Source: Shewanella loihica PV-4
GTDB lineage: Bacteria > Pseudomonadota > Gammaproteobacteria > Enterobacterales > Shewanellaceae
Direction of reading: 5' to 3'
Length of the DNA: 64,000 bases
NCBI RefSeq assembly: GCF_000016065.1
Contig: NC_009092.1
Location: 3,162,001 to 3,226,000 of the forward strand
Part shown: in pieces, positions 1 to 64,000 of the stretch
How positions within the stretch are numbered: position 1 is the first letter of the stretch
Layout: the number at the start of each line of letters is the position of its first letter
The notes under the pieces: model-generated
What the model was told of the DNA's origin: nothing
Database searches by the model: none
What the model saw: the letters and a program-made list of their open reading frames with translations, nothing else
Made by a program: the position numbers and the translations under genes

Positions 1-494
1 CCGGCGCTGTCGCCCATGATACCGATACGCTTAGGGTCCAGCCCCAGCGCCTTAGCCTGTTCAAACACCCAGAGCGTCGCGTTGTAACAATCGTCCATGG
101 GAATAGGGAACTTATGCTCAGGCGCCTTCTGGTAGTTCGCCGCGATCACCACGGCGCCGGTGCGATTGGCAAGGGCACGGCTAAAGTGATCATTGGTCTC
201 TATGTTAGACACCACCCAGCCACTGCCGTGGATGAAGATTAGGGCTGGCGCGCCAGCCTCAGGCACCTCTATGCCCAGGGGGCGATAGATACGTACGGGC
301 AGATCCGCCGTCGGACCGGGAATAAAACTGTGGATCACCTCACTGACGGCCTCAGGCGTCTTACCCGCATTGGCGATGGCGAGATCCGTCAGCTCCTGAC
401 GTCTGGCCTCGGCAGGCGTCATCGTCTCATAGGCAGGCGCCCCTGAATCTTCAACCTCTTGTAAAAATTGCGCTACCTCGGGATCGAGTGGCAT
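1..494 (-). CDS. alpha/beta hydrolase (HSL-type esterase), C-terminus cut by window edge
   Basis: Only the N-terminal ~164 residues are in the window; the gene runs off the left edge. The translation from the ATG at 494 has an HGSGW oxyanion-hole motif near residue 90 (the family usually has HGGG) and ends in a GDSAG nucleophile elbow, which together mark the hormone-sensitive-lipase/acetyl-esterase branch of alpha/beta hydrolases. No signal peptide is apparent, so it is probably cytoplasmic. It lies 165 bp downstream of caiD on the same strand, where enterobacterial cai operons carry caiE. It might hydrolyse an ester related to carnitine metabolism, but that is inference from position only. 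His and Asp of the triad fall outside the window. Confidence 0.85.
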   Translation of the reverse strand, partial: MPLDPEVAQFLQEVEDSGAPAYETMTPAEARRQELTDLAIANAGKTPEAVSEVIHSFIPGPTADLPVRIYRPLGIEVPEAGAPALIFIHGSGWVVSNIETNDHFSRALANRTGAVVIAANYQKAPEHKFPIPMDDCYNATLWVFEQAKALGLDPKRIGIMGDSA

Positions 495-610
495 GACTAA
501 CTCCTTATACTTAAAGCGCCTTAGATTGAGTCGCCCCCAAGCTGCGCTCGTTTCACCGTCGCCATTCACAAGGCTCGTCCGGTCTCATCTTGCTGATAAA
601 GATACAGAAA

Positions 611-636
611 TGGAGGCGCCTATTAGGCGACCTCCA
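611..636 (-). terminator. hairpin downstream of caiD, possible terminator
   Basis: A strong inverted repeat (TGGAGG-CGCC, loop TATTA, GGCG-A-CCTCCA) lies 24 bp after the caiD stop. Read on the minus strand it is followed only by a short TTTC tract, so it may be a weak terminator or a 3' stabilising hairpin between caiD and the esterase gene. Confidence 0.45.
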
Positions 637-659
637 TCCCAATTTGCGTCTATTGCGGC

Positions 660-1445
660 TTACTTGCCTTGCCACACAGGATCGCGTTTCTCGGCAAAGG
701 CCGCCGGACCTTCCAGCGCATCTTCAGAGTGCAGCACGCTTGGATAGTGCTTCAGCTGTCCGCCACGGATATGGGCATAGCCTTGCTCGACAGACAGCTC
801 GCCGGTCTCGCGATAGATCTCCTTGATGGCCGCCAGGGCAAGTGGTGCGCTCTGGCTGATCTCGTTTGCCAACTCACGAGCCGTCTCCATCAGTGCTTCT
901 TGCTCAACCACACGGTTGACCACACCCCAGCGCAATGCCTCCTGGGCGTCCATGCTGCGGCCCGTCATCATCAACTCGTTAACGATAGGGGCTGGCAGCA
1001 ACTTAGGCAGGCGCAGCATACCGCCGCTGTCTGGCACTATGCCTAACTTGGCCTCTGGCAGCGCGAAGCTAGCGTTGTCGGCGCACACAATCAGATCAGC
1101 CGCCAGAGCAAGCTCGAAACCGCCACCGAAGGCATAGCCATTGACCGCGGCGATCACCGGCTTGTCGAGATCGAACAGTTCGGTCAAACCGGCAAAGCCG
1201 CCCGGGCCGAAGTCTGCATCTGGTGCCTCTCCCTCTGCCGCCGCCTTGAGATCCCAACCCGCAGAGAAGAAACGCGCACCGGCACCGGTAATGATGGCGA
1301 CCCTTAGCTCGGGATCGTCACGAAATGCCAAGAAGACTTCTCCCATCTCGTAACTGGTTTTTGCATCGATGGCATTGGCCTTAGGTCGGTCTAAAACGAT
1401 CTCTAAGATGCTGCCATTACGGGTCACGTGTAATGATTCGCTCAT
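660..1445 (-). CDS. caiD: crotonobetainyl-CoA hydratase CaiD
   Basis: Crotonase-family enzyme that interconverts L-carnitinyl-CoA and crotonobetainyl-CoA in the cytoplasm. At 261 residues it equals the E. coli protein, and long stretches are recognisably CaiD: the N-terminus [11 protein letters not shown], the oxyanion-hole segment [26 protein letters not shown] with the conserved Glu near residue 111, and [14 protein letters not shown] with a second Glu near 131. The C-terminus ends [12 protein letters not shown] as in the enteric enzyme. It is the last cai gene of the leftward operon, 57 bp after caiC. Assignment to CaiD rather than a fatty-acid hydratase rests on sequence match plus operon order. 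Confidence 0.97.
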
Positions 1446-1502
1446 GTTACTACTCCATTGAAGTTATCGCGTGATAACGGAAAATTTGTACGGCTCGGTG
1501 CC

Positions 1503-3059
1503 TCAACGGGTCTCGAGCAGTTTCTTATCGACTTTGCAGGTGCAGGTACGAGGAAAAGCCTCACGGATCTCCACGTAACTGGGCACCTTAAACTTGGCCA
1601 TGTTGGCGCTACAAAACGCCAAGATCTCCTCGACGGTCAGTGACATGCCGGGGGCAAATATGACGAATGCCTTGACGGCCTGATCGCGAATGGGATCGGC
1701 CACACCTATGACGGCGGCATCCTGAATGGCGGGGTGTGACATCAGCACGTTCTCCACCTCGGTGCTGGAGATGTTCTCGCCCGAGCGCTTGATCATGTTG
1801 CTCTTGCGATCGACGAAGTAGAACAGTCCCCGCTCATCCACATAGGCCTTGTCCCCTGTGATGAGCCAGCCATCGCGGCGCAGCACCGCCTCGGTCGCCT
1901 GTGGATCCTGGTAATACTCTTTAAACAGGCTGCGGCCAGGCACGCCCTTGACCCAGAGATCGCCCACCACGTTGGGCGGCACTTCCCGACCGGTCTCATC
2001 GATCACCTTGGCTTCATATCCCAGCCCGGGGCGTCCTATTGACGGCCAATGACGAGGCTCGCCGGGCGTGTCGCCAATCAAGCCCACCAGGGTCTCTGTC
2101 ATGCCGTAGGAGTTAAACAGGGTCACCTTGAAGCGCGTCTCGAAATCCAGCTTCTCCTGATCTGAGATATGCATGAAAAACAGCATATCCCGCAGACAGT
2201 GCTGGTCTTCCCCCTCGGCCACGGGTTGCAGCATCAGGGTGCGCAGGATCATCGGCATGCTATGGGTCAGCGTGGCTCGGTAGTCGCAAATCTGCTTCCA
2301 GAAACGGCGGGCGCTGTATTTCTCCAACATCACCAGGCAAGCACCGACGGTAAACACCGCCATGGCCGCATTGCACTGAAAATCGATGTGAAAATTGGGC
2401 ATCATGGAGAGATACCTGTCCTTGGCCGTCAAGCGGGTCTGCCAGGCGGTATAGTGCCCGGCAAATTGCAGGTTGCAGTGGGTGAGCACCACTCCCTTGG
2501 GTAGAGAGGTCGTCCCCGAGGTGAAGAGGATCTCCGCGGGGTCTTCGCTTTCCAGCGGCACATGCAGGTCGAGAGTTGGCGCCTGCAGTGCTAACTGATC
2601 ATCAAAATTCACCCGCCCCGCAAACTGCTCTCCCGCAGCGCGGGCGACAAAGACCTGCTCGAGCCTTTGACCCTTCGCCGCCAACGCCTCATAGATAGGC
2701 AGAAAGCTTGGCTCTGTCACCAGGGCGGTGACGTCACACTTGGTCAGTATGTAGCTGCACTCCCCCTGCACATATTGGGTGTTGATAGGCACGATCACCG
2801 CGCCTATCTTGGCCAGACCAAACCAGCAGAAGATAAACTCCGGGCTGTTATAAAGCTGCACCGCCACCTTGTCGCCCTTGGCTATTCCCTGTTTGAGGAA
2901 GAGGTTGGCCGCCCGGTTAATCTGGGCGTCAAGGGATTGATAGGTAAAGGTGCGGATATCGCCGCCAGCATCTTCATAGATCAATGCCGTGTTATCACTG
3001 TACTGCTGAGCACGCTCCTGCCACATGCACCTTAATGTTCTGCTGCCCACGATATCCAT
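1503..3059 (-). CDS. caiC: crotonobetaine/carnitine--CoA ligase CaiC
   Basis: ANL-superfamily adenylating enzyme that activates carnitine, crotonobetaine or gamma-butyrobetaine with ATP and CoA to prime the CaiB transferase cycle. The start is set at the ATG at 3059: it gives MDIVGSRTLRCMW, aligning with E. coli CaiC, and is preceded by GAGG at good spacing; a GTG at 3071 is the alternative. The P-loop FTSGTTSLPKG is near residue 180, YGMTE near 320, and a TGD motif follows. The C-terminal catalytic-lysine motif reads PRTCTCK, where ANL enzymes usually have GK and E. coli CaiC has CSGK, so the Gly before the Lys is Cys. Length 518 residues is normal. It starts 8 bp after caiB. Confidence 0.95.
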   Translation of the reverse strand: MDIVGSRTLRCMWQERAQQYSDNTALIYEDAGGDIRTFTYQSLDAQINRAANLFLKQGIAKGDKVAVQLYNSPEFIFCWFGLAKIGAVIVPINTQYVQGECSYILTKCDVTALVTEPSFLPIYEALAAKGQRLEQVFVARAAGEQFAGRVNFDDQLALQAPTLDLHVPLESEDPAEILFTSGTTSLPKGVVLTHCNLQFAGHYTAWQTRLTAKDRYLSMMPNFHIDFQCNAAMAVFTVGACLVMLEKYSARRFWKQICDYRATLTHSMPMILRTLMLQPVAEGEDQHCLRDMLFFMHISDQEKLDFETRFKVTLFNSYGMTETLVGLIGDTPGEPRHWPSIGRPGLGYEAKVIDETGREVPPNVVGDLWVKGVPGRSLFKEYYQDPQATEAVLRRDGWLITGDKAYVDERGLFYFVDRKSNMIKRSGENISSTEVENVLMSHPAIQDAAVIGVADPIRDQAVKAFVIFAPGMSLTVEEILAFCSANMAKFKVPSYVEIREAFPRTCTCKVDKKLLETR

Positions 3060-3067
3060 CACTTGCC

Positions 3068-4294
3068 TCACTTACCTTCAAACACCTTGGCAAGACCCTT
3101 GGCGCTCAGCGCCGCGATCTCTTCTGCCGAATAACCGATATCACTCAAAATCGCCTCGGTATCCATGCCATGCTTAGGCATGCCGCGCCAGATCTTGCCT
3201 GGGTTGTTCTTGAACTTAGGCATCACGTTAGGGCCCTTGTAGGCCTTGCCGTCGATGTTGGTCCACTCGGTGATAGACTCACGTGCCTGGTACTGAGGAT
3301 TGCCTTCCAACTCGGGGATGGTCAGCACCTTGGCACAGGCGATCTTCAGCTCGGCAAAGCGTGCCAACACGGCTTCGATGGTCTTGCCGTTGAGGTAGTT
3401 GTCCAGGCTGGTCTCAACTTCGTCGCCAAATGGGCATTCCACTCTATGGATAAGCTGAGTGCCCTCTGGGATCTCGGGCGTTGCCCACAGGTGGCTAATG
3501 CCCATGTCCTTGAACATCTCTTCGATCTGCATGGCACCCACCAGCTCCATGACGATGTAACCATCGGCACACTTGTAGAGGCCGCAACCGGCATAGTAAG
3601 GATCTTTACCTTTGGTCATGCGTGGGCAGACTTCGCCGCCGTTGAAGTAGTCCATCATGAAGTACTGCCCCATGCGCAGCATCACCTCATACATGGCCAC
3701 ATCGATACTCTCGCCGACACCCGTCTCACGCACCTTATGCAGGGCCGCCAAGGCCGCCGTGGTGACCGTCATACCCGAGAAGTAATCGGCGGTATAAGGG
3801 AAGGCCGGCATAGGCTGGTCTTTGTCGCCGTTTTGGATCAGATAACCACTGAAGGCCTGGGCAATGGTGTTGTAGGCCGCAAGGTTGGTGTACTCCTCGG
3901 TGCCGTACTGGCCGAAGCCTGACAGGTGAGCGACCACCAGCTTAGGGTTGTGTTGCCATAACACCTCATCTGTGATGCCGCGACGGGCAAAGGCTGGGCC
4001 CTTACTGGCCTCGATGAAGATGTCTGTGGTCTCCATCAACTTAAGGAAGGCGTCACGGCCTTCATCCTTAAAGATATTGAGCGACAAGGCGTGTAGGTTA
4101 CGACGTGACAGCTCTGGATAGTGAGGCTGCACGCGAATGGTATCTGTGTAGGCGACGTTTTCAATCCAGATCACCTCGGCGCCCCACTCGGCTAACATCT
4201 GCGCCGCGAATGGGCCGGCAATTTCAATCCCTGAGAACACCACGCGCAGGCCCGACAGGGGACCAAATTGCGGGGTAAATAACTTTTTCGACAT
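3068..4294 (-). CDS. caiB: L-carnitine CoA-transferase CaiB
   Basis: Class III (formyl-CoA transferase-like) enzyme that moves CoA from gamma-butyrobetainyl-CoA to L-carnitine, or crotonobetaine, so the cycle needs little ATP. The 408-residue product closely follows E. coli CaiB throughout ([50 protein letters not shown]). The catalytic Asp is in PYTADYFSG near residue 170. The ATG at 4294 is preferred over the one at 4303 because AAAGGA then lies at usable distance; for 4303 the purine tract abuts the start. It is cytoplasmic and second to third in the caiTABCD order, with a 160 bp hairpin-rich gap to caiA. Confidence 0.96.
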
Positions 4295-4388
4295 ATCTAG
4301 CATCCTTTTTCACACAAACCCGTCCCCGGCACTGATGCGCAGGCATCAATGCGGTAGCGAATTTTCAAGGTTAATGAGATTGTGAGGA

Positions 4389-4443
4389 GATGGCGGCCAT
4401 CACACCGCCATCCTTGGCCAGCGACGCTGGGAGCCGCGTCGCT
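4389..4443 (-). other. two tandem hairpins in the caiA-caiB gap
   Basis: Two perfect 8-bp stems lie back to back in the 160 bp between caiA and caiB. The first is GATGGCGG/CCGCCATC at 4389-4396/4405-4412 and the second AGCGACGC/GCGTCGCT at 4420-4427/4436-4443, each with an 8-nt loop. Neither has a U-tract on either strand, so they look like mRNA processing or stability elements rather than terminators. Confidence 0.7.
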
Positions 4444-4454
4444 GCCCTCCCCGT

Positions 4455-5591
4455 TTAGCGATATTGCTTTAACACGGCACGGCCTAAGGTGAGGATCTGC
4501 ATCTCATCCGAACCACCGGATACGCGGTCGACGCGGATGTCGCGCCACATACGACTGATGCGATGTTCACCGGCGATAGCATAGCCTCCCAGTACCTGCA
4601 TGGCGGAGTCGATCACCTCGAAGCCGGCATTGGCACAGAAGTATTTACACATGGCCGAATCGCCAGAAGTCATGGTGCCTTGATCGCACTTCCAGGCCGT
4701 TTCATAGACCATGTTCTTCATGCTGTTGAGCTTGATCGCCATGTGGGCAAACTTGTCCTGGATCAGCTGGAAGCGACCGATAGTCTCACCAAACTGTACG
4801 CGCTGGTTGGCGTATTTGGCCGCATCTTCGAAGGCGCAGTAGGCGGCGCCATAGTTGGTCAGGGCCACCAGGAAACGCTCCGAGTCGAACTCTTCCTTCA
4901 CACGTAGGAAGCCGTTGCCCTCGATACCGAACATGTCTGACTCTTCCAGCTCAACCTCGTCAAACTGCAGCTCACAGCAGCTGTCCATCTTAAGACCCAG
5001 CTTAGGCAGCTTGCTCAGCTTGATGCCCGGCTTGGTCATGTCGACAAACCACTCGGTGAAGATTGGCTTCTCGCTGTCTGCATCTTTGGCCATCACGACC
5101 ACATAGGGGATACCTGCGGCGCTGGTGATGAAACACTTGCTACCCGTCAGGTAGACCTTGCCGTTGCGACGCTTGTAGGTGGTCAGCAGGCTGCCCACAT
5201 CAGAACCCGCGCTTGGTTCGGTAATGGCCGAGTTCCACATCTGCTTACCCGTGCCACGCAGCGCCATGATCTTATCGATCTGATCTTGGTTACCGTGTCT
5301 CAGCACAGTGGCGATGCCAGGTAGTTGATACAGTACATAGGTTGGCGCGCCCAGGCGGCCCAGCTCCTCCCAGATCGCCGTCAGAGTCACCATGCCCTCT
5401 TCGAAGCCACCGTGCTCCTCTGGCAGCAGCAGGCTATCGATACCCATCTCGGCCAGCTCTTTGACAAACCTTTCAGGGTACTGGCTATTTTCGTCACACT
5501 CGGCAAAATAGCTTTCCCAGTTCTCCTTCGCCATGAGATCGCGAATACCAGAAACGAATAGCTCTTGCTCGTCGGTTAATTTAAAGTCCAT
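4455..5591 (-). CDS. caiA: crotonobetainyl-CoA reductase CaiA
   Basis: Acyl-CoA-dehydrogenase-fold flavoprotein that reduces crotonobetainyl-CoA to gamma-butyrobetainyl-CoA, the electron-accepting step of carnitine respiration. The 378-residue sequence matches E. coli CaiA from the first residues ([12 protein letters not shown]) to the last (GRAVLKQYR). Acyl-CoA dehydrogenase hallmarks are visible: [17 protein letters not shown] near residue 120, [15 protein letters not shown] near 265 and the C-terminal [10 protein letters not shown]. Electrons are expected to come from FixAB via FixCX, encoded divergently in this window. It is 51 bp downstream of caiT. Confidence 0.97.
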
Positions 5592-5642
5592 CGTATATTC
5601 CTATCTTTACGGTTAACGACTGCTTAGGGGAGAAGCTCCAGC

Positions 5643-7187
5643 CTAAGAAGCCCAATTGTTTTTACGTGCATCTTTCAAGAAAGAGATGATCACCAGGATG
5701 TTGACGATCACCAGCGGCGCCCCGCCGGCAATGATGGCGGTTTGCAGGGGTTTCAACCCACCAAGTGACAGCAACACGATACCGATCACCCCCACCAACA
5801 CAGACCAACCCACACGGATCCACACAGGTGGCTCGTTGTCGGCGTCGGCGCCCTTACAGGTCGACATAGCGAGTGTGTAAGAACAGGCGTTGATCAGAGT
5901 CACTGTGGCGAGGAAACAGAGGATGAAGAAGCCCCACATGGTGATAGTGCTCATCGGCAAGGCAGCCCAGGTCTCGATGATGGCGCGTGGCGCCCCATGA
6001 TCTTGGATCAACTGGCCCATGTTGATGATGCTTTCGTGCATCAGGTTCACAGTGTTACTACCGAGGATGGTCCACAGGAACCAGGTAGAAGCGGTAAGAC
6101 CCAATACCATGGTCAGACACAGCTCACGCACTGTGCGGCCACGAGAGATCTTAGCCAGGAAGATACACATCTGGATGCCATACACGACCCACCAGGCCCA
6201 GTAGAATACGGTCCAGTCTTGTGGCCAGCTGTCGGCGCTGATTGAGCTGGTGTAGAACAGCATGCGTGGCAGGTAAGCCAGCATCACACCGACGGACTCG
6301 GTGAAGTAGTTAACGGTAAAGCTGGTCGCACCGATCAGGAACACCCAGAACAGCATGATGATGCTCAGGTAGCTGCGCAGGTCACTGGCGATCTTGATGC
6401 CCTTAGTCAGGCCGAAGGCCACACACACGGCGTTGAAGATGATCCACACAGAGATCACGAAGGTATCCACTTCTATGGTGCGCTCAATGCCGAACAACCA
6501 CTGAATACATTCGGTCACCAGCGGCGTCGCCAAACCAAGGCTAGTGCCCATGGCAAGGATTAGTGCTACCACATAGATGTTGTCGATGAATGTGCCGAGG
6601 ATCCCCTTGTGATGCTTACCTAGCACGGGGGCCAGGGTACCGCTGGGGCGAACCACGTCCATCTTCTTCACAAACAGGAAGTAACCTAAGGCGACGGTAA
6701 AGAAGCCATATCCCATCCAAGGCAAGGGGCCCCAGTGGAAGAGACTATAGGCCACACCAAGCTCCTTGGCCTGTACCGACATCGACTGAATTTCGAATGG
6801 CGGGTAGGTCAGATAGTAGTATGCCTCTAACGAGCCCCAGTAGAGCACGGCGGCGGAGGTACAGGAGGCGAACATCAAGAAGATCCAGCTTCCTGTGCTG
6901 AACTCAGGTTTTTCCTGACCCAGACGGTTGTTGGCATAGGGTCCCCATACCAGCCAACCCCAACCTATGGCCAGGGCAATCATGTACCACTCAAATGCCC
7001 ATCCCCAAGAGTGGGTCAGATAATGAAATACTTCCTTGATAACAACATTGGCCGCATCGAGATCTCTTACGGTCAAGTAAGAGAGCAATATCACGGCAAT
7101 CAGAGAAGGGAAAAAGATTTTAGGTTCAATCGTCACCTTCTTCTTTTTCCCTTCTGCGAGATCAAATCCCATGGTTTTTTCGTTCAT
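5643..7187 (-). CDS. caiT: L-carnitine/gamma-butyrobetaine antiporter CaiT
   Basis: BCCT-family inner-membrane exchanger that imports L-carnitine while exporting gamma-butyrobetaine. It has 514 residues and twelve hydrophobic segments. The substrate-site signature [13 protein letters not shown] is near residue 328-340; its final Met and the Arg in [10 protein letters not shown] near 271 are the residues that replace Na+ in enteric CaiT, so this copy should also be Na+-independent. The N-terminus carries about ten extra charged residues compared with E. coli. It is the first gene of caiTABCD; GGGAGAT precedes the ATG. The promoter region is shared with fixA, transcribed the other way. Confidence 0.97.
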
Positions 7188-7407
7188 CTTAATAGATCTC
7201 CCTCTTTTTAGGAGGACAATAGGTAAAAGCCAATTTCATCCGTACATTTATGTTTTATCGACAAGCAGACCTCGACCAAACACTTCCACATACAATTGAT
7301 AAGCAGTTTTTTATTTTGTTTCACCACACAACTTTAATTACATCGCAATTAACGAGTAATTAAATGGTTGGCAGGCATTTAAATAATACGTAGGTAACCT
7401 TATTGTT

Positions 7408-7425
7408 CAGTGATCGTTATCACGT
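7408..7425. promoter_or_regulatory. candidate CRP/FNR operator 1 (cai side)
   Basis: GTGA-N6-TCAC at 7410-7423 is a perfect CRP-type dyad, and its core TGAT-CGTT-ATCA also fits an FNR-type site (TTGAT-N4-ATCAA). It is 223 bp upstream of the caiT start. Which protein binds cannot be decided from sequence. Confidence 0.6.
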
Positions 7426-7545
7426 ATAAATAAAATCAATAAAAAGCCATAAATACAGACCATCCAAATGACATCTATAAGACATAATTAATCATCGACA
7501 CAGTCACAAAAAACATGTGCTCACGATATCAAATTAGAAATAAAA

Positions 7546-7561
7546 AGTGATTTAAATCATA
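7546..7561. promoter_or_regulatory. candidate CRP/FNR operator 2
   Basis: GTGA-TTTAAA-TCAT at 7547-7560 contains TGAT-TTAA-ATCA, again consistent with either FNR or CRP. It is 137 bp from operator 1 and in the same AT-rich gap. Confidence 0.5.
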
Positions 7562-8093
7562 GTAAAACCAGCTAACGCCATACAGCCCAAGGTAAGCAAA
7601 ACCATAAAATACAGTAGCTTACGATTTAGCGGCGATAATAAAACCTAGAATCAAGACGACTAACAATAAATACTAAATAGGTTATTAGAAAATCTAAAAA
7701 TGACAGAATAAGTTTGGCTTAACTGGTCATAAGAAAAGCTAAATCATCTTATTAGCCATACTTATACCCTTTTAAACAAAACTAAACAAACCAAGGCTTA
7801 TTAGCCCAACTAATATATCTTTTAGAAACTCTCCAAGGCCAAATTTAAATTCAAAGCATAAATGTGAAGCGTGTAACATCAGATTAAATATTTATGATCC
7901 TATAATTGCCCCACAGTCAATCAACAGAATGGCAAATACAAGTTATTTATCGTCTATCTGTAGCGACTACATGTTTAAATCTATTAATGATAATTCTAGA
8001 TCGTCTGTCTCACTCAACGACAGCAGATCATCAGAATTAATATTTTATCGTTTTGATTAGGCCATAAATAAACACTGATAATTTGGAGATATA

Positions 8094-8867
8094 ATGAAAA
8101 TTATTACCTGCTATAAACTGGTCCCCGAAGAACAAGACATATCGGTAAATGGTGACGGTTCGCTAGATACCAACAAGGCCGCCCCTAAGATTAACCCTTT
8201 CGATCTCAACGCCGTCGAAGCCGGTGTACAGCTTAAAGCTATGGTTGAAGGCAGTCAGCTCACCGCCCTAAGTGTTGGCGGCAAAGCACTGGATAATCCT
8301 AAGGCACGCAAAGATATCCTCTCCCGTGGTCCTGACGATCTGACGCTAGTGATCGATGAGCAATTTGGGGCACTACTGCCCCATCAAACCGCACGTGTTC
8401 TTGCTAGCGCAGCACGCCAGTGCGAGTTTGACCTGATCCTGTGTGGCGATGGCTCGGGCGATCTATTCGCCCAACAAGTGGGCATGCAATTGGGTGAACT
8501 GCTTAACGTCAGTTGCATCAATGCCGTCAGCAAGATTGTGTCGGCCACGGACAGCACTCTAACGGTAGAAAGAGCCCTGGACGATGAAGTTGAAGTGCTG
8601 GAGATCGACCTACCTGCGGTGATCTCAGTTTCTGCCGACATCAATGAACCTCAGATCCCATCGATGAAGACGATTCTGGCGGCGGCGAAGAAGCCCGTTA
8701 CCACACTCGACACCCAAGCGTTGGCGCTGGAAGCGCTACCTAAACTGGTCGACGCCATCAGTGTTGTCGCACCTAAACAGGCCGAGCGCGCACAGATCAT
8801 CGTCGAAGGTGACGATGAGGCGCAAATCGCGGCCTTTGCCGACCATCTACGTAAAGCAATGAACTAA
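8094..8867 (+). CDS. fixA: electron transfer flavoprotein subunit FixA
   Basis: Beta-type ETF subunit that with FixB passes electrons toward CaiA. The 257-residue product starts [16 protein letters not shown] and has the ETF-beta layout, with [18 protein letters not shown] near residue 115 and [19 protein letters not shown] near 195, the C-terminal ETF-beta signature region. TTGGAGAT precedes the ATG. It opens the fixABCX operon, 14 bp before fixB. Because the fix genes sit back to back with caiT, they are assigned to carnitine reduction and not to nitrogen fixation. Confidence 0.95.
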
Positions 8868-8881
8868 TCGAGGGGAATACG

Positions 8882-9823
8882 ATGAGCAAACTATCAAATG
8901 TATGGGTATTTAGTGATATTGCCACACGTCTACCCGAGACCATCGCCGGTGGTCGCGCCTTAGGTGAAAAAGTCTCTGCCTTTATCATCGGCAGCGAAGC
9001 CGATATCGCCACGGCCTACTCCTACGGCGCCACGCATGTCTATTACCTTGGCAACAAGGCCGATGCTCAGATGGTGGAAGACTATGCAGCTACCATGAGC
9101 CAAGCGATCAATGACGGCGACAAGCCAACCCTCGTTTTGCTTCCGGCCACCAAGCGCTGCAAGGCACTGGCAGCAAAACTCAGTGTCCAGCTTGAGGCTG
9201 GCCTAATCAACGATGCCACCGAGGTAAGCCTGGATGAAGGCGTCACCGCCAAACATATGGTCTATGGCGGCCTGGCCATAGGTACTGAGAGAATCACCTC
9301 CCCCGTGGCCCTGGTCACCCTGGCCAGCGGTGCCTTTGAGCCACAAGCGGCCGATACCTCACTAACGGGTGAAGGGGTCTCCTTAGCTTTCGTTGCGCCT
9401 AAACAGGCCATTCGCTGCATCGAGCGCCGCGTCAAGCAAGGCAACAGCGTCGATCTGGGTAAGGCCAAGCGGGTTATCGCCGTCGGTAGCGGCATCGGCA
9501 ACCTGGACAACCTGGCTCTAGCAGGCGAACTCGCTACAGCCATCCAAGCTGAACTCGGCTGCTCACGCCCTATCGCCGAGACCGAGAAGTGGATGGAGCG
9601 CGAACGCTACGTGGGCGTGTCGGGTGTCATGCTTAAACCCGACATCTACCTTGCCCTGGGTATCTCAGGGCAGATCCAGCACATGGTGGGCGCCTTAGGT
9701 TCTCAAACCATACTCGCGGTCAACAAAGATAAGAACGCGCCGATCTTCCAATACGTGGATTACGGTCTGGTAGGTGACATCAACAAGGTACTACCAGCCC
9801 TTATTCAGGCCATGAAAGGCTAG
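8882..9823 (+). CDS. fixB: electron transfer flavoprotein subunit FixB
   Basis: Alpha-type ETF subunit, 313 residues as in E. coli. The FAD-binding C-terminal domain is evident: VGVSGVMLKPDIYLALGISGQIQHMVG near residues 240-265, followed by AVNKDKNAPIFQYVDYGLVGD, the ETF-alpha signature. The N-terminal domain is the adenine-nucleotide hydrolase-like fold. It forms a soluble heterodimer with FixA in the cytoplasm. A hairpin-bearing 66 bp gap separates it from fixC. Confidence 0.95.
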   Translation: MSKLSNVWVFSDIATRLPETIAGGRALGEKVSAFIIGSEADIATAYSYGATHVYYLGNKADAQMVEDYAATMSQAINDGDKPTLVLLPATKRCKALAAKLSVQLEAGLINDATEVSLDEGVTAKHMVYGGLAIGTERITSPVALVTLASGAFEPQAADTSLTGEGVSLAFVAPKQAIRCIERRVKQGNSVDLGKAKRVIAVGSGIGNLDNLALAGELATAIQAELGCSRPIAETEKWMERERYVGVSGVMLKPDIYLALGISGQIQHMVGALGSQTILAVNKDKNAPIFQYVDYGLVGDINKVLPALIQAMKG

Positions 9824-9840
9824 GCAGATCAAGGCGGAGA

Positions 9841-9859
9841 GCCGGGCCTAGGGCTCGGC
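9841..9859 (+). other. hairpin in the fixB-fixC gap
   Basis: GCCGGGCC-TAG-GGGCTCGGC-like sequence can fold into an 8-bp stem with one G-U pair. It is not followed by a T-tract, so it is more likely an intra-operon stability or processing element than a terminator. Confidence 0.55.
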
Positions 9860-9889
9860 CTCCCTCCCCCAACACAAGAGTGACTAGAT

Positions 9890-11182
9890 ATGTCAGAAGA
9901 AGCATTTGACGCGATCATCGTTGGCGCCGGGCTCGCAGGCTGCGTCGCCGCCTATGTCTTGGCCAAAGAGGGCGCCGATGTATTGGTGATCGAGCGCGGT
10001 AACTACGCCGGCAGCAAAAACATGACCGGCGGCCGCCTCTACGCCCATAGTCTGGAAAGGATCATCCCAGGCTTTGCCAAGGAGGCTCCCATAGAACGCA
10101 AGGTCACTAAGGAGAAGGTCACCTTCTTGACGGATGATACCGGCGTCACCCTGGATTACCACAACGGCCGCGATCAGAGCCCGCTGCAGGAGTCTTACAC
10201 CCTGCTTAGGGGCGAGTTTGACCAGTGGCTCATGGGCAAGGCCGAAGAGGTGGGCGCTCAGTTCATCACAGGGATCCGAGTGGACGAGATCCTCACCCAG
10301 GATGGCAAGGTTATCGGTGTTAAGGCCGACGGCGATGAGCTTACCGCCAAGGCGGTGATCTTGGCCGAAGGGGTCAACCCCATTTTGGGCGAACAGCTAG
10401 GCATGGTGAAGCCTAAGGTAAGCGCCGATGCTATGGCGGTCGGTGCCAAGGAGCTAATCGAGCTCCCCGAGTCGGTGATCAAAGACAGATTTAACCTCAA
10501 GGATGACGAAGGCGCCGCCTGGCTATTTGCCGGCTCCCCCTCCAATGGCCTGATGGGTGGCGGCTTTATCTATACCAACCGCAATAGCATCTCCCTAGGC
10601 ATAGTGTGTGGCCTGCATGGCATAGGTGAGTCGGATAAGAGCGTGCCACAGATGCTGGAAGACTTTAAGAATCACTCGCTCATCAAGCCTCTCATCGAAG
10701 GTGGCAAGCTACTGGAATATTCAGGCCATGTAGTGCCCGAGGCGGGTCTCAACATGGTGCCTAAGCTGGTTGACCATGGCGTGCTGATCACCGGCGATGC
10801 TGCGGGATTCTGCCTAAACGTCGGTTACACGGTTCGCGGCATGGATCTCGCCATCGCCTCTGGAGAGGCTGCGGCCAAGGCAGTACTCGCGGCGCGCGCC
10901 CAGCAAGACTTCTCAGCCCAGGGGCTGAGCAGCTACCAGAGCCTGCTGGAAGAGAGCTTCCTGATGAAGGACATGAAGCTGTACAAGCAGCTCCCCGCCT
11001 TCATGGAGACGCCGCGCATCTTCAATCAGTATCCAAAGATGGTGGCCGACATCATGCACGAGATGTTCATCATAGACGGAACCCCTGCGCAGCCACTACG
11101 CAAGACGTTGCTGAAACACTGCAAAGAGGTGGGTTTCATGAACCTAATCAAAGATGGTTATAAAGGAGTCACATCAATATGA
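9890..11182 (+). CDS. fixC: FAD-dependent quinone/ETF oxidoreductase FixC
   Basis: Flavoprotein of the ETF-ubiquinone oxidoreductase type that works with the ferredoxin-like FixX. The N-terminal FAD dinucleotide motif is IIVGAGLAGCVAAYVLAKEG, ending in Glu36 of VIERG; a second FAD contact GVLITGDAAGFCLNVGYTVRGMD is near residue 300. At 430 residues it has the usual family length. It likely associates with the inner face of the membrane. It overlaps fixX by 4 bp (ATGA), indicating translational coupling. Confidence 0.95.
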   Translation: MSEEAFDAIIVGAGLAGCVAAYVLAKEGADVLVIERGNYAGSKNMTGGRLYAHSLERIIPGFAKEAPIERKVTKEKVTFLTDDTGVTLDYHNGRDQSPLQESYTLLRGEFDQWLMGKAEEVGAQFITGIRVDEILTQDGKVIGVKADGDELTAKAVILAEGVNPILGEQLGMVKPKVSADAMAVGAKELIELPESVIKDRFNLKDDEGAAWLFAGSPSNGLMGGGFIYTNRNSISLGIVCGLHGIGESDKSVPQMLEDFKNHSLIKPLIEGGKLLEYSGHVVPEAGLNMVPKLVDHGVLITGDAAGFCLNVGYTVRGMDLAIASGEAAAKAVLAARAQQDFSAQGLSSYQSLLEESFLMKDMKLYKQLPAFMETPRIFNQYPKMVADIMHEMFIIDGTPAQPLRKTLLKHCKEVGFMNLIKDGYKGVTSI

Positions 11183-11466
11183 CCGAAGCAGTCAATGTCG
11201 ACGTGAAATTGGGTGTCAATAAGTTCTATGTCGATGAGGGACACCCACACATCATTCTAAAAGACAACCCGGACATTAAGGAGTATCGCAAGCTGGTAAA
11301 CGCCTGCCCTGCGGGCCTCTATAAGCTGGAGCAGGACGGCAGCATACGTTTCGACTCCGCCGGTTGCCTGGAATGCGGCACCTGTAAGTTTCTCTGTGGC
11401 GAGACCATTCTAGAGAAATGGGAATACCCAAGGGGCACCTTCGGTATCGAATACCGCTACGGATAA
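11179..11466 (+). CDS. fixX: ferredoxin-like protein FixX
   Basis: Small 95-residue ferredoxin-like partner of FixC, the same length as E. coli FixX. It carries NACPAGLYKLE and the cluster ligand stretch CLECGTCKFLC, and ends WEYPRGTFGIEYRYG, which is characteristic of FixX. Its ATG overlaps the fixC stop. No clear T-rich terminator follows it. Confidence 0.96.
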   Translation: MTEAVNVDVKLGVNKFYVDEGHPHIILKDNPDIKEYRKLVNACPAGLYKLEQDGSIRFDSAGCLECGTCKFLCGETILEKWEYPRGTFGIEYRYG

Positions 11467-11685
11467 CCCGTTTGGGATATAAATAAGTCTTTAATCGTTA
11501 TTATCGCGCCAATAATATGGCAAATAGATATCGGCCATTCAAATAAATTAATACTTGAAACGATATTAATCATAAAAGTTTTATTGCGCGCGATAAAAAA
11601 TAACCAAAGCCCTACACCGATCACGAAGTTATAAATTAACAATTAACAGACTTTAAAACAGAACAAAAAACTTGGTTACATCACC

Positions 11686-11702
11686 GTTTACAAAATGTAA
11701 AC
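11686..11702. promoter_or_regulatory. palindrome GTTTAC-N5-GTAAAC
   Basis: A perfect 6-bp inverted repeat with a 5-bp spacer, 136 bp before the MFS start. It looks like a repressor or activator operator; the regulator is unknown. Confidence 0.5.
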
Positions 11703-11743
11703 CAGATAAAATAACAGCGCGGGTCGATGATTATAAAAAGATC

Positions 11744-11773
11744 AAATGTACAAATTTAAACCTGTGTACATTT
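11744..11773. promoter_or_regulatory. palindrome AAATGTACA-N12-TGTACATTT
   Basis: A perfect 9-bp inverted repeat with a 12-bp spacer, each arm holding the self-complementary hexamer TGTACA, 64 bp before the MFS start. The arms resemble those of the palindrome at 11686, suggesting two sites for one regulator. Confidence 0.55.
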
Positions 11774-11837
11774 TAACGCCCGGCACAACCTGACAAGTTG
11801 TGATTTAAATTAACAAGTTAAGTCGGTGGTTAGAAGC

Positions 11838-13154
11838 ATGAAATCAAAGAAGAGTTTCGATGATTTGGAGTTTACTCCGCTTCATAAAAAAATAATGTTA
11901 TGGGGAAGTGGGGGTCCTTTCCTCGATGGTTATGTGTTAGTGATCATAGGGTTAGCCCTACAACAACTCACACCTGCCCTAGAGCTAGATGCCCAATGGA
12001 TAGGACTAGTCGGAGCCGCAACTCTGGTCGGCCTGTTTATCGGTACGGCGCTATTTGGTTATGTCGCCGATCTTTTTGGGCGCAAACTGATGTTCATGAT
12101 AGATATCATTGCCATCGCCGTCCTCTCCTTCGCCACCATGTTCATCTCCTCCCCCATAGAACTGGTGATATTGCGTTTCTTGATTGGCATAGTCATAGGC
12201 GCCGACTACCCTATCGCCACCTCTATGGTCGCCGAATTTTCCCCAACGAAACAACGCGCCTTTACCATGGGCTTCATCGCAGCCATGTGGTACGTGGGCG
12301 CGACCGCCGCCAATATGGTGGGCTATCTGCTATACGATGTCACCGATGGATGGCGCTGGATGTTTGGCAGCGCTATCATCCCCTGCCTGGTTATCTTGCT
12401 CGGACGCTTCCATCTGCCGGAATCTCCCAGGTGGCTGCTGAAGAAAGGCCGTATCGAAGAGTGCAAACAGGTGATGCACCAATTTTTCGGCAAAGATATC
12501 AGCCTGAATTTTGAGACTGCAGAGCAGACTAAATACAGCAAGTTATTCGAGGCCGTTTATTTAAAACGTATCCTGTTTGTCGGCATTATCTGGACCTGCC
12601 AGGTGATCCCTATGTTCGCCATATATACCTTTGGCCCGGAGATCATCGAACTCTTGGGCTTCACCGACGGTAAAGATGCCGCCCTGGGTAATATTGTCAT
12701 CAGCATCTTCTTCATGGCGGGCTGTATTCCGGCCATGTACTGGCTTAACTCCATAGGTCGTCGCCCCCTGCTCATCGGCAGCTTCGCCATCATGACAGCC
12801 GCCCTGGCGGTGCTGGGAATAGTGGATACCCCGAGTATCTGTCTGATTGTTGCCGCATTTGCCATCTACGCCTTCTTCTCCGGAGGCCCGGGGATCTTGC
12901 AATGGCTATATCCTAACGAACTGTTTCCGACAGAGATACGCGCCTCGGCGGTTGGTGCCGTGATGTCTTTCAGCCGTATAGGCACTATCGTCTCCACCTA
13001 TGGCTTACCACTGTTTATGGCGACCTATGGCATCTCGGCTACCCTGCTAGTTGGCGCGGCGATCTCCCTGCTTGGGCTACTGGTTTCCATCTTTATGGCG
13101 CCGGAAACCAAGGGGCTGACACTGGAGACCACCAGCTCGGTGGACTTTGAGTAG
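11838..13154 (+). CDS. MFS transporter (sugar/metabolite porter type)
   Basis: Twelve-segment inner-membrane permease of the major facilitator superfamily, 438 residues. The loop 2-3 signature GYVADLFGRKLMF, the mid-protein PESPRWLLKKGR and the second-half GRRPLL repeat place it in the sugar-porter/metabolite:H+ symporter group. ATG at 11838 was chosen (MKSKKSFDDLEFT); a GTG at 11826 is in frame, and neither has a strong ribosome binding site. The substrate is not readable from sequence. Its position between fixX and a porin suggests uptake of a quaternary amine or related compound, which is inference. Confidence 0.88.
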   Translation: MKSKKSFDDLEFTPLHKKIMLWGSGGPFLDGYVLVIIGLALQQLTPALELDAQWIGLVGAATLVGLFIGTALFGYVADLFGRKLMFMIDIIAIAVLSFATMFISSPIELVILRFLIGIVIGADYPIATSMVAEFSPTKQRAFTMGFIAAMWYVGATAANMVGYLLYDVTDGWRWMFGSAIIPCLVILLGRFHLPESPRWLLKKGRIEECKQVMHQFFGKDISLNFETAEQTKYSKLFEAVYLKRILFVGIIWTCQVIPMFAIYTFGPEIIELLGFTDGKDAALGNIVISIFFMAGCIPAMYWLNSIGRRPLLIGSFAIMTAALAVLGIVDTPSICLIVAAFAIYAFFSGGPGILQWLYPNELFPTEIRASAVGAVMSFSRIGTIVSTYGLPLFMATYGISATLLVGAAISLLGLLVSIFMAPETKGLTLETTSSVDFE

Positions 13155-13415
13155 CACCATCCTAACTGGATGAATGACGAGTATTATCGGCATGAAGAAT
13201 AGGACAATACAGACAGCTTAATAAATAACGCTTTCGATAGTTAATTAATGACAAATAAAACATTCAATAAATTATTACCACTCTTGCAGAGTTCAGGTAA
13301 GGAGGTTTTGCACACCTTGGAAAACACAAGATATATAAAGCGCTACATCAATAAAGATCAAAAAGTAATAAACAAATATAAAGCAACACAGTTTAAAATT
13401 TAAATTGGATATACG

Positions 13416-14543
13416 ATGATGAATAAAACAACATTTTGCCTTTCTATTTTAGCCAGCGCCATGGCGCTCAGTAGTTTCAATACCTTAGCCGCAGAAGAAG
13501 ATGGTATTAATATTCACGGCGCCGTGCGTATTAATTATGCTTATAAAGACTATAGCGAGAGTTCTAAAGACAAAGGCGGTGACTTTACCTTCGATATGGC
13601 CTCGCTAAGATTTGATGGCAAACTGGGTAATTGGGGATTGAAATCTGACTATCGTTTCACCTCTGGCACCAACTACATCAAGTATGGTTACGCCTTCTAT
13701 GATCTCAATCCAGAGTGGCAACTACAGATGGGTATCAACCAGGTACCTTTCGGCAACCGCGATTATATTTCAAATAGCTATTGGTTCGGCCTGCCCTACT
13801 ACCTGGGCTTCGAAGACGATTATGACATTGGTGTGAAGGCGACCTTCGAACGCAACGGCTGGCATACCGACATGGCCTTTTACAAAGGCGCCGAGTATGG
13901 CCCAACTGAAAACAAACGCTATGCCGCCGATCTCTACACAGGCACCATCAATGGCACCGAATACAACAACGAAGAAACCAATCAGATCAACCTGCGCCAG
14001 ACGTACACTGTCGAACATCAGGGCGGCACCACCACTATAGGTGCATCATTAGAAGCGGGTCAGATCTACAACGCCAAGACAGGCAATAACGGTGATCGCT
14101 ACGCCGTTGCGGCTCACCTCAACACAGTATTCGACGGCTGGAACATTCAGCTACAGGCAATGCAATATGAGTTCAATGCCGCCGATGCGGTCGATGACAA
14201 CAAGATCGCCGTCTCCGTGGTGAGTTGGCAGTACGAAGTAGCATCGAAAGGCCAGATCTACAACCTGAACATCGCCAAGACAATTGCCACTGATTGGGGC
14301 AGTATCAAGTTCTACAACGATTTCGGCCTGATGACGCCGGACGTTGAAGATGAGACCTACGACAACAGTATGCAGAACGTATTAGGCGCCGCGCTATCGG
14401 CAGGCCCAACTTACACCCATATCGACTTCATCATGGGTAAAAACATGACCTTCTCCACCGCTAACAACGACCATGTCGGCCTGCCCGAAGTCGGCAACGA
14501 TTGGGACAAGCGCATCAATATCAGCATGGCCTACTATTTCTAA
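13416..14543 (+). CDS. outer-membrane porin-like beta-barrel protein
   Basis: Predicted outer-membrane protein of 375 residues with a signal peptide (KTTFCLSILASAMALSSFNTLAA, cleaved near residue 25) and alternating aromatic/polar strands ending in AYYF, the terminal aromatic expected by the BAM machinery. Strand-like repeats such as LRFDGKLGNWGLKSDYRF resemble phosphate-selective/short-chain porins of the OprP/O type, but the substrate cannot be inferred. It is 261 bp after the MFS gene, same strand, and may give passage to the same solute. Two hairpins, the second a terminator, follow. Confidence 0.82.
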   Translation: MMNKTTFCLSILASAMALSSFNTLAAEEDGINIHGAVRINYAYKDYSESSKDKGGDFTFDMASLRFDGKLGNWGLKSDYRFTSGTNYIKYGYAFYDLNPEWQLQMGINQVPFGNRDYISNSYWFGLPYYLGFEDDYDIGVKATFERNGWHTDMAFYKGAEYGPTENKRYAADLYTGTINGTEYNNEETNQINLRQTYTVEHQGGTTTIGASLEAGQIYNAKTGNNGDRYAVAAHLNTVFDGWNIQLQAMQYEFNAADAVDDNKIAVSVVSWQYEVASKGQIYNLNIAKTIATDWGSIKFYNDFGLMTPDVEDETYDNSMQNVLGAALSAGPTYTHIDFIMGKNMTFSTANNDHVGLPEVGNDWDKRINISMAYYF

Positions 14544-14558
14544 CCGCCAGTGTGGTCT

Positions 14559-14595
14559 ATCGACTATCGGACGCCACCCTCATTCGATAGTCGAT
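14559..14595 (+). other. long hairpin after the porin gene
   Basis: ATCGACTATCG at 14559-14569 and CGATAGTCGAT at 14585-14595 form a perfect 11-bp stem with a 15-nt loop and no T-run. It precedes a true terminator and probably protects the mRNA 3' end. Confidence 0.6.
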
Positions 14596-14653
14596 GACCA
14601 CCTTTAGGGTCGGCTCCGAGTTCGTTTAACGCTGTACGAATAGCTTTTGGCCC

Positions 14654-14682
14654 AGCCTTCGCCCCGTCGAAGGCTTTTTTTC
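14654..14682 (+). terminator. Rho-independent terminator of the porin transcript
   Basis: AGCCTTCG/CGAAGGCT stem with a 6-nt loop followed by seven T. It also argues against upstream starts for the next gene. Confidence 0.9.
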
Positions 14683-14733
14683 TCAGCCGATCTAGGGCAT
14701 TCTCTCCCCCAACGTCCACTACCCTATTCGGCC

Positions 14734-14985
14734 ATGGCCCGCCCCAACAAGAAAGCGCCCAGTCGCACCGTCGAAATTTTCTGTGCCCAGTGTAAGACCC
14801 GGCTGTTTAAGTACCGTAAGGGGGGTAAAGGTGCACTGGTCAAATGCTTCAAGGAGCGCATCGTAGAAGATGATACGCACACGCCCTGCCATTGCCCAAA
14901 CTGCGAGCAGTGTTTTGCCCGCGATACCTTGATTAGAGGCGTACCCGCTTTTAAGATAATTGGTGGCAAGGCAACAATGAAATAG
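14734..14985 (+). CDS. small zinc-ribbon-like protein
   Basis: An 83-residue basic protein that I do not recognise by name. It begins MARPNKKAPSRTVE and contains CAQC, a single Cys in VKCF, then PCHCPNCEQC: a spacing suited to one or two structural zinc sites, as in zinc-ribbon or Com-like proteins. The ATG at 14734 is used because the in-frame upstream extension would pass through the porin terminator. It is probably cytoplasmic and possibly nucleic-acid binding, which is inference from charge and Cys pattern. Confidence 0.7.
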   Translation: MARPNKKAPSRTVEIFCAQCKTRLFKYRKGGKGALVKCFKERIVEDDTHTPCHCPNCEQCFARDTLIRGVPAFKIIGGKATMK

Positions 14986-15095
14986 CTAACCAATTGCAAG
15001 ATAAGCTAAATTTATTATTCAGCCTAAGCCACTCTCGGCGCGACTAGGCACAACTTGACGCAAATCGATAAAAGTTGGCAGTAAAAAGGGATTCA

Positions 15096-16094
15096 ATGCA
15101 TAAAAGGGATGACGAGTCCATGGGATTAACCAAGCGAGCAGCAAAGTTGCTACAGGCAAGTCCTGGGCAGACTGCTGGCCTGAAGAGTCAAATAGGTCGA
15201 CTCGCACGCATCACTCTTGGGCCCTCCTTGTCACTAGCCCATACACTCGCGCTTACACTCACGCTTACATTTGCCCTAACACTCAGCGCTAACGCCGCCT
15301 CCTGCGAACTCACCATGGGCTATCGCACCAGCGAGCGCCTGCCTTACATACATGCCGAGCCGAATAACCAAGGGCTCTATCTCGCCCTGTACCAGAAGGC
15401 GGCAGAGCGGATCGGTTGTACCCTCAAGGTGCTCAGGGCTCCCAAGAAGCGGATACTCAGAGAAATGCGTCTGGGCAAGGTGGACTTTTATCCGGGCTTT
15501 GGTTTTACACAAAAGCGTAATCAGTACAGCTACTTCATTGCCAATGGCCTCTATGAGCGTTACACAGGGATCAGCCACAAAGACCTAGCACAAATCAGCT
15601 CCCTTAACGAGTTGGTCGGCACCCCCTATGTGCTACTCATCTCACCCGGGGGCTATGATCTCGATGGTATTCCTAAGGGCATAATCACCCGTCGTCCGCC
15701 GGAGATGGATGCCGCCCAGGCCTTTGAGCTACTGATTGCCCGCAAGGGCGACTTCTTCAGCTATGATGAGACCACCTTAAGGTTTGAACTGGCCCACCAT
15801 CCCCATCCCGAGCTCAAGCTTCACCCAGAATGTTGCGAGCCAATGCGCGACATGTACCTGGGATTTTCACGGGCGAGTCGCTATTTTAAGGCCTCACCCA
15901 ATCCTGATTACGATCCCAGCCAAGCCGAATCCATCGCCAACAGAAGACTGTTGTTGATGCCCGGCAGTAAGGCTCACGCCCTGGCCGACGAACTGGAGAG
16001 AATGCGTGCCAGCGGTGAGACAGAAAGGATAAGAGAGAGCTTTTTCGCGCCAAGCCAAGCCACTGACATGACTTCTGCCTCACACAGTCAATGA
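15096..16094 (+). CDS. periplasmic substrate-binding-protein-like protein
   Basis: A 332-residue protein starting at the ATG at 15096, five bases after AAAAGGG. After a long charged N-terminal tail comes a hydrophobic segment LALTLTLTFALTLSANA ending in a signal-peptidase-like site near residue 68, then a type-3 solute-binding-like domain: CELTMGYRTSERLPYIH, LYLALYQKAAERIGCTL and GKVDFYPGFGFTQKRNQYSYF. Such orphan domains often sense or bind small ligands in the periplasm. There is no adjacent permease. ATG at 15120 is an alternative and would shorten the tail. The stop codon lies in a short tandem repeat. Confidence 0.78.
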   Translation: MHKRDDESMGLTKRAAKLLQASPGQTAGLKSQIGRLARITLGPSLSLAHTLALTLTLTFALTLSANAASCELTMGYRTSERLPYIHAEPNNQGLYLALYQKAAERIGCTLKVLRAPKKRILREMRLGKVDFYPGFGFTQKRNQYSYFIANGLYERYTGISHKDLAQISSLNELVGTPYVLLISPGGYDLDGIPKGIITRRPPEMDAAQAFELLIARKGDFFSYDETTLRFELAHHPHPELKLHPECCEPMRDMYLGFSRASRYFKASPNPDYDPSQAESIANRRLLLMPGSKAHALADELERMRASGETERIRESFFAPSQATDMTSASHSQ

Positions 16095-16155
16095 CTTGAA
16101 TGGCTTGAGTGACTGGATAATGGCTTGAACAACGGCTTGAGCAATAGCTTAGGCA
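16091..16155. repeat. degenerate tandem repeat spanning the stop codon, period 12
   Basis: Units built on ATGGCTTGA: three exact 12-bp-period copies (16120-16131, 16132-16143, 16144-16155) and two irregular ones before, the first of which includes the TGA stop of the preceding gene. Confidence 0.75.
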
Positions 16156-16326
16156 GTGCCTGCGACTTTATTGTGTCACAATCTGCGTTTATGCTATGAC
16201 TGGCTATAAGCTAAGACCAAATCCAAGCTTGGCCTGTTGCATCGATAGCTAACTAGACTAAACTGCGTCGGTGAAGGCTAATGGATGGGCAAAACGGAAT
16301 GTGTAAATTGGCATGAGGAAACAAGG

Positions 16327-16458
16327 ATGAACTCACTACTCAAGGCATGGGATGCCACCCCCGAATTACTAAAACCACTTATAGCTCTGGCGTTGTTGGG
16401 ACTCTTGTGTCTCACCGCATTTTTCTTCGGCCAGTTGATCGGCCTGATGCTCTACTAA
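16327..16458 (+). CDS. 43-residue single-pass membrane protein
   Basis: A short ORF with a strong ribosome binding site (GAGGA, 7 nt upstream) encoding MNSLLKAWDATPELLKPL followed by an uninterrupted hydrophobic helix (IALALLGLLCLTAFFFG) and a short tail. It reads as a real small inner-membrane protein of unknown role. It faces the SYLF-like lipoprotein gene convergently. The corresponding stretch next to the second lipoprotein copy shows no such ORF. Confidence 0.62.
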   Translation: MNSLLKAWDATPELLKPLIALALLGLLCLTAFFFGQLIGLMLY

Positions 16459-16484
16459 GCGCTAACGAATCCTCAGGCTAACAT

Positions 16485-16509
16485 CAATCGCCAGACGCGC
16501 TGGCGATTG
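16485..16509. terminator. convergent-gene hairpin, copy 1
   Basis: Perfect 10-bp stem CAATCGCCAG/CTGGCGATTG with loop ACGCG between the small membrane gene and the lipoprotein gene. It lacks a long T-run on either strand. A near copy follows the second lipoprotein. Confidence 0.6.
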
Positions 16510-16526
16510 TCTCGGCAAGGCAGAGA

Positions 16527-17114
16527 TCACTGCCGGTTTTGCATGAAATCTTCGCTGAAGTCGGTCGGCCAGTACTTATAGCCTTGTACGGTCGCCTGCG
16601 CCGCCGCCCCCATCAAGTTAACCTGATAGGTTTTTACGCCGTCGAGATCCACCGACTGATTGGCCGATACCTGATCGCCACTCTCCTCATATTTGGCACT
16701 GGCCTCCGCCTGAGCCTGGCCCTCATAGCCTGAGTCCTTAAATCTTTTCAGCGCATCAGGCTTCATGAAGGCCTGCACGAAGGCCACCTGTTTCCAGCCG
16801 ATCCCGGCACCAACGCCGCCTGTCGCAAAACGATAGTAGCTGTTCTTTCCGCCTTCGCTCAGAACACAGATGCCGCCCCCCGTAGATAGCGCAAACAGAT
16901 AACTGTTGCTGCCGGTACAGACTACGTGAGCAACCGAGTTCGCCACCGCGCGCTTAGCCCCCGGATGCTTTGCGTAGATACTTGTCAACGCCTCCTGGGT
17001 CTCCTGACGAGCATTGGCCTTCTTCGCCTCGGGCGTATTGCCTGTAGCGCAGCCAGCAACAAGTGTTACCCCGATAAAAGCCAAAAGTGTTTTTCTTGTC
17101 GAAATTGTAAACAT
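16527..17114 (-). CDS. SYLF-like (Ysc84-type) lipoprotein, copy 1
   Basis: Lipoprotein of 195 residues with signal peptide and lipobox LVAGC, so Cys22 should be lipidated; Ala-Thr after it favours the outer membrane. The mature part contains YYRFATGGVGAGIGWKQVAFVQAFMKPDALKRF, which fits the lipid-binding SYLF/Ysc84 pattern. Two more Cys (VVCTG, GICVL) are conserved between the copies. A close paralogue of equal length lies upstream at 17572. Function is unknown; a role in envelope lipid binding is inference. Confidence 0.82.
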   Translation of the reverse strand: MFTISTRKTLLAFIGVTLVAGCATGNTPEAKKANARQETQEALTSIYAKHPGAKRAVANSVAHVVCTGSNSYLFALSTGGGICVLSEGGKNSYYRFATGGVGAGIGWKQVAFVQAFMKPDALKRFKDSGYEGQAQAEASAKYEESGDQVSANQSVDLDGVKTYQVNLMGAAAQATVQGYKYWPTDFSEDFMQNRQ

Positions 17115-17461
17115 ACCAACTCTCTATTAACGCCTGCGCGAAATACGCAAAATAAATTTAAACAATTGAATTTTAATAAAATATTTTATTGCCACGTAAT
17201 ATATCCAGGCATTAAAACAATGCAAAACAGATGGTCAATTGTGAGAGCTCAGCAGCAAATCTACCCGATGAAATAATAGATAAGCCTAAAGTGTATGAGT
17301 GATGCAGATAGTTAGAAGGATGGTACATCCAAGGTAATTAGCCAGAGTCGATACAAGCTAATGGATGAGCTAAACGAAATGAACTAATCGGGATGAGCTA
17401 AATGGGTGAATCAAACGAAACGAGTAGTCAGTTAAATAGCTGTCGCTAGGCCAACACTAGA

Positions 17462-17491
17462 GCTAACGCTAACGCTAGCGCTAAAGCTAAA
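17462..17491. repeat. hexamer array GCTAAC/GCTAAA, five units
   Basis: Five consecutive 6-bp units: GCTAAC, GCTAAC, GCTAGC, GCTAAA, GCTAAA. It lies 80 bp past the stop of lipoprotein copy 2. Confidence 0.75.
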
Positions 17492-17528
17492 ACTGAATAC
17501 TAAGAGTGAAAGTTAATCAGACTCGCCT

Positions 17529-17555
17529 GCAATCGCCAGTCAGACTGGCGATTGC
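17529..17555. terminator. hairpin downstream of lipoprotein copy 2
   Basis: Perfect 11-bp stem GCAATCGCCAG/CTGGCGATTGC with loop TCAGA, the duplicated counterpart of the hairpin at 16485. No long T-run follows. Confidence 0.6.
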
Positions 17556-17571
17556 CTTGGCCAGATAGCCG

Positions 17572-18159
17572 CTACTTATCTTTCTCGATGAAATCATCGG
17601 TAAAGTCTGTCGGCCAGTATTTATAGCCTTGCACCGTCGCCTGCGCCGCCGCCCCCATCAAGTTGATCTGATAGGTTTTCACCCCATCGAGATCCGCAGA
17701 TTGATTGGCCGACATCTGATCGCCACTCTCCTCATACTTGGCGCTCGCTTCCGCCTGGGCCTGACCCTCATAACCAGAGTCCTTGAATCGCTGCAGCGCG
17801 TCTGGCTTCATGAAGGCTTGCACGAAAGCCACCTGTTTCCAGCCAATCCCGGCGCCGACGCCGCCCGTCGCGAAGCGATAGTAGCTGTTCTTGCCGCCTT
17901 CACTGAGCACGCAGATGCCGCCACCCGTCGATAGCGCAAACAGATAACTGTTGCTGCCGGTACAGACCACGTGAGCAATCGAACTCGCCACGGCCGATTT
18001 AGCAGCAGGATGCTCGGCGTAGATACTCGCAAGGGCCTCCTGGGTCTCCTTACGGGCATTTTCCTTCTTCGCCTCGGGCGTATTGCCTGTGGCACAACCG
18101 GCAATGAGTGTTACCAAGATAGCCGCCATAAATGGCGTTTTCATCGACAATGTAAACAT
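17572..18159 (-). CDS. SYLF-like (Ysc84-type) lipoprotein, copy 2
   Basis: Paralogue of the 16527 gene, also 195 residues. The two proteins are almost the same from GCATGNTPEAKK to the C-terminal YKYWPTDF, differing mostly in the signal peptide and last residues. The start is ATG 18159, which gives MFTLS aligned to copy 1 (MFTIS) and has GAGGGG six bases upstream. Lipobox LIAGC. Both copies run leftward and are spaced 1,045 bp apart, so one arose by tandem duplication. Confidence 0.82.
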   Translation of the reverse strand: MFTLSMKTPFMAAILVTLIAGCATGNTPEAKKENARKETQEALASIYAEHPAAKSAVASSIAHVVCTGSNSYLFALSTGGGICVLSEGGKNSYYRFATGGVGAGIGWKQVAFVQAFMKPDALQRFKDSGYEGQAQAEASAKYEESGDQMSANQSADLDGVKTYQINLMGAAAQATVQGYKYWPTDFTDDFIEKDK

Positions 18160-18340
18160 CCTTATCCCCTCATTCATTTCAGCATTAATATTTGAAATAA
18201 CACTAATTTATAGAAGTGAAAATCCAATAAATCAAATTGGTGCCGAACAAAATTCATCCAGGAATGAAAGCCCTACAGAGACCCAGCCGATGCGAACGCC
18301 ACCGCCATTTTGCTCACTTAGACAATGCAAAGCTCATGAG

Positions 18341-18403
18341 ATGTTAAGGCTAGGGATATTAAGGCTAAGGGATGTTAAGGCTAAGGGATGTCGAAACTAA
18401 AAA
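18341..18403. repeat. tandem repeat ATGTTAAGGCTAAGGG, about four units
   Basis: Period 15-16 bp: units start at 18341, 18356, 18372 and 18388, the last degenerate. It lies in the 462 bp between the divergent lipoprotein and ModA-like genes, which otherwise hold no gene. Confidence 0.75.
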
Positions 18404-18530
18404 ATGTTGAGAAAAAGGGAAAGCTAAGCAGTGGTTAATAAAGGCTGTTCATAAGTGCACCATCCATAACTTGGTAAATCCAAGGCGCGACATTTTGTCT
18501 CGCCCACCACTTAATTCAGCGATCCCTGTA

Positions 18531-18544
18531 GCAAGTTAACTTGC
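18531..18544. promoter_or_regulatory. palindrome GCAAGTTAACTTGC
   Basis: Perfect 14-bp palindrome 78 bp before the ModA-like gene, placed where an operator would be. The regulator is unknown; it does not match the ModE consensus that I know. Confidence 0.4.
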
Positions 18545-18621
18545 CGCCTAAAGCCGTCTATTGCCCAGGGGCTAAATCTCGGGTTTGATAGGCCAATCTA
18601 TGACAAACAGGGATTTTAATC

Positions 18622-19428
18622 ATGAAATATCAGTGGTTTCTAGGCACGCTTTTCATCGCAGGCATGAGCACTCAAGTGATCGCTCATGAGGCGCCCATCG
18701 AATTTCGCGCCGCCGGCAGCCTCAAGGCCGCCATGACAGAGGTGATTGGCGCCTATCAGGCCAAGGGCCATAGCGAGGTTGCCCCTCAGTTTGCTCCATC
18801 TGGACTGCTTAGAGCGCGTATCGAATCCGGTGAGAAGGTGGATCTCTTTGCCTCGGCCAACATGAAGCATCCTACTACTTTGAGCCAAGCTTCCCGCAGC
18901 GGCGATGTGGTGATGTTTGCCCGCAACAAGCTCTGCGCCCTTGCGCAGCCTGAGGTTGAACTCTCAAGCGATACTCTGCTGACCCAGATGCTCAATAGCA
19001 AGATACGTCTTGGCACCTCTACCCCTAAGGCAGACCCCGCCGGTGACTACGCCTTTAAGGTGTTCGAGCGCGCCGAGGCCATCTCATCCGGCGCCCAGCA
19101 GCAGCTGGAAACTAAGGCACTTAAGCTAACCGGCGGCCCGGACAGTGCTAAGCCACCTAAAGGCCGTAATCCCTACGGCTGGGTGATGGAGAACAAGCAG
19201 GCGGATATCTTCCTCACCTACTGCACCAACGCCGTGCTGGCGCAGAAAGAGGTCAAGCCCCTCAAGATAGTGCAGCTGCCTGAAAACCTCAGTGTCGGCG
19301 CCAACTACGGCCTGACCGTCATTCAGGATGCGCAGCCCCATGCCGCAGATCTGGCGCTCTTTATCCTGTCACCACAGGGGCAGAAAATTCTGGCCAGCTA
19401 CGGCTTCGATACTCCAACTCTGCCCTAG
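18622..19428 (+). CDS. ModA-like periplasmic substrate-binding protein
   Basis: 268 residues with a signal peptide ending near VIAHE. The mature start FRAAGSLKAAMTEVI and the motifs SGEKVDLFASANM and ARNKLCAL are typical of the ModA (molybdate/oxyanion) branch of type-2 binding proteins, in which the first Ser contacts the anion. No modB/modC neighbours exist here; the gene is flanked by unrelated genes. The ligand may be molybdate, tungstate or another species. The stop codon sits inside a 17-bp tandem repeat. Confidence 0.82.
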   Translation: MKYQWFLGTLFIAGMSTQVIAHEAPIEFRAAGSLKAAMTEVIGAYQAKGHSEVAPQFAPSGLLRARIESGEKVDLFASANMKHPTTLSQASRSGDVVMFARNKLCALAQPEVELSSDTLLTQMLNSKIRLGTSTPKADPAGDYAFKVFERAEAISSGAQQQLETKALKLTGGPDSAKPPKGRNPYGWVMENKQADIFLTYCTNAVLAQKEVKPLKIVQLPENLSVGANYGLTVIQDAQPHAADLALFILSPQGQKILASYGFDTPTLP

Positions 19429-19474
19429 CAACTACTCAGTCCTAGCAACTCCGCTTCCTTAGCAACTAAGTCCT
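19424..19474. repeat. 17-bp tandem repeat spanning the ModA-like stop codon
   Basis: Three units of 17 bp beginning CCTAGCAACT, CCTAGCAACT and CTTAGCAACT at 19424, 19441 and 19458. The TAG stop (19426-19428) is part of the first unit. Confidence 0.8.
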
Positions 19475-19480
19475 TACAGC

Positions 19481-19506
19481 AAAAAGGGCTGGCACATGCC
19501 AGCCCT
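19481..19506 (-). terminator. terminator of the amidohydrolase gene
   Basis: AGGGCTGGC/GCCAGCCCT stem flanked by five A on the plus strand, i.e. a T-tract on the minus strand, 46 bp past the amidohydrolase stop. Confidence 0.85.
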
Positions 19507-19551
19507 ACCTTAAACACTTCTAGTAGTCTTAAATATCGACCCGTTAACACG

Positions 19552-20889
19552 CTATTTCTTAAACAGATCCAAGGCCGCGCGGCTCATCGCCTGCACTCCC
19601 GCCTCGATGGTGACGGGGTAATCCGGCGCAAACTTGCTGGAATGCAGCGAGGGGAGACTCGCGCCCGATGCCTGACTGGCCGCATAATCTACCGCGGGCA
19701 CAGCGCCTAACCAGAACAGGGTGATTGGCCTTTTGGCGGGGGTTAAGCCATACAAGCCAAAATCTTCTCCCGCCATCACAGGTGATGCCTCCAAGACATT
19801 ATCATCCCCCAGCTGCTTGGCGATACTGGCCCTGACCTTAGCTGTCTGCTCCGGGTCGTTGTAGGTCGATGGAATGCTCTCCTCCTGATGCACATACACA
19901 TCAGGCCACTCGGCCTCGCTCAGTCCCGCACTAATGGCGATCCCCTTAGTGAGTCGCTCGATGGCGGCGATCTGCTGCTCGCGCACCTTAGGATCGTATG
20001 AGCGCAGCGTCAGCTGTAGCTTCACCTCGTTGCCTATGATGTTGTGTTTCGAGCCGCCGTGAATGGAGCCCACGGTGATCACATTGGGCGATAATGGCGA
20101 GACCTCCCGACTGACAATAGTCTGCAAAGCAAGCACTATGCGCGCCGCCAAGACCACAGGGTCGACCGTAGTATGGGGATAGGCGCCGTGACCGCCGCGC
20201 CCCTTCACGCTGATATCCACCGAATCCACGTTCGCCAGGGCATAGCCCGGGGCGATGGCCACCTTACCCGCAGGTACCGAGGCGCTGACATGCAGCCCAA
20301 GAATATGATCGGGTGTCGGGAACTGGCTAAACAGTCCCTGTTTAAGCATCGCCTTGGCACCGCCCCCCACCTCTTCGGCGGGCTGAGCCACCAGCATCAA
20401 GGTGCCCTGCCACTTATCTTTTTGCTGAATCAACTGCTGCGCCGTGCCCACCAGATTGGTCATGTGCACATCATGGCCACAGGCGTGCATCACCCCCACC
20501 TGATTGCCCTGGGCATCAAGCGTGGTGACCTTAGAGGCGTAGGCTTTGCCCGTCTCCTCGACAATCGGCAATGCATCGGTATCGGCGCGGAGCATCACAG
20601 TGGGCCCCTTACCGTTACGGTAGATGCCAACCACGCCATGACCACCAAAATCCCGGGTCACCTCTATACCTAAGGCCTCGAACTCGGCCGCCATTCTCTC
20701 GCCACTCTGTTGCTCATGGTAAGAAAGCTCGGGAGCTTGGTGCAGCTCGAGATAGAGACTGGAGAGCGCCGGCATGGCTTGCTTGACCGACTGCGACAGC
20801 GCCTCGTCTTGGGCCCAGAGGCTTTGGCTGGTGCCGAGGGCAACCAGGGCGCCCGCTAAACAGGATTGATGAATGATCTGGCGTAACAT
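19552..20889 (-). CDS. periplasmic M20-family amidohydrolase
   Basis: Zinc- or manganese-dependent amidohydrolase of the M20D type (hippurate hydrolase/IAA-amino-acid hydrolase-like), 445 residues. The ATG at 20889 is preceded by GGAG at 6 nt; an ATG at 20901 is in frame. A signal peptide (LAGALVALGTSQSLWAQ) predicts export. Metal ligands are visible in HACGHDVHM near residue 135 and PAEEVGGGAKAM near 172, and the dimerisation-domain GRGGHGAYPH near 234. It probably removes an acyl group from an N-acyl amino acid or similar amide in the periplasm; the substrate is unknown. Confidence 0.9.
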   Translation of the reverse strand: MLRQIIHQSCLAGALVALGTSQSLWAQDEALSQSVKQAMPALSSLYLELHQAPELSYHEQQSGERMAAEFEALGIEVTRDFGGHGVVGIYRNGKGPTVMLRADTDALPIVEETGKAYASKVTTLDAQGNQVGVMHACGHDVHMTNLVGTAQQLIQQKDKWQGTLMLVAQPAEEVGGGAKAMLKQGLFSQFPTPDHILGLHVSASVPAGKVAIAPGYALANVDSVDISVKGRGGHGAYPHTTVDPVVLAARIVLALQTIVSREVSPLSPNVITVGSIHGGSKHNIIGNEVKLQLTLRSYDPKVREQQIAAIERLTKGIAISAGLSEAEWPDVYVHQEESIPSTYNDPEQTAKVRASIAKQLGDDNVLEASPVMAGEDFGLYGLTPAKRPITLFWLGAVPAVDYAASQASGASLPSLHSSKFAPDYPVTIEAGVQAMSRAALDLFKK

Positions 20890-21111
20890 GCTTGACTCCA
20901 TTGCCTAAAATTTTTCCACTAGGTGCTCAGCATAGCGACTCTTAGGGCGGAAACCAATCTAGCCATTATTCTATATCCCATGCACCATGGCGAGACAAAA
21001 GAGAGTTTTGCCTCTCCCTTGCCATTTGCCCGGCAAATCGGTAGTTTCATATGCCTGTACCCGGACACGCATACGTCCAGCTAGTCACAAGAATAATGAA
21101 AGGACTTTTTG

Positions 21112-21957
21112 ATGGGGAATATTCTTTGGGTCGCCTCCTATCCCAAATCGGGCAACACCTGGGTTCGCGCCTTCCTTGAAAACTATATCCAGAACGCCGA
21201 GCAAGGGGTCGACATCAACACCATGCACAAGATCTCGACCGCCGAGTCGGCAGCGCACCGCTTTCAAGCGCGCCTGCAAGATGGCCGTAAGACGACAGAC
21301 CTCAGTCTGGATGAGATCTGCGCCCTCAGGCCCGCGGTACAAGCCGACATCGCCATGCAGGCTCACGGCACCACCTTCGTGAAGACCCATAACTATCTGG
21401 GCACCTATAAAGAATATCCGCTGCATAACTCTTCGGTGACCTCGGGCTCCATCTACATAGTGCGAAACCCCTTAGACGTCACAGTCTCTATGGCCAACTA
21501 CTTCGGTTACAGCATAGATGAGACCATCGCCTACATGGCAGAAGAGATGACAGGCACCCCCAACGAGCCCGAAAACGTGCCACAGGTGATCACCTCATGG
21601 TCAATGCATGTCTCCAGCTGGACTCAAAACCCAGAAGAGGCCAAGCTGGTGCTGCGCTACGAAGATATCTTAGATGACCCTAAGAAGGTGTTTCGCAAGA
21701 TAGAATCTTTCCTCGGCCTGAAGAAAGACCCCAATCGCCTCAAGAACGCCATCAAGCACTCCTCCTTCGCCCAGCTTAAGGCCCAGGAAAGCAAACGCGG
21801 CTTTGTGGAGAAACATGAAAATGCCAAGTCTTTCTTCCGCCAAGGCAGCAAGAACCAGTGGCGTCAGGTACTGAGCGACGAGCAGGTGGCGAAAATCGTT
21901 GAGCACCACGGCGAGCAGATGGCGAGATTCAAATATCTGCCGGGTAAATTACGCTAG
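21112..21957 (+). CDS. sulfotransferase family protein
   Basis: PAPS-dependent sulfotransferase fold, 281 residues. The 5'-phosphosulfate loop YPKSGNTWVRAF is at residues 9-20, the 3'-phosphate motif YIVRNPLDVTVSMANYF near 120 and the FRQGSKNQWR motif near 244. Start ATG 21112 with AAAGGA upstream. It is expected to be cytoplasmic, transferring sulfate to a hydroxyl or amine acceptor. The acceptor cannot be told, and the neighbours (amidohydrolase, TonB receptor) give no firm clue. Confidence 0.9.
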   Translation: MGNILWVASYPKSGNTWVRAFLENYIQNAEQGVDINTMHKISTAESAAHRFQARLQDGRKTTDLSLDEICALRPAVQADIAMQAHGTTFVKTHNYLGTYKEYPLHNSSVTSGSIYIVRNPLDVTVSMANYFGYSIDETIAYMAEEMTGTPNEPENVPQVITSWSMHVSSWTQNPEEAKLVLRYEDILDDPKKVFRKIESFLGLKKDPNRLKNAIKHSSFAQLKAQESKRGFVEKHENAKSFFRQGSKNQWRQVLSDEQVAKIVEHHGEQMARFKYLPGKLR

Positions 21958-21968
21958 GATTTACCCAC

Positions 21969-21997
21969 AAAAAAACGCAGCCTGGGCTGCGTTTTTT
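21969..21997. terminator. bidirectional terminator (ACGCAGC/GCTGCGT type)
   Basis: A7-ACGCAGC-CTGG-GCTGCGT-T6 between the convergent sulfotransferase and TonB-receptor genes. The same stem recurs at several other convergent junctions in the window. Confidence 0.93.
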
Positions 21998-22026
21998 ATT
22001 ACCTATCTAGCTGGTGACAGGGCTAG

Positions 22027-24465
22027 TTATAAACGATAGCTGAGGCTCAGCTTAGCGTTGCGTTCGGCGCCAGGCATACCGCCGAGGAACATTGCTTTCT
22101 CATAATAGTGCTCATCCAGCAGGTTATTCACATTCAGCTGCACTGTCCAACTGTCTGCCTGATAACTCAACGCAGCATCCATCACGGTATAACTGGGCAC
22201 ATAACCATCTGGGATCCCAAACGATGCGGAGTGGGTGCTGCGCTCATCCACATATTTTGCGCCCAGACTGACACTGAGCGGGCTCGGCAACTTAAACCAG
22301 TCGGCATCATAGGTCACCCAGGTACTGGCCGTCACGTAAGGCACACCTTTCTGACGCGTATCGAAGCTAGTACTGTTGGGATCTTGCTTGTCTCTGGCGT
22401 CTTGATAGACACCATTGACATTTATCGCCCAGCGCTCACCAAGGTGAGCATTGAGATCCAGCTCAACCCCTTTGGTCTCTTCCTTGCCGTCATAGAAATA
22501 TTGCGCCACATCTGGGCCCGATACCCCCGCCTCATAGTCCTTGTTGTTGTATTGCAAGTTCGTTCGTGAACTTTCAAACACCACAATCGAGGCCAGCATC
22601 TGATCATCAAAGGCTTTAAAACGTACCCCTATGTCGTTGCTGATAGACTCCGAGTCTTCTCTATCGGCACCATCGCCCTTTAGGCTGCCCAGCACGCTAT
22701 AGGCGGTGCGCCCCTTGGCGTGATTGATAAAGAACGACAGATCATCGGTTGGCATGTAGGTAATGCCCAAGTTATAGGTCATCCCATCATCTGAGGTATC
22801 GGCTTCCGGCGTAGGCTGTGCGAGACTGGCGCTGTAGCGCGCATCGACGCCATAATGCTCGTAACGCTGAGAGATGTCATTGAAGGCGACGCCAATTCGC
22901 GTCGTAATACCAAAATCAAAGTAGCCCACATGTTGCAGGCCCACGCCCCATGCCTGCACCTTCTTGTTATAGTTGCTGGTCATCAGAGGGTCATAATCTT
23001 CGAACTGTCCCTCCGCCCAATTAGGCGAGCGAATGTCGAAAATATAGGGCAGCTGGCCCTGATAGATCACCTCACCGGCCTTATTCTTGATCACCTTGTC
23101 CGCGTCATAGATAGAGTATTGCTTGAAGCGAATATTGCGATCTTCAAAATTGGCGTTAACTAACAGCTCGTTATCTATTCCCGCGACGCTAAAGTCATAA
23201 CGCAGATCGGCAAAATACTGCCACGAAGTCTCGTCGGCCTGAACCTGACGATACTCCTGGCGACGTGCGGCGAAGGGATACAGACGATCATCTACCACCA
23301 GAGGCGCTCGGGGATCGCTGTTGATCACCCCGTTGCGGTTCCAATAAACATAGTTATAGGCACCTGTCTGACGGGCAAATCCCGACTGATAATCGCGATA
23401 CTGCAACTGCTGATTAAGGAAAAGATTGTCAGCGAAAAAGATATTATGGGTCAGCTTAAACCTTAGCTCTTCACCCTCATTGTCCTTCGCCATCGGCGAA
23501 ATGATCCCAGCCTCACCGAAGGCATAGGGAGTCAGGCCATCACCGGCAGATAACGAGTCAGCCAGTTGCTGGCGCTGTTCATCGCTCAGCTGTAATCCCG
23601 CGTTAGAGGCATCGTTGATAAGATCCTGCCAGCTAACCTCACCCGCAGGCTTACCCCCAACCGACGCGGCATTGTAAATACGAATAGGATGTCCGATTGA
23701 GTCTACCGCTATCGCATCTTTGATGTAGGCGGCACTGAGCATGATATCTTGCTGATCGCTCAGTAGATATTTTAATGAAGCGTAAGCCTCATCCCTGTCG
23801 GTACCTATGTCTCGATACCCCTCGCTTCTGGCATGCTTTGCCACCAAACGATAGGCCGCCTTATCTGTCAATGCAGCCGTGCTGTCGAGCCCCAGTGAAT
23901 AGCTGTCCCACTGGCCAACTTCGGCAGTGAATTGATGACTGGCATTAAACTGAGGCTTCTTCTCAATAAGGTTGATCACGCCGCCGGCGCTGCCCATACC
24001 ATAGAGGCCGGTTGCAGGGCCTTTTAGCACTTCAACCGACTCGACATTGGTCAATGAACGTGTCGGATTAAAGGTGTTCCCGAGACCGGCGCCACCATAC
24101 ATGCCATCGTAGGTGTAATTGGCCCCCAGACCACGGATAACGATATTGTCGCCTATGCCATAGTTGTTGCCCGCCTGGGTTACACCACTGATGTTACGCA
24201 GCAGCTCCTGCAGCTCTGTTGCCCCCTGGGTCGTGATCAACTCCTCATCGACCACCACTACGGCCGCAGGTGTCTCCATGAGTGACATATCAGATTTAGT
24301 CGCCAGACCTGAATTCATCACGACCTTGTTTTGCCGGCCATATACGGTAATGCGTTCGACCTCTGCCGAAGCTTGTTGCTCGATACTGGTATTGTGTTGC
24401 TCTGCCGATACCGATAAGGATACGGCACATCCTAGCGCGACTGCTGATAAGCGCATCTGTTTCAT
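22027..24465 (-). CDS. TonB-dependent siderophore receptor
   Basis: Outer-membrane receptor of 812 residues. After the signal peptide comes a TonB-box-like stretch (ERITVYGR), then a plug domain with PAAVVVVDEELI, NIVIRGLGANYTYDGMY and VEVLKGPATGLYGMGSAGGVINLIEKKP near residues 90-170. The C-terminal barrel ends in LSLSYRL. Plug motifs resemble hydroxamate/catecholate-siderophore receptors. A Fur-box-like palindrome just upstream supports iron-repressed expression. The ligand is unknown, and no biosynthesis or ABC-transport genes adjoin it. Confidence 0.92.
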   Translation of the reverse strand: MKQMRLSAVALGCAVSLSVSAEQHNTSIEQQASAEVERITVYGRQNKVVMNSGLATKSDMSLMETPAAVVVVDEELITTQGATELQELLRNISGVTQAGNNYGIGDNIVIRGLGANYTYDGMYGGAGLGNTFNPTRSLTNVESVEVLKGPATGLYGMGSAGGVINLIEKKPQFNASHQFTAEVGQWDSYSLGLDSTAALTDKAAYRLVAKHARSEGYRDIGTDRDEAYASLKYLLSDQQDIMLSAAYIKDAIAVDSIGHPIRIYNAASVGGKPAGEVSWQDLINDASNAGLQLSDEQRQQLADSLSAGDGLTPYAFGEAGIISPMAKDNEGEELRFKLTHNIFFADNLFLNQQLQYRDYQSGFARQTGAYNYVYWNRNGVINSDPRAPLVVDDRLYPFAARRQEYRQVQADETSWQYFADLRYDFSVAGIDNELLVNANFEDRNIRFKQYSIYDADKVIKNKAGEVIYQGQLPYIFDIRSPNWAEGQFEDYDPLMTSNYNKKVQAWGVGLQHVGYFDFGITTRIGVAFNDISQRYEHYGVDARYSASLAQPTPEADTSDDGMTYNLGITYMPTDDLSFFINHAKGRTAYSVLGSLKGDGADREDSESISNDIGVRFKAFDDQMLASIVVFESSRTNLQYNNKDYEAGVSGPDVAQYFYDGKEETKGVELDLNAHLGERWAINVNGVYQDARDKQDPNSTSFDTRQKGVPYVTASTWVTYDADWFKLPSPLSVSLGAKYVDERSTHSASFGIPDGYVPSYTVMDAALSYQADSWTVQLNVNNLLDEHYYEKAMFLGGMPGAERNAKLSLSYRL

Positions 24466-24498
24466 TTGTTAAGAATTCCCCTAAAAATTGCACGCAAA

Positions 24499-24513
24499 TG
24501 ATAACGATTATCA
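24499..24513 (-). promoter_or_regulatory. candidate Fur box
   Basis: TGATAA-CGA-TTATCA is a perfect palindrome within AAATGATAACGATTATCAAT, close to the Fur consensus, and lies 34 bp before the receptor start codon. Confidence 0.85.
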
Positions 24514-24642
24514 ATAAGCTTTCAATATGGAGAAGCCAAGGGGAGAGAGAAGCAGATGCTTTGTAATTGTTTAAGAAGGAGTTATTGTAGATTTTTTACA
24601 TTGTAAATACGCCTTAGATGACGTTTTGCAAACTTAAAGCGC

Positions 24643-24672
24643 AAAAAATGCAGCCCTGGGGCTGCATCTTAT
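24643..24672 (-). terminator. terminator of the small OMP gene
   Basis: ATGCAGCC-CTGG-GGCTGCAT stem with A6 on its plus-strand left side, i.e. a T-tract when read from the minus-strand gene at 24780. Confidence 0.85.
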
Positions 24673-24687
24673 CTATCGACATTCAAT

Positions 24688-24759
24688 GTCTAAAAATGGA
24701 CCTGAGTCTAAAATTGGACCTGAGTCTAAAAATGGACCTGAGTCTAAAGTTGGGCCAAC
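24688..24759. repeat. 18-bp tandem repeat, four units
   Basis: Four 18-bp units starting GTCTAAA at 24688, 24706, 24724 and 24742; the first and third are identical, the second differs by one base and the fourth is diverged. It occupies the space between the small OMP stop (24780) and its terminator. Confidence 0.88.
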
Positions 24760-24779
24760 GCCGAACGTTAATCTAGCGC

Positions 24780-25310
24780 CTAAAACTGATAATGCACGCC
24801 TAGATAGACATTACCCCAGTCGCTTTCCACCTGCTCATCGAGCCCGGTCGCATCGAGATCGGTATAGAGCATCTCATAGGCAATACGCACGTTAATGCCA
24901 TTGTCGAAAGCCATGTTAAAGCCAGTGCCCCACAGCCAGCCATTGCCGTCATAGTCCAGATCGGCCTCGACCTTAGTAGCCGCCATACCCGCCTTGATGA
25001 ACATAGAGTAAGTATTATTGAAATAGTGGTGGAACTTGGCCGCGATAGACAGCTGATTGGCCTTCACATCCCCCACATCGACAAAGTTGTCGGTGCGAAC
25101 ATAGGTGCTCTCGACGGCGAAGTTTTTACTGAAATAGTAACCGCCATAGAGACCATAACTGATGGCCGACTCGTCAAATTCTCCCGCCTCTAGCGTGGAA
25201 TGACCCGCCATGGCCCCCAGGTAATACCCCTTAATATCGGCAACCGCCATCGCAGATCCCGATGCGATAAGACTCGCCAAACACAGTGCCAGCATAGATG
25301 CGCGCTTCAT
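24780..25310 (-). CDS. small outer-membrane beta-barrel protein
   Basis: OmpA-like/OmpW-sized eight-strand barrel of 176 residues. Signal peptide KRASMLALCLASLIASGSAMA, then GYYLGAMAGHSTLEAGEF, repeated YGGYYFSKNFAVESTYVRT-like strands and a terminal GVHYQF with C-terminal Phe. Start ATG 25310 has GGGGGAA upstream, and an in-frame upstream extension would spoil the signal peptide. No ligand is evident. It is followed by an 18-bp repeat and a terminator. Confidence 0.86.
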   Translation of the reverse strand: MKRASMLALCLASLIASGSAMAVADIKGYYLGAMAGHSTLEAGEFDESAISYGLYGGYYFSKNFAVESTYVRTDNFVDVGDVKANQLSIAAKFHHYFNNTYSMFIKAGMAATKVEADLDYDGNGWLWGTGFNMAFDNGINVRIAYEMLYTDLDATGLDEQVESDWGNVYLGVHYQF

Positions 25311-25449
25311 GCTTCCCCCGGAAACGAAACATTTACAAGTAGCTAACATACTAGACCAAAAATCGCATTAAATTAAGTCTTTAATTGCCGCTTTGATAAA
25401 AAACCAACCAAGCTTTGCCCGCTCAGCAAATAGGTAGAATCCAGGGCAT

Positions 25450-25476
25450 AAAAAATGCAGCCTGGGCTGCATTTTT
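25450..25476. terminator. bidirectional terminator
   Basis: A6-TGCAGC-CTGG-GCTGCA-T5, 80 bp past the stop of the cytochrome b gene on the minus strand. Confidence 0.85.
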
Positions 25477-25555
25477 CTCATACTTGCTTCAAACTCCGGT
25501 TAACTGATGGCATTGGCTTAGGCAATGAATCTTCTAACGCCTTTGTTTGCCGTAG

Positions 25556-26341
25556 TTAGTGCTTCTCATCCTCGGCGGGGCCGCTGAGGGGCTTGTTACC
25601 CGATATCATCGCCGACACTAGGCCAGGCTGATGTTTAATCTCGGCCACTATCACCCCGGCCACATGCAGCACTATCATCAGGATCAGCAGATACACGCTA
25701 TACACATGCACCTCGCCGGCCAGAGACTTATAGGGCTTTAATACCGCCACCTTCTGCGCATCGACGCCGGTGTCGTCATAGGGCTTGATGCTGGCACCAT
25801 CGACGCCAGGCTGGGCGATATAGTCGCTGACCGCACCGCCAAAGGGTGGGTAATAGATATCGGTCCCGGCGCGAACCAGGCCTGTCACCATTATGGTCAC
25901 CAACAGCAGCATCATGGCAAAGATGGCCAGGCGCCCCATGGGATTATGATGCAGATATTGAGGAGACTCCCCCTTGGCCAGCTTGGCCTTGTAGCCAGAT
26001 AATCCCTTGAGATCCGGGAGCAACTGACTCAGGCGGGCGCTATGACTGCCGATGACACCCCAGATCAGCCTGACACTCAGGTTAATGGCAAACAGGTAAC
26101 CGACCCAGACATGCAGTTTCTTCAAGCCAATCTTGGCTTCCAGGCCGCTGATGCCGATATCACCCTTAAATAACATCACCATGCCAATGAAGATCAGCAC
26201 CATGACTAAGCCAAGGTTTATCCAGTGGAACAACCGCGTTGGCGTGTCCCACACCTTGTAAACCTTCACCTCTTGACTGACTCCTTGATGACTGACGGCC
26301 CCTTGATTGGCAGCCACTTGATTAATCGCCTCTTTTGGCAT
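25556..26341 (-). CDS. cytochrome b561-type membrane protein
   Basis: Inner-membrane diheme cytochrome b of the prokaryotic b561/Ni-Fe-hydrogenase cytochrome b family, 261 residues. Candidate heme ligands are the His in RLFHWINLG (first membrane segment), KKLHVWVG (second) and the two in EVHVYSVYLLILMIVLHVAG (last). It probably passes electrons between quinols and a periplasmic partner. ATG 26341 follows GGGGGAG closely; ATG 26353 is in frame but lacks a ribosome binding site. No adjacent cytochrome c partner is present. Confidence 0.85.
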   Translation of the reverse strand: MPKEAINQVAANQGAVSHQGVSQEVKVYKVWDTPTRLFHWINLGLVMVLIFIGMVMLFKGDIGISGLEAKIGLKKLHVWVGYLFAINLSVRLIWGVIGSHSARLSQLLPDLKGLSGYKAKLAKGESPQYLHHNPMGRLAIFAMMLLLVTIMVTGLVRAGTDIYYPPFGGAVSDYIAQPGVDGASIKPYDDTGVDAQKVAVLKPYKSLAGEVHVYSVYLLILMIVLHVAGVIVAEIKHQPGLVSAMISGNKPLSGPAEDEKH

Positions 26342-26494
26342 CGTCTCCCCCATTTCAGACGTTTATCCAGTAACTAGTAATATACGCCTGTTGGGGGCAA
26401 AATTTTGTGAAATATGCTTCATGGCAAGGCAACTTAACCTTAATTTTTTTATGGTTAATTAATCTTGCTACGAAGAAAGATCTCGATAACTTTA

Positions 26495-27448
26495 TTAATC
26501 CTGCTTGTGGCGTCTGATAAGGCTCAACCAGCCCAACCCCAGTAGCCCGAACAGCCAGCCCACAGAGAGGCTACCGCCACTCACCTCGACTTCGGTGACG
26601 ACCTCTTCGACCACATACTGGTCGCGATCGGCGCTCTCAAGCGGCAGGCCATAGAGATCATCCAGATCATCGCTGCTGATGGTGGCGACGATATCGCTGT
26701 AACCCACCTCATAGAGATCGATCAACACATCATAATGGTCCGTCGGATAACCAGTATGCAGCGTAGTGAGCACCTCAAAATCATCGTCGCTGGCATCATC
26801 CACTATGGTGAACACATCTGTGGTGTGGTACAGCTCCCAGGGGCCGCCATTACGGCTCAGATAGAGGTCGGCATAGACGTTGGCATGCTCGCCCAAATAA
26901 TAACTGTGGACATCGGCATCGAAGGTCACGCTGAAGGTGCGATAGAAGCCGTCATAATCGATATCTTCAAACAGGCGGCTGCTGGCCTCATAGATAGCAA
27001 ATTCGTGGTAGATCCCCGCCTCGAGGCGCTGAGCGGAGGACTTGAGCGTCTTAGTCCCAGCATCAGATGAGCTAAGTGTCAGCGCCTGGCGCTCGGCAAT
27101 CACTTGCGCACGCGTCTTACGCGGGGCAAGTTCCACCTTCTGCTGCTTAAGCTGGTCGGCGCTCGCCTGCTGCGTACTGGTCATGGCCTGCCCGGCGCGG
27201 CTAAAACCTTGGGCCAGCGTCTGTTCATCCTGCACTACGCTGGTCGATGCCGAGCCGACTAGAGCTGTATTTTCTCTGAGATTGTCGGCAGCCATGGCTG
27301 CGCCGCTGCCCAGCATGGTCAACAAGGCGGTGGCCTTGATGGCGCTATACAGCTTGCCCAGAGCAGAGAGGGTCTTAGTTGAAGGCGTCTTAGTTAATGG
27401 CGTATTAGTTGCCAGCTGCTGGCTCGTTTTCATCGTGAGTCTGTTCAT
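26495..27448 (-). CDS. GlyGly-CTERM protein (choice-of-anchor H type)
   Basis: 317-residue exported protein with an N-terminal signal (ATALLTMLGSGAAMA) and a C-terminal tripartite tail: GGSLSVGWLFG, a hydrophobic helix, then RRHKQD. This is the GlyGly-CTERM sorting signal processed by rhombosortase and found in Shewanella and Vibrio. The middle region is rich in Tyr/Asp strands (FYRTFSVTFDADVHSYYLGEHANVYADLYLSRNGG) as in the family named choice-of-anchor H. ATG 27448 has GGAG 7 nt upstream. It is likely surface-attached or secreted through type II secretion; its role is unknown. Confidence 0.82.
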   Translation of the reverse strand: MNRLTMKTSQQLATNTPLTKTPSTKTLSALGKLYSAIKATALLTMLGSGAAMAADNLRENTALVGSASTSVVQDEQTLAQGFSRAGQAMTSTQQASADQLKQQKVELAPRKTRAQVIAERQALTLSSSDAGTKTLKSSAQRLEAGIYHEFAIYEASSRLFEDIDYDGFYRTFSVTFDADVHSYYLGEHANVYADLYLSRNGGPWELYHTTDVFTIVDDASDDDFEVLTTLHTGYPTDHYDVLIDLYEVGYSDIVATISSDDLDDLYGLPLESADRDQYVVEEVVTEVEVSGGSLSVGWLFGLLGLGWLSLIRRHKQD

Positions 27449-27710
27449 AATCAATCTCCATAAAATGGACTGCGTCTTGCTTAAGGCCATTAGATGCGAT
27501 CGAAAATGAACGTAAGCTGAACATTAAAAATTAGCCTATTCAACAAGATGGCGCAAAATCAAACATTCAGCTCTTGTTCATCTGCGCAAGATAACAATGA
27601 AAAAGCACGCTTGCCGCTTTCCCCTGGCGAGGATGGAGATTCGCGGCATATGTTTCTTATTTTTATAGGATCTTTTACACTGTCCGAAGAATTCAACATA
27701 GGTGATTTTG

Positions 27711-28028
27711 ATGAAACCAGCCCTAATATTGCTCGCCATAGCGTCACTCCTGTTTCCCCTACAAGGATACAGTGCGGGCTATGGAATATCGGCGGCCAGT
27801 AGCAGCATCTTGATGGCGGCTCAGAAAAATACGAATCAAAATCTACGTGTTAAAAATCGTCAGCAGGCCACTCAGATGGTAAAGGGGCGCTATAACGCCA
27901 AGGTCCTGAGCGTGCAATCATCACGGGTCAATGGCAACCCAGGCTACCGCGCCAAGTTGCTCAGTAAAGATGGCGTGGTCTTCTATGTCGCCATCGACGC
28001 CGTCACAGGACAGATGAGCCGACAATAA
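27711..28028 (+). CDS. PepSY-domain periplasmic protein
   Basis: A 105-residue protein with a signal peptide (ALILLAIASLLFPLQGYSA) and one PepSY-like unit: ATQMVKGRYNAKVLSVQSSR and KLLSKDGVVFYVAIDAVTGQM. PepSY proteins bind or inhibit envelope targets and are often encoded with sensor systems. ATG 27711 follows AGGTGA. It is 22 bp before the response-regulator gene, so the three genes probably form one operon and this protein may modulate the kinase. Confidence 0.85.
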   Translation: MKPALILLAIASLLFPLQGYSAGYGISAASSSILMAAQKNTNQNLRVKNRQQATQMVKGRYNAKVLSVQSSRVNGNPGYRAKLLSKDGVVFYVAIDAVTGQMSRQ

Positions 28029-28050
28029 CCTGCTAAGAAAGGACACGCCA

Positions 28051-28731
28051 ATGCGATTACTACTGGTTGAAGACGATTTAGCCCTTCAGGAAAATTTGAG
28101 ACAACACCTGCTCGATGCCAACTACACCCTAGACATTGCCAGCGACGGCGAAGAGGGCCTGTTTCAGGGACGAGAGTATCCCTACGACGCCGCCATTATC
28201 GACGTTGGCCTGCCTAAGTTAGATGGTATCGCGCTGATCGCCAGGTTAAGAGAAGAGGGAATAGACTACCCCATACTGATCCTGACCGCGCGCGACAACT
28301 GGCAAGACAAGGTCGAAGGCCTGGATGCCGGCGCAGACGACTACCTGACCAAGCCGTTTCATCCCGAAGAGCTGGTCGCCAGGCTCAAGGCGCTGATCCG
28401 CCGGGCGGCGGGCAAATCCAGCCCTGTGATTCAAAACGGACCCTACTCTCTCAACACCAGCAGCCACGAGATCAAATTTGGCGACCAGGATGTCAGCCTG
28501 AGCGGCTCCGAATACAAGCTGTTCGAGTATTTCATGCTGCATATCGGCGAGGTGAAGTCCAAGAGCATATTGATCGAACACATCTATGATCAGGATTTCG
28601 ACTTAGATTCCAACGTCATAGAGGTCTTTATCCGCCGCCTGCGTAAGAAGCTCGACCCCAACGGCCAGTATGGGCTTATCGAGACATTGCGTGGCCAAGG
28701 TTACCGCCTCAAGCCACTGGATAACAGTTAA
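28051..28731 (+). CDS. phoP: PhoP-type response regulator
   Basis: OmpR-family regulator, 226 residues. The receiver has an acidic pocket in VEDDL, the phospho-acceptor Asp51 in IIDVGLP, Thr in LILTARDNW and Lys in LTKPFH; the C-terminal winged helix carries VFIRRLRKKLD and TLRGQGYRL. The stretch NWQDKVEGLDAGADDY is characteristic of the PhoP subgroup. The next gene encodes its probable kinase. Whether it responds to Mg2+, peptides or something else in this organism is not shown. Confidence 0.85.
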   Translation: MRLLLVEDDLALQENLRQHLLDANYTLDIASDGEEGLFQGREYPYDAAIIDVGLPKLDGIALIARLREEGIDYPILILTARDNWQDKVEGLDAGADDYLTKPFHPEELVARLKALIRRAAGKSSPVIQNGPYSLNTSSHEIKFGDQDVSLSGSEYKLFEYFMLHIGEVKSKSILIEHIYDQDFDLDSNVIEVFIRRLRKKLDPNGQYGLIETLRGQGYRLKPLDNS

Positions 28732-28748
28732 GCTTTCGAGGCCATTTG

Positions 28749-30203
28749 ATGAGCAACCAGCGCGCCCCACAGGGCAAACTCAACTCCCTCAGGGTTCGTC
28801 TGATCCTCAGCGCCCTGCTGCTGATATTGCTGCTGCTGCCCACCATTGGCTTCGCCCTCAACAACGCCTTTAAACAACAGGTGATGACCAACGTCAGAGA
28901 GCAGCTAAGCGCCTACCTCTATTCTGTGCTGGCGGTGGCCGAGATGGACGAAGGCAAGCTCTATATGCCAGAGGCGCTGCTGGAGAATCAGTTCAATGTC
29001 ATAGGCTCAGGCCTCTACGCAGTGATCGACAGCGCAGGCGCTCATGGAACGGATAGCGTCCACCAGGGTGACAACCAAAATGACAGCCAGAGCGATAACC
29101 AAACTGAAAGTGACCGCCAGGCCAGCGTTGAGCCCCTCTGGTCATCCAACTCCTTTCTTGGGTTAAACATCACGACTCCCCTGCCCCATCCTAAGGTGGG
29201 ACGCAGCGAATTTGGCGAGCAGATGTTAGAGCAGCAGCCCCATCTCATCTACAGCTTCAGCGTACGCTTTGCCCCCGGCGAGGCCCAGCGCCAGAGCGCG
29301 CCAATCACCATCCACATCATCAAAGATCTCGACGGCGTGGCGCAGCAGCTCAAGGCCTTTAGCCAACATCTGTGGAGCTGGCTGGTGGTGTTGATGCTGG
29401 TACTGCTGGCGATTCAATTTGCCTGGTTGGCCTGGACATTAAAACCCCTGGCGCGATTCAGAGAGGAGCTGGGACAAGTACAACGCGGCGAGGCGGAGCA
29501 GCTCAGCGGTCATTACCCCAATGAACTGCAGGCGGTGGCCAAACAGCTCAACACACTGCTGAGCACAGAGCAGCGCCAGCGCAGCCGCTATCGCAACGCC
29601 CTCTCTGACTTAGCCCACAGCCTCAAGACGCCGCTGGCGGTGATCCAGAGCCAGAAAGATCTCAGCCCAACCTCTCTTGAGCAGGTTGGGCAGATCAATC
29701 GCACCATAGGCCACCAGCTCAAGCGTGCCCAGAGCGCCGCCGGTAACGCCTGGCACCTGGGGATCAAGGTCAGCCTAGTCTCCGACAAGCTACTGCGCAC
29801 CCTGGTCAAGATCCATCCAGGGGTAGCCCTCAGCTATGGCAAGGCTCCTGAGGAAAACCAGATCTTCTACGGCGATCAGAGCGATCTTACAGAGATGCTG
29901 GGCAACCTGCTGGATAACGCCTGTAAGGCGGCTAGAAACAAGGTGATGCTGAGCGTCGACGCTGACAATGGAAAGCTCATCATCAGCGTCGAAGATGACG
30001 GCGCCGGCGTTAGCCCAGAGCAGCGTCAGCTCATACTCGAGCGTGGACGACGCGCCGATACCTATGAGAAGGGCCACGGCATAGGGCTCGCCATCGTCGG
30101 CGACCTGGTGCAGAGCTATCAGGGAGAGCTCACCATAGACAGCTCGGCGACGCTTGGCGGCGCCAAATTCATCCTGAGCTTCCCCCAACAGTTCGCCGAG
30201 TAG
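28749..30203 (+). CDS. phoQ: PhoQ-type sensor histidine kinase
   Basis: Inner-membrane kinase of 484 residues. Membrane segments are at about 12-36 and 209-230, enclosing a periplasmic domain. The H-box LSDLAHSLKTPLAVIQ (His290) matches the PhoQ type, followed by an N-box LLDNACKAARNKV and G-boxes VEDDGAGV and GHGIGLAIV. The periplasmic domain has an odd Asp/Gln/Asn-rich stretch at about 100-125 and no obvious long acidic patch like that of enteric PhoQ. It starts 17 bp after phoP (ATG; a TTG just before is ignored). Confidence 0.85.
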   Translation: MSNQRAPQGKLNSLRVRLILSALLLILLLLPTIGFALNNAFKQQVMTNVREQLSAYLYSVLAVAEMDEGKLYMPEALLENQFNVIGSGLYAVIDSAGAHGTDSVHQGDNQNDSQSDNQTESDRQASVEPLWSSNSFLGLNITTPLPHPKVGRSEFGEQMLEQQPHLIYSFSVRFAPGEAQRQSAPITIHIIKDLDGVAQQLKAFSQHLWSWLVVLMLVLLAIQFAWLAWTLKPLARFREELGQVQRGEAEQLSGHYPNELQAVAKQLNTLLSTEQRQRSRYRNALSDLAHSLKTPLAVIQSQKDLSPTSLEQVGQINRTIGHQLKRAQSAAGNAWHLGIKVSLVSDKLLRTLVKIHPGVALSYGKAPEENQIFYGDQSDLTEMLGNLLDNACKAARNKVMLSVDADNGKLIISVEDDGAGVSPEQRQLILERGRRADTYEKGHGIGLAIVGDLVQSYQGELTIDSSATLGGAKFILSFPQQFAE

Positions 30204-30363
30204 CCATAGCGTGAGCGAAAGCCGGGTTTGAACTAAAGCCTAAATCAGCTCGGTTCAGCATTTATTTATTATTTTCTTCCCCACTTTTAGCTTTCAGCTA
30301 ATGTTCATCTTGGGCCTTTTATTATCTGAGTAAATCCAATGACAGATAAGCCTAGGAGACGTT

Positions 30364-31740
30364 ATGAAAAGCATCAGACAATGGACTTTGCTCCTGCTCA
30401 TTGCCCTTTCACAGTCACTGCTTACCCCTTCAGTGTCGCGGGCAGAAGACGCTGTTCAAGAGATCCAGTTTAGCGATGCCGAGCTTGCGCAGATGCTGGC
30501 CCCCATCGCCCTGTATCCCGACAGCCTACTCACCCACATTTTAATTGCCTCCACCTATCCGCTAGAGGTGGTGCAGGCCAATCGTTGGCGCAACAAAAAC
30601 AAGTCGTTAGAAGGCGCTGAGGCGGTTAACCGCGCTGAGAAAAAGGACTGGGATCCCAGCGTCACCGCCTTGGTCGCCTTTCCCGACCTGCTGCAACGCC
30701 TGAGTGACGACCTCGAGTGGACTCAGAAGCTGGGCGACACCTTCTTGCAAGACGAGGAGCGAGTGCTGGACAGCATTCAGAGCCTGAGACAGCAGGCCGA
30801 GCGCGCCAATGCCTTCGACGACATGGAGAATATGAAGGTCACTAAGGTCAATCGCCAGATCGTTATCGAACCTGTGCAGCGAGAGGTGATCTATGTGCCT
30901 TACTATGACACCCGAGTGGTCTACGGCCATTGGCATTGGTACAACTACCCGCCAGTATATTGGGCCTATCCGCCCCATTATGCCCGTTACTACCCGGGTC
31001 ATATTTCGGGACACTTCTACTTCAACAGCGGCATACATATCAGCTTTAACTACTTCTTCAGTGCGTTTAGCTGGCGTCAGCGTCACATAGTGGTGACCCA
31101 TCACCATCATACGACTCGCTACCGCCCCTATAGCCGAATCGTGACCAGCAGCGGCGCCCAACGTTGGCACCACAAGCCGGTCCACAGACACGGTGTGGCG
31201 TATCGCTCGCCAAAGGTTAAGGCCCGCTACGACAAGTATCGTCCTAACCGCTATGACGTAAAACACAATAGCAGCATGGAGCGCTATTCCAATTCAAAGC
31301 AGGCCAAGCCGAGTCAGGCCAAGCACTATAACGCGGCGCAGGTTCAAAAGCGCCGCGAGCAGAACTTCAGCCATAAGCTGAGCGATGCACGCAGCCAGCA
31401 TGACCGTCATCAAAATGCGCAAAAGACACCGACCAAGTATTATGAGAAGCGCGACCGACTCAGCCTGAATGACAAGGCCAATCGCTCGTCGAGCAATAAA
31501 GCCGACAACAGGACAAAAGAGTGGAATAGAGAGAAGAGCCCTCAGCGAAACGACAGCTATCAGCGTGAGATGAAGAGCCATCAGCGCGACAACAAGAGTC
31601 ATCAACAGCAAAGCTACCAAAGAGAGAGGAGCCATCAGCCAGTGAAGAGCCCTCAGCGGGAAAGGAGCCATCAGACCAATAACGGTCGCGGCGCCTCATC
31701 TCACAACCAACAGGGCCGAACTAAGCAACGTGATAACTAA
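30364..31740 (+). CDS. DUF3300 family exported protein
   Basis: 458 residues. Signal peptide LLLIALSQSLLTPSVSRA, then the DUF3300 domain: AELAQMLAPIALYPDSLLTHILIAS, MENMKVTKVNRQIVIEPVQREVIYVPYYDTRVVYG. A Tyr/His/Trp/Pro-rich segment follows, and the C-terminal third is a low-complexity basic region with repeated SHQ/SPQ-R-E/D blocks. The family's function is unknown. The last units of a tandem repeat overlap the coding end. It is 160 bp after phoQ with its own ribosome binding site (TAGGAGAC). Confidence 0.88.
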   Translation: MKSIRQWTLLLLIALSQSLLTPSVSRAEDAVQEIQFSDAELAQMLAPIALYPDSLLTHILIASTYPLEVVQANRWRNKNKSLEGAEAVNRAEKKDWDPSVTALVAFPDLLQRLSDDLEWTQKLGDTFLQDEERVLDSIQSLRQQAERANAFDDMENMKVTKVNRQIVIEPVQREVIYVPYYDTRVVYGHWHWYNYPPVYWAYPPHYARYYPGHISGHFYFNSGIHISFNYFFSAFSWRQRHIVVTHHHHTTRYRPYSRIVTSSGAQRWHHKPVHRHGVAYRSPKVKARYDKYRPNRYDVKHNSSMERYSNSKQAKPSQAKHYNAAQVQKRREQNFSHKLSDARSQHDRHQNAQKTPTKYYEKRDRLSLNDKANRSSSNKADNRTKEWNREKSPQRNDSYQREMKSHQRDNKSHQQQSYQRERSHQPVKSPQRERSHQTNNGRGASSHNQQGRTKQRDN

Positions 31741-31783
31741 GCGACAAGTTGCTAAGTAACTAAATAGCTAAGTAGGGAGCGGT
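31721..31783. repeat. CTAAG tandem repeat spanning the DUF3300 stop codon
   Basis: Four units starting CTAAG at 31721, 31737, 31752 and 31768 (spacing 16, 15, 16). The first codes for the last residues and the TAA stop (31738-31740) opens the second. Confidence 0.75.
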
Positions 31784-31890
31784 AAAGTTCGGAGCTCGCT
31801 TACGAAAGAGCAAGCATTAAGGCGGTGGCAATCACCGCCGTCACTTTTCTCGAATCAGATTTCAATACTCGGATCCCGCCCCCTATTCAC

Positions 31891-31922
31891 CTAAATCTAC
31901 CAGCGTCTTAATCTACCAGCCT
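31891..31922. repeat. 16-bp direct repeat spanning the YgjV-like stop codon
   Basis: CTAAATCTACCAGCGT (31891-31906) and CTTAATCTACCAGCCT (31907-31922) are adjacent near-copies; the second contains the stop codon and last codons of the minus-strand gene. Confidence 0.8.
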
Positions 31923-32420
31923 AGGGCGCCACGGCAAGCCATAGAAGCGGTAGTAGCCCACCAGATTACTGCCGATAAACAGCAGCTCCATCACCACAGC
32001 CGTGGGCGAACCCACCAAATAGTTGTTAAGCAGCCAGATGCTGGTACCCACTAACATCAGCTGTCTCAGGCCTTGATCCCTTGGACAGAAGGCGGCGATG
32101 GTCTGAGTACAGCTGCCGGCAAAACTTATCAGGCTCAGGGGGCCGGCATAGGTAAATAGGGCAATCAAGCTATTAATCCCCAGAAACAGCCAGAGTAGGC
32201 GCCGCGAGTGTGAAAATACGGTCACCAGGTAGCGAATCGCGGCGACCAACATGAGCCCGGCGGCCGTCCACTGGAGCAGCAGCGCAAAATGAACGCTGAT
32301 TAATACCCCAGACAGTGCGAGGCAGAGCACTATGTGGCGCTTCTGCTTGAATTGAAAAGAGAGAATGTCTGTAACGATCGCCACAGCGATCAAACATTGA
32401 GAGAGAAGAAACAGCGACAT
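31908..32420 (-). CDS. YgjV-like inner-membrane protein
   Basis: A 170-residue protein with about six hydrophobic segments and no soluble domain, matching the YgjV family (LSFQFKQKRHIVLCLALSG, YTAGPLS-like loop, MELLFIGSNLVGYYRFYG). The family's function is not established. ATG 32420 follows AGGTGTGT; an in-frame ATG six bases upstream is less well placed. Monocistronic by appearance. Confidence 0.75.
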   Translation of the reverse strand: MSLFLLSQCLIAVAIVTDILSFQFKQKRHIVLCLALSGVLISVHFALLLQWTAAGLMLVAAIRYLVTVFSHSRRLLWLFLGINSLIALFTYAGPLSLISFAGSCTQTIAAFCPRDQGLRQLMLVGTSIWLLNNYLVGSPTAVVMELLFIGSNLVGYYRFYGLPWRPRLVD

Positions 32421-32641
32421 ACACACCTAAGATTTCAACATGCGAAAGATGGAGCTAGTATGGTTCAGCCTTGATTCAAGGCGCATTAACTTAAGATAAG
32501 CCGGCAAGAATCTTTTCGGTGCTTATATGTACTAGCTTATACCAAGGCATGGAAAGTGTCGCACCGCTATCTTTTCACCTATATCAACAAGTCTATCTTT
32601 TTAAACTAGTGCTCCTCATTCCTCCCTCTCATCAGTTAGTC

Positions 32642-33220
32642 TCAGGCTAGCCTGGCCTTGAGCCGCGACAGACTCACGGGCGTAATACCTATATAGCGAG
32701 CCAGCTGCACGTTACTCAGGCGCTCGACCCACATGGGCCTATGGTTGACTAGGTAGAGATAGCGCTCCTCGGGACGTTTGAGCAACAAGAAGGCCTCCTT
32801 TTCCTCCTTGTACAGCAGCTGTTGACTCAGCAAGGCGATCAGCACGGCTTGCCAGCTCGCCTGTTTTAGCTGCGCGAGGGGGAAGCGCACCAAGGTCGCG
32901 TCAGTCACCGCCTCCAGCTGATAGGGCGCCGCATCCCCTGTCAGCAGGCTGTGATAGAGCAGACAGAGCTCCCCTTCAAAATAAAACTCCTTCGAAAACA
33001 GGCCGCCACAATCGCCATAATACTGGGCCCCCAAGATGCCATCGACGATGAAATAACCATGCTCCTGGCAGGCCCCCTGGTGCAGCAATATCTCACCTCG
33101 GGGCGCGCGAATGCATTTGGCCTGACTCAGCGCCTCACAACATTCATTATCCGCCAGCCCAAGCTGAGCTAATCGCTCAGCAAAAACGCTAAGGGCATCA
33201 TTAGCTGGTCTCTGTGTCAC
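32642..33220 (-). CDS. Crp/Fnr-family transcriptional regulator
   Basis: 192-residue regulator with an N-terminal cyclic-nucleotide-binding-like beta roll (ILLHQGACQEHGYFIVDGILG, EFYFEGELCLLYHSLLTG) and a short C-terminal helix-turn-helix (LSNVQLARYIGITPVSLSRLKARL). The roll lacks the RxA phosphate-binding pattern of true CRP and lacks an FNR-type Cys cluster, so the effector is unknown. The start is GTG 33220 with AGAGGAAAC upstream; a farther GTG at 33274 would add 18 residues. It stands alone, divergent from the ABM gene. Confidence 0.82.
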   Translation of the reverse strand: MTQRPANDALSVFAERLAQLGLADNECCEALSQAKCIRAPRGEILLHQGACQEHGYFIVDGILGAQYYGDCGGLFSKEFYFEGELCLLYHSLLTGDAAPYQLEAVTDATLVRFPLAQLKQASWQAVLIALLSQQLLYKEEKEAFLLLKRPEERYLYLVNHRPMWVERLSNVQLARYIGITPVSLSRLKARLA

Positions 33221-33412
33221 TCTGTTTCCTCTGCGCTCTGTTTGGGCCCTTATGATAGCACTCCCAGACGACACTGAATAACCCTTGCCCTATTCGCCAG
33301 ATAGGTTCGAGCATATCAGCAAAACGCCTCCTTTAAACCGCGCCGCTTTTTAGGCTAGACTCAGAGGTCATCCATGATTTTATTTAGGTTTTTAACCAGC
33401 GGAGAGCTACAG

Positions 33413-33763
33413 ATGTCAACACGCGTTTTTGTGATAGCCCAGTTTCGTCCCAAGGCGGGAAAAGCCGCCGAACTCTTCGAGATACTCAAGGCTCTGGAGC
33501 CCGACTCACTGCGGGAACAGGGCTGTATTCAGTACATTCTCACCCGCCAGATTGACCATCCGAGCGCCAGTCGCACCGACTACCCTATCGTATTCAACGA
33601 GATCTGGGCCGATGGCGAAAGCTGGGCGGCTCACGGCCGTCGCCAACAGATCAAACACTTCTTCGACACTCAGGTGAGCTCCCCTACCGGCCTGGTGGAT
33701 GATGCCATAGTGACCGCCTATACCGACGAGGGCTACGAATACGACGCCCCGGTATTTATCTAG
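33413..33763 (+). CDS. antibiotic biosynthesis monooxygenase (ABM) domain protein
   Basis: 116-residue dimeric alpha/beta-barrel type protein: VFVIAQFRPKAGKAAELFEILKALEPDSLREQGCIQY, then FNEIWADGESWAAHGRRQQIKHFF. This is the YgiN/ABM fold, which includes quinol monooxygenases. ATG 33413 is preceded by GGAGAG. Its promoter region is shared with the divergent Crp/Fnr-type gene, which might regulate it. Confidence 0.85.
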   Translation: MSTRVFVIAQFRPKAGKAAELFEILKALEPDSLREQGCIQYILTRQIDHPSASRTDYPIVFNEIWADGESWAAHGRRQQIKHFFDTQVSSPTGLVDDAIVTAYTDEGYEYDAPVFI

Positions 33764-33793
33764 CCATTTGTCTAATCCTCGCCTCAAGAGATG

Positions 33794-33822
33794 AAAAAAC
33801 GCAGCCTAGGCTGCGTTTTTTT
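33794..33822. terminator. bidirectional terminator
   Basis: A6-CGCAGCC-TA-GGCTGCG-T7 between the convergent ABM and M43 protease genes. Confidence 0.93.
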
Positions 33823-33845
33823 ATCGTTTTTCGTGGCTTTCGCTA

Positions 33846-34913
33846 TTAGTTAGCCACACCTGTCGCGGCCTGGTTTTGCGCCGACCAGAGAGTCACGCGG
33901 GCCTGACTGTCGAGGCCATTGACCATGCGCGCCACCTGATCTTGGGTGAAGTTGGCGTATTGATCTGAGTAGGCCATAAAGTTCTGCCAGTTGATGGTCT
34001 GCCCCATGCAGTTGACTATGCCGCCATCACCCGGGTTCATCTGCCAGCTGTTTTGTTGCGGCGTATCGCAGTTCTCATCGCCCGTGGTGCCGCAACGGCG
34101 CTCCATGCCACGCTTACAACCGCCTTCGAAGGTGTGGATCAGATCCAGGAAGTGACCAAACTCGTGGGTCAACACAGAGCGAAAGTTCTCGTCGGTGTTA
34201 CTACCAAGATAGGCGCCGTTATAGGTCACCCGTGCCAGCCCCTCGTCTGACATTGTGGTATCCGGGTACCAGGCCACCCCTGAGTTGTTGGTGACACCAT
34301 CGGCATAGAGGTCGTTCTGAATGTAGACATTCATATACTTGTAGTTATCCCAGTGATCCCGCTTCACATCTGAACTGGAATAGTTACCCGCCCCAGACGA
34401 TGCCGGATGATAAACGATACCCGAAGTGGGATTCCCCTGTGGATCGATACTGGCTAGGCGAAACTCGATATTGAGCGCCTGCTTCACCCCTTGGAATTCT
34501 GCATCTATGTCGGCGAAATCGGCGGTGCGTCCCTGAAAGTCTTCGTTAGTCTTGTTGAGCGCATCTATGATCACCGCATCGGTCACCGTCTTACCGTTGA
34601 ACTGGGTGCCATACACATGGAACACCACAGGGATCACGTAACTTGGGGTCGCCGACAAGGCCAGCGCCGAAGGGGTATCGCCGATCGCCACACTGGCATC
34701 ATCACCAGGCTTAGCCATGGCGCGCTTACGCTCAAACAGCTTGGCATGACGAGCCTTGGCCTCAGCCTCGGCGGCAGGGAAATTACGATAATGCTGAGCG
34801 TTGATCTCCCCCGCCTTACAGTGATCGGCGGCAAACTCGGGCTGCTTGGCGCTAACGCCTGCGCTAGTTGTCAACAGGGCGGCCAGGATAGATAAAGTCA
34901 ATTTGTTGGTCAT
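33846..34913 (-). CDS. secreted M43-type zinc metalloprotease
   Basis: 355 residues with a signal peptide (KLTLSILAALLTTSAGVSA). The catalytic motif HEFGHFLDLIH (HExxHxxxxxH) is near residue 245 and a Met-turn-like FMAYSD near 310, placing it with metzincins of the pappalysin/M43 (cytophagalysin) family. Cys residues around GCKRGMERRCG and ENCDTP could form disulfides. The ATG at 34913 gives a proper signal peptide; an upstream in-frame start does not. It is probably exported and degrades external protein. Confidence 0.88.
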   Translation of the reverse strand: MTNKLTLSILAALLTTSAGVSAKQPEFAADHCKAGEINAQHYRNFPAAEAEAKARHAKLFERKRAMAKPGDDASVAIGDTPSALALSATPSYVIPVVFHVYGTQFNGKTVTDAVIIDALNKTNEDFQGRTADFADIDAEFQGVKQALNIEFRLASIDPQGNPTSGIVYHPASSGAGNYSSSDVKRDHWDNYKYMNVYIQNDLYADGVTNNSGVAWYPDTTMSDEGLARVTYNGAYLGSNTDENFRSVLTHEFGHFLDLIHTFEGGCKRGMERRCGTTGDENCDTPQQNSWQMNPGDGGIVNCMGQTINWQNFMAYSDQYANFTQDQVARMVNGLDSQARVTLWSAQNQAATGVAN

Positions 34914-35489
34914 GTTATTAGTCACTCTTATTGTTAGCTTTTTAGGGTAAATCGCCCTCTCCCTGGCGTCTGCGCTTCCTTTCGGGCGAATAACAACATT
35001 ACCTATTGAGATAAAATATTCTGTATACAATATACTCAAATAAAAATAGGAGTAAACCCAAATGTGAATATTTTGTAAATCCGTAATTTCACAGAGACAC
35101 TGGGTTGCAGTGACACAACGGCAACTCAGCTCAAAGCTAAAGAGACAAAGAAGTATGTTGATTGAACGGGGAATATTGCTGGCTAAGTGGTAGGTGGCGT
35201 CAGCAAAGATTTATAGTATCAGACTGATTTTATTAAGGTAAATACATTAAAAAGGCACAAGATAGCACAAGTGCGATCGCCTGACGCGCAACAAGAGAAA
35301 AGCGTCGCCAAAAATAACGCACTACCAAATAGAAAGCGCAGACAAATAGAAAACGCAGAAAAAGAGAAAGCGTAGACAAAGAGAAAGCGCTGCTAAAGGT
35401 AAAGCGTTGGCAGCAACTCGACTCGACCTAATGGGCTAAATATTTGGGCTTGTCTAGCGCCTTACTTCCCTGCTATCGACCATGACCCA
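34914..35489. other. gene-free region between protease and Cys-motif protein genes
   Basis: 576 bp. The right part is mostly a 17-bp tandem array (35292-35410). The left part, near 34914-35060, is AT-rich and should hold the protease promoter. Nothing else was recognised. Confidence 0.6.
35292..35410. repeat. 17-bp tandem array, seven units
   Basis: Seven units in exact 17-bp register, starting at 35292, 35309, 35326, 35343, 35360, 35377 and 35394, with consensus near CAAAGAGAAAGCGCAGA. The third and fourth units differ by a single base; the outer ones are more diverged. It lies 80 bp past the stop of the minus-strand gene at 35490. Confidence 0.9.
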
Positions 35490-36260
35490 CTAATAGCCAG
35501 TCTGGGCACCGGCCCTCGCCCTGAGCAGTTTAAACTTATGAAATCCCAGGTTTCTCAGCCTTTGTAGTTCGAAATCTATCATGCCCTGCATTTCTCTCGC
35601 CTTAAGATCTTGGGAACACTTAAACTCGCCCCCCAGCCCCTTATTAAACTTAGAGATAGACTTGTAACAGATTCGCGCCGGACAGGTGTAGGCACAACCT
35701 GCATTGGCAAACAAACGAATACGATCTTTCTGCGCCAAGGCCGCCAAGAAGGCCTCATCATCGTTGAGCACCATAGGAAGCACCAGGGTATCGTAGAGCC
35801 CAAAGGCCTCTTCGATCTGCTCAGGTTTTAGCAGGTTCTTTATCACGCTGGCTTCGATGTCATAGTCGGGAAATTCCTGCTTGATCCAGTAAGCGAGGTC
35901 ATCGTTTGTGCAGATAATAGAGTTGCGCTTGTGATGATACTTAGCCAGCAAGGCGCGATTGGCGTCGAACTCCTCCTTGGTGGCAAAGTGATTGGTAAAG
36001 GGAATTCTAAGCCCAATACCATGATCCGCCAGCAGGCCCGTGTCCCGCTCAGACAGCTGACGCATCAGATAGAAACGTCCGCCATATAGGGTCGATGGCT
36101 CGACGAAACCAAATACACTCTCAATCTGCCCAAGGGGCACCGCGGCAAAGTTTTGTTTTAAAAACTTAATCACTGACTGATGATCCGCCTTGCCCCGCGC
36201 CGACACAGTATAAGTGCTCTTAGGTGCCGTGCTCTCGCTTCCCGCTGGCTTGTCGCTCAT
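35490..36260 (-). CDS. protein of unknown function with CAYTCPARICYK motif
   Basis: 256 residues; I do not recognise a named family. It begins MSDKPAGSESTAPK, with a flexible start. Visible features are LYGGRFYLMRQLSERDTGLLADHGIGLRIPFTNHF in the first half, IICTNDDLAYW near 112, and LFANAGCAYTCPARICYKSISKF near 190 followed by a lone Cys in EFKCSQD. A Cys-x3-Cys-x4-Cys cluster behind an alpha/beta-rich domain recalls Fe-S or zinc ligands in U32-peptidase-like and related TIM-barrel proteins. A metal cluster is inference. No signal peptide; likely cytoplasmic. Confidence 0.75.
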   Translation of the reverse strand: MSDKPAGSESTAPKSTYTVSARGKADHQSVIKFLKQNFAAVPLGQIESVFGFVEPSTLYGGRFYLMRQLSERDTGLLADHGIGLRIPFTNHFATKEEFDANRALLAKYHHKRNSIICTNDDLAYWIKQEFPDYDIEASVIKNLLKPEQIEEAFGLYDTLVLPMVLNDDEAFLAALAQKDRIRLFANAGCAYTCPARICYKSISKFNKGLGGEFKCSQDLKAREMQGMIDFELQRLRNLGFHKFKLLRARAGAQTGY

Positions 36261-36441
36261 ATCACTCGCTTTATTAACCTTTAGATAACAAAACAATATA
36301 GAGATCCAGTCCTACTGACTCCTTGATGTAGATCAAATCACAATGACTGCCTACAACTCTTCAAGAGGGATATAGTCGTTTACTTTTCCCCAACCCCAAG
36401 GATATGATGCAAAAGTATTAATCAGATGTTAAAGGAATGAC

Positions 36442-38523
36442 ATGTACCGCACCATTTCGACTCTCTTTTGCTTAGGAATCCTAAGTGCTTGCGCATCAAC
36501 CAACACTAATCCCTCCTCCTCCGAGAAGACGAATAATTCGTCTATCGATCTACAGGTAGAAAGTTCAACACTGACAAGCGAGAATAAGTTAACACTTGCC
36601 AAGCAACTCTATGAGAGTGCTCAGCCCGAAAAAGCACTCAAACTATACCAAGAGGCTGCCAACGAGGGGCTACCGAGAGCTCAGAGTGAGTTAGGATTAA
36701 TCTACGACGTTGGCGCGTTAGGTACTAAAGAAGACAACGAACTTGCATTTAAGTGGTATCTAAAAGCCGCAAAACAGAAGGACACTCAAGCCTTAATCAA
36801 CCTCGCAGCTTTTTATCGAAATGGTGAGTTTGTCGAACAAGACCTAGATCAAGCGATAGATTACTATCGGCAAGCTATATCCTTGAATGATCCAATAGCA
36901 TTTTGCGAATTAGGATTTCTCTATTTAGACGAACCGCTCAAAAAAGACTTACAACTGGCCGAGACAAACTTTCTACTCGGTGCTAACCAACAACAAACCT
37001 CCTGTTATCTAGGTTTGGCCTATCTATTTCACTTTGAAAAAGACAAGGTTAAGCAATCATTAAAGTGGTACCAACTCGCTGCCGACGCGGGTGATGCATC
37101 GGCTCAATACAACTTAGCCACTCTATATTTCGACGGCATTGCCACCGAAGTAGATCCAAAGCAGGGCATACATTATCTCCAATTGGCTGTAGAGCAAAAC
37201 CATGGCTCAGCCACTGGCTATTTAGCCAATATGTATGACTTCGGTTGGTTTGTAGAACAAGACAAAAAGTTAGCCATACAACTTTATCAGAGAGCAGCAG
37301 AACTAGGTGATGCGGGGTCCATGGTTAACTTAGCGACTTTTTTTGAGTCAGGGCAATTCGTTCCTCAAGATATTGATATGGCTCTACAGTTATACCAACT
37401 TGCGGCTCAACAAAATAATGCCCTAGCGCTTAATAACATGGCTTCTATCTACTTCAACGGCGAATACGTCGAACGAAATACTGAATTAGGGCTAGAACTT
37501 TTCAATAAAGCGGCGACCATGAATAATACCCAAGCTTTATATAACTTGGGCATCATCTATCGAGATGGGAACACGGTTAAACGGGACAGAGCTAAAGCCT
37601 TGTCCTTTTTTCAACAAGCAGCAGATCTCGGCTTAGAGAGAGCCTATTTCGAAGTAGGTAAAGCCTATCATTTAGGCTTAGGAACAGAAAAAAATGATCA
37701 ACTTGCACTTCCCTACTTATTAAAAAGTGCAAATAACAATTCATTGGCAACCCACTACCTTGGGGTCATCTACTATAAGAGCGATTTAATCGAGCATGAT
37801 ATCGATAAAGCAATTACTTATTTTGAGAAAGCCTATTCACAAGGAGAAATTGACCCGACCGCTAGCTTAGGTCAAATCTACGAATTTGGCAGCCCTAGTC
37901 ATCATGATGTCGACCTAGCCATCGCTTGGTATAAGAAAGGTATAAAGGGAGAACACCCTTATGCTTATATGCGGTTAGCTTTACTCTATATGAATGGAGA
38001 AGGCGTGGCTAAAAACATGCAACATGGCCTTGAACTCTACTCCACCTATTGCAAGTTGCGAAAGTATAACGAAAACATGAAGCTTGGAAACCTCTTCTTC
38101 TTTGGCAATCAGATTAAACAGGACTACCAACAAGCCCGTTATTTTTACGAATTGGCACTTAAGCAACAAGATTCAACCGCCGCCAATAACCTTGGCGAGA
38201 TGTATCGCCTAGGTCTTGGTGTTGAGCAAGATATTGAGCAAGCTATTAGCCTCTATCAATCCGCCGTAGAGTGGCATGGCCAAGCAACGGCCATGTTAAA
38301 TCTCAGTGAACTTTATCTCGAGGGTGAAGGCGTCCCAGTCGATGAGAAGCTGGGATTATCTTGGTTAAAAAAAGCGGCTGAAACTGACAATAGTGAGGCC
38401 CAATATAGATTAGGGAAATATTTGCTCGACAGAAACGTTACTTCTGCGGGAAAAATCTGGATGAGTAGAAGTGCGGATGCTGGAAATGAAAAAGCAATAG
38501 AGTATCTGCAACAAAAGCTATGA
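36442..38523 (+). CDS. Sel1-repeat lipoprotein
   Basis: 693 residues. An N-terminal lipoprotein signal (TLFCLGILSACAS) is followed by a long solenoid of about 17 Sel1-type tetratricopeptide-like repeats of 36 residues, each with an A-xx-LG-xxY-xxG-x-V-xxD-xxxA-xxxYxxAA pattern. Such solenoids bind partner proteins; here it should be anchored in the envelope facing the periplasm. The coding sequence is visibly more AT-rich than the neighbouring genes. ATG 36442 follows AAAGGA. A terminator follows directly. Confidence 0.9.
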   Translation: MYRTISTLFCLGILSACASTNTNPSSSEKTNNSSIDLQVESSTLTSENKLTLAKQLYESAQPEKALKLYQEAANEGLPRAQSELGLIYDVGALGTKEDNELAFKWYLKAAKQKDTQALINLAAFYRNGEFVEQDLDQAIDYYRQAISLNDPIAFCELGFLYLDEPLKKDLQLAETNFLLGANQQQTSCYLGLAYLFHFEKDKVKQSLKWYQLAADAGDASAQYNLATLYFDGIATEVDPKQGIHYLQLAVEQNHGSATGYLANMYDFGWFVEQDKKLAIQLYQRAAELGDAGSMVNLATFFESGQFVPQDIDMALQLYQLAAQQNNALALNNMASIYFNGEYVERNTELGLELFNKAATMNNTQALYNLGIIYRDGNTVKRDRAKALSFFQQAADLGLERAYFEVGKAYHLGLGTEKNDQLALPYLLKSANNNSLATHYLGVIYYKSDLIEHDIDKAITYFEKAYSQGEIDPTASLGQIYEFGSPSHHDVDLAIAWYKKGIKGEHPYAYMRLALLYMNGEGVAKNMQHGLELYSTYCKLRKYNENMKLGNLFFFGNQIKQDYQQARYFYELALKQQDSTAANNLGEMYRLGLGVEQDIEQAISLYQSAVEWHGQATAMLNLSELYLEGEGVPVDEKLGLSWLKKAAETDNSEAQYRLGKYLLDRNVTSAGKIWMSRSADAGNEKAIEYLQQKL

Positions 38524-38532
38524 TTGCCCCAT

Positions 38533-38561
38533 AAAAAAACGCAGCCATTGGCTGCGTTTTT
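38533..38561. terminator. bidirectional terminator
   Basis: A7-CGCAGCC-ATT-GGCTGCG-T5 between the Sel1 gene and convergent nqrF. Confidence 0.93.
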
Positions 38562-38580
38562 GTCTTAGAAAGACTAAGGA

Positions 38581-39798
38581 TTAATCGCCGAAGTCATCCA
38601 ACAGTATGTTTTCCTGCTCAACCCCTAGGCTTTCTAGCATGTTGATCACCGAGGAGTTCATGATCGGAGGGCCACACATGTAGAACTCACAGTCTTCCGG
38701 CGCCTTGTGATTCTTCAGGTAGTTCTCATAGAGCACATTATGGATGAAGCCTGTGTAGCCGTCCCAGTTGTCCTCTGGGAGCGGGTCCGACAGCGCCACG
38801 TGCCACTCGAAGTTGTCGTTTTCCGCCGCCAGCGCGTCAAACTCCTCCTGATAGAAGATCTCACGGCGTGAACGGGCACCGTACCAGAAGGTCATCTTAC
38901 GCTTGGTCTGCTCGCCCTTGAGTTGGTTAAAGATGTGTGAGCGCATCGGCGCCATGCCTGCACCACCACCGATAAACACCATCTCGGCGTCCGTCTCCTT
39001 CACGAAGAACTCACCAAATGGCCCTGAGATAGTCACCTTATCGCCCGCCTTGAGGTTAAAGATGTAAGAGGACATCTTACCCGGTGGCAGCCCCTCTGAT
39101 GGCGGCGTGGCGATACGCACGTTCAGCATGATCACCCCTTTCTCATCCGGGTAGTTGGCCATGGAGTAGGCGCGCAGCACATCTTCCTCTACGGTCGAGA
39201 CCAGATCGAACAGGCCATACTTTTCCCAGTCGTCACGGTACTCGGTCGGGATATCGAAATCGCTGTATTTCACCTCGTGAGCCGGCGCCTCAATTTGAAT
39301 GTATCCGCCCGCCTTGAACTTCACGTCTTCCCCTTCGGGCAGCTTGAGCAGCAGCTCCTTGATGAAGGTGGCCTGGTTATCGTTAGAGATCACCTCACAC
39401 TGCCACTTCTTGACGCCGAAGATCTCCTCTTCCAGCTCAAGCTCCATGTCTGTCTTCACCGCCACCTGACAGGCCAGACGACAACCCTCTTTGGCCTCTT
39501 TCTTGTTGATATGGTCGCGTTCGGTCGGCAGGATATCGCCGCCACCCGACTTAACCTTCACCCGGCACTGACCGCAGGTACCGCCGCCGCCACAGGCCGA
39601 CGGAATAAAGATATTCTTGCTCGCCAGGGCGCCCAGTAGCTTATCGCCCGCCGCCGTGGTTATGCTCTTGTCATCGTCGTCGTTGATGCGGATGCTCACG
39701 TCACCGTTGATCACCAACTTGCTCTTGGCGACTAAAATCACCATCACCAGCACACACACCACTATGGTGAACATGCCTATGCCTATTGCCATTTCCAT
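38581..39798 (-). CDS. nqrF: Na+-translocating NADH:quinone reductase subunit F
   Basis: Electron-entry subunit of Na+-NQR, 405 residues. One N-terminal membrane helix, then a [2Fe-2S] domain with Cys69, 75, 78 and 110 ([11 protein letters not shown] and LACQ), then FAD and NADH domains with RAYSMANYP near 210 and [16 protein letters not shown] near 275. It oxidises NADH on the cytoplasmic side and passes electrons to the Fe centre and flavins. It is the last gene of the operon, 41 bp after nqrE. Confidence 0.97.
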
Positions 39799-39839
39799 CT
39801 AATAACCCTTTTCTTAATGCACTGACACTAGCACGCCCG

Positions 39840-40448
39840 TTACAGCGAGATGCCGGAGAAAGACATAAAGCCCAATGCCATCAGGCCCGTGGTAATAAAG
39901 GTGATACCCACACCTTGCAGCCCGGCTGGAATGGCGTGAAACTTCATCCGCTCACGCAGACCCGCCAGCAGCACGATGGCCATCGCCCAGCCAAGACCAG
40001 AGCCGGTGGCAAACACCACAGACTCACCCAGGGTGTAGTCGCGGTTCGCCATGAAGATCACCCCAGCGAAGATGGCGCAGTTCACCGTCAGTAGCGGTAG
40101 GAAGATCCCCAGGCTGTCATACAGGCTGGGAATATACTTATCCAGAAACATCTCCAGGATCTGCACCAAAGCCGCGATCACACCGATGAAGGTGATGAGC
40201 TTAAGGTAGCTCAGGTCCAGCTCGGGATAACCTGCCCAGGCCAGGGCACCCGGCGCCAATACCTTGGAGTAGATCAGCTGGTTCAGTGGCACCGCGAGTG
40301 TCATCACCACGATCACGGCAATACCCAGACCGAAGGAGGTCGATACCTTCTTCGAAACGGCCAGGAAAGTACACATGCCCATGAAAAAGGAGAGCGCCAT
40401 GTTGTCGATAAAGACGGCCTGAACAAAGAGATTGATATAGTGTTCCAT
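39840..40448 (-). CDS. nqrE: Na+-NQR subunit E
   Basis: Six-helix membrane subunit of 202 residues ([26 protein letters not shown]). It pairs with NqrD to hold the intramembrane iron centre through conserved Cys (MGMC near 26 and TVNCAIF near 120). ATG 40448, four bases after nqrD; upstream in-frame codons belong to nqrD sequence. Confidence 0.97.
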
Positions 40449-40452
40449 AGCC

Positions 40453-41076
40453 TTAACCTCGCTTACGCTGGATAACATTGATGGCCCAGATCAGTAAGCC
40501 AATCAGGAAGAATGCACTCGGCGGCAACTTGAACATCTCGTTGGCCAGGTACCAGCCGTCGTTCTCGACCGTCTTTAAGATCTCATGGCCAAACAGGGTA
40601 CCGGCGCCCAGCAGCTCACGCACGAAGGCGACGCTGAGCAGGATAACGCCATAGCCCATGGCGTTGCCCATGGCATCCACCACCGCCAGATGCGGCGGCA
40701 TCTTCATGGCGAAGGCTTCGGCGCGGCCCATGATGATACAGTTGGTGATGATCAATCCCACGAATACCGACAGCTGACGCGACAGCTCATAGGCCACATC
40801 CTGCAGCACCATGTCGACGATGATCACCAGGGAGGCGATCACCGTCATCTGAGCGATGATGCGCACGCTGTTAGGAATAAAGTTACGGATGCTGGAGATG
40901 ATCAGGTTGGAGAAGACCAACACGAAGGTCACCGCCAGGGTCATCACCAATGCGGTCTGCATCGAGTTGCTCACCGCCAGCGCCGAACAGACCCCAAGCA
41001 CCTGCATGGCCACGGGGTTATTGGCGAAAATCGGGCCGGTTAGAATGTCCCGGGTCGCCGTCATACTCTTACTCAT
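40453..41076 (-). CDS. nqrD: Na+-NQR subunit D
   Basis: Six-helix membrane subunit of 207 residues, inverted-topology partner of NqrE. Conserved Cys in [10 protein letters not shown] (near 30) and [17 protein letters not shown] (near 112) are the iron ligands. GGAGG lies before the ATG at 41076, which is one base after the nqrC stop. Confidence 0.97.
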
Positions 41077-41077
41077 C

Positions 41078-41848
41078 TTAAACCTCCGACGCTTTTAGCT
41101 TGTGAAGGAAGGTCTGATAACCTTCGACCCCGAACCAGAACTGCATGGCACGCTGTACGCCGCGTCCCGTCATGGTCGCGCCGCTCACGGCATCCACACC
41201 ATGGAGATCGCCGGCCTTAGCACCGCCCTTGACCACCTTGAAGGAAACCTGCCCCTTCTCATCAAATAGCTGCTTGCCCTTAAGCTTGTCGGTCCAGGCC
41301 TTGTCGTCGAGGAAGTCGCCGATACCCGGTGTCTCACCATGCTCGTAGAAGACCACGTTTTCTATGGTGTTCAGATCCGGCTTGAGCGCCACATAACCAT
41401 AGATGATCGACCAGAGCCCCTTGCCATAGATAGGCAGCACCACGGCGTGCAGCTCGCCCTTGTCGTCAAACACCTTGAATACGCGGGCCTGATTGGCGCG
41501 GGTCTTGATTTTGGCGATATCTTTCTTCGGCTTGCTCGAGGTCTGCGGATTGATAGCCGCCATACGGTCGTCGAAATCCAGCACGTTCTCCTGGCTATCG
41601 ATGACGCCGCTGTCCAGCTCTACCAGCAGAGGCTTCACAGACTGCTCGAAGATGGTGCGAAAATCTTTGTCGCCGCTGATATCGATATCGGCGGCCAGCA
41701 AGACGTTGCGCTTAAGCTCGTCGCGCTTCTTCACCAACTTACGTTCTTTGAGTACCTCGGCGGTTCCTGTGATCATAAAAGAACAAGAGAGGCAGAGGAC
41801 GAGTGTGAAGATCATGGTCCCCACAACGGTATCTTTCTTAAATGCCAT
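41078..41848 (-). CDS. nqrC: Na+-NQR subunit C
   Basis: Periplasmic-facing flavoprotein subunit anchored by one N-terminal helix ([18 protein letters not shown]), 256 residues. The FMN is attached through phosphoester linkage to Thr225 of SGAT in [13 protein letters not shown]. Its ATG overlaps by one base the stop of a short ORF that fills the nqrB-nqrC gap. Confidence 0.97.
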
Positions 41849-41967
41849 TAGCGTTGCTTCTCCATAGTGGCGCGCTCTCTGGAACGACGAAACAAAAAGG
41901 ATGCGAAGATTGACGACCAGAGGTTGGCGGTCTGGATCCTTAACATATGTTCTGACTTATAAGGCAT
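41848..41967 (-). CDS. 39-codon ORF coupled between nqrB and nqrC
   Basis: An ATG inside the last codons of nqrB (11 bp overlap) opens a 39-codon frame whose TAA shares one base with the nqrC ATG (TAATG). The product would be a basic peptide with a short hydrophobic centre (ANLWSSIFASFLF) followed by RRSRER. The double overlap is what translational coupling looks like, but no ribosome binding site is clear for the first ATG. It may be a real peptide, a coupling device, or chance. Confidence 0.35.
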   Translation of the reverse strand: MPYKSEHMLRIQTANLWSSIFASFLFRRSRERATMEKQR

Positions 41968-43171
41968 TGCGTTTCAGCCTCCGCTTCATGTTGCTGCGCG
42001 CCACCAGGTAATCGAAGAGTGGTGCCCACAGGTTGGCAAACAGAATCGCCAGCATGATCCCTTCAGGCATCTTGAGATTCAGCACGCGAATAAGTACCGT
42101 CATGAAGCCGATCAGGACGCCGTAGGCAAACTTGCCCTGACGGGTATAGGCTGTGGTCACAGGATCTGTTGCCATAAACATCATCCCCAAGGCGAAGCCG
42201 CCGGTGACCAGATGCCAGGTCCAAGGCATGGCGAACATCTCGTTCTTGGCCGAACCGATTAGGTTGAACAGCACGGCGGTTGCCACCATACCGGCCATCA
42301 CACCGGCCACCACACGCCAGTCGGCCAGGCGAGTCAACAGCAGCAACAGGCCGCCGATCAGAATGGCCAGGGTGCTGGTCTCGGCGATAGAGCCGACGGT
42401 GAAGCCGAAGAAGGCATCCCACCACAGCGGATCGCTGAAGGCCTGATACCAGGTGTAACCCTCGAAGCTCATCTTGCCCGCAGCAGTCTGAATCAAGGTT
42501 GTCGCTCCCGAGAAGCCATCGACCGCCACAAACTGGGCAATCTGCGCCACCTCGGTCGGGTAGGCAAAGTAGATAAAGGCGTAACCAGCCAGCGCAGGGT
42601 TGAGGAAGTTGTACCCCATGCCGCCAAACACCTCTTTGGCCATGATCACCCCGAAGGTGATACCAAGGGCCACTATCCACAGCGGTGTCGATACCGGCAG
42701 GATCAGGGTAAACAGCAAGGCGGTGACGAAGAAGCCTTCATGCAGCTCCTGGCGACGCACCTTGGCGAACACCATCTCCCAAAACAGGCTCACCAACAGC
42801 GCGGTAAGATAGATAGGCAGGTAGAAGCTCAGGCCATAGCCAAACAGGCCAAAGAAACCGCTCTGCTCGCCGAGGCCGCCGGTGATGGCATTGAACGGCA
42901 GTAGCTGCCAAACATCGGGCGTGGTCAAGCCAGAAGCCAGCGCCAGCTGCGCCTGCAGACCCAGGTTATAGATGCCGAACAGAATCGCCGGCAGCAGACA
43001 CAGACCCACCAGGGTCATGGTACGTTTTACATCGATCGCATCGCGAACGTGCACCTTGCCTTTAGTGCTGCGGCCATGGGCATAAAGCAGCGAGCGCAGG
43101 AAGCTACGCATCGACGAGCCGTGGGCATAGTAATTCTCTTGCACATCTGGCTTATTGTCTTGCTTACTCAT
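41957..43171 (-). CDS. nqrB: Na+-NQR subunit B
   Basis: Large membrane subunit of 404 residues carrying a covalent FMN at Thr224 (GFSGATTLI) and forming the Na+ channel with riboflavin and the quinone site near NqrA. Many hydrophobic helices and the conserved FNAITGGLGEQSGFFGLFGYG-type loop are visible. Its ATG overlaps the nqrA stop by one base (TAATG). Confidence 0.97.
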   Translation of the reverse strand: MSKQDNKPDVQENYYAHGSSMRSFLRSLLYAHGRSTKGKVHVRDAIDVKRTMTLVGLCLLPAILFGIYNLGLQAQLALASGLTTPDVWQLLPFNAITGGLGEQSGFFGLFGYGLSFYLPIYLTALLVSLFWEMVFAKVRRQELHEGFFVTALLFTLILPVSTPLWIVALGITFGVIMAKEVFGGMGYNFLNPALAGYAFIYFAYPTEVAQIAQFVAVDGFSGATTLIQTAAGKMSFEGYTWYQAFSDPLWWDAFFGFTVGSIAETSTLAILIGGLLLLLTRLADWRVVAGVMAGMVATAVLFNLIGSAKNEMFAMPWTWHLVTGGFALGMMFMATDPVTTAYTRQGKFAYGVLIGFMTVLIRVLNLKMPEGIMLAILFANLWAPLFDYLVARSNMKRRLKRNAL

Positions 43172-44541
43172 TAACCTTCCCTCTCAATAATATCTAGGCA
43201 GATGCGAAGTTCCCGTCCGAAGTCATACTTGCCCGGACAGACAAAAGTACACAGGGCCAGATCTTCTTCATCCAGCTCTAGGGCCCCCAGGGCCTGCGCC
43301 TCATCAGTGTCACGCACCACGAGGTCACGCACCAAAAGGGTCGGCAGGATATCCAGCGGCATCACGCGATCCAGCTGACCGAAGGCCATCATGGCGCGGT
43401 GTGAACCACCGGCGTGAGTGGTCAGGTCGAACAGACGCTTGGTCGCCTTGAAGCGAGAGGTCACGGCGCGGGTGATAGAGAACTTGTCTGCGCCGCCGCG
43501 CACCCATGGCAGTAGCTGATGCTTGGCGTCTTCCGCCAGCACAGAGATCTGCTGATGGAAACGGCCCAGATAGTCGTGAACGCCAAAGGCAGTATGGCCA
43601 GCCAGTACAGAGCCTGACACCACACGGTTGCTGCCTGGCTTGATCTCACCCTCTACCAGGGTGCTGAGCTGAGCGCCCAGCTGAGTGCGCAGCAGTCTTG
43701 GATTGAGCGCCGTCGGGCCACCCAGGGCCACCACGCGATCTGTGTAGAGCTCACCTGTCAGGAACAGCTTGCCGTAAGCGATCACATCCTGATAGCCAAG
43801 GTGCCATACTGGGCGTTCCAGGCTGGCAGGCGCGATAAAGTGAATATGGGTGCCCACCAGGCCAGCGGGATGCACACCGGCAAAACGATGGCTCTCGACA
43901 CGCGCGAGGTCGGCGCCAGGCAATGCCTCGCCGGCATCGTGACACAGGTGGATCTTGCCAGAGGTGAGATAAGTCAGTACCTCAAGTCCGGCAGCAAAGG
44001 CCTCGCGCTGCTCTGCGATAATCACGCGGGGATCGGCCGCCAGCGGGTTGGTGTCCATGGCGTTGACGAAGATGGCGGCAGGTTCGCTATCGAGCAAGGG
44101 CACACGCGAGAAGGGGCGAGTGCGCAGTGCAGTCCACAGACCACTCTCGGCCAGGTTTTGCTGTACGGCTTCACGGCTCAGGCGGCTCAGATCCGAATAG
44201 GCCTTAAAGGTGACTTGCTCATCGCCCTCGACCTGGATCACCACAGACTGCAACACACGACGCTCGCCGCGGTTGATCTCGACGACCACACCACTGGCCG
44301 GCGCGGTAAAACCTATGCCCGGCGCCTTCTTGTCTTCGAACAGAGTCTGACCCTTCTTCACTCGATCGCCGACCTCCACCAAGAGGGTGGGTTTTAGGCC
44401 AACATACTCTTCACCCAGCAGTGCTACCTTTGCAGGACGAGCGCAGCAATCTATCTCTTGCCTCGGCTCGCCGGCGATAGGCACATCTAGGCCCTTCTTT
44501 ATCGTCTTAATCTTGTCTGGAAAACCTGCCATCGCAAACAT
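43171..44541 (-). CDS. nqrA: Na+-NQR subunit A
   Basis: Peripheral cytoplasmic subunit of 456 residues that contributes to quinone binding. It has [16 protein letters not shown] near the N-terminus, the [26 protein letters not shown] biotinyl/lipoyl-like domain, and a C-terminal [16 protein letters not shown] segment. Compared with the canonical MITIKKGLD start it has about ten extra N-terminal residues ([10 protein letters not shown]); ATG 44541 or 44532 are both possible and neither has a strong ribosome binding site. First gene of nqrABCDEF. Confidence 0.95.
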
Positions 44542-45003
44542 CAACCGTTACTAAATTGGGATGCCTCATGGTAAAAGTTTGTTAACCGGGATTCCGCTAT
44601 TGAGGTCACATTCCGACACGGGCTTGTAACTTAGCTACAGTTTTTCCGCCGGATTTGTGATCATGATCGCTGGCGAATCCTAAGAACTGTTAACAATGTA
44701 GTTTTATAACAATAAAACAGGTAAAGGGGATGCCGCTTATTTAGCTGGGGCTAAAACATTCAATTTGGGACAAAAATTGCTCGACTCGAGTGATGTCATC
44801 CGGGCTCATTTTTGCCTTTTTTGATGCTATAGGATCCAGAGGAAAAAGGCAGATAACCAATCCGCTCTCAAGCCAATTCGACCATAAAACTCACCTCATC
44901 GAGCAAATCATCAGCAAATTAAAAACATTTAGACATCTAGAAGTCTAAATGCCATGGTCATTTTTCGATCACAGGTTTTCAGTTAAGCGATAGGATGAAT
45001 TAG
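44542..45003. other. divergent intergenic region nqrA-metY
   Basis: 462 bp holding the promoters of the nqr operon (leftward) and metY (rightward). The MetJ operator near the metY end is listed separately. The middle contains no ORF of note. Confidence 0.6.
44926..44951 (+). promoter_or_regulatory. tandem MetJ boxes before metY
   Basis: Two adjacent 8-bp met boxes, AGACATCT (44931-44938) and AGAAGTCT (44939-44946), compared with the MetJ consensus AGACGTCT, lie inside a longer palindrome whose arms are CATTTAGAC and GTCTAAATG. The position, 57 bp before the metY start, and the gene's pathway fit repression by MetJ with S-adenosylmethionine. Confidence 0.85.
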
Positions 45004-46293
45004 ATGAAACTCGAATCTCTAGCCCTGCATCATGGATATACCTCGGAAGCGACCACCAAGGCGGCGGCCGTGCCCATTTATCAGACCACCTCTTATACCT
45101 TCGACGACACCCAGCATGGTGCCGACCTGTTTGATCTTAAGGTGGCGGGCAACATATATACCCGTATCATGAACCCCACCACAGATGTGCTCGAGCAACG
45201 CCTGGCCGCCATCGAAGGCGGTATCGGCGCACTGGCACTGGCCTCCGGCATGGCCGCCATCACCTATGCGATTCAGGCCCTGACTCAGGTGGGCGACAAC
45301 ATCGTCAGCACCAGTCAGCTCTATGGCGGCACCTATAACCTGTTTGCCCATACCCTGCCCAGACAAGGCGTCGAGGTGCGTATGGCGGCCTTCGACGACT
45401 TCGATGGCCTGGAGGCCCATATCGATGACAAGACCAAGGCGCTGTTTTGCGAGTCTATCGGCAACCCGGCCGGTAATATCGTCGACATCGCCCGCCTGGC
45501 CGAGATAGCCCACAGGCATGGCGTGCCGCTGATCGTCGACAACACGGTCGCCACTCCGGTGCTCTGCCGCCCCTTCGAGCATGGCGCCGACATCGTCATC
45601 CATTCACTTACCAAATATATTGGCGGCCACGGCACCACCATAGGTGGGGTGATCATCGACTCGGGCAAGTTCGACTGGGCCGCCCAGCCTCAGCGCTTCG
45701 CCCTGCTCAACGAGCCAGACCCCTCCTATCATGGTGTGGTCTATACCCAGGCCTTCGGTCCGGCGGCCTTTATTGGTCGCTGCCGCGTGGTGCCGCTGCG
45801 TAATACCGGCGCCGCCCTATCGCCTCAGAGTGCCTTCCTACTGTTACAGGGCTTAGAGACGCTGGCGCTTAGAATGGAGCGTCACTGCGACAACGCCCTG
45901 GCCCTGGCCAACTTCCTCGAGCAAGACCCCAGGGTCAGCTGGGTCAACTATGGCGCGCTGGACAACAGCCCCTATCGCGACAACTGTGAGAAGATCACCT
46001 CGGGTAAGGCCTCGGGCATCATCAGCTTCGGCATCAAGGCGGAAGATAGCGAGGCGGCCAAAGCGGCCGGCGGACGTTTTATCGATGCCCTGCAGATGAT
46101 CCTGCGCCTGGTCAACATAGGCGATGCCAAGTCCCTGGCCTGCCACCCGGCCACCACCACCCACAGACAGCTCAACGGCGAGGAACTGGCCAAGGCGGGG
46201 GTATCGGAAGATCTGATCCGCATCTCGGTCGGCATAGAGCATATCGAGGATATTATCGCGGATGTGTCTCAGGCGCTGGATAAGGCGATCTAA
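45004..46293 (+). CDS. metY: O-acetylhomoserine aminocarboxypropyltransferase (sulfhydrylase)
   Basis: PLP enzyme of the Cys/Met-metabolism family, 429 residues, making homocysteine from O-acetylhomoserine and sulfide by direct sulfhydrylation in the cytoplasm. The cofactor Lys is in HSLTKYIGGHGTTIGG near residue 205; YTRIMNPTTDVLEQRLAAIEGG near 55 and ETLALRMERHCDNALALA near 280 are family motifs. The length (~430, longer than MetB/MetC at ~390) favours MetY. Tandem MetJ boxes lie upstream and a terminator follows. Confidence 0.93.
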   Translation: MKLESLALHHGYTSEATTKAAAVPIYQTTSYTFDDTQHGADLFDLKVAGNIYTRIMNPTTDVLEQRLAAIEGGIGALALASGMAAITYAIQALTQVGDNIVSTSQLYGGTYNLFAHTLPRQGVEVRMAAFDDFDGLEAHIDDKTKALFCESIGNPAGNIVDIARLAEIAHRHGVPLIVDNTVATPVLCRPFEHGADIVIHSLTKYIGGHGTTIGGVIIDSGKFDWAAQPQRFALLNEPDPSYHGVVYTQAFGPAAFIGRCRVVPLRNTGAALSPQSAFLLLQGLETLALRMERHCDNALALANFLEQDPRVSWVNYGALDNSPYRDNCEKITSGKASGIISFGIKAEDSEAAKAAGGRFIDALQMILRLVNIGDAKSLACHPATTTHRQLNGEELAKAGVSEDLIRISVGIEHIEDIIADVSQALDKAI

Positions 46294-46366
46294 TTTAAAA
46301 GGCTCCTGCTAAGCGCTTAGATAACTGACTTAACAAGCCTACTAACAAGCCAGAAAGAAACCAGAT

Positions 46367-46418
46367 ATCGGCCCCAAGCACCGCCCTACGAGGCGCTGTC
46401 GTTGGGGCCGATTTTTTA
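46367..46418 (+). terminator. terminator of metY
   Basis: ATCGGCCCCAA / TTGGGGCCGAT stem enclosing an inner GCGCC-type hairpin loop, followed by six T. Confidence 0.92.
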
Positions 46419-46580
46419 TCTCCACCTTGAGTCCCCCTCCCTTGGCAGTTAACACGGCCTAGTTAGTAAGACTTGGCGCACGAAAATAAAGCAAGGCATT
46501 GAAAATATTGGGGTAACAACAAACCTTGGATTAGGCTATGATGCCGAAGCGGTCTAGATGCTAAAAAGGAGAAGGCTGGC

Positions 46581-46607
46581 ATGAAGACAAAGAGGTCAAA
46601 AGCTTGA
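46581..46607 (+). other. eight-codon upstream ORF before the AraC-type gene
   Basis: AAAGGAG followed at usual distance by ATG and eight codons (MKTKRSKA). Its TGA overlaps the regulator's ATG by one base (TGATG). It could be a translational coupling device; it may also be chance. Confidence 0.3.
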
Positions 46608-47395
46608 TGATGCACAGGCAAGAGATCGAACATATCCCCGTCTTTGGCTCGCCATCTCAGCTATTTAAGCCGGTTGCTCGGGAGTATTCAGATGGCCAAC
46701 TACTGGCGCCCCATTGGCACCACGCCGCGCAACTGATTTACGCCGAATCCGGTGTGATGGAACTGAGCTGCGAGGAGAGTTTTTGGATAATCTCGCCTCA
46801 GCAAGCGCTGTGGATGCCTGCCGAGCTGCCCCACAGACTCAAGGCCCGAGGCCAAGTCAGTCTGCGTAGCGTCTATTTTCAACCAGATGCCCTGCCCGAG
46901 CGCTTCTCCAAGCAGCCCCAAAGTCTGGTGGTCAGCCCCCTGCTTAGAGAGCTGATGAAGAGTGCGATGCCTGTGACCAGCAGCAGCCAACCCAGCAGCA
47001 GAGAGGTGCACCTTATGCAACTTCTGATGAGCGAGATCGGCTGGGCACAAGAGATCCCCTTGAAGCTCCCCATGCCAAAAGATAACCGGCTGCAGAAGAT
47101 CTGCCTAGGCTTGCTCGCAGATCCCGGCAACGACTGCACGCTTAGCCAATGGGGGGAGATAGTCGGCGCATCACCCAGAACCTTGTCCCGGCTATTTCAA
47201 ACCCAGCTGGGGACGAGCTTCGCCATTTGGCGTCAACAGGCCAGAATATTCGCCGCCATCCCCAGGCTAAATCTCGGCGAGCCCATAGTACGGGTGGCGA
47301 TGGAGATGGGCTATGATTCTGCCGGCGCCTTCGCATCGGCATTTAAAAAGATGATGGGAGTCACCCCGAGCGAGTTTCGCACGCAAGTTGTCTGA
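46607..47395 (+). CDS. AraC-family transcriptional regulator
   Basis: 262 residues with an N-terminal cupin (HWHHAAQLIYAESGVMEL, WMPAELPHRL) and two C-terminal helix-turn-helix motifs, LSQWGEIVGASPRTLSRLFQTQLG and VRVAMEMGYDSAGAFASAFKKMMGVTPSEFR. The cupin histidines suggest a small-molecule or metal-bound effector pocket, as in the AraC_binding type. ATG 46607 is used; another ATG follows directly. The next gene (alpha/beta hydrolase) is 112 bp downstream and may be a target. Confidence 0.88.
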   Translation: MMHRQEIEHIPVFGSPSQLFKPVAREYSDGQLLAPHWHHAAQLIYAESGVMELSCEESFWIISPQQALWMPAELPHRLKARGQVSLRSVYFQPDALPERFSKQPQSLVVSPLLRELMKSAMPVTSSSQPSSREVHLMQLLMSEIGWAQEIPLKLPMPKDNRLQKICLGLLADPGNDCTLSQWGEIVGASPRTLSRLFQTQLGTSFAIWRQQARIFAAIPRLNLGEPIVRVAMEMGYDSAGAFASAFKKMMGVTPSEFRTQVV

Positions 47396-47507
47396 TTAGC
47401 GAAGATACCTGTCCGTTTCAAGGCAGACCCCTTCGCCCTCTCGCCTTACTATTTTCTCGTTTCCCCATATTTGAGGTTCAGAGTCAATGAGTGATAGAGA
47501 GGTGACT

Positions 47508-48416
47508 ATGAGTCAATTTACCCGCCACAGTGTTAAGGTGCCAGCCAACGGTGTCGAGCTAGACGCCTGGCTTTATCTGCCTGCCTGCGAAGAAGCATCC
47601 CTGAATAAACCAGCCCCGGCGATTGTAATGAGCCACGGCTTCGCCGCCGTTAAAGAGCTGTATATCGACAAGTTCGCCGAGGCATTTGCGAAAGCGGGCT
47701 TTGCCGTGCTGCTCTATGACCACAGAAATTTCGGCAAGAGTGGCGGTGAACCCCGAGGCGAGATCATCCCCTATCAACAGATAGAAGATATGAGGGAGGT
47801 GATCAGCTGGCTGAGCTTTCATCCCGAGGTTAACGCCGAGCAGATAGGCGTGTGGGGCACAAGTTTTAGCGGTGGACATGCCATCATGGTGGGCGCCTTA
47901 GATCGCCGGGTGAAATGTATCGTCGCCCAGGTGCCGACCATCAGTGGCTATCAAACGTTCCTTCGCCGGGCAGGTTCACGGCTCAGAGCAGTACAAGAAG
48001 AATTTGAGCAGGACAGAACAAGGCGGTCCAAGGGCGAGACGCCCACTTACATAGGAGTGATCCCCCAAGAAGAGCAGCCCGGCATCTATGCCAGCGATGA
48101 AGCCATGGCGTTTTACAGCAAAGCCTGGACGCTCGCCGAAGGATGGGAAAATCGGGTCACACTCAGGTCCAGCGAAAAAGCGAGCGAGTATGAGCCCGGC
48201 CTCTGGATTGCGCGCGTGAGTCCCACGCCGCTCTTGATGATAGTCGCTGAAGATGACACAGTCACACCGACAGACTTAGCCCTATCGGCCTTTAACAGGG
48301 CGCTAGAACCCAAGCGGCTCTGCCTGCTGCCTGGCGGTCACTTCGACCCCTATGTGACACACTCGACGCGCTCGATAACGGAGGCGATAGCATGGTTGAG
48401 CAAATACCTGAAATAA
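47508..48416 (+). CDS. alpha/beta hydrolase
   Basis: 302-residue soluble hydrolase. The oxyanion-hole region is IVMSHGFAAVKE near residue 43, the nucleophile elbow GTSFSGGHA near 122, the acid in VAEDDTVTP near 245 and the catalytic His in GGHFDPY near 278. Overall it resembles the dienelactone-hydrolase/YcjY-like group acting on small esters or peptides. ATG 47508 has AGAGGTG at 5 nt; ATG 47487 is a possible alternative. The substrate is unknown. Confidence 0.85.
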   Translation: MSQFTRHSVKVPANGVELDAWLYLPACEEASLNKPAPAIVMSHGFAAVKELYIDKFAEAFAKAGFAVLLYDHRNFGKSGGEPRGEIIPYQQIEDMREVISWLSFHPEVNAEQIGVWGTSFSGGHAIMVGALDRRVKCIVAQVPTISGYQTFLRRAGSRLRAVQEEFEQDRTRRSKGETPTYIGVIPQEEQPGIYASDEAMAFYSKAWTLAEGWENRVTLRSSEKASEYEPGLWIARVSPTPLLMIVAEDDTVTPTDLALSAFNRALEPKRLCLLPGGHFDPYVTHSTRSITEAIAWLSKYLK

Positions 48417-48600
48417 GATTCTAATCAGGCTTTAGTGGCCGAAGTCGCAAAAACCGTTCACTCAGATTTCTTGATTAAGGTCATGGTTTTACGCCTTTTG
48501 CCCCTAAGCCATAGGTATAATGCTATCTCTGCCGATGTGTTGACTATAATGATGGGTAGCGATTTGCGCGCAAACAGGCGACAGGCCAAGGGAGCGGCAC

Positions 48601-49713
48601 ATGTACTACACCTCGACGGACCTTAATCAGCACCCCTCTATCATGAGCAAGCTGTCACACCTTCACGCCACCACCCAGGCCAAGCTGCCGCAGATCACCC
48701 GTATCGCCGTCGCCCTATTCGACCAGGACAGCGACATAGTGCGCACCTTTATCTATAGCGGCAAGCCCTCCCCCCTCAACCACTATCAGGCCAATCTCAG
48801 CCAGTGCCACTCGCTGCAAGAGGTTGCCCGCTCAAGAGAGGCCAGGATAGTGCAGGATCTTAGCATCTACCGAGACAGCCGACACGAGCACGCCATCAAG
48901 ATCTATGAGGCGGGCTATCGCAGCAGCTATACCCTGCCCCTGCTTTCAGGCAATACCCTGCTGGGCTTTATCTTCTTTAACGGTGACGACGAGCAGGTGT
49001 TCGACAAGCGCTGCGTGGAGCATCTGGATCTTATCGGCAATCTGCTGGCGCTGATGGTGATCAATGAGTTGAGCGAGGTGATCACCCTGGCCTCGACCAT
49101 GAAGACCGCCATAGATGTCACCCATTTTCGCGACCCGGAAACCGCAGGACACCTGAGCCGCATGGCCCATTATTCACGGCTGATCGCCCAGCGGGTGGCG
49201 GATGAGAGAGGCTTAAACGATCACTTCATCGAACATATCTTCATGTTTGCGCCTCTACACGACATTGGCAAGATCACAGTGCCCGACGAGATCTTATTTA
49301 AGCGTGGCCCACTCACCCCAGATGAGCGCACCGAGATGCAGAAACACTGTGAGTCGGGCCGGGATCTTATCGACAAACTCTTGTGTAACTATCGCCTGAG
49401 TAACCTGGACCACACCAAGATGCTGCGCAATATCGTACTCTGTCATCATGAGGCGATAGATGGCTCCGGCTACCCGGCGGGACTGGTTGGTGAAGCTGTG
49501 CCGATCGAGGCAAGAATCGTGGCGGTTGCAGACGTGTTTGATGCCCTCACCAGCGAGCGCCCCTACAAGGCCGCCTGGACCAATAGCGATGCCTTTGCCG
49601 AGCTGGCACGTCTGGCGGGCAATAAGCTGGACGCCGACTGTGTGGCCGCCCTCCATGAGGCCCTCCCAGAGGTGCTCAGGATTCAAGCCACCTTCGACTC
49701 CACCGAGTTTTAA
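48601..49713 (+). CDS. GAF-HD-GYP domain c-di-GMP phosphodiesterase
   Basis: 370 residues. The N-terminal half is GAF-like (ITRIAVALFDQDSDIVRTFIYSG, SYTLPLLSGNTLLGFIFF). The C-terminal half is HD-GYP: GHLSRMAHYSRLIAQ, LHDIGKITVPDEILFKRGPLTP, a HHEAIDGSGYPAGL GYP motif and AVADVFDALTSERPYK. Metal-binding His/Asp and GYP are intact, so it should hydrolyse cyclic di-GMP. It is cytoplasmic, with no receiver domain or membrane segment. Confidence 0.93.
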   Translation: MYYTSTDLNQHPSIMSKLSHLHATTQAKLPQITRIAVALFDQDSDIVRTFIYSGKPSPLNHYQANLSQCHSLQEVARSREARIVQDLSIYRDSRHEHAIKIYEAGYRSSYTLPLLSGNTLLGFIFFNGDDEQVFDKRCVEHLDLIGNLLALMVINELSEVITLASTMKTAIDVTHFRDPETAGHLSRMAHYSRLIAQRVADERGLNDHFIEHIFMFAPLHDIGKITVPDEILFKRGPLTPDERTEMQKHCESGRDLIDKLLCNYRLSNLDHTKMLRNIVLCHHEAIDGSGYPAGLVGEAVPIEARIVAVADVFDALTSERPYKAAWTNSDAFAELARLAGNKLDADCVAALHEALPEVLRIQATFDSTEF

Positions 49714-49843
49714 TGCTAGCAGCAAGAAGATTGGGCGCGAAAAAGCAAAATAGGCAGCAAAGCATTAGCCCCATCTGAGACCAGAGCCCAGAAAAGGATT
49801 CGCGCTGCGCTAGGCATCAATATGATCAGCGAAAGAAGATAAG

Positions 49844-49882
49844 AAAAAGGCCTGCCAAGCCAGGGCGCTAGCAGGCCTTTGT
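49844..49882 (+). terminator. terminator after the HD-GYP gene
   Basis: AAAGGCCTGC / GCAGGCCTTT 10-bp stem with a 15-nt loop, followed by TGTT. A-run on the other side makes it possibly bidirectional. Confidence 0.75.
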
Positions 49883-49923
49883 TACTCACTATGTCTCTCA
49901 CCTTGAAAACAAGATTTTAAAGC

Positions 49924-49993
49924 AGAGACACTTAGTCAGAAACATTAGGTCAGAGACATTAGATAAGAGACATCAAGTAATAGACGTTGAGTC
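49924..49993. repeat. 14-bp tandem repeat, five units
   Basis: Five units in exact 14-bp register at 49924, 49938, 49952, 49966 and 49980, consensus near AGAGACATTAGGTC, with a sixth decayed unit reaching 50007. It lies directly downstream of the porin stop (50018, minus strand). Confidence 0.9.
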
Positions 49994-50017
49994 TCAAACA
50001 TTTGTCTGACAGAAATC

Positions 50018-50773
50018 TTAGAAACGACCGACTACGCCAAGACCTATGTTGACACCGTCGAAATCTGAATCCAATACGCGAGCCAATTCGAAGTTAGCCG
50101 AGACGTTGTCAGAAATACGTAGCCAGTACGCGGTTCTCACGTCGAATGCATCATCATCGTCGGTGTTGGTGTAACCCAGACCCACAGACCAAGAATTGTT
50201 CACATACCAGTCTGCACCCAGATTGATCATGTCGTCGCTGTCGCTGTGAGTCCAGTTAGCCTGCAGATCCACACCGGCAGTAGATTGTAGCGCGATATAG
50301 CTGCGAACCTTCACACCATAGCTCTCTTCCACGCCTTCATCACCATCGGCATAGAAGACAGACACAGCTGAAGAGTCGTTGAAGTAGTAACCCACTTCTG
50401 CGCCATAGGTGTCGAAGTCAAAGTTAGCATAGTCGTGCTTGTTATAGTTCACGCCAACAAACCACTTAGAGGCGAATACATAAGTACCATCGATACCGTA
50501 AGAGTCCAGGTCGGCATCGTCGAAGTTGCTGTAATAAGCACCCAGGTTAGAGCTTTGCGCCAGGAAGCCATTTAAAGCATATGGGCTGCTTTTCTGATCC
50601 ACTGGCGTCACATAGTAGCGGTAGTTCGCGTTCCAGATACCATCGCCAAACTCTTCAGAGTTAGACTTATAGTTCAAACCGGCTTCGTGTTGAAAGGCAT
50701 TGTCCTGGGCAGCGATGGCGCTCATGCTGCTAAGACCAAGAAGAATGGCAACGGCTGTTACTGATTTTTTCAT
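50018..50773 (-). CDS. putative porin (Shewanella-type outer-membrane barrel)
   Basis: 251 residues with a signal peptide (KSVTAVAILLGLSSMSAIA). The mature protein is acidic, full of short amphipathic strands (WNANYRYYVTPVDQ, WFVGVNYNKHDYANFDFDTYGAEVGYYF), and ends in GLGVVGRF with a C-terminal Phe. This is the pattern of the putative-porin family common in Shewanella. ATG 50773 is preceded by AAGGGA. The substrate is unknown. Confidence 0.82.
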   Translation of the reverse strand: MKKSVTAVAILLGLSSMSAIAAQDNAFQHEAGLNYKSNSEEFGDGIWNANYRYYVTPVDQKSSPYALNGFLAQSSNLGAYYSNFDDADLDSYGIDGTYVFASKWFVGVNYNKHDYANFDFDTYGAEVGYYFNDSSAVSVFYADGDEGVEESYGVKVRSYIALQSTAGVDLQANWTHSDSDDMINLGADWYVNNSWSVGLGYTNTDDDDAFDVRTAYWLRISDNVSANFELARVLDSDFDGVNIGLGVVGRF

Positions 50774-51213
50774 CAATGTATTCCCTTATATTTATGAAGC
50801 TAGGAGAATAAAAGACAAAAAATAGAAAGGTGTTTTACACAATCCATTGTAAATTTATGATATTTATGAGAATAAATATCCTGCGCTCTCCTAGCGGCGC
50901 TAACGATACGCCATAGTTTAGGAAAAGTGCAATAAAAACTTCATAAAAGCCAAGCAATAAAACATTAACAAAAACAATGAGCAACAAATAGATAACAAGT
51001 GATACCTAAAGATTACACTTCGCCCCCCTGACCCAAAGACACCCTGCTGCTTGCTCTCGTATTCTCATAAGCCACTAATTTTTAGAGACCACTAATCCTA
51101 AGACGCTTTAACCTTATCGGAAATTAGTGCTCGGCTAACAGCGGCGCTGGGCAGCTAGTTGCTCAGGGCAATCTTGGGCTCTGGGTAGTCAGTTGCTCTA
51201 GTTCTATTTAGCG
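50774..51213. other. gene-free region between porin and DUF599 genes
   Basis: 440 bp. The part near the porin is AT-rich promoter-like sequence. Near the DUF599 stop are two 33-bp-spaced near-copies beginning CTGGGCAGCTAGTTGCTC (51148) and CTGGGTAGTCAGTTGCTC (51181). Nothing else was recognised. Confidence 0.55.
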
Positions 51214-51945
51214 CTAGACAGTCTTAGTCTCTTTTGTCTGCTCGCGTTCATCGAGGATTAACATTCCCTGGGTGATCGCCTGCACCGCCCTGGACTTAAA
51301 CTCGCGGCGATACAGGGTATAGACCACCACCAGGCTAGAGACGATAAACAGCAGCGGATGGAAGAACCAGCCCAGCACAGCCATCGAAAAATAGTAGGAG
51401 CGCAGGCCATAGTTATAGGCGTGGGCCGCCCTGTCCTGCACTATCGCCATCTGCAGCGCATAGGCCTTTAGCTGCTCATCTTGACCACTCTTATCGACCG
51501 GGGTCGCCCCCACCATGACGTTGAGAAAACCATATTGGCGCATCGACCAGGTAAACTGAAAGAAGGCCATCACGAAGATCAGCGTCAATATGCCAAGCTT
51601 GAACTGGATCAGCATGTGAACCGGCGGCGCCGTCATGGGGATAGAGGCGATCACCGCCTCCAACCGCTCGACCTGGGCAAACAGGGTCAATACCCCGGCA
51701 AGCACCAGCATAGTGGTGCTGGCAAAGAAGGTGATGTTTCGCTCAAGGTTAGCCAGCAGCGCCGCCTCCGCCACCCTCACCTCGCGTCCTAGCAGCTGAT
51801 ACATCCAATGAATACGATGCTGATGCAGGCAACGGGCGATACAGTGGGTGTTCTTGGCCTTCTTGCGGGCGAAGCGAGCGTAACCTATCCAGCAGCTAAA
51901 GAAGCAGGTCACGGCGATAAGGTCGAGCAGGTAATCATTCATCAT
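51214..51945 (-). CDS. DUF599 family membrane protein
   Basis: 243-residue inner-membrane protein with four to five helices: LLDLIAVTCFFSCWIGYARFA, ITFFASTTMLVLAGVLTLF, LGILTLIFVMAFFQFTWSMRQYGF and HPLLFIVSSLVVVYTLYRREF. The conserved NLERNITFFAS and QDRAAHAYNYGLRSYYF segments match DUF599, which has no assigned function. It starts with two consecutive ATGs. Monocistronic. Confidence 0.85.
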   Translation of the reverse strand: MMNDYLLDLIAVTCFFSCWIGYARFARKKAKNTHCIARCLHQHRIHWMYQLLGREVRVAEAALLANLERNITFFASTTMLVLAGVLTLFAQVERLEAVIASIPMTAPPVHMLIQFKLGILTLIFVMAFFQFTWSMRQYGFLNVMVGATPVDKSGQDEQLKAYALQMAIVQDRAAHAYNYGLRSYYFSMAVLGWFFHPLLFIVSSLVVVYTLYRREFKSRAVQAITQGMLILDEREQTKETKTV

Positions 51946-52472
51946 GGATTCAACTTGTTAACAAGGGGCAAAGTGGCCAATAGCTGCCAAGATTCATTTA
52001 ATCATAGCCCATTGATATTGCAACTCAATTTCCTCGTATCTTAATGCCTAATTGGTGTGGTTGTGCGCAATCACTCCCTCAGGCGGCTCATTGCCAGCAA
52101 AAGCATGACAGTTGGCAGTTGGCAGTTGGCAGTTGGCTGCTGGCTATAAGGTGCAGTTAAATGGGTGCAAGCGAGAAAAGCGCAGGCAAATTAGAACCGA
52201 TCCCAATGCCTGCATATTCGAGCATTTCTGCTGGCTTATCGTCGGTTTATCTGAATCCTCGCCCCGTTAAGGCCACCTTCTCGATGCAATCGGCTACAAA
52301 CTGGTGTGAAAACGAGTAGGAAAACACAAGAGCGTCCGCGACTTAGGCTATACCTGCATGCAATTCTTAGCTAAGATGGTCAAGAAATTGTTACACCCAT
52401 GTTTTCCGGCATGAGACCCGTTAACAATTGCAACGTCACCAAACACAAGAGTTTAATAATAAAGGATTATTT
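51946..52472. other. gene-free region before the S41 protease gene
   Basis: 527 bp. It holds a 7-bp microsatellite (52110-52137) and, close to the protease gene, AATTGTTACA (52386) and GTTAACAATTGCAAC (52420-52434), related to the palindrome before the TonB receptor at 54809. No ORF of note. Confidence 0.55.
52110..52137. repeat. AGTTGGC microsatellite, four exact copies
   Basis: Four perfect 7-bp units in tandem. A 7-bp period in non-coding DNA could vary by slippage without affecting a protein. Confidence 0.9.
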
Positions 52473-54041
52473 ATGAAGTCAATCTCAAATGCTCTGTTTA
52501 CAAGCCTGATCGCATCAGGCCTCTTGCTCACTGGCTGTAGCGGCGGTGGCAGTGGTAGCGATACCTCTGGCAGCGGCGGCTCCATAGGCACGGGCAGCAC
52601 GGTGAAATGGGTCGAGGGAGAATTTACTCCCTATGCACAATTGGCCAACCAATGCGATGCGGGTCTCAAGGAAAAACTGTGGTTACGTTCTTGGAGTAAC
52701 GACACCTACCTTTGGTACAGCGAGATCATAGATAGGGATCCGGCGCCTTACCAGGTCTTAGAATATTTCAGCCTACTGAAAACCGAAAACCTGTCGGCCA
52801 CTGGCAACCCTAAAGATCAGTTCCACTTCTCTATGCCCACCAGCGAATGGGAACAGCTCAATCAATCGGGCGCCTCGGTCGGCTATGGCATGAGCTTCCA
52901 TCTCCAGCAGGCCAGCAGCACCGCAGACAGAAAGGTTACCGTGACCTACACAGAGCCTAGCTCACCGGCCACCAGCGCCAATATCGCCCGCGGCGCCGTC
53001 ATCGTCAGCATAGATGGCGTGAGCGTGAAAGATGCCAACGACATGGCCTCGATCAATACCCTGAATAACGGCCTCTTCCCCAGCGACGACGGCCAGGAGA
53101 CACGCTTCACTATCCTAGATCTTGGCGCCAGCCAGACCCGTGACGTGGTTCTTACCGCGCAAACCGTAGTCTCTACCCCAGTGCAGAATACCAAGGTGCT
53201 CGCCAGCCCTTCGGGTAACGTGGGTTACTTCCAATTTAACTCCCATATCGCTACGGCAGAGCGCGGCCTCTATGATGCCATCGCCACGCTGGCCAATGCC
53301 AAGGTAGACGATCTGGTACTGGATCTGCGCTACAACGGCGGCGGCTTACTGGCCATGGCGAGCCAGCTGGGCTACATGATTGCCGGACAGCAAGCGACGC
53401 AAAATCGTATCTTCGAGCGCAGCACCTTTAACGACAAGTACCCCACCAAAGATCCTGTCACGGGCCAGACCTTAACGCCTATGCCTTTCATCGATGAAAC
53501 CATTGGCTTTAATCCAAGCCTGTTGGGTGGTGGACAGAGCCTGCCAAGCCTTAACCTGTCACGAGTATTCGTGCTCACCACTGACGACACCTGTTCCGCC
53601 AGTGAGGCGTTGATCAACAGCCTGCGCGGTATCGATGTCGAGGTGATCCAGATTGGCGGCACCACCTGTGGTAAGCCCTATGGCTTCTACCCAACGCCAA
53701 ACTGCGCCACCACCTACTTCACCATTCAGTTCAAGGGTGAAAACGACAAGGGCTTCGGCGACTACTCAGATGGTTTCGTCCCCAGCAGCAACCCAACGCT
53801 ACAAAGCGAAGTGCCAGGCTGTGACGTAGCAGACGACTTCAATCATGCCTTAGGCGACCAAGATGAAGGCCAGCTGGCTGCGGCGCTCTACTACCGTGAC
53901 AACAACAGCTGCCCGGCTCAGGTGGCAAAGGCATCCCGTACTCAGGCGAAACCTCAGTTTGTTGATGCGGGTTATGTGCTGCAAGATACCCGCAATCAAA
54001 ACCTGCTGTTTAATAACCGGATTCTGACTCAGCCTAAGTAG
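52473..54041 (+). CDS. S41-family serine protease lipoprotein
   Basis: 522 residues. Lipobox LLTGC after a signal peptide, then a Gly/Ser-rich linker (GCSGGGSGSDTSG), an N-terminal helical region, a PDZ-like domain (IARGAVIVSIDGVSVKD) and the S41 catalytic domain: YFQFNSH, LVLDLRYNGGGLL and TDDTCSASEALINSLRG, in which the Ser of SASE is the nucleophile. It is a C-terminal-processing-peptidase relative anchored in the envelope. ATG 52473 has AAAGGA upstream. The following small lipoprotein gene starts 5-8 bp after its stop. Confidence 0.9.
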   Translation: MKSISNALFTSLIASGLLLTGCSGGGSGSDTSGSGGSIGTGSTVKWVEGEFTPYAQLANQCDAGLKEKLWLRSWSNDTYLWYSEIIDRDPAPYQVLEYFSLLKTENLSATGNPKDQFHFSMPTSEWEQLNQSGASVGYGMSFHLQQASSTADRKVTVTYTEPSSPATSANIARGAVIVSIDGVSVKDANDMASINTLNNGLFPSDDGQETRFTILDLGASQTRDVVLTAQTVVSTPVQNTKVLASPSGNVGYFQFNSHIATAERGLYDAIATLANAKVDDLVLDLRYNGGGLLAMASQLGYMIAGQQATQNRIFERSTFNDKYPTKDPVTGQTLTPMPFIDETIGFNPSLLGGGQSLPSLNLSRVFVLTTDDTCSASEALINSLRGIDVEVIQIGGTTCGKPYGFYPTPNCATTYFTIQFKGENDKGFGDYSDGFVPSSNPTLQSEVPGCDVADDFNHALGDQDEGQLAAALYYRDNNSCPAQVAKASRTQAKPQFVDAGYVLQDTRNQNLLFNNRILTQPK

Positions 54042-54049
54042 GATTTATG

Positions 54050-54439
54050 ATGAAACGCATAGTTCGTATCATGCTCGGCGTCATGCCGTTAACGCTCCTA
54101 GGCTGCTCACTACAGGCACAAGACGCTACTTTGCCGAATCCTGTGCCTGCAATAGTCAGCGAGCCGAGTGCAGAGAGTCTGGCTGAATTGGAAAACGCCA
54201 TCGCCAAGCTGTTACAGATGGAGAAGGTGACCTTAGCCGCCGACGCGTTCACCCGAAACAGTCGATTGGCGCTTGAGCGCAATCCCCATAGGGATCCTAA
54301 TGGTCAACTGTTGATGGGCCGCAACTTTGAGCTGCCGAAGATAGTCCAGCTATGGATAAGCGGTGATGAGTGTTTTGTCGCAGATGCCGAGGAGCATCGC
54401 AGTGCGCCGCTGACAGTGACTAGCTGCTCTCCTGAATAG
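54050..54439 (+). CDS. small lipoprotein encoded with the S41 protease
   Basis: 129 residues. Short signal peptide with lipobox LTLLGC; the mature part has a predicted helix (SLAELENAIAKLLQMEKVTLAADAF) and two Cys near the C-terminus (DECFV, TSCSP) that could pair. I do not recognise a family. Its start (ATG 54050, or 54047) is immediately behind the S41 gene, so the two are co-transcribed and it may be a partner or inhibitor of the protease; that is inference. Confidence 0.78.
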   Translation: MKRIVRIMLGVMPLTLLGCSLQAQDATLPNPVPAIVSEPSAESLAELENAIAKLLQMEKVTLAADAFTRNSRLALERNPHRDPNGQLLMGRNFELPKIVQLWISGDECFVADAEEHRSAPLTVTSCSPE

Positions 54440-54482
54440 ACCAATCAGCCTGGCTATCTGGCCATCAAGATGAGTCTTCTCC

Positions 54483-54517
54483 ACGACGGCTGCTTACCCA
54501 AAGCAGCCGTCGTTTTT
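54483..54517 (+). terminator. terminator of the S41-lipoprotein operon
   Basis: Perfect 11-bp stem ACGACGGCTGC / GCAGCCGTCGT, loop TTACCCAAA, followed by TTTTTC. Confidence 0.92.
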
Positions 54518-54735
54518 CATGGCTAATGCACTTTAACCTGATCTTATCTTCTGGCCGCGACATTAATCATCAGGCCTGGATAAGGGCGCTCTCCCCCTCA
54601 CGACTACAAAGACCCATTCTGCAAACATCATCAAGCTCACAGGAGGGCGTTAGGCGAGATAAAATGCTCCTTCGATACGCTATCGCGAGTACTCAATAGA
54701 ACCGTCTGCACTGAGTTAGTACATATCCTTCTAAA

Positions 54736-54751
54736 TGTAACAATTGTTACA
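54736..54751. promoter_or_regulatory. palindrome TGTAACAATTGTTACA before the TonB receptor
   Basis: Perfect 16-bp palindrome 58 bp before the receptor start. It is not a Fur box. Related TAACAATTG words occur before the S41 protease gene. Regulator unknown. The rest of 54440-54735 contains the preceding terminator and no recognised gene. Confidence 0.55.
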
Positions 54752-54808
54752 GTGATATTATCCCGCGCTTCTCATTATTGTTTTACATACCAATTATTAA
54801 GAGGCCTT

Positions 54809-57220
54809 ATGCGCTTAGCTGTTTCCGCATTAGCAGTGTCATCTGCACTCATCCTTCCTGGCGTCCACGCTGAAGATCAACAAGCGACCTTAGATCAACA
54901 AGCCAGCTTCGAAAAAATCGAGATCATAGGTTCACGTATCGCACTACGTACTGCCACAGACAGCGTGGCACCGGTGGACATTATTACCGCAGAGCAGCTC
55001 GAATCGACGGGGATGACAGAAACGGCTAAGGCACTGCAATTTGCCGCACCCAGCTACAGCTTTCCATTCTCATCGGTAACCGATGGCTCAGATGCGGTGC
55101 GCCCGGCGAGCCTGCGCGGCCTATCGCCGGATCACACCTTAGTCTTGGTCAACGGCAAGCGTCGTCACGGCTCGGCACTGGTCCATCTGAGTGGCACAGT
55201 AGGTAAAGGCTCATCTAACGTCGACCTGAACGCCATTCCGATGACGGCAATCAAGCGTATCGAGATCCTGCGTGACGGTGCGTCGGCGCAATATGGCTCC
55301 GATGCGATTGCCGGCGTCATCAACGTGGTGCTAAAAGACAATGAGCAAGGTGGTAGCCTATCCGCACAAGCTGGCCAAACCTACGCGGGTGACGGCGAAC
55401 AGTGGCGCTTGGGTGCCAACCATGGCATCGCCCTGGGTGACGATGGCTTCGTTAATGTCTCACTCGAGGCACACCATAAAGACAGCACTAACCGCGCTGG
55501 GCTAGATCCTCGCCAGCAGTATCCGCAGTTAGCCGATGGCTCACCGGATCCTCGCGAAGCCACCTTTAATCGCAAGAGCCATCAAGTTGGCGACGCCGAA
55601 TACGACAACCTAGGCCTGTTCATCAACGCCGCCAAGGCCATCTCAGACAACGGCGAGCTATACGCTTTCGGTGGCGTGAGCAAACGCGAAACTAAATCAG
55701 GCGCCTTCTACCGCAGAGCCCTGGATAAGCGTAACTTAACCGAAGTTTATCCCGACGGTTTCTTACCCCAGATCAACCCTGAAATAATCGACACCTCGTT
55801 AGTGCTAGGTTATGAGTTCACCCTGGGTGAATGGAATATCGATACCTCCGCAGGCCATGGCGAAAACTCATTTAACTACAACATTGTTAACTCATTAAAC
55901 GCATCTATGGGCCCCGATAGCCCGACCGAATTTGATGCCGGCACCTTGTCGACCCGTGAAACCAACTTGAATATCGATGCGTCGCGCTATTTTAACTTTG
56001 CAAACGACTCAGAGATCCTCTTTGCCGCGGGTGTATCATGGCGCAAGAATGGCTACCAAATTGAAGCGGGCGAGAGTGCTTCCTACATCAATGGCGGTTT
56101 CGATAATCGCGCCGCCGGCAGCCAGGGCTTCTCGGGCTTTACCCCAGAATCTGAAGTCGACGAGACCCGAGATAACACAGGCGTTTATGTCGAGCTTGAA
56201 AACCAGTTAACCGATGACTTTTACTGGGCGGCGGCGCTGCGTTACGAAAATTATTCAGACTTCGGCGACAACACCAGCTGGAAGCTAGCGGGCCGCTATG
56301 ACTTTACCGACAACCTGGCCCTGCGCGGTACCATCAACACAGGCTTTAGAGCGCCAAGCGTGCAGCAGCTGTACTTCAGCAACATCTCTACCCTGTTTAA
56401 CCCTGATCCTGTCACGGGTCAGTTGGTACCGACAGAATCGGGCACCTTCAACACCCTGTCACCCGTAACAAAAGGGCTAGGGATCAATGAACTAGAGCCA
56501 GAGTTATCACAGTCTTTCAGTCTAGGTCTGGTCTATCGCAATGATGCGGGCCTGGCACTGACCTTGGACGCCTATCAGATCTCTATCGATGACCGAATCA
56601 TCTTGTCGAGCTCAGTCACGCCGGATGATTCACCTGCGGTCGCTGAGGCCCTTGCCGGCACCAACGCCGAATCGGCACGCTTCTTCATCAACGCCGTCGA
56701 TACCCGTACCCGAGGGGTTGATCTGGTGATAAGCCAGGATTTTGATATCGGCGCTTGGGGCGATCTGCAAGCCAACCTGGCCTATGCCTATAACAAAACG
56801 GAAATTCAAGACATTCATTTCCCGCAGGTGTTAGACGGCGTAGGTAAAGAGCTCTTCGATCGTATCGAACAAACTCGTATGACCGCGGCCACGCCAAACA
56901 ACACAGGCAACCTGGGACTCACCCATAGGCTAGGTGATTTCAAGACCAACGTTCGTCTAAGCTACTTTGGCGATTACACAGTGGGTTATTCCTCAGGCGA
57001 TGTCACTTACAGCGACCAATGGGTAATGGATATGTCGGTGCAATACGCGGCAACTGAGGCGCTAAGCTTTACTGCCGGGGCGCAAAACCTGTTCGATGTC
57101 TACCCGGAGAAGCGTCCGGACAGCAATAACTTCAATGGCATCTTCGTCTATCCATTAACCAATACGCCATTTGGCTTTAATGGTGGTTACGTCTTCTTAG
57201 AAGCCAAATATACCTACTAA
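54809..57220 (+). CDS. TonB-dependent receptor
   Basis: Outer-membrane receptor of 803 residues with signal peptide (RLAVSALAVSSALILPGVHA). The plug has FEKIEIIGSRI, PVDIITAEQLE, RGLSPDHTLVLVNGKRRH and IEILRDGASAQYGSDAIAGVINVVLKDN; the barrel ends VFLEAKYTY. This LVNGKRRH/RDGASAQYG type is the large group used for carbohydrates, peptides or metal complexes in Alteromonadales; the ligand is unknown. ATG 54809 has AGAGG 5 nt upstream; an in-frame upstream start would bury the signal peptide. Confidence 0.92.
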   Translation: MRLAVSALAVSSALILPGVHAEDQQATLDQQASFEKIEIIGSRIALRTATDSVAPVDIITAEQLESTGMTETAKALQFAAPSYSFPFSSVTDGSDAVRPASLRGLSPDHTLVLVNGKRRHGSALVHLSGTVGKGSSNVDLNAIPMTAIKRIEILRDGASAQYGSDAIAGVINVVLKDNEQGGSLSAQAGQTYAGDGEQWRLGANHGIALGDDGFVNVSLEAHHKDSTNRAGLDPRQQYPQLADGSPDPREATFNRKSHQVGDAEYDNLGLFINAAKAISDNGELYAFGGVSKRETKSGAFYRRALDKRNLTEVYPDGFLPQINPEIIDTSLVLGYEFTLGEWNIDTSAGHGENSFNYNIVNSLNASMGPDSPTEFDAGTLSTRETNLNIDASRYFNFANDSEILFAAGVSWRKNGYQIEAGESASYINGGFDNRAAGSQGFSGFTPESEVDETRDNTGVYVELENQLTDDFYWAAALRYENYSDFGDNTSWKLAGRYDFTDNLALRGTINTGFRAPSVQQLYFSNISTLFNPDPVTGQLVPTESGTFNTLSPVTKGLGINELEPELSQSFSLGLVYRNDAGLALTLDAYQISIDDRIILSSSVTPDDSPAVAEALAGTNAESARFFINAVDTRTRGVDLVISQDFDIGAWGDLQANLAYAYNKTEIQDIHFPQVLDGVGKELFDRIEQTRMTAATPNNTGNLGLTHRLGDFKTNVRLSYFGDYTVGYSSGDVTYSDQWVMDMSVQYAATEALSFTAGAQNLFDVYPEKRPDSNNFNGIFVYPLTNTPFGFNGGYVFLEAKYTY

Positions 57221-57241
57221 CCCCCGTAGGTTCATCACCCT

Positions 57242-57270
57242 AAAACAGGCCATTTATGGCCTGTTTTTTT
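57242..57270 (+). terminator. terminator of the TonB receptor gene
   Basis: AAACAGGCCAT-TT-ATGGCCTGTTT stem followed by T7. Confidence 0.93.
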
Positions 57271-57368
57271 ATTCAGCCACACATAGATGCATACAAGGGA
57301 CATCCTAAGCAACTTGTTCCCATTGGCGCCCTATGTGAGAATCGACAGCAGGCATTTGAGGGAAGAAT

Positions 57369-57554
57369 ATGACACAAGCACCAGATAACTCATCTACAGC
57401 TAAGACGGCTCTTGATTACGCGAGTGACGAAATAAAACTCGCCGTAGACCTTATTTATCTTCTGGAGAGTCATGAGATTGAGCCAGATGTGGCGCTGGCG
57501 GCCTTAGAGATAGTAAAGCAAGACCTACAGAGAAAACTGAGCAAAGAGATTTGA
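57369..57554 (+). CDS. rsmS: RsmS/YbaM family small protein (DUF2496)
   Basis: 61 residues. The core YASDEIKLAVDLIYLLESHEIEPDVALAALEIVKQDLQRKL matches the YbaM/RsmS family (pleiotropic regulatory protein in Pectobacterium; function elsewhere unclear). Usual family length. GAGGGAAGA precedes the ATG. It is monocistronic and ends before a bidirectional terminator. Confidence 0.85.
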   Translation: MTQAPDNSSTAKTALDYASDEIKLAVDLIYLLESHEIEPDVALAALEIVKQDLQRKLSKEI

Positions 57555-57660
57555 GCAAGGCTAACAGTTAGGCCCTTACACTCAGGGCATCACGAAGTCA
57601 TTTACGGACTGTTTATTGCTCCCTTTAATTGTGCCCATCTATTGCTAAAGAATTAACCAT

Positions 57661-57688
57661 AAAAAAACGCAGCCTAGGCTGCGTTTTT
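57661..57688. terminator. bidirectional terminator
   Basis: A7-CGCAGCC-TA-GGCTGCG-T5 between rsmS and the convergent S8 protease gene; nearly identical to the ones at 33794 and 21969. Confidence 0.93.
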
Positions 57689-57708
57689 AGTGTTACTCAG
57701 GGAGTTGT

Positions 57709-59550
57709 TTAGAAGATCACTGTCTGCTCGGCAGTACAGGTAGAAGTACCTTCGTCACAAGCCTTATACACGTAAGTTCCGCCACCCTTAGTGTTGATGG
57801 TGTCAGTGTAGGTGCTGCTCGCCGAAGTGGTCGCAAGCTTGCTGCCATCACGGTAAACATCTACGTTTGCACCAGCGGCACCAGAGAAGGTCAGATCCAC
57901 TGTCTTAACGCCCTTGTTCTTGTAGCCGTTGGCCGACAGAGTGAAATCACCACCAGTGTTTCCGCCACCATTGTCTCCACCACCATTGTCGCCACCGGCA
58001 CAGCCGTTAGCGTTCAGGTAAGCATCGGCAGCCGCAGCCTGAACGATACCGTAACCGAAGTACTCATCTTTACCCGGTGCACCGCTGTCCATGGCAGTCG
58101 CTTTCAGCGCAGCACGGATCTCGCTACCTGTACACTGGTTGTGGTTAGACCAAACCAGCGCCGCAATACCAGATACCGCAGGCGTCGCCATAGAAGTACC
58201 GCTCATGAAGCCGTAGTCGGCAGTACCGATATCTACAGTTGCAGTGCTCGCCGCTAGCAGCGCCGCACGATCTTCCTGTGCAGTGCCTACTGCTGGGATA
58301 GAGGTAGTGTTGGTGTCACCTAGAGTGCCGTACAGCATGCCAGGCTCGTTGTTGATGATGATCGCACCGACACCACCCGAGTTTTCACAGTTAGCGACCT
58401 TGTCGTGGAAAGAGATCACGCCGCGGTCGATCACACAGATGTTACCGTTAGCGCCAGCATCTGTCGCTTCGGCAGTGCCCATGTAATAGGTGTTGCCTGA
58501 AACTGTGCCTGAGTTTTCCATCGCGCTGCTGGCAAATGAAGCGCCGTCTGCACTCAGGTTAGACGCAGTCGCCATGCCTGCTGGGTAAGTTGATAGTGTG
58601 TCCACACCACCGGCAGTCACTTCCACACAGATAGTCTCGTCTGAAGTCGCCTTAGGACCACGACCCGAAGTACAAGATGGGAACTGAGAGAAATCGGCGA
58701 TGTTGTTGTTTGCATCGTTCGCGCCCACCATCATGACCGATGGGTAACCTGCTGGGTATGAACGTACGTTGTTGCCATCGTTACCCGCTGCGGCAACCAC
58801 CAGACCGCCTGCATCGACGAAGGCTTGGAAAGCGTTAGATTCGGTAGAGTTAGCTCCGCCGCCACCTAAGCTCATGCTGATGATGTTGGCACCGGCCGCG
58901 CTACACAGGTTAGTGGCGTGGGCCAGATCAGATGAGTAACCCCATCCTTCAGCGTTGAATACCTTGATGATGTGCATGTCGACGCCAGGCGCCATACCGA
59001 TCACACCAACGTTGTTATCGGCTGCACCGATAGTACCGGCAACGTGAGTACCGTGTGGGCCGCCGTTGACGTTCCAGCTACCTGTACCCGAATCGTTGTC
59101 ACCAGTGATCTTGTTCCATTCGAAATCTGGGTTAGACGCGTCCAGACCCGAGTCGATGATACACACCTTCATGCCGGCTGCGGCGTTGAAAGTCAGCTGG
59201 TTAGCCTGTGATTGATACACAGCGTAAGGTGTTACCTGCTGCGTCATTGGGTTGCCCGCATCATCGCTAAAGCTCATCAGATGACGACGCTGGTCCGCCT
59301 CGACTAATTTAACGTGTGGGTTGTTTAACAGTCCCTTGACCTGGGCCAAATCTTTGCCCGCAAAGGTTGCAGCGATAAAGCCTTCACCATCGACATGGAT
59401 CTGTGCGCCTAACTGCTTAGCCAGTGCCTTAACGACACCCTTACTGCCATTGTCTACCTGGATGATGTAACGATCATCATCGGCAAATGCCTGAGTTGAT
59501 AGGCCAACACTTAATGCCATTACTGCACTTGCCAACTTAGTTAACTTCAT
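57709..59550 (-). CDS. secreted subtilisin-like (S8) serine protease
   Basis: 613 residues: signal peptide (AVMALSVGLSTQAFA), an I9-type propeptide (RYIIQVDNGSKGVVKALAKQ), then the catalytic domain with Asp in CIIDSGLDASNPDF, His in HGTHVAGTIG and Ser in GTSMATPAVSG. A protease-associated domain (GNICVIDRGVISFHDKVANCENSGG) is inserted between His and Ser. A Gly/Asp linker (GGDNGGGDNGGG) leads to an all-beta C-terminal domain with two Cys in YKACDEGTSTC. Likely secreted through type II secretion as a nutrient-acquiring protease. No GlyGly-CTERM tail. Confidence 0.95.
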   Translation of the reverse strand: MKLTKLASAVMALSVGLSTQAFADDDRYIIQVDNGSKGVVKALAKQLGAQIHVDGEGFIAATFAGKDLAQVKGLLNNPHVKLVEADQRRHLMSFSDDAGNPMTQQVTPYAVYQSQANQLTFNAAAGMKVCIIDSGLDASNPDFEWNKITGDNDSGTGSWNVNGGPHGTHVAGTIGAADNNVGVIGMAPGVDMHIIKVFNAEGWGYSSDLAHATNLCSAAGANIISMSLGGGGANSTESNAFQAFVDAGGLVVAAAGNDGNNVRSYPAGYPSVMMVGANDANNNIADFSQFPSCTSGRGPKATSDETICVEVTAGGVDTLSTYPAGMATASNLSADGASFASSAMENSGTVSGNTYYMGTAEATDAGANGNICVIDRGVISFHDKVANCENSGGVGAIIINNEPGMLYGTLGDTNTTSIPAVGTAQEDRAALLAASTATVDIGTADYGFMSGTSMATPAVSGIAALVWSNHNQCTGSEIRAALKATAMDSGAPGKDEYFGYGIVQAAAADAYLNANGCAGGDNGGGDNGGGNTGGDFTLSANGYKNKGVKTVDLTFSGAAGANVDVYRDGSKLATTSASSTYTDTINTKGGGTYVYKACDEGTSTCTAEQTVIF

Positions 59551-59905
59551 AGAGGTCTCTCCATTATATTTATTTTGTTAAGAGTCTTTTTATTAGAACT
59601 TCCCTGAATAGCAAATGCCGCGGTATATCTCTCTTCAATTGCGACCTGATTTGGCATTTACTACCACACAACAAGGCACAAGCTATCACACCAACTCGAA
59701 AGCAACAAGATGTTAACAAAAAATAAACATATGTTGCACGAGCGTACATTTTATTCGGGAGTGAAATTCGCTGGCTGGCTTATCGCGCTACCAGACAAGA
59801 CGCTTTGCAATACAGATCCCGGCTTGTCGGCTGGTAAAAGCGCTGTTGCAACGCGCCAAGGCTGGTATACTAGGGCCTCATTTGCCACTATTGACGACAT
59901 TGACG
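59551..59905. other. divergent intergenic region, no gene seen
   Basis: 355 bp between the S8 protease start and the zinc-binding protein gene. The half near the protease is AT-rich and should hold its promoter. No operator or RNA gene was recognised. Confidence 0.5.
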
Positions 59906-60154
59906 ATGACAGACAACGCCACGCCAGCAAACCAAGCAGTAGACTTCTCGGCCATCAACAAGAGCACGGCCGCCTCCTTTAACGAGCAGAAGAATCTGAT
60001 CAAGCGGCTATTTAAGGGCAACAGAGTCGATTGCCAAAAATGTAAACAACCACTGCAGCTGATCGTGCCCACCGAGAAGGCGCAGACAGGCCATTACGGC
60101 GTGTTTTGTAAGAAGGGTTGTACGGATATCGAGCTGGAAATCGATCTGCTTTAA
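59906..60154 (+). CDS. small CxxC zinc-binding-like protein
   Basis: 82 residues starting MTDNATPANQAVDFSAI. The C-terminal half has CQKC and, 29 residues on, FCKKGC, a spacing suited to one zinc ribbon. The middle NEQKNLIKRLFKGNRV is basic. I do not recognise a named family. It precedes trmK by 81 bp on the same strand, so it could be part of an RNA-related operon; that is inference. Confidence 0.72.
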   Translation: MTDNATPANQAVDFSAINKSTAASFNEQKNLIKRLFKGNRVDCQKCKQPLQLIVPTEKAQTGHYGVFCKKGCTDIELEIDLL

Positions 60155-60235
60155 CTTTTGACCCCCTAGATCAAGTAACCCATTAAACACCGGCAATGTC
60201 GCTACAAGCGCCGTTCCCGGTGACGAGCCTCCCCT

Positions 60236-60943
60236 TTGAAACTCAGTCAACGCCTCTCTCACCTGCAGGCCATGGTCGATGGCCACTACGCCCATATCTG
60301 GGACTGCTGCTGCGATCACGGCCTGCTCGGCGCCGCCCTGCTTAACAAACGGGTGGCCGGCACCCTGCATTTTGTCGATATCGTGCCTGGCATAATGCAG
60401 ACCCTGCAGGGCAAACTCGAGCGCTTCTTCCCACTAAATCAAGATGTCAGCAGCCCTCAATGGCGGGTGCACTGCATGGATGTGACCAAGCTACCGCTGG
60501 CGGACTTTCCGAGCGAGACGCCGCAGCTGGTGATCATCGCAGGGGTCGGCGGCGAGCTGACCGGCGAGCTGGTGAGTGCGATTCAAGCCTGCGCCGACGC
60601 TCTGGGGCAAAACATAGAGTTTCTCCTCTGCCCCGTGCACCACACCTATCAGCTCAGAGACAGGCTAAGTGCCATGGCGCTCAATCTGGTCGATGAGAGA
60701 CTCATCAGCGAGAACAAGCGCTGCTACGAGCTTTTGCATGTGGCGCGCCGGGGCGAGCGTCCCATCACGGCGATTGGCGACAGCCTCTGGTCACAGGCGC
60801 CGTTTGAGTTGCAGCAGGCCTACCTAAGGCGTCTGCTGAAACACTATCATCAGGTGGTCAGAGGCAGTAAGCAAGAGCAGAAACCGCTGCTCGAGCGCGC
60901 CATCTCAGATTATCAGGCGCAGCTGGACTTGCTTAGCGCCTAG
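60236..60943 (+). CDS. trmK: tRNA (adenine-N1)-methyltransferase TrmK family
   Basis: 235 residues, S-adenosylmethionine-dependent Rossmann methyltransferase. WDCCCDHGLLGAALL (residues 22-36) is the SAM-binding motif in the TrmK form (D-x-D-H-x-x-L), FVDIVPG follows, and IIAGVGGELTGELVSAI near 100 is the family's second signature. TrmK makes m1A22 in some tRNAs of Gram-positives; Gammaproteobacteria such as Shewanella carry a related gene whose target is less certain. The start appears to be TTG at 60236; no ATG is available upstream in frame. Confidence 0.8.
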   Translation: MKLSQRLSHLQAMVDGHYAHIWDCCCDHGLLGAALLNKRVAGTLHFVDIVPGIMQTLQGKLERFFPLNQDVSSPQWRVHCMDVTKLPLADFPSETPQLVIIAGVGGELTGELVSAIQACADALGQNIEFLLCPVHHTYQLRDRLSAMALNLVDERLISENKRCYELLHVARRGERPITAIGDSLWSQAPFELQQAYLRRLLKHYHQVVRGSKQEQKPLLERAISDYQAQLDLLSA

Positions 60944-60989
60944 CCTGTTATCTTTGGCATTCCTTTTTCATCTTCAAGTGAGTCAACTT

Positions 60990-61526
60990 ATGCGCCTGCT
61001 GAAATCCACTATCCATCCCGACCTTAATGCCGCCACGCCAGAGGAGGTAGCCGGACAGGGCTTCATCCGCCGCGCGGCGCGGGCCATAGTGCTCAGGGGC
61101 AGCCAAATATTGATGCTCTACACGGCGCGATATCACGACTACAGTGTTCCCGGTGGCGGCGTGGATGAGGGCGAAGATATTCGTCAGGCACTGCTTAGGG
61201 AACTGGAAGAGGAAACCGGCGCCCACACTATTGAGATATTGAGCGAGTTCGGCCGCTACCAGGAGTTTCGCCCCTGGTATAAACCCGAATTCGATTTTGT
61301 GCAGATGGAGTCTTACTGCTTCGTCTGCGAAATTGGTGAGGAGCTGGGCGATACTAAGCTTGAGAGCCATGAGCTACAAAACGGCATGCACCCTGTCTGG
61401 ATAGAGATTCATGAGGCGATCGCCCACAACGAGCACACCATGGCCCATAGCGAGAAGAAGGGATTGTCTATCGAGCGCGAGACCTATCTGCTACGGCTGA
61501 TCCGCGATGAACTGCTCACTTGCTAA
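60990..61526 (+). CDS. Nudix hydrolase
   Basis: 178 residues. The Nudix box is GGGVDEGEDIRQALLRELEEETG near residues 55-77 with the full G-x5-E-x7-R-E-x2-E-E-x-G pattern. It hydrolyses a nucleoside diphosphate linked to another moiety, with Mg2+; the substrate is unknown. ATG 60990 is preferred over an in-frame start at 60954, since the extra residues show no family character. It lies 46 bp after trmK, probably co-transcribed. Confidence 0.88.
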   Translation: MRLLKSTIHPDLNAATPEEVAGQGFIRRAARAIVLRGSQILMLYTARYHDYSVPGGGVDEGEDIRQALLRELEEETGAHTIEILSEFGRYQEFRPWYKPEFDFVQMESYCFVCEIGEELGDTKLESHELQNGMHPVWIEIHEAIAHNEHTMAHSEKKGLSIERETYLLRLIRDELLTC

Positions 61527-61574
61527 ACTGCTCACGAATTAGAGTCATCTCAAGATCCCCCGCCGTAAACCCAC

Positions 61575-61602
61575 AAAAAAAGAGCGCCGCAGCGCTCTTT
61601 TT
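61575..61602. terminator. bidirectional terminator
   Basis: A7-GAGCGC-CGCA-GCGCTC-T5 between the convergent Nudix and psuG genes. Confidence 0.92.
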
Positions 61603-61620
61603 AATACCGATAGCTAGCAA

Positions 61621-62535
61621 TTAACGGCTGTACTCGCAGGCGATCTGCGCCGCCAGCTTGGCGTTGTTAAACACCAGCTGGATGTTGGCCGCCAGGCTGC
61701 TGCCCTCTGTCTTCTCGGCCACCTTGGCCAACAAGAAAGGCGTAGAGGCCTTACCAGAGATCCCCTTGGCGTCCATCTCGGCCACCGCATCTTTAATCAC
61801 CTGGTCGATCATCGCCTTATCCAGGGCATACTCGGCAGGAATAGGATTAGCAACCACCACACCGCCCTTGAGGCCCATCTGCCACTTGGCCGTCATCGCA
61901 TCGGCCACCTGCTTAGGGGTGTCCAGACGATAGTCGACGCCGAAGTCGCTCTCACGGGTGTAGAAGGCGGGAAGCGTCTCAGTTTCATAACCGACGACCG
62001 GCACCCCTTGGGTCTCTAAGTATTCCAGGGTCAGGCCGATATCCAGAATCGACTTGGCACCGGCGCAGACCACGGCCACATCGGTATTAGCCAGCTCCTG
62101 CAGGTCGGCAGAGATATCGAAGGTCTGCTGGGCACCGCGATGCACGCCGCCGATACCGCCGGTAGCAAACACCTTGATGCCTGCCATCGCCGCCAAAATC
62201 ATGGTCGACGCAACCGTGGTCGCGCCATCGGCCTGCTTAGCCACGATAAAGGGGATGTCGCGGCGGCTGGTCTTGATCACCGCCTGACCCGCCTTACCCA
62301 GATACTCGATCTCATCATGAGTCATGCCCACCTTGAGGCGTCCCTTGAGGATGGCGATGGTGGCAGGAACCGCGCCGTTATCACGAATGATCTGCTCCAC
62401 CTTGAGGGCGGTCTCGACGTTTTGCGGGTAAGGCATACCGTGAGAGATGATGGTCGACTCCAGTGCCACCACGGGACGACCGGCTTCCAATGCCGCTTTC
62501 ACTTCTGGGTTGATATCTAGGTACTGCGCTAACAT
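61621..62535 (-). CDS. psuG: pseudouridine-5'-phosphate glycosidase PsuG
   Basis: 304 residues. Splits pseudouridine 5'-phosphate into uracil and ribose 5-phosphate in the cytoplasm. N-terminal [52 protein letters not shown] and [28 protein letters not shown] are diagnostic of the family; the catalytic Lys lies in the CAGAKSILD stretch. It overlaps psuK by 7 bp, so the two are translationally coupled and act in sequence. Confidence 0.95.
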
Positions 62536-63620
62536 AGAGACTCCTTGATAACTCGGTTAACTGATATTTCAGACATGTTTGGGTTGATCGTTGCCAGATC
62601 CGACAGGGCGACAACCGCCGCCGCCATGGCAAACTCGGTCGACTGACGGGTCGACCAGCCTTGCATAAAGCCGTGGGCCAGGCCCGCCAGGAAGGCATCG
62701 CCGGCGCCGTTGGCGTTGACCATCTCCACCGGAATGGCCGGAATATGGGCCTGCTCCTCACCGTCGCTGTAGAAGACACCGTCGATGCCCAGGCTCAGGA
62801 AGACGCGCTTAACCCCCTGCTCGTGGAACCAGTTCGCCAGCACTGGCAGCTCACCATAGTTGGCGATGGAGATCCCAGAGAGCTGCTCGGCCTCTTTAAG
62901 GTTCGGCTTGAGGGTATGCACGGCGCCTAGATAGGGCTTAATCTTCTCTGCCTTGGCGCAGGAGACGGTATCGACAAACAGCGGGATGTCGGCGAAGTTG
63001 CTCAGCAGATAGGCCAAGGCCGCCTCGGACAGGTTGGCATCGATAATCGCCAGGCTGGCGCGCTTGAGCATCTCCTGTTGACTCTTGAGCTGCTCGACCC
63101 CGAGACGCTCCAGAATCGCCATGTCATTGATCGCCACATGCATGTCGCTGTCGCCGTCGAGCACAGAGAGGTAAGTGGAGGTCACGCCATCGCTTAGCTG
63201 CAGGCTGGGCTTCATGTCGATGCCGGCGCGCTGACAGTGCTCGACGATCTGCTGGCCGTAGGCATCTTTGCCCACGGCGGTCATCAGGCGGGTATCCGAG
63301 CCCAAACGGGCCAGGTTCTCGGCGATGTTACGCCCCACCCCGCCGGGGCTACAGCTGACGCTCCCCGGGTTGGAATCCCCCACCCGCAGGCTAGACGCCG
63401 GACGACCGAGAATATCCATGTTGGCACCGCCAATCACCATGGCATACTTGGCTTCGGCCAGGATATAGCCCTTGCCACGAATCACTCCCTTGTTGGTGAG
63501 ATTCATGATATGCCCCGCCACGGCGGAGCGGCTGATCCCTAAACGGTCGGCCAGCTCCTGCTGAGGGATCAAAGGGTCTTGCTTGAGTAGTGCTAAGATT
63601 TCTAATTCACGTTCCGTCAT
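62529..63620 (-). CDS. psuK: pseudouridine kinase PsuK with N-terminal winged-helix domain
   Basis: 363 residues. The PfkB-type sugar-kinase domain has the N-terminal [27 protein letters not shown] and the C-terminal [16 protein letters not shown] with the catalytic Asp. In front is a winged-helix unit of about 55 residues ([34 protein letters not shown]), as in several kinase-regulator fusions of this group. It phosphorylates pseudouridine for PsuG; the HTH may autoregulate the operon. It is the first gene of psuK-psuG. Confidence 0.93.
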
Positions 63621-63877
63621 TTAGGCGATCTCACTAAGCAATAGGTAATGTGTGCATGGGTAGTGTCTGGCTATGCAAAGCTATAGCAAGCAAATAAAAA
63701 GCGACAAACAAATGTTTGCATACCAAACTTTTGTTTTACGTTAATCGATTTCGCCAGCGAGCGCAAGGTAAACAAAATCGGAATCAAGTGGTTATGTGAA
63801 GTTCGCCACACAGCCCTGCAAGCTATTTCCCAATCGGAGAGGCACTTTGGCGTCAGCAAGCACTAACTTTCGAGCAT
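63621..63877. other. region upstream of psuK, no gene seen
   Basis: About 260 bp, AT-rich near psuK with the promoter presumably there. TGTTTGCATACCAAACTTTTGTTT (63711 on) has repeated TTTGT/ACAAA words but no clean palindrome. Confidence 0.4.
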
Positions 63878-63900
63878 AAAAAAAGCGCCGAATAGGCGCT
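63878..63900 (-). terminator. terminator for the gene entering from the right edge
   Basis: AGCGCC-GAATA-GGCGCT stem with A7 on its left in plus orientation, i.e. T7 on the minus strand, 51 bp past the stop at 63951. Confidence 0.9.
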
Positions 63901-63918
63901 CATTAATTGACGGACGAC

Positions 63919-63958
63919 AGCTTAAACTAGAGCTAAATAGCTTAAGCTGCTTAACGCT
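63919..63958. repeat. 10-bp degenerate repeat adjoining a stop codon
   Basis: Units AGCTTAAACT, AGAGCTAAAT, AGCTTAAGCT and GCTTAACGCT in 10-bp register; the last covers the stop codon of the partial gene. Confidence 0.6.
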
Positions 63959-64000
63959 TATGATACTTAGTGATCAGGCGATCCAGCTGATTGCCGAAGG
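63951..64000 (-). CDS. C-terminal end of an unidentified gene
   Basis: The minus strand reads FGNQLDRLITKYHKR and a TAA stop at 63951-63953, and is followed by a good minus-strand terminator. Codon use is gene-like. Only 16 codons are present, too few to identify the protein. Confidence 0.55.
   Translation of the reverse strand, partial: FGNQLDRLITKYHKR

Follow-up and report, generated by a model that had tools for sequence, protein, structure and literature searches.

The short tandem arrays in the spacers of Shewanella loihica PV-4 are best explained as neutral, locus-specific minisatellites, which originate by slippage and whose position is shaped by selection, with no function needed at the stop codon. 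We put the probability of this reading at about 0.7. What is new is the clustering of units at 12–17 bp, the homology at the junctions of the duplications and the dependence of array density on the clade; the kind of repeat itself is known. The reasons for the 12–17 bp unit and for the richness of this clade lie outside the neutral explanation. The original prediction, made from a window of 64,000 nucleotides of this genome, was that degenerate tandem repeats span or follow the stop codons of many genes, either through a process that locally duplicates gene ends or as a selected feature of 3′ untranslated regions.

Repeat arrays in the window

The window loci were analysed one by one with Tandem Repeats Finder (TRF, minimum score 30) and with a lag scan in which each spacer was compared with 400 dinucleotide shuffles of itself. 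Nine repeats had been listed; the lag scan supports eight of these, one of them borderline, and TRF lists six. Five or more had been described as spanning a stop codon, and four such cases stand. A degenerate array with a unit of about 12 bp (16090..16155) begins across the TGA stop of 15075..16094 (+) (TRF 36 and 43; lag 12, 0/400 shuffles), and a 17 bp array (19417..19474) lies across the TAG stop of 18622..19428 (+) (lag 17, 0/400; not in TRF at scores of at least 30). A 16 bp duplication (31891..31922) lies across the stop of 31908..32426 (-) (lag 16, 1/400; not listed by TRF). The fourth, a weak 8/16 bp array (31734..31775) across the TAA stop of 30364..31740 (+), was first placed at 31721 with a period of 16, but TRF gives a period of 8 (score 33; lag 8), 16 being two 8s. 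It is borderline, since no shuffle in 400 surpasses it yet it is level with the best one. The remaining case, at 63919, is matched by 66/400 shuffles and is not listed by TRF; we regard it as chance.

The repeats that had been placed 20–80 bp past a stop all stand, but at about 30–100 bp. The stop of 24780..25349 (-) is followed after about 30 bp by an 18 bp array (24688..24756; TRF 115, 0/400), and a convergent spacer holds a 14 bp array (49923..49992; TRF 65, 0/400) beyond the stop of 50018..50776 (-). About 75–120 bp past the stop of 17572..18177 (-) there is an array of GCTAAC-like units of about 6 bp (17453..17497; TRF 56; lag 6, 0/400), and 80–180 bp past the stop of 35490..36296 (-) a 17 bp array (35308..35409; TRF 95, 0/400). 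Two further arrays are additions to the original list, and both are located between divergent starts: a 16 bp array at 18340..18410 (TRF 90 for 18340–18391; lag 16, 0/400) and a 7 bp array at 52109..52144 (TRF 58 for 52109–52137). One window gene was looked up among plasmids and had no match there.

Genome-wide census and position

Our sample covers 1.66 Mb, 36% of the 4.6 Mb genome, and consists of 80 stretches of 20 kb and the window, with genes called by a home-made gene finder. TRF counts 169 spacer arrays in it, which agree with minisatellites in having units of mostly 10 bp or longer, arranged head to tail. The repeats are real and genome-wide: at a stricter TRF score of at least 50 there are 123 spacer arrays, compared with 0.65 on average over 20 dinucleotide shuffles, an excess of about 190-fold. 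Array density is 0.578 per kb in spacers and 0.058 per kb, a tenth of that, in the remaining DNA sampled. With shuffle and far-lag controls, the spacers have an excess of close direct repeats and other DNA far less, which is the behaviour of over-represented intergenic close direct repeats.

The expected concentration at gene ends is confirmed. Arrays cross 30/971 stop edges and 3/1033 start edges (31 and 4 with TRF scores of at least 44), and array coverage within 80 bp is 0.054 after stops versus 0.020 before starts, a ratio of 2.7. This is a bias and not a rule, an array being present within 100 bp at only 111/971 stop edges. Per kb of half-spacer, loci number 1.81 between convergent genes, 0.80 and 0.56 in the stop and start halves of co-directional spacers, and 0.60 in divergent spacers, which hold 38/186 loci. 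The link between arrays and terminators is weak: a terminator-like hairpin is detectable at only 119/875 stops, and at stops without one the coverage is 0.052. Where there is a hairpin, coverage is 0.079 from the stop to the hairpin, nominally somewhat more than the 0.052 past it.

Tests of a 3′-end function

Spare stop codons had been suggested as one use of the arrays. In 128 oriented arrays, the stop codons fall into the three frames as 151/130/152, the first being in frame; there is no in-frame excess, and we reject this idea. The notion of a selected 3′ untranslated feature is not supported either. The composition of units in the oriented arrays has no strand bias (AT skew -0.046, standard error 0.035; purine share 0.486). 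Arrays fold slightly tighter than shuffles that keep the period (mean z -0.31, standard error 0.14, n = 121), and the antisense strand is similar (mean z -0.23). Strand composition and folding give no convincing signal of an RNA-level feature.

The suggested CTAAG words are moderately enriched in units (17/186 loci, 6.2 expected), as are AGCCT words (21/186, 6.6 expected), but this explains little. There is no dominant word shared among the units of the 186 loci, and the word statistics of spacers contain no single motif that would make word bias the cause. Each locus has its own sequence, as had been proposed: only 6/14,196 array pairs are similar at E ≤ 0.01, and a shuffled set gives 1. Since the loci share almost no sequence, REP/BIME elements and other dispersed repeats are rejected. 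A depletion of GATC in arrays, which is strong when counted by site, was dropped because counting by locus leaves GATC off the list of depleted words.

Unit size and duplication junctions

The period is 12–17 bp in 112/169 arrays. Exact duplicated units in the spacer lag spectrum number 30 at 12–17 bp, where 0.8 are expected, and 4 at 18–23 bp. Plain slippage does not predict such a band, with so few units above 17 bp. In genes, exact duplications are in excess at 9, 12 and 15 bp and absent at 11, 13, 14 and 16–40 bp, as selection on the reading frame predicts.

Strict two-copy duplications in spacers (n = 12) have a mean junction homology of 5.3 bp, compared with 0.77 bp for random blunt duplication, and the homology is at least 3 bp (3–9 bp) in 10/12 of them, where 7% would be expected. 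One of the 12, at 18359 in the window, sits in an array for which TRF gives a copy number of 3.3. Six two-copy cases in genes average 1.0 bp. The blunt fill-in of staggered ends is disfavoured by the spacer junctions, though not by the gene cases.

Array density differs by clade. In E. coli, 39 kb of spacer contained none. A cruder estimator gives 23 units of at least 11 bp in 135 kb of spacer at three other Shewanella loci (3 of 80 from one contig scan), compared with 99 in 200 kb here, and unit sizes are more spread in the spacers of those three. It is possible, although rather doubtful, that duplication in Shewanella, and above all in this clade, follows an inbuilt ruler, producing copies of 12–17 bp between short homologies far more often than in E. 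coli. The ruler might be a short gap, from repair or priming, in which the nascent end can slip back. Excision-repair patches are 12–13 nt long, and replication primers 10–12 nt.

Comparison with relatives

The sister species (G074) has 94% identity to the window where the two align, and two other relatives (G047 and G076) have about 88%. Comparing one genome of each sister species, we find that copy number changes by whole units, as in VNTRs. In G074 the arrays at 24688..24756 and 35308..35409 are shorter by one unit (18 and 17 bp), 28 bp or two 14 bp units are missing from 49923..49992, and the array at 52109..52144 is longer by 28 bp, or four 7 bp units. The G074 copy of 16090..16155 is 8 bp longer inside, and by eye this array is kept in G047. 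The array at 17453..17497 is without a counterpart in G074, where the orthologous spacer is 138 bp as against 1234 bp here, and that at 18340..18410 is missing from the short G074 spacer.

Other arrays differ among the more distant relatives. The array at 19417..19474 is in G074 but not in G047 or G086, and has no anchor in G076; that at 24688..24756 is missing in G047 and does not adjoin the stop in G076. By eye, 31891..31922 has two copies here and in G076, and one in G074 and G047. Near the stop of 35490..36296 both G047 and G076 have a different array, of period 18–19 (TRF 77 and 70), and at the place of 63919 both hold an array of period 25.

DNA past stops turns over faster than DNA preceding starts. 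Of the window spacer lying within 80 bp of stops and of starts, the unalignable share is 0.375 and 0.111 for G047, 0.317 and 0.054 for G076, and 0.522 and 0.108 for G086, which are ratios of 3.4, 5.9 and 4.8; for G074 the ratio is 2.2. Because the ratios of 3.4–5.9 compare with 2.7 for array coverage, no process directed at stops needs to be invoked. The idea of local duplication as such is upheld. The tenfold difference in the crossing of stop and start codons is outside the turnover figure and presumably reflects the tolerance of protein C-termini. There are 95 indels of 5–60 bp in the pairwise alignments. The tandem ones, 7 in spacers (6, 13, 13, 14, 14, 23 and 28 bp) and 8 in genes, include some single events seen in two pairs and are too few to address the size band.

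Origin of the arrays

Judging from the junctions, a word of about 3–9 bp that recurs 12–17 bp away would mispair during DNA synthesis, and the stretch would be duplicated. With two copies present, further slips would gain or lose whole units, as is seen between the sister species. Substitutions would accumulate meanwhile and, as some window loci illustrate, several arrays would be gone or replaced at about 12% divergence. Purifying selection probably clears arrays from genes, ribosome-binding sites and promoters. Arrays would then be densest after stops and between convergent genes because selection removes the others, the spacer being least constrained there.

Some observations run against the neutral reading. 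Convergent spacers have about twice as many loci per kb as co-directional stop halves, the turnover ratios fall short of the tenfold difference in codon crossing, and with the closest relative, G074, the turnover ratio (2.2) is smaller than the coverage ratio (2.7). Plain slippage does not predict a band with so little above 17 bp, and coverage is nominally somewhat higher between stop and hairpin than after it. Partial third copies could be leftovers of larger arrays rather than starting homology, and the six gene cases average little junction homology.

A mutational hotspot would place the bias in the origin of arrays and not in their tolerance: termination, or colliding convergent transcription, would stall the fork at gene ends and provoke duplications. 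This agrees with the density of convergent spacers, with stop codons being crossed ten times as often as starts, with the somewhat higher coverage from stop to hairpin and with the differing arrays near the same stop in different species. We consider it unlikely, however, as the stop/start excess of unalignable share is greater than that of array coverage in 3/4 relatives, divergent spacers have loci too, and the many stops without a hairpin retain their coverage. Very unlikely is a selected 3′-end feature, in which arrays would insulate or stabilize the transcript through spare stops, RNA structure or protein sites; the even spread of stops over the frames, the lack of strand asymmetry, the similar antisense folding, the near absence of common sequence, the small share of stops with an array nearby and the differing arrays of close relatives outweigh the strong stop bias, the enriched AGCCT and CTAAG words and the slight extra folding. 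A chance origin, with repeats of a quality that word-rich spacers would give anyway, is hardly credible: such an account fits the repeat at 63919 and nearly that at 31721, but not the genome-wide excess over shuffles, nor the peak of the lag spectrum at 12–16 bp relative to far lags of the same spacers.

The arrays are one visible part of the poor alignment between species of spacers after genes. At several hundred loci per genome, as the 36% sample implies, they would also be candidate typing markers. If the size band is mutational, the spacers would preserve, like fossils, the traces of a duplication process that is not seen in the E. coli control, and Shewanella would lend itself well to a search for whatever sets the length.

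Relation to known repeats

The claim that no description of these repeats exists as a class holds only in part. Minisatellites and intergenic close direct repeats are in print (PMC4060949), but in the portions of the open-access literature that were searched we found no earlier description of the gene-end bias or the 12–17 bp band. The minisatellites and VNTRs of bacteria, used as strain-typing arrays, likewise have imperfect head-to-tail units of more than 10 bp and copy numbers that differ between relatives. What sets the present arrays apart is the gene-end bias and the size band over many unrelated loci of one genome; their copy-number variation is known between species. In its general form the phenomenon is on record: prokaryotic intergenic DNA mostly has an excess of 10-mers that recur within 50 nt, and genes do not (PMC4060949), although section 3.2 and the related passages of that paper give no distribution of unit sizes or position relative to stops, and Shewanella is absent from its main text.

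According to the passages concerned, the tandem repeats of Borgs have perfect, A-enriched units, about half of them in ORFs (PMC9879509), whereas the arrays described here are degenerate, without strand bias and tenfold denser in spacers. The TAACTGA heptamer repeats of Beggiatoaceae are likewise many intergenic sets of direct repeats in one bacterial genome, but as described they share one word and are mostly just upstream of starts (PMC4679880); our arrays share almost no sequence, have no dominant word and cover less DNA before starts than after stops. Also comparable are the de novo tandem duplications in a beta-lactamase gene, where in the account given short direct repeats border the duplicated stretch in part of the cases and are attributed to replication slippage (PMC4169377). 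Those are selected events in one gene, whereas the spacers of S. loihica record events across the whole genome, unselected and showing a size band.

Materials and methods

The genome of Shewanella loihica PV-4 is a single contig of 4,602,594 bp, sampled here as the window, which occupies positions 3162001-3226000, plus 80 stretches of 20 kb (1.664 Mb). Genes were called with a home-made codon-model finder supplemented by long ORFs; stops are exact and starts are not. Misplaced starts would cause some coding DNA to be counted as start-side spacer, which would dilute the start side; stop crossings cannot be created in this way. Repeats were detected across the sample with Tandem Repeats Finder (TRF), and a second, TRF-free count used units of 12-20 bp (186 loci). 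Individual loci were assessed by a lag scan, in which the self-match of a spacer at a given offset is compared with 400 dinucleotide shuffles of that spacer. Unit sizes were studied as exact tandem duplications in PV-4 spacers of 100-1500 bp, with far lags in the identical spacers as control; the counts include multiples of shorter units. Syntenic DNA from five relatives was compared, the aligned parts of which are identical to the window at 94% (the sister species G074), about 88% (G047 and G076), 82-83% (G086) and 74% (G087).

Results

Degenerate tandem arrays near gene ends are genuine, occur genome-wide and belong to a known kind of feature. At a TRF score of at least 50 the sample holds 123 spacer arrays, whereas 20 shuffles averaged 0.65. 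The 123 divide into 30 in convergent, 71 in co-directional and 22 in divergent spacers. When unsplit sequence is counted, the respective densities are 1.10, 0.56 and 0.35 per kb; outside spacers, mostly in genes, the density is 0.058 per kb. At a score of 44 there are 169 spacer arrays, which scales to about 467 for the whole genome. The predicted preference for stops over starts also holds: of 971 stop edges 30 are crossed by a TRF-free locus, compared with 3 of 1033 start edges, and 111 of the stop edges lie no more than 100 bp from an array. Loci are denser in convergent spacers than in co-directional stop halves (1.81 vs 0.80 per kb). Seven groups of stretches along the genome carry 0.65-1.15 arrays per kb of spacer. 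The first group, L002-L011 (sampled from the first 537 kb), has 0.13 (3 in 23.3 kb).

The original prediction listed nine repeats in the window, eight of which are supported by the lag scan, 31721 being borderline; six are found by TRF at a score of 30. Five were said to begin at or across a stop codon, and inspection of the sequence bears this out for 16091, 19424, 31721 and 31891. The fifth, 63919, was dropped because 66 of 400 shuffles of its spacer matched it. Two good arrays absent from that list, 18340 and 52109, both lie between divergent starts. As anticipated, each locus has its own sequence, with similar arrays in just 6 of 14,196 pairs.

The arrays have a characteristic unit size, with a sharp upper edge and a softer lower one. 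This follows from the duplication counts, observed vs far-lag: exact duplications number 10 vs 9.4 at 8-11 bp, 30 vs 0.8 at 12-17 bp, 4 vs 0.0 at 18-23 bp and 1 vs 0.0 at 24-30 bp, and with up to 12% mismatch the same classes give 67 vs 45, 75 vs 5.4, 11 vs 1.5 and 3 vs 0.7. A TRF-free 6-mer spectrum has lags 12-16 at about 4 times expectation, and no other lag between 5 and 35 exceeds roughly 2.6 times. Pooling G086, G087 and two further species, G013 and G015 (12% mismatch), gives 18 vs 1.4 at 12-17 bp and 1 vs 0.6 at 18-23 bp; the three closest relatives, which share ancestry with the window, have a weaker edge (12 vs 0.1 and 5 vs 0.0). Within genes, exact duplications occur at 9 bp (28 vs 5.0 expected), 10 bp (1 vs 1.3), 12 bp (10 vs 0.35) and 15 bp (4 vs 0.21), and there are none of 11, 13, 14 or 16-40 bp in the genes of the sample. 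In spacers, junction homology at twelve strict two-copy cases of period 11-17 ranges from 0 to 9 bp, with a mean of 5.3 compared with 0.77 for random blunt duplication; the signal is carried by spacers, since six two-copy gene cases average just 1.0 bp.

The arrays differ between close relatives. Against the sister species, spacers differ by whole units at 24697 (one of 18 bp), 35337 (one of 17 bp), 49949 (two of 14 bp) and 52108 (four of 7 bp); 14 of 24 indels of at least 4 bp are in spacers, where not every one of the other indels is a whole unit. By eye, G047 retains the 16091 array and lacks those at 19424, 24688, 35326 and 49924, while G076 lacks 35326, has a trace of 49924, and offers no anchor for 16091 and 19424. 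The 31891 duplication, also by eye, has two copies in the window and G076 and one in G074 and G047. G047 and G076 hold a different array close to the 35490 stop (period 18-19, TRF 77 and 70), and at the position of 63919 both have a period-25 array (TRF 62).

Spacer arrays per kb (TRF at least 50) number 0.58 in PV-4, 0.72 in G074, 0.58 in G047, 0.36 in G076, 0.26 in G086, 0.25 in G087, 0.17 in G013 and 0.19 in G015, with none in 39 kb of E. coli K-12 spacer; just the broad contrast between genomes is firm, because each of the five syntenic relatives contributes 80 kb and 3-8 arrays.

Several other features were seen in passing. Neighbouring paralogous genes without a Pfam match (16527-17114 and 17572-18177) both align to a single place in G074, so that about 1.1 kb was either gained in PV-4 by a recent tandem gene duplication or lost from G074. 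The gene at 36442-38523 (693 aa), which has an atypical composition and was missed by the codon model, resembles by eye a Sel1-type repeat protein; it is absent at the corresponding place in G074, G047 and G076, and the G086 alignment runs through it. The DUF3300 gene at 30364-31740 has a degenerate 21-bp repeat as its C-terminal part, which is 51 and 24 bp longer in G074, each a multiple of three. In another PV-4 stretch (L012, 1070-1335), exact GTGCCA repeats take up about 266 bp of a called gene; they were entered as period 12 because the scan started at 7. In G013, the solute-binding protein relative (L025) has one TGA within the match, either a broken gene or a sequencing error.

Discussion

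Why should arrays favour gene ends? Selection for a 3′-UTR feature, for instance spare stop codons, had been suggested. By frame, the stop codons of 128 oriented arrays number 151/130/152, which speaks against spare stops, and the same arrays have no sense-strand composition bias (GC skew 0.019, SE 0.036; AT skew -0.046, SE 0.035). Folding is marginally tighter than in period-preserving shuffles, to a similar degree on the sense strand (-0.31) and the antisense strand (-0.23), with n=121 for each. With no frame or strand signal, the selected-feature reading is not supported.

Within 80 bp of an edge, the fraction of window spacer that is unalignable on the stop vs start side is 0.070 vs 0.032 for G074 (ratio 2.2), 0.375 vs 0.111 for G047 (3.4), 0.317 vs 0.054 for G076 (5.9) and 0.522 vs 0.108 for G086 (4.8). 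Array coverage over an equal range in the genome-wide sample is 0.054 after stops and 0.020 before starts (2.7). The former ratios exceed the latter in three of four comparisons, therefore stops are not enriched per unalignable base there. From these alignments we take the gene-end bias to be mainly relaxed constraint. There is still room for a mutational part, given that stops are crossed ten times as often as starts and that convergent spacers are denser than co-directional stop halves.

The arrays are best read as neutral minisatellites retained where constraint is weakest. In the portions of the literature consulted, there are published accounts of close direct repeats over-represented in intergenic DNA (PMC4060949), prokaryotic satellites (PMC6749651), Borg repeats (PMC9879509) and heptamer repeats (PMC4679880). 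The open-access portions consulted yielded no description of a 12-17 bp band or a stop-codon bias. The aspects worth pursuing are the size band and the difference between clades. Also published are accounts of small variable segments arising by slippage between short repeats (PMC2884548), of de novo repeats forming at direct repeats (PMC4169377), and a survey of short repeats across life in which units of 6-9 bp are enriched in prokaryotic phyla (PMC12699852).
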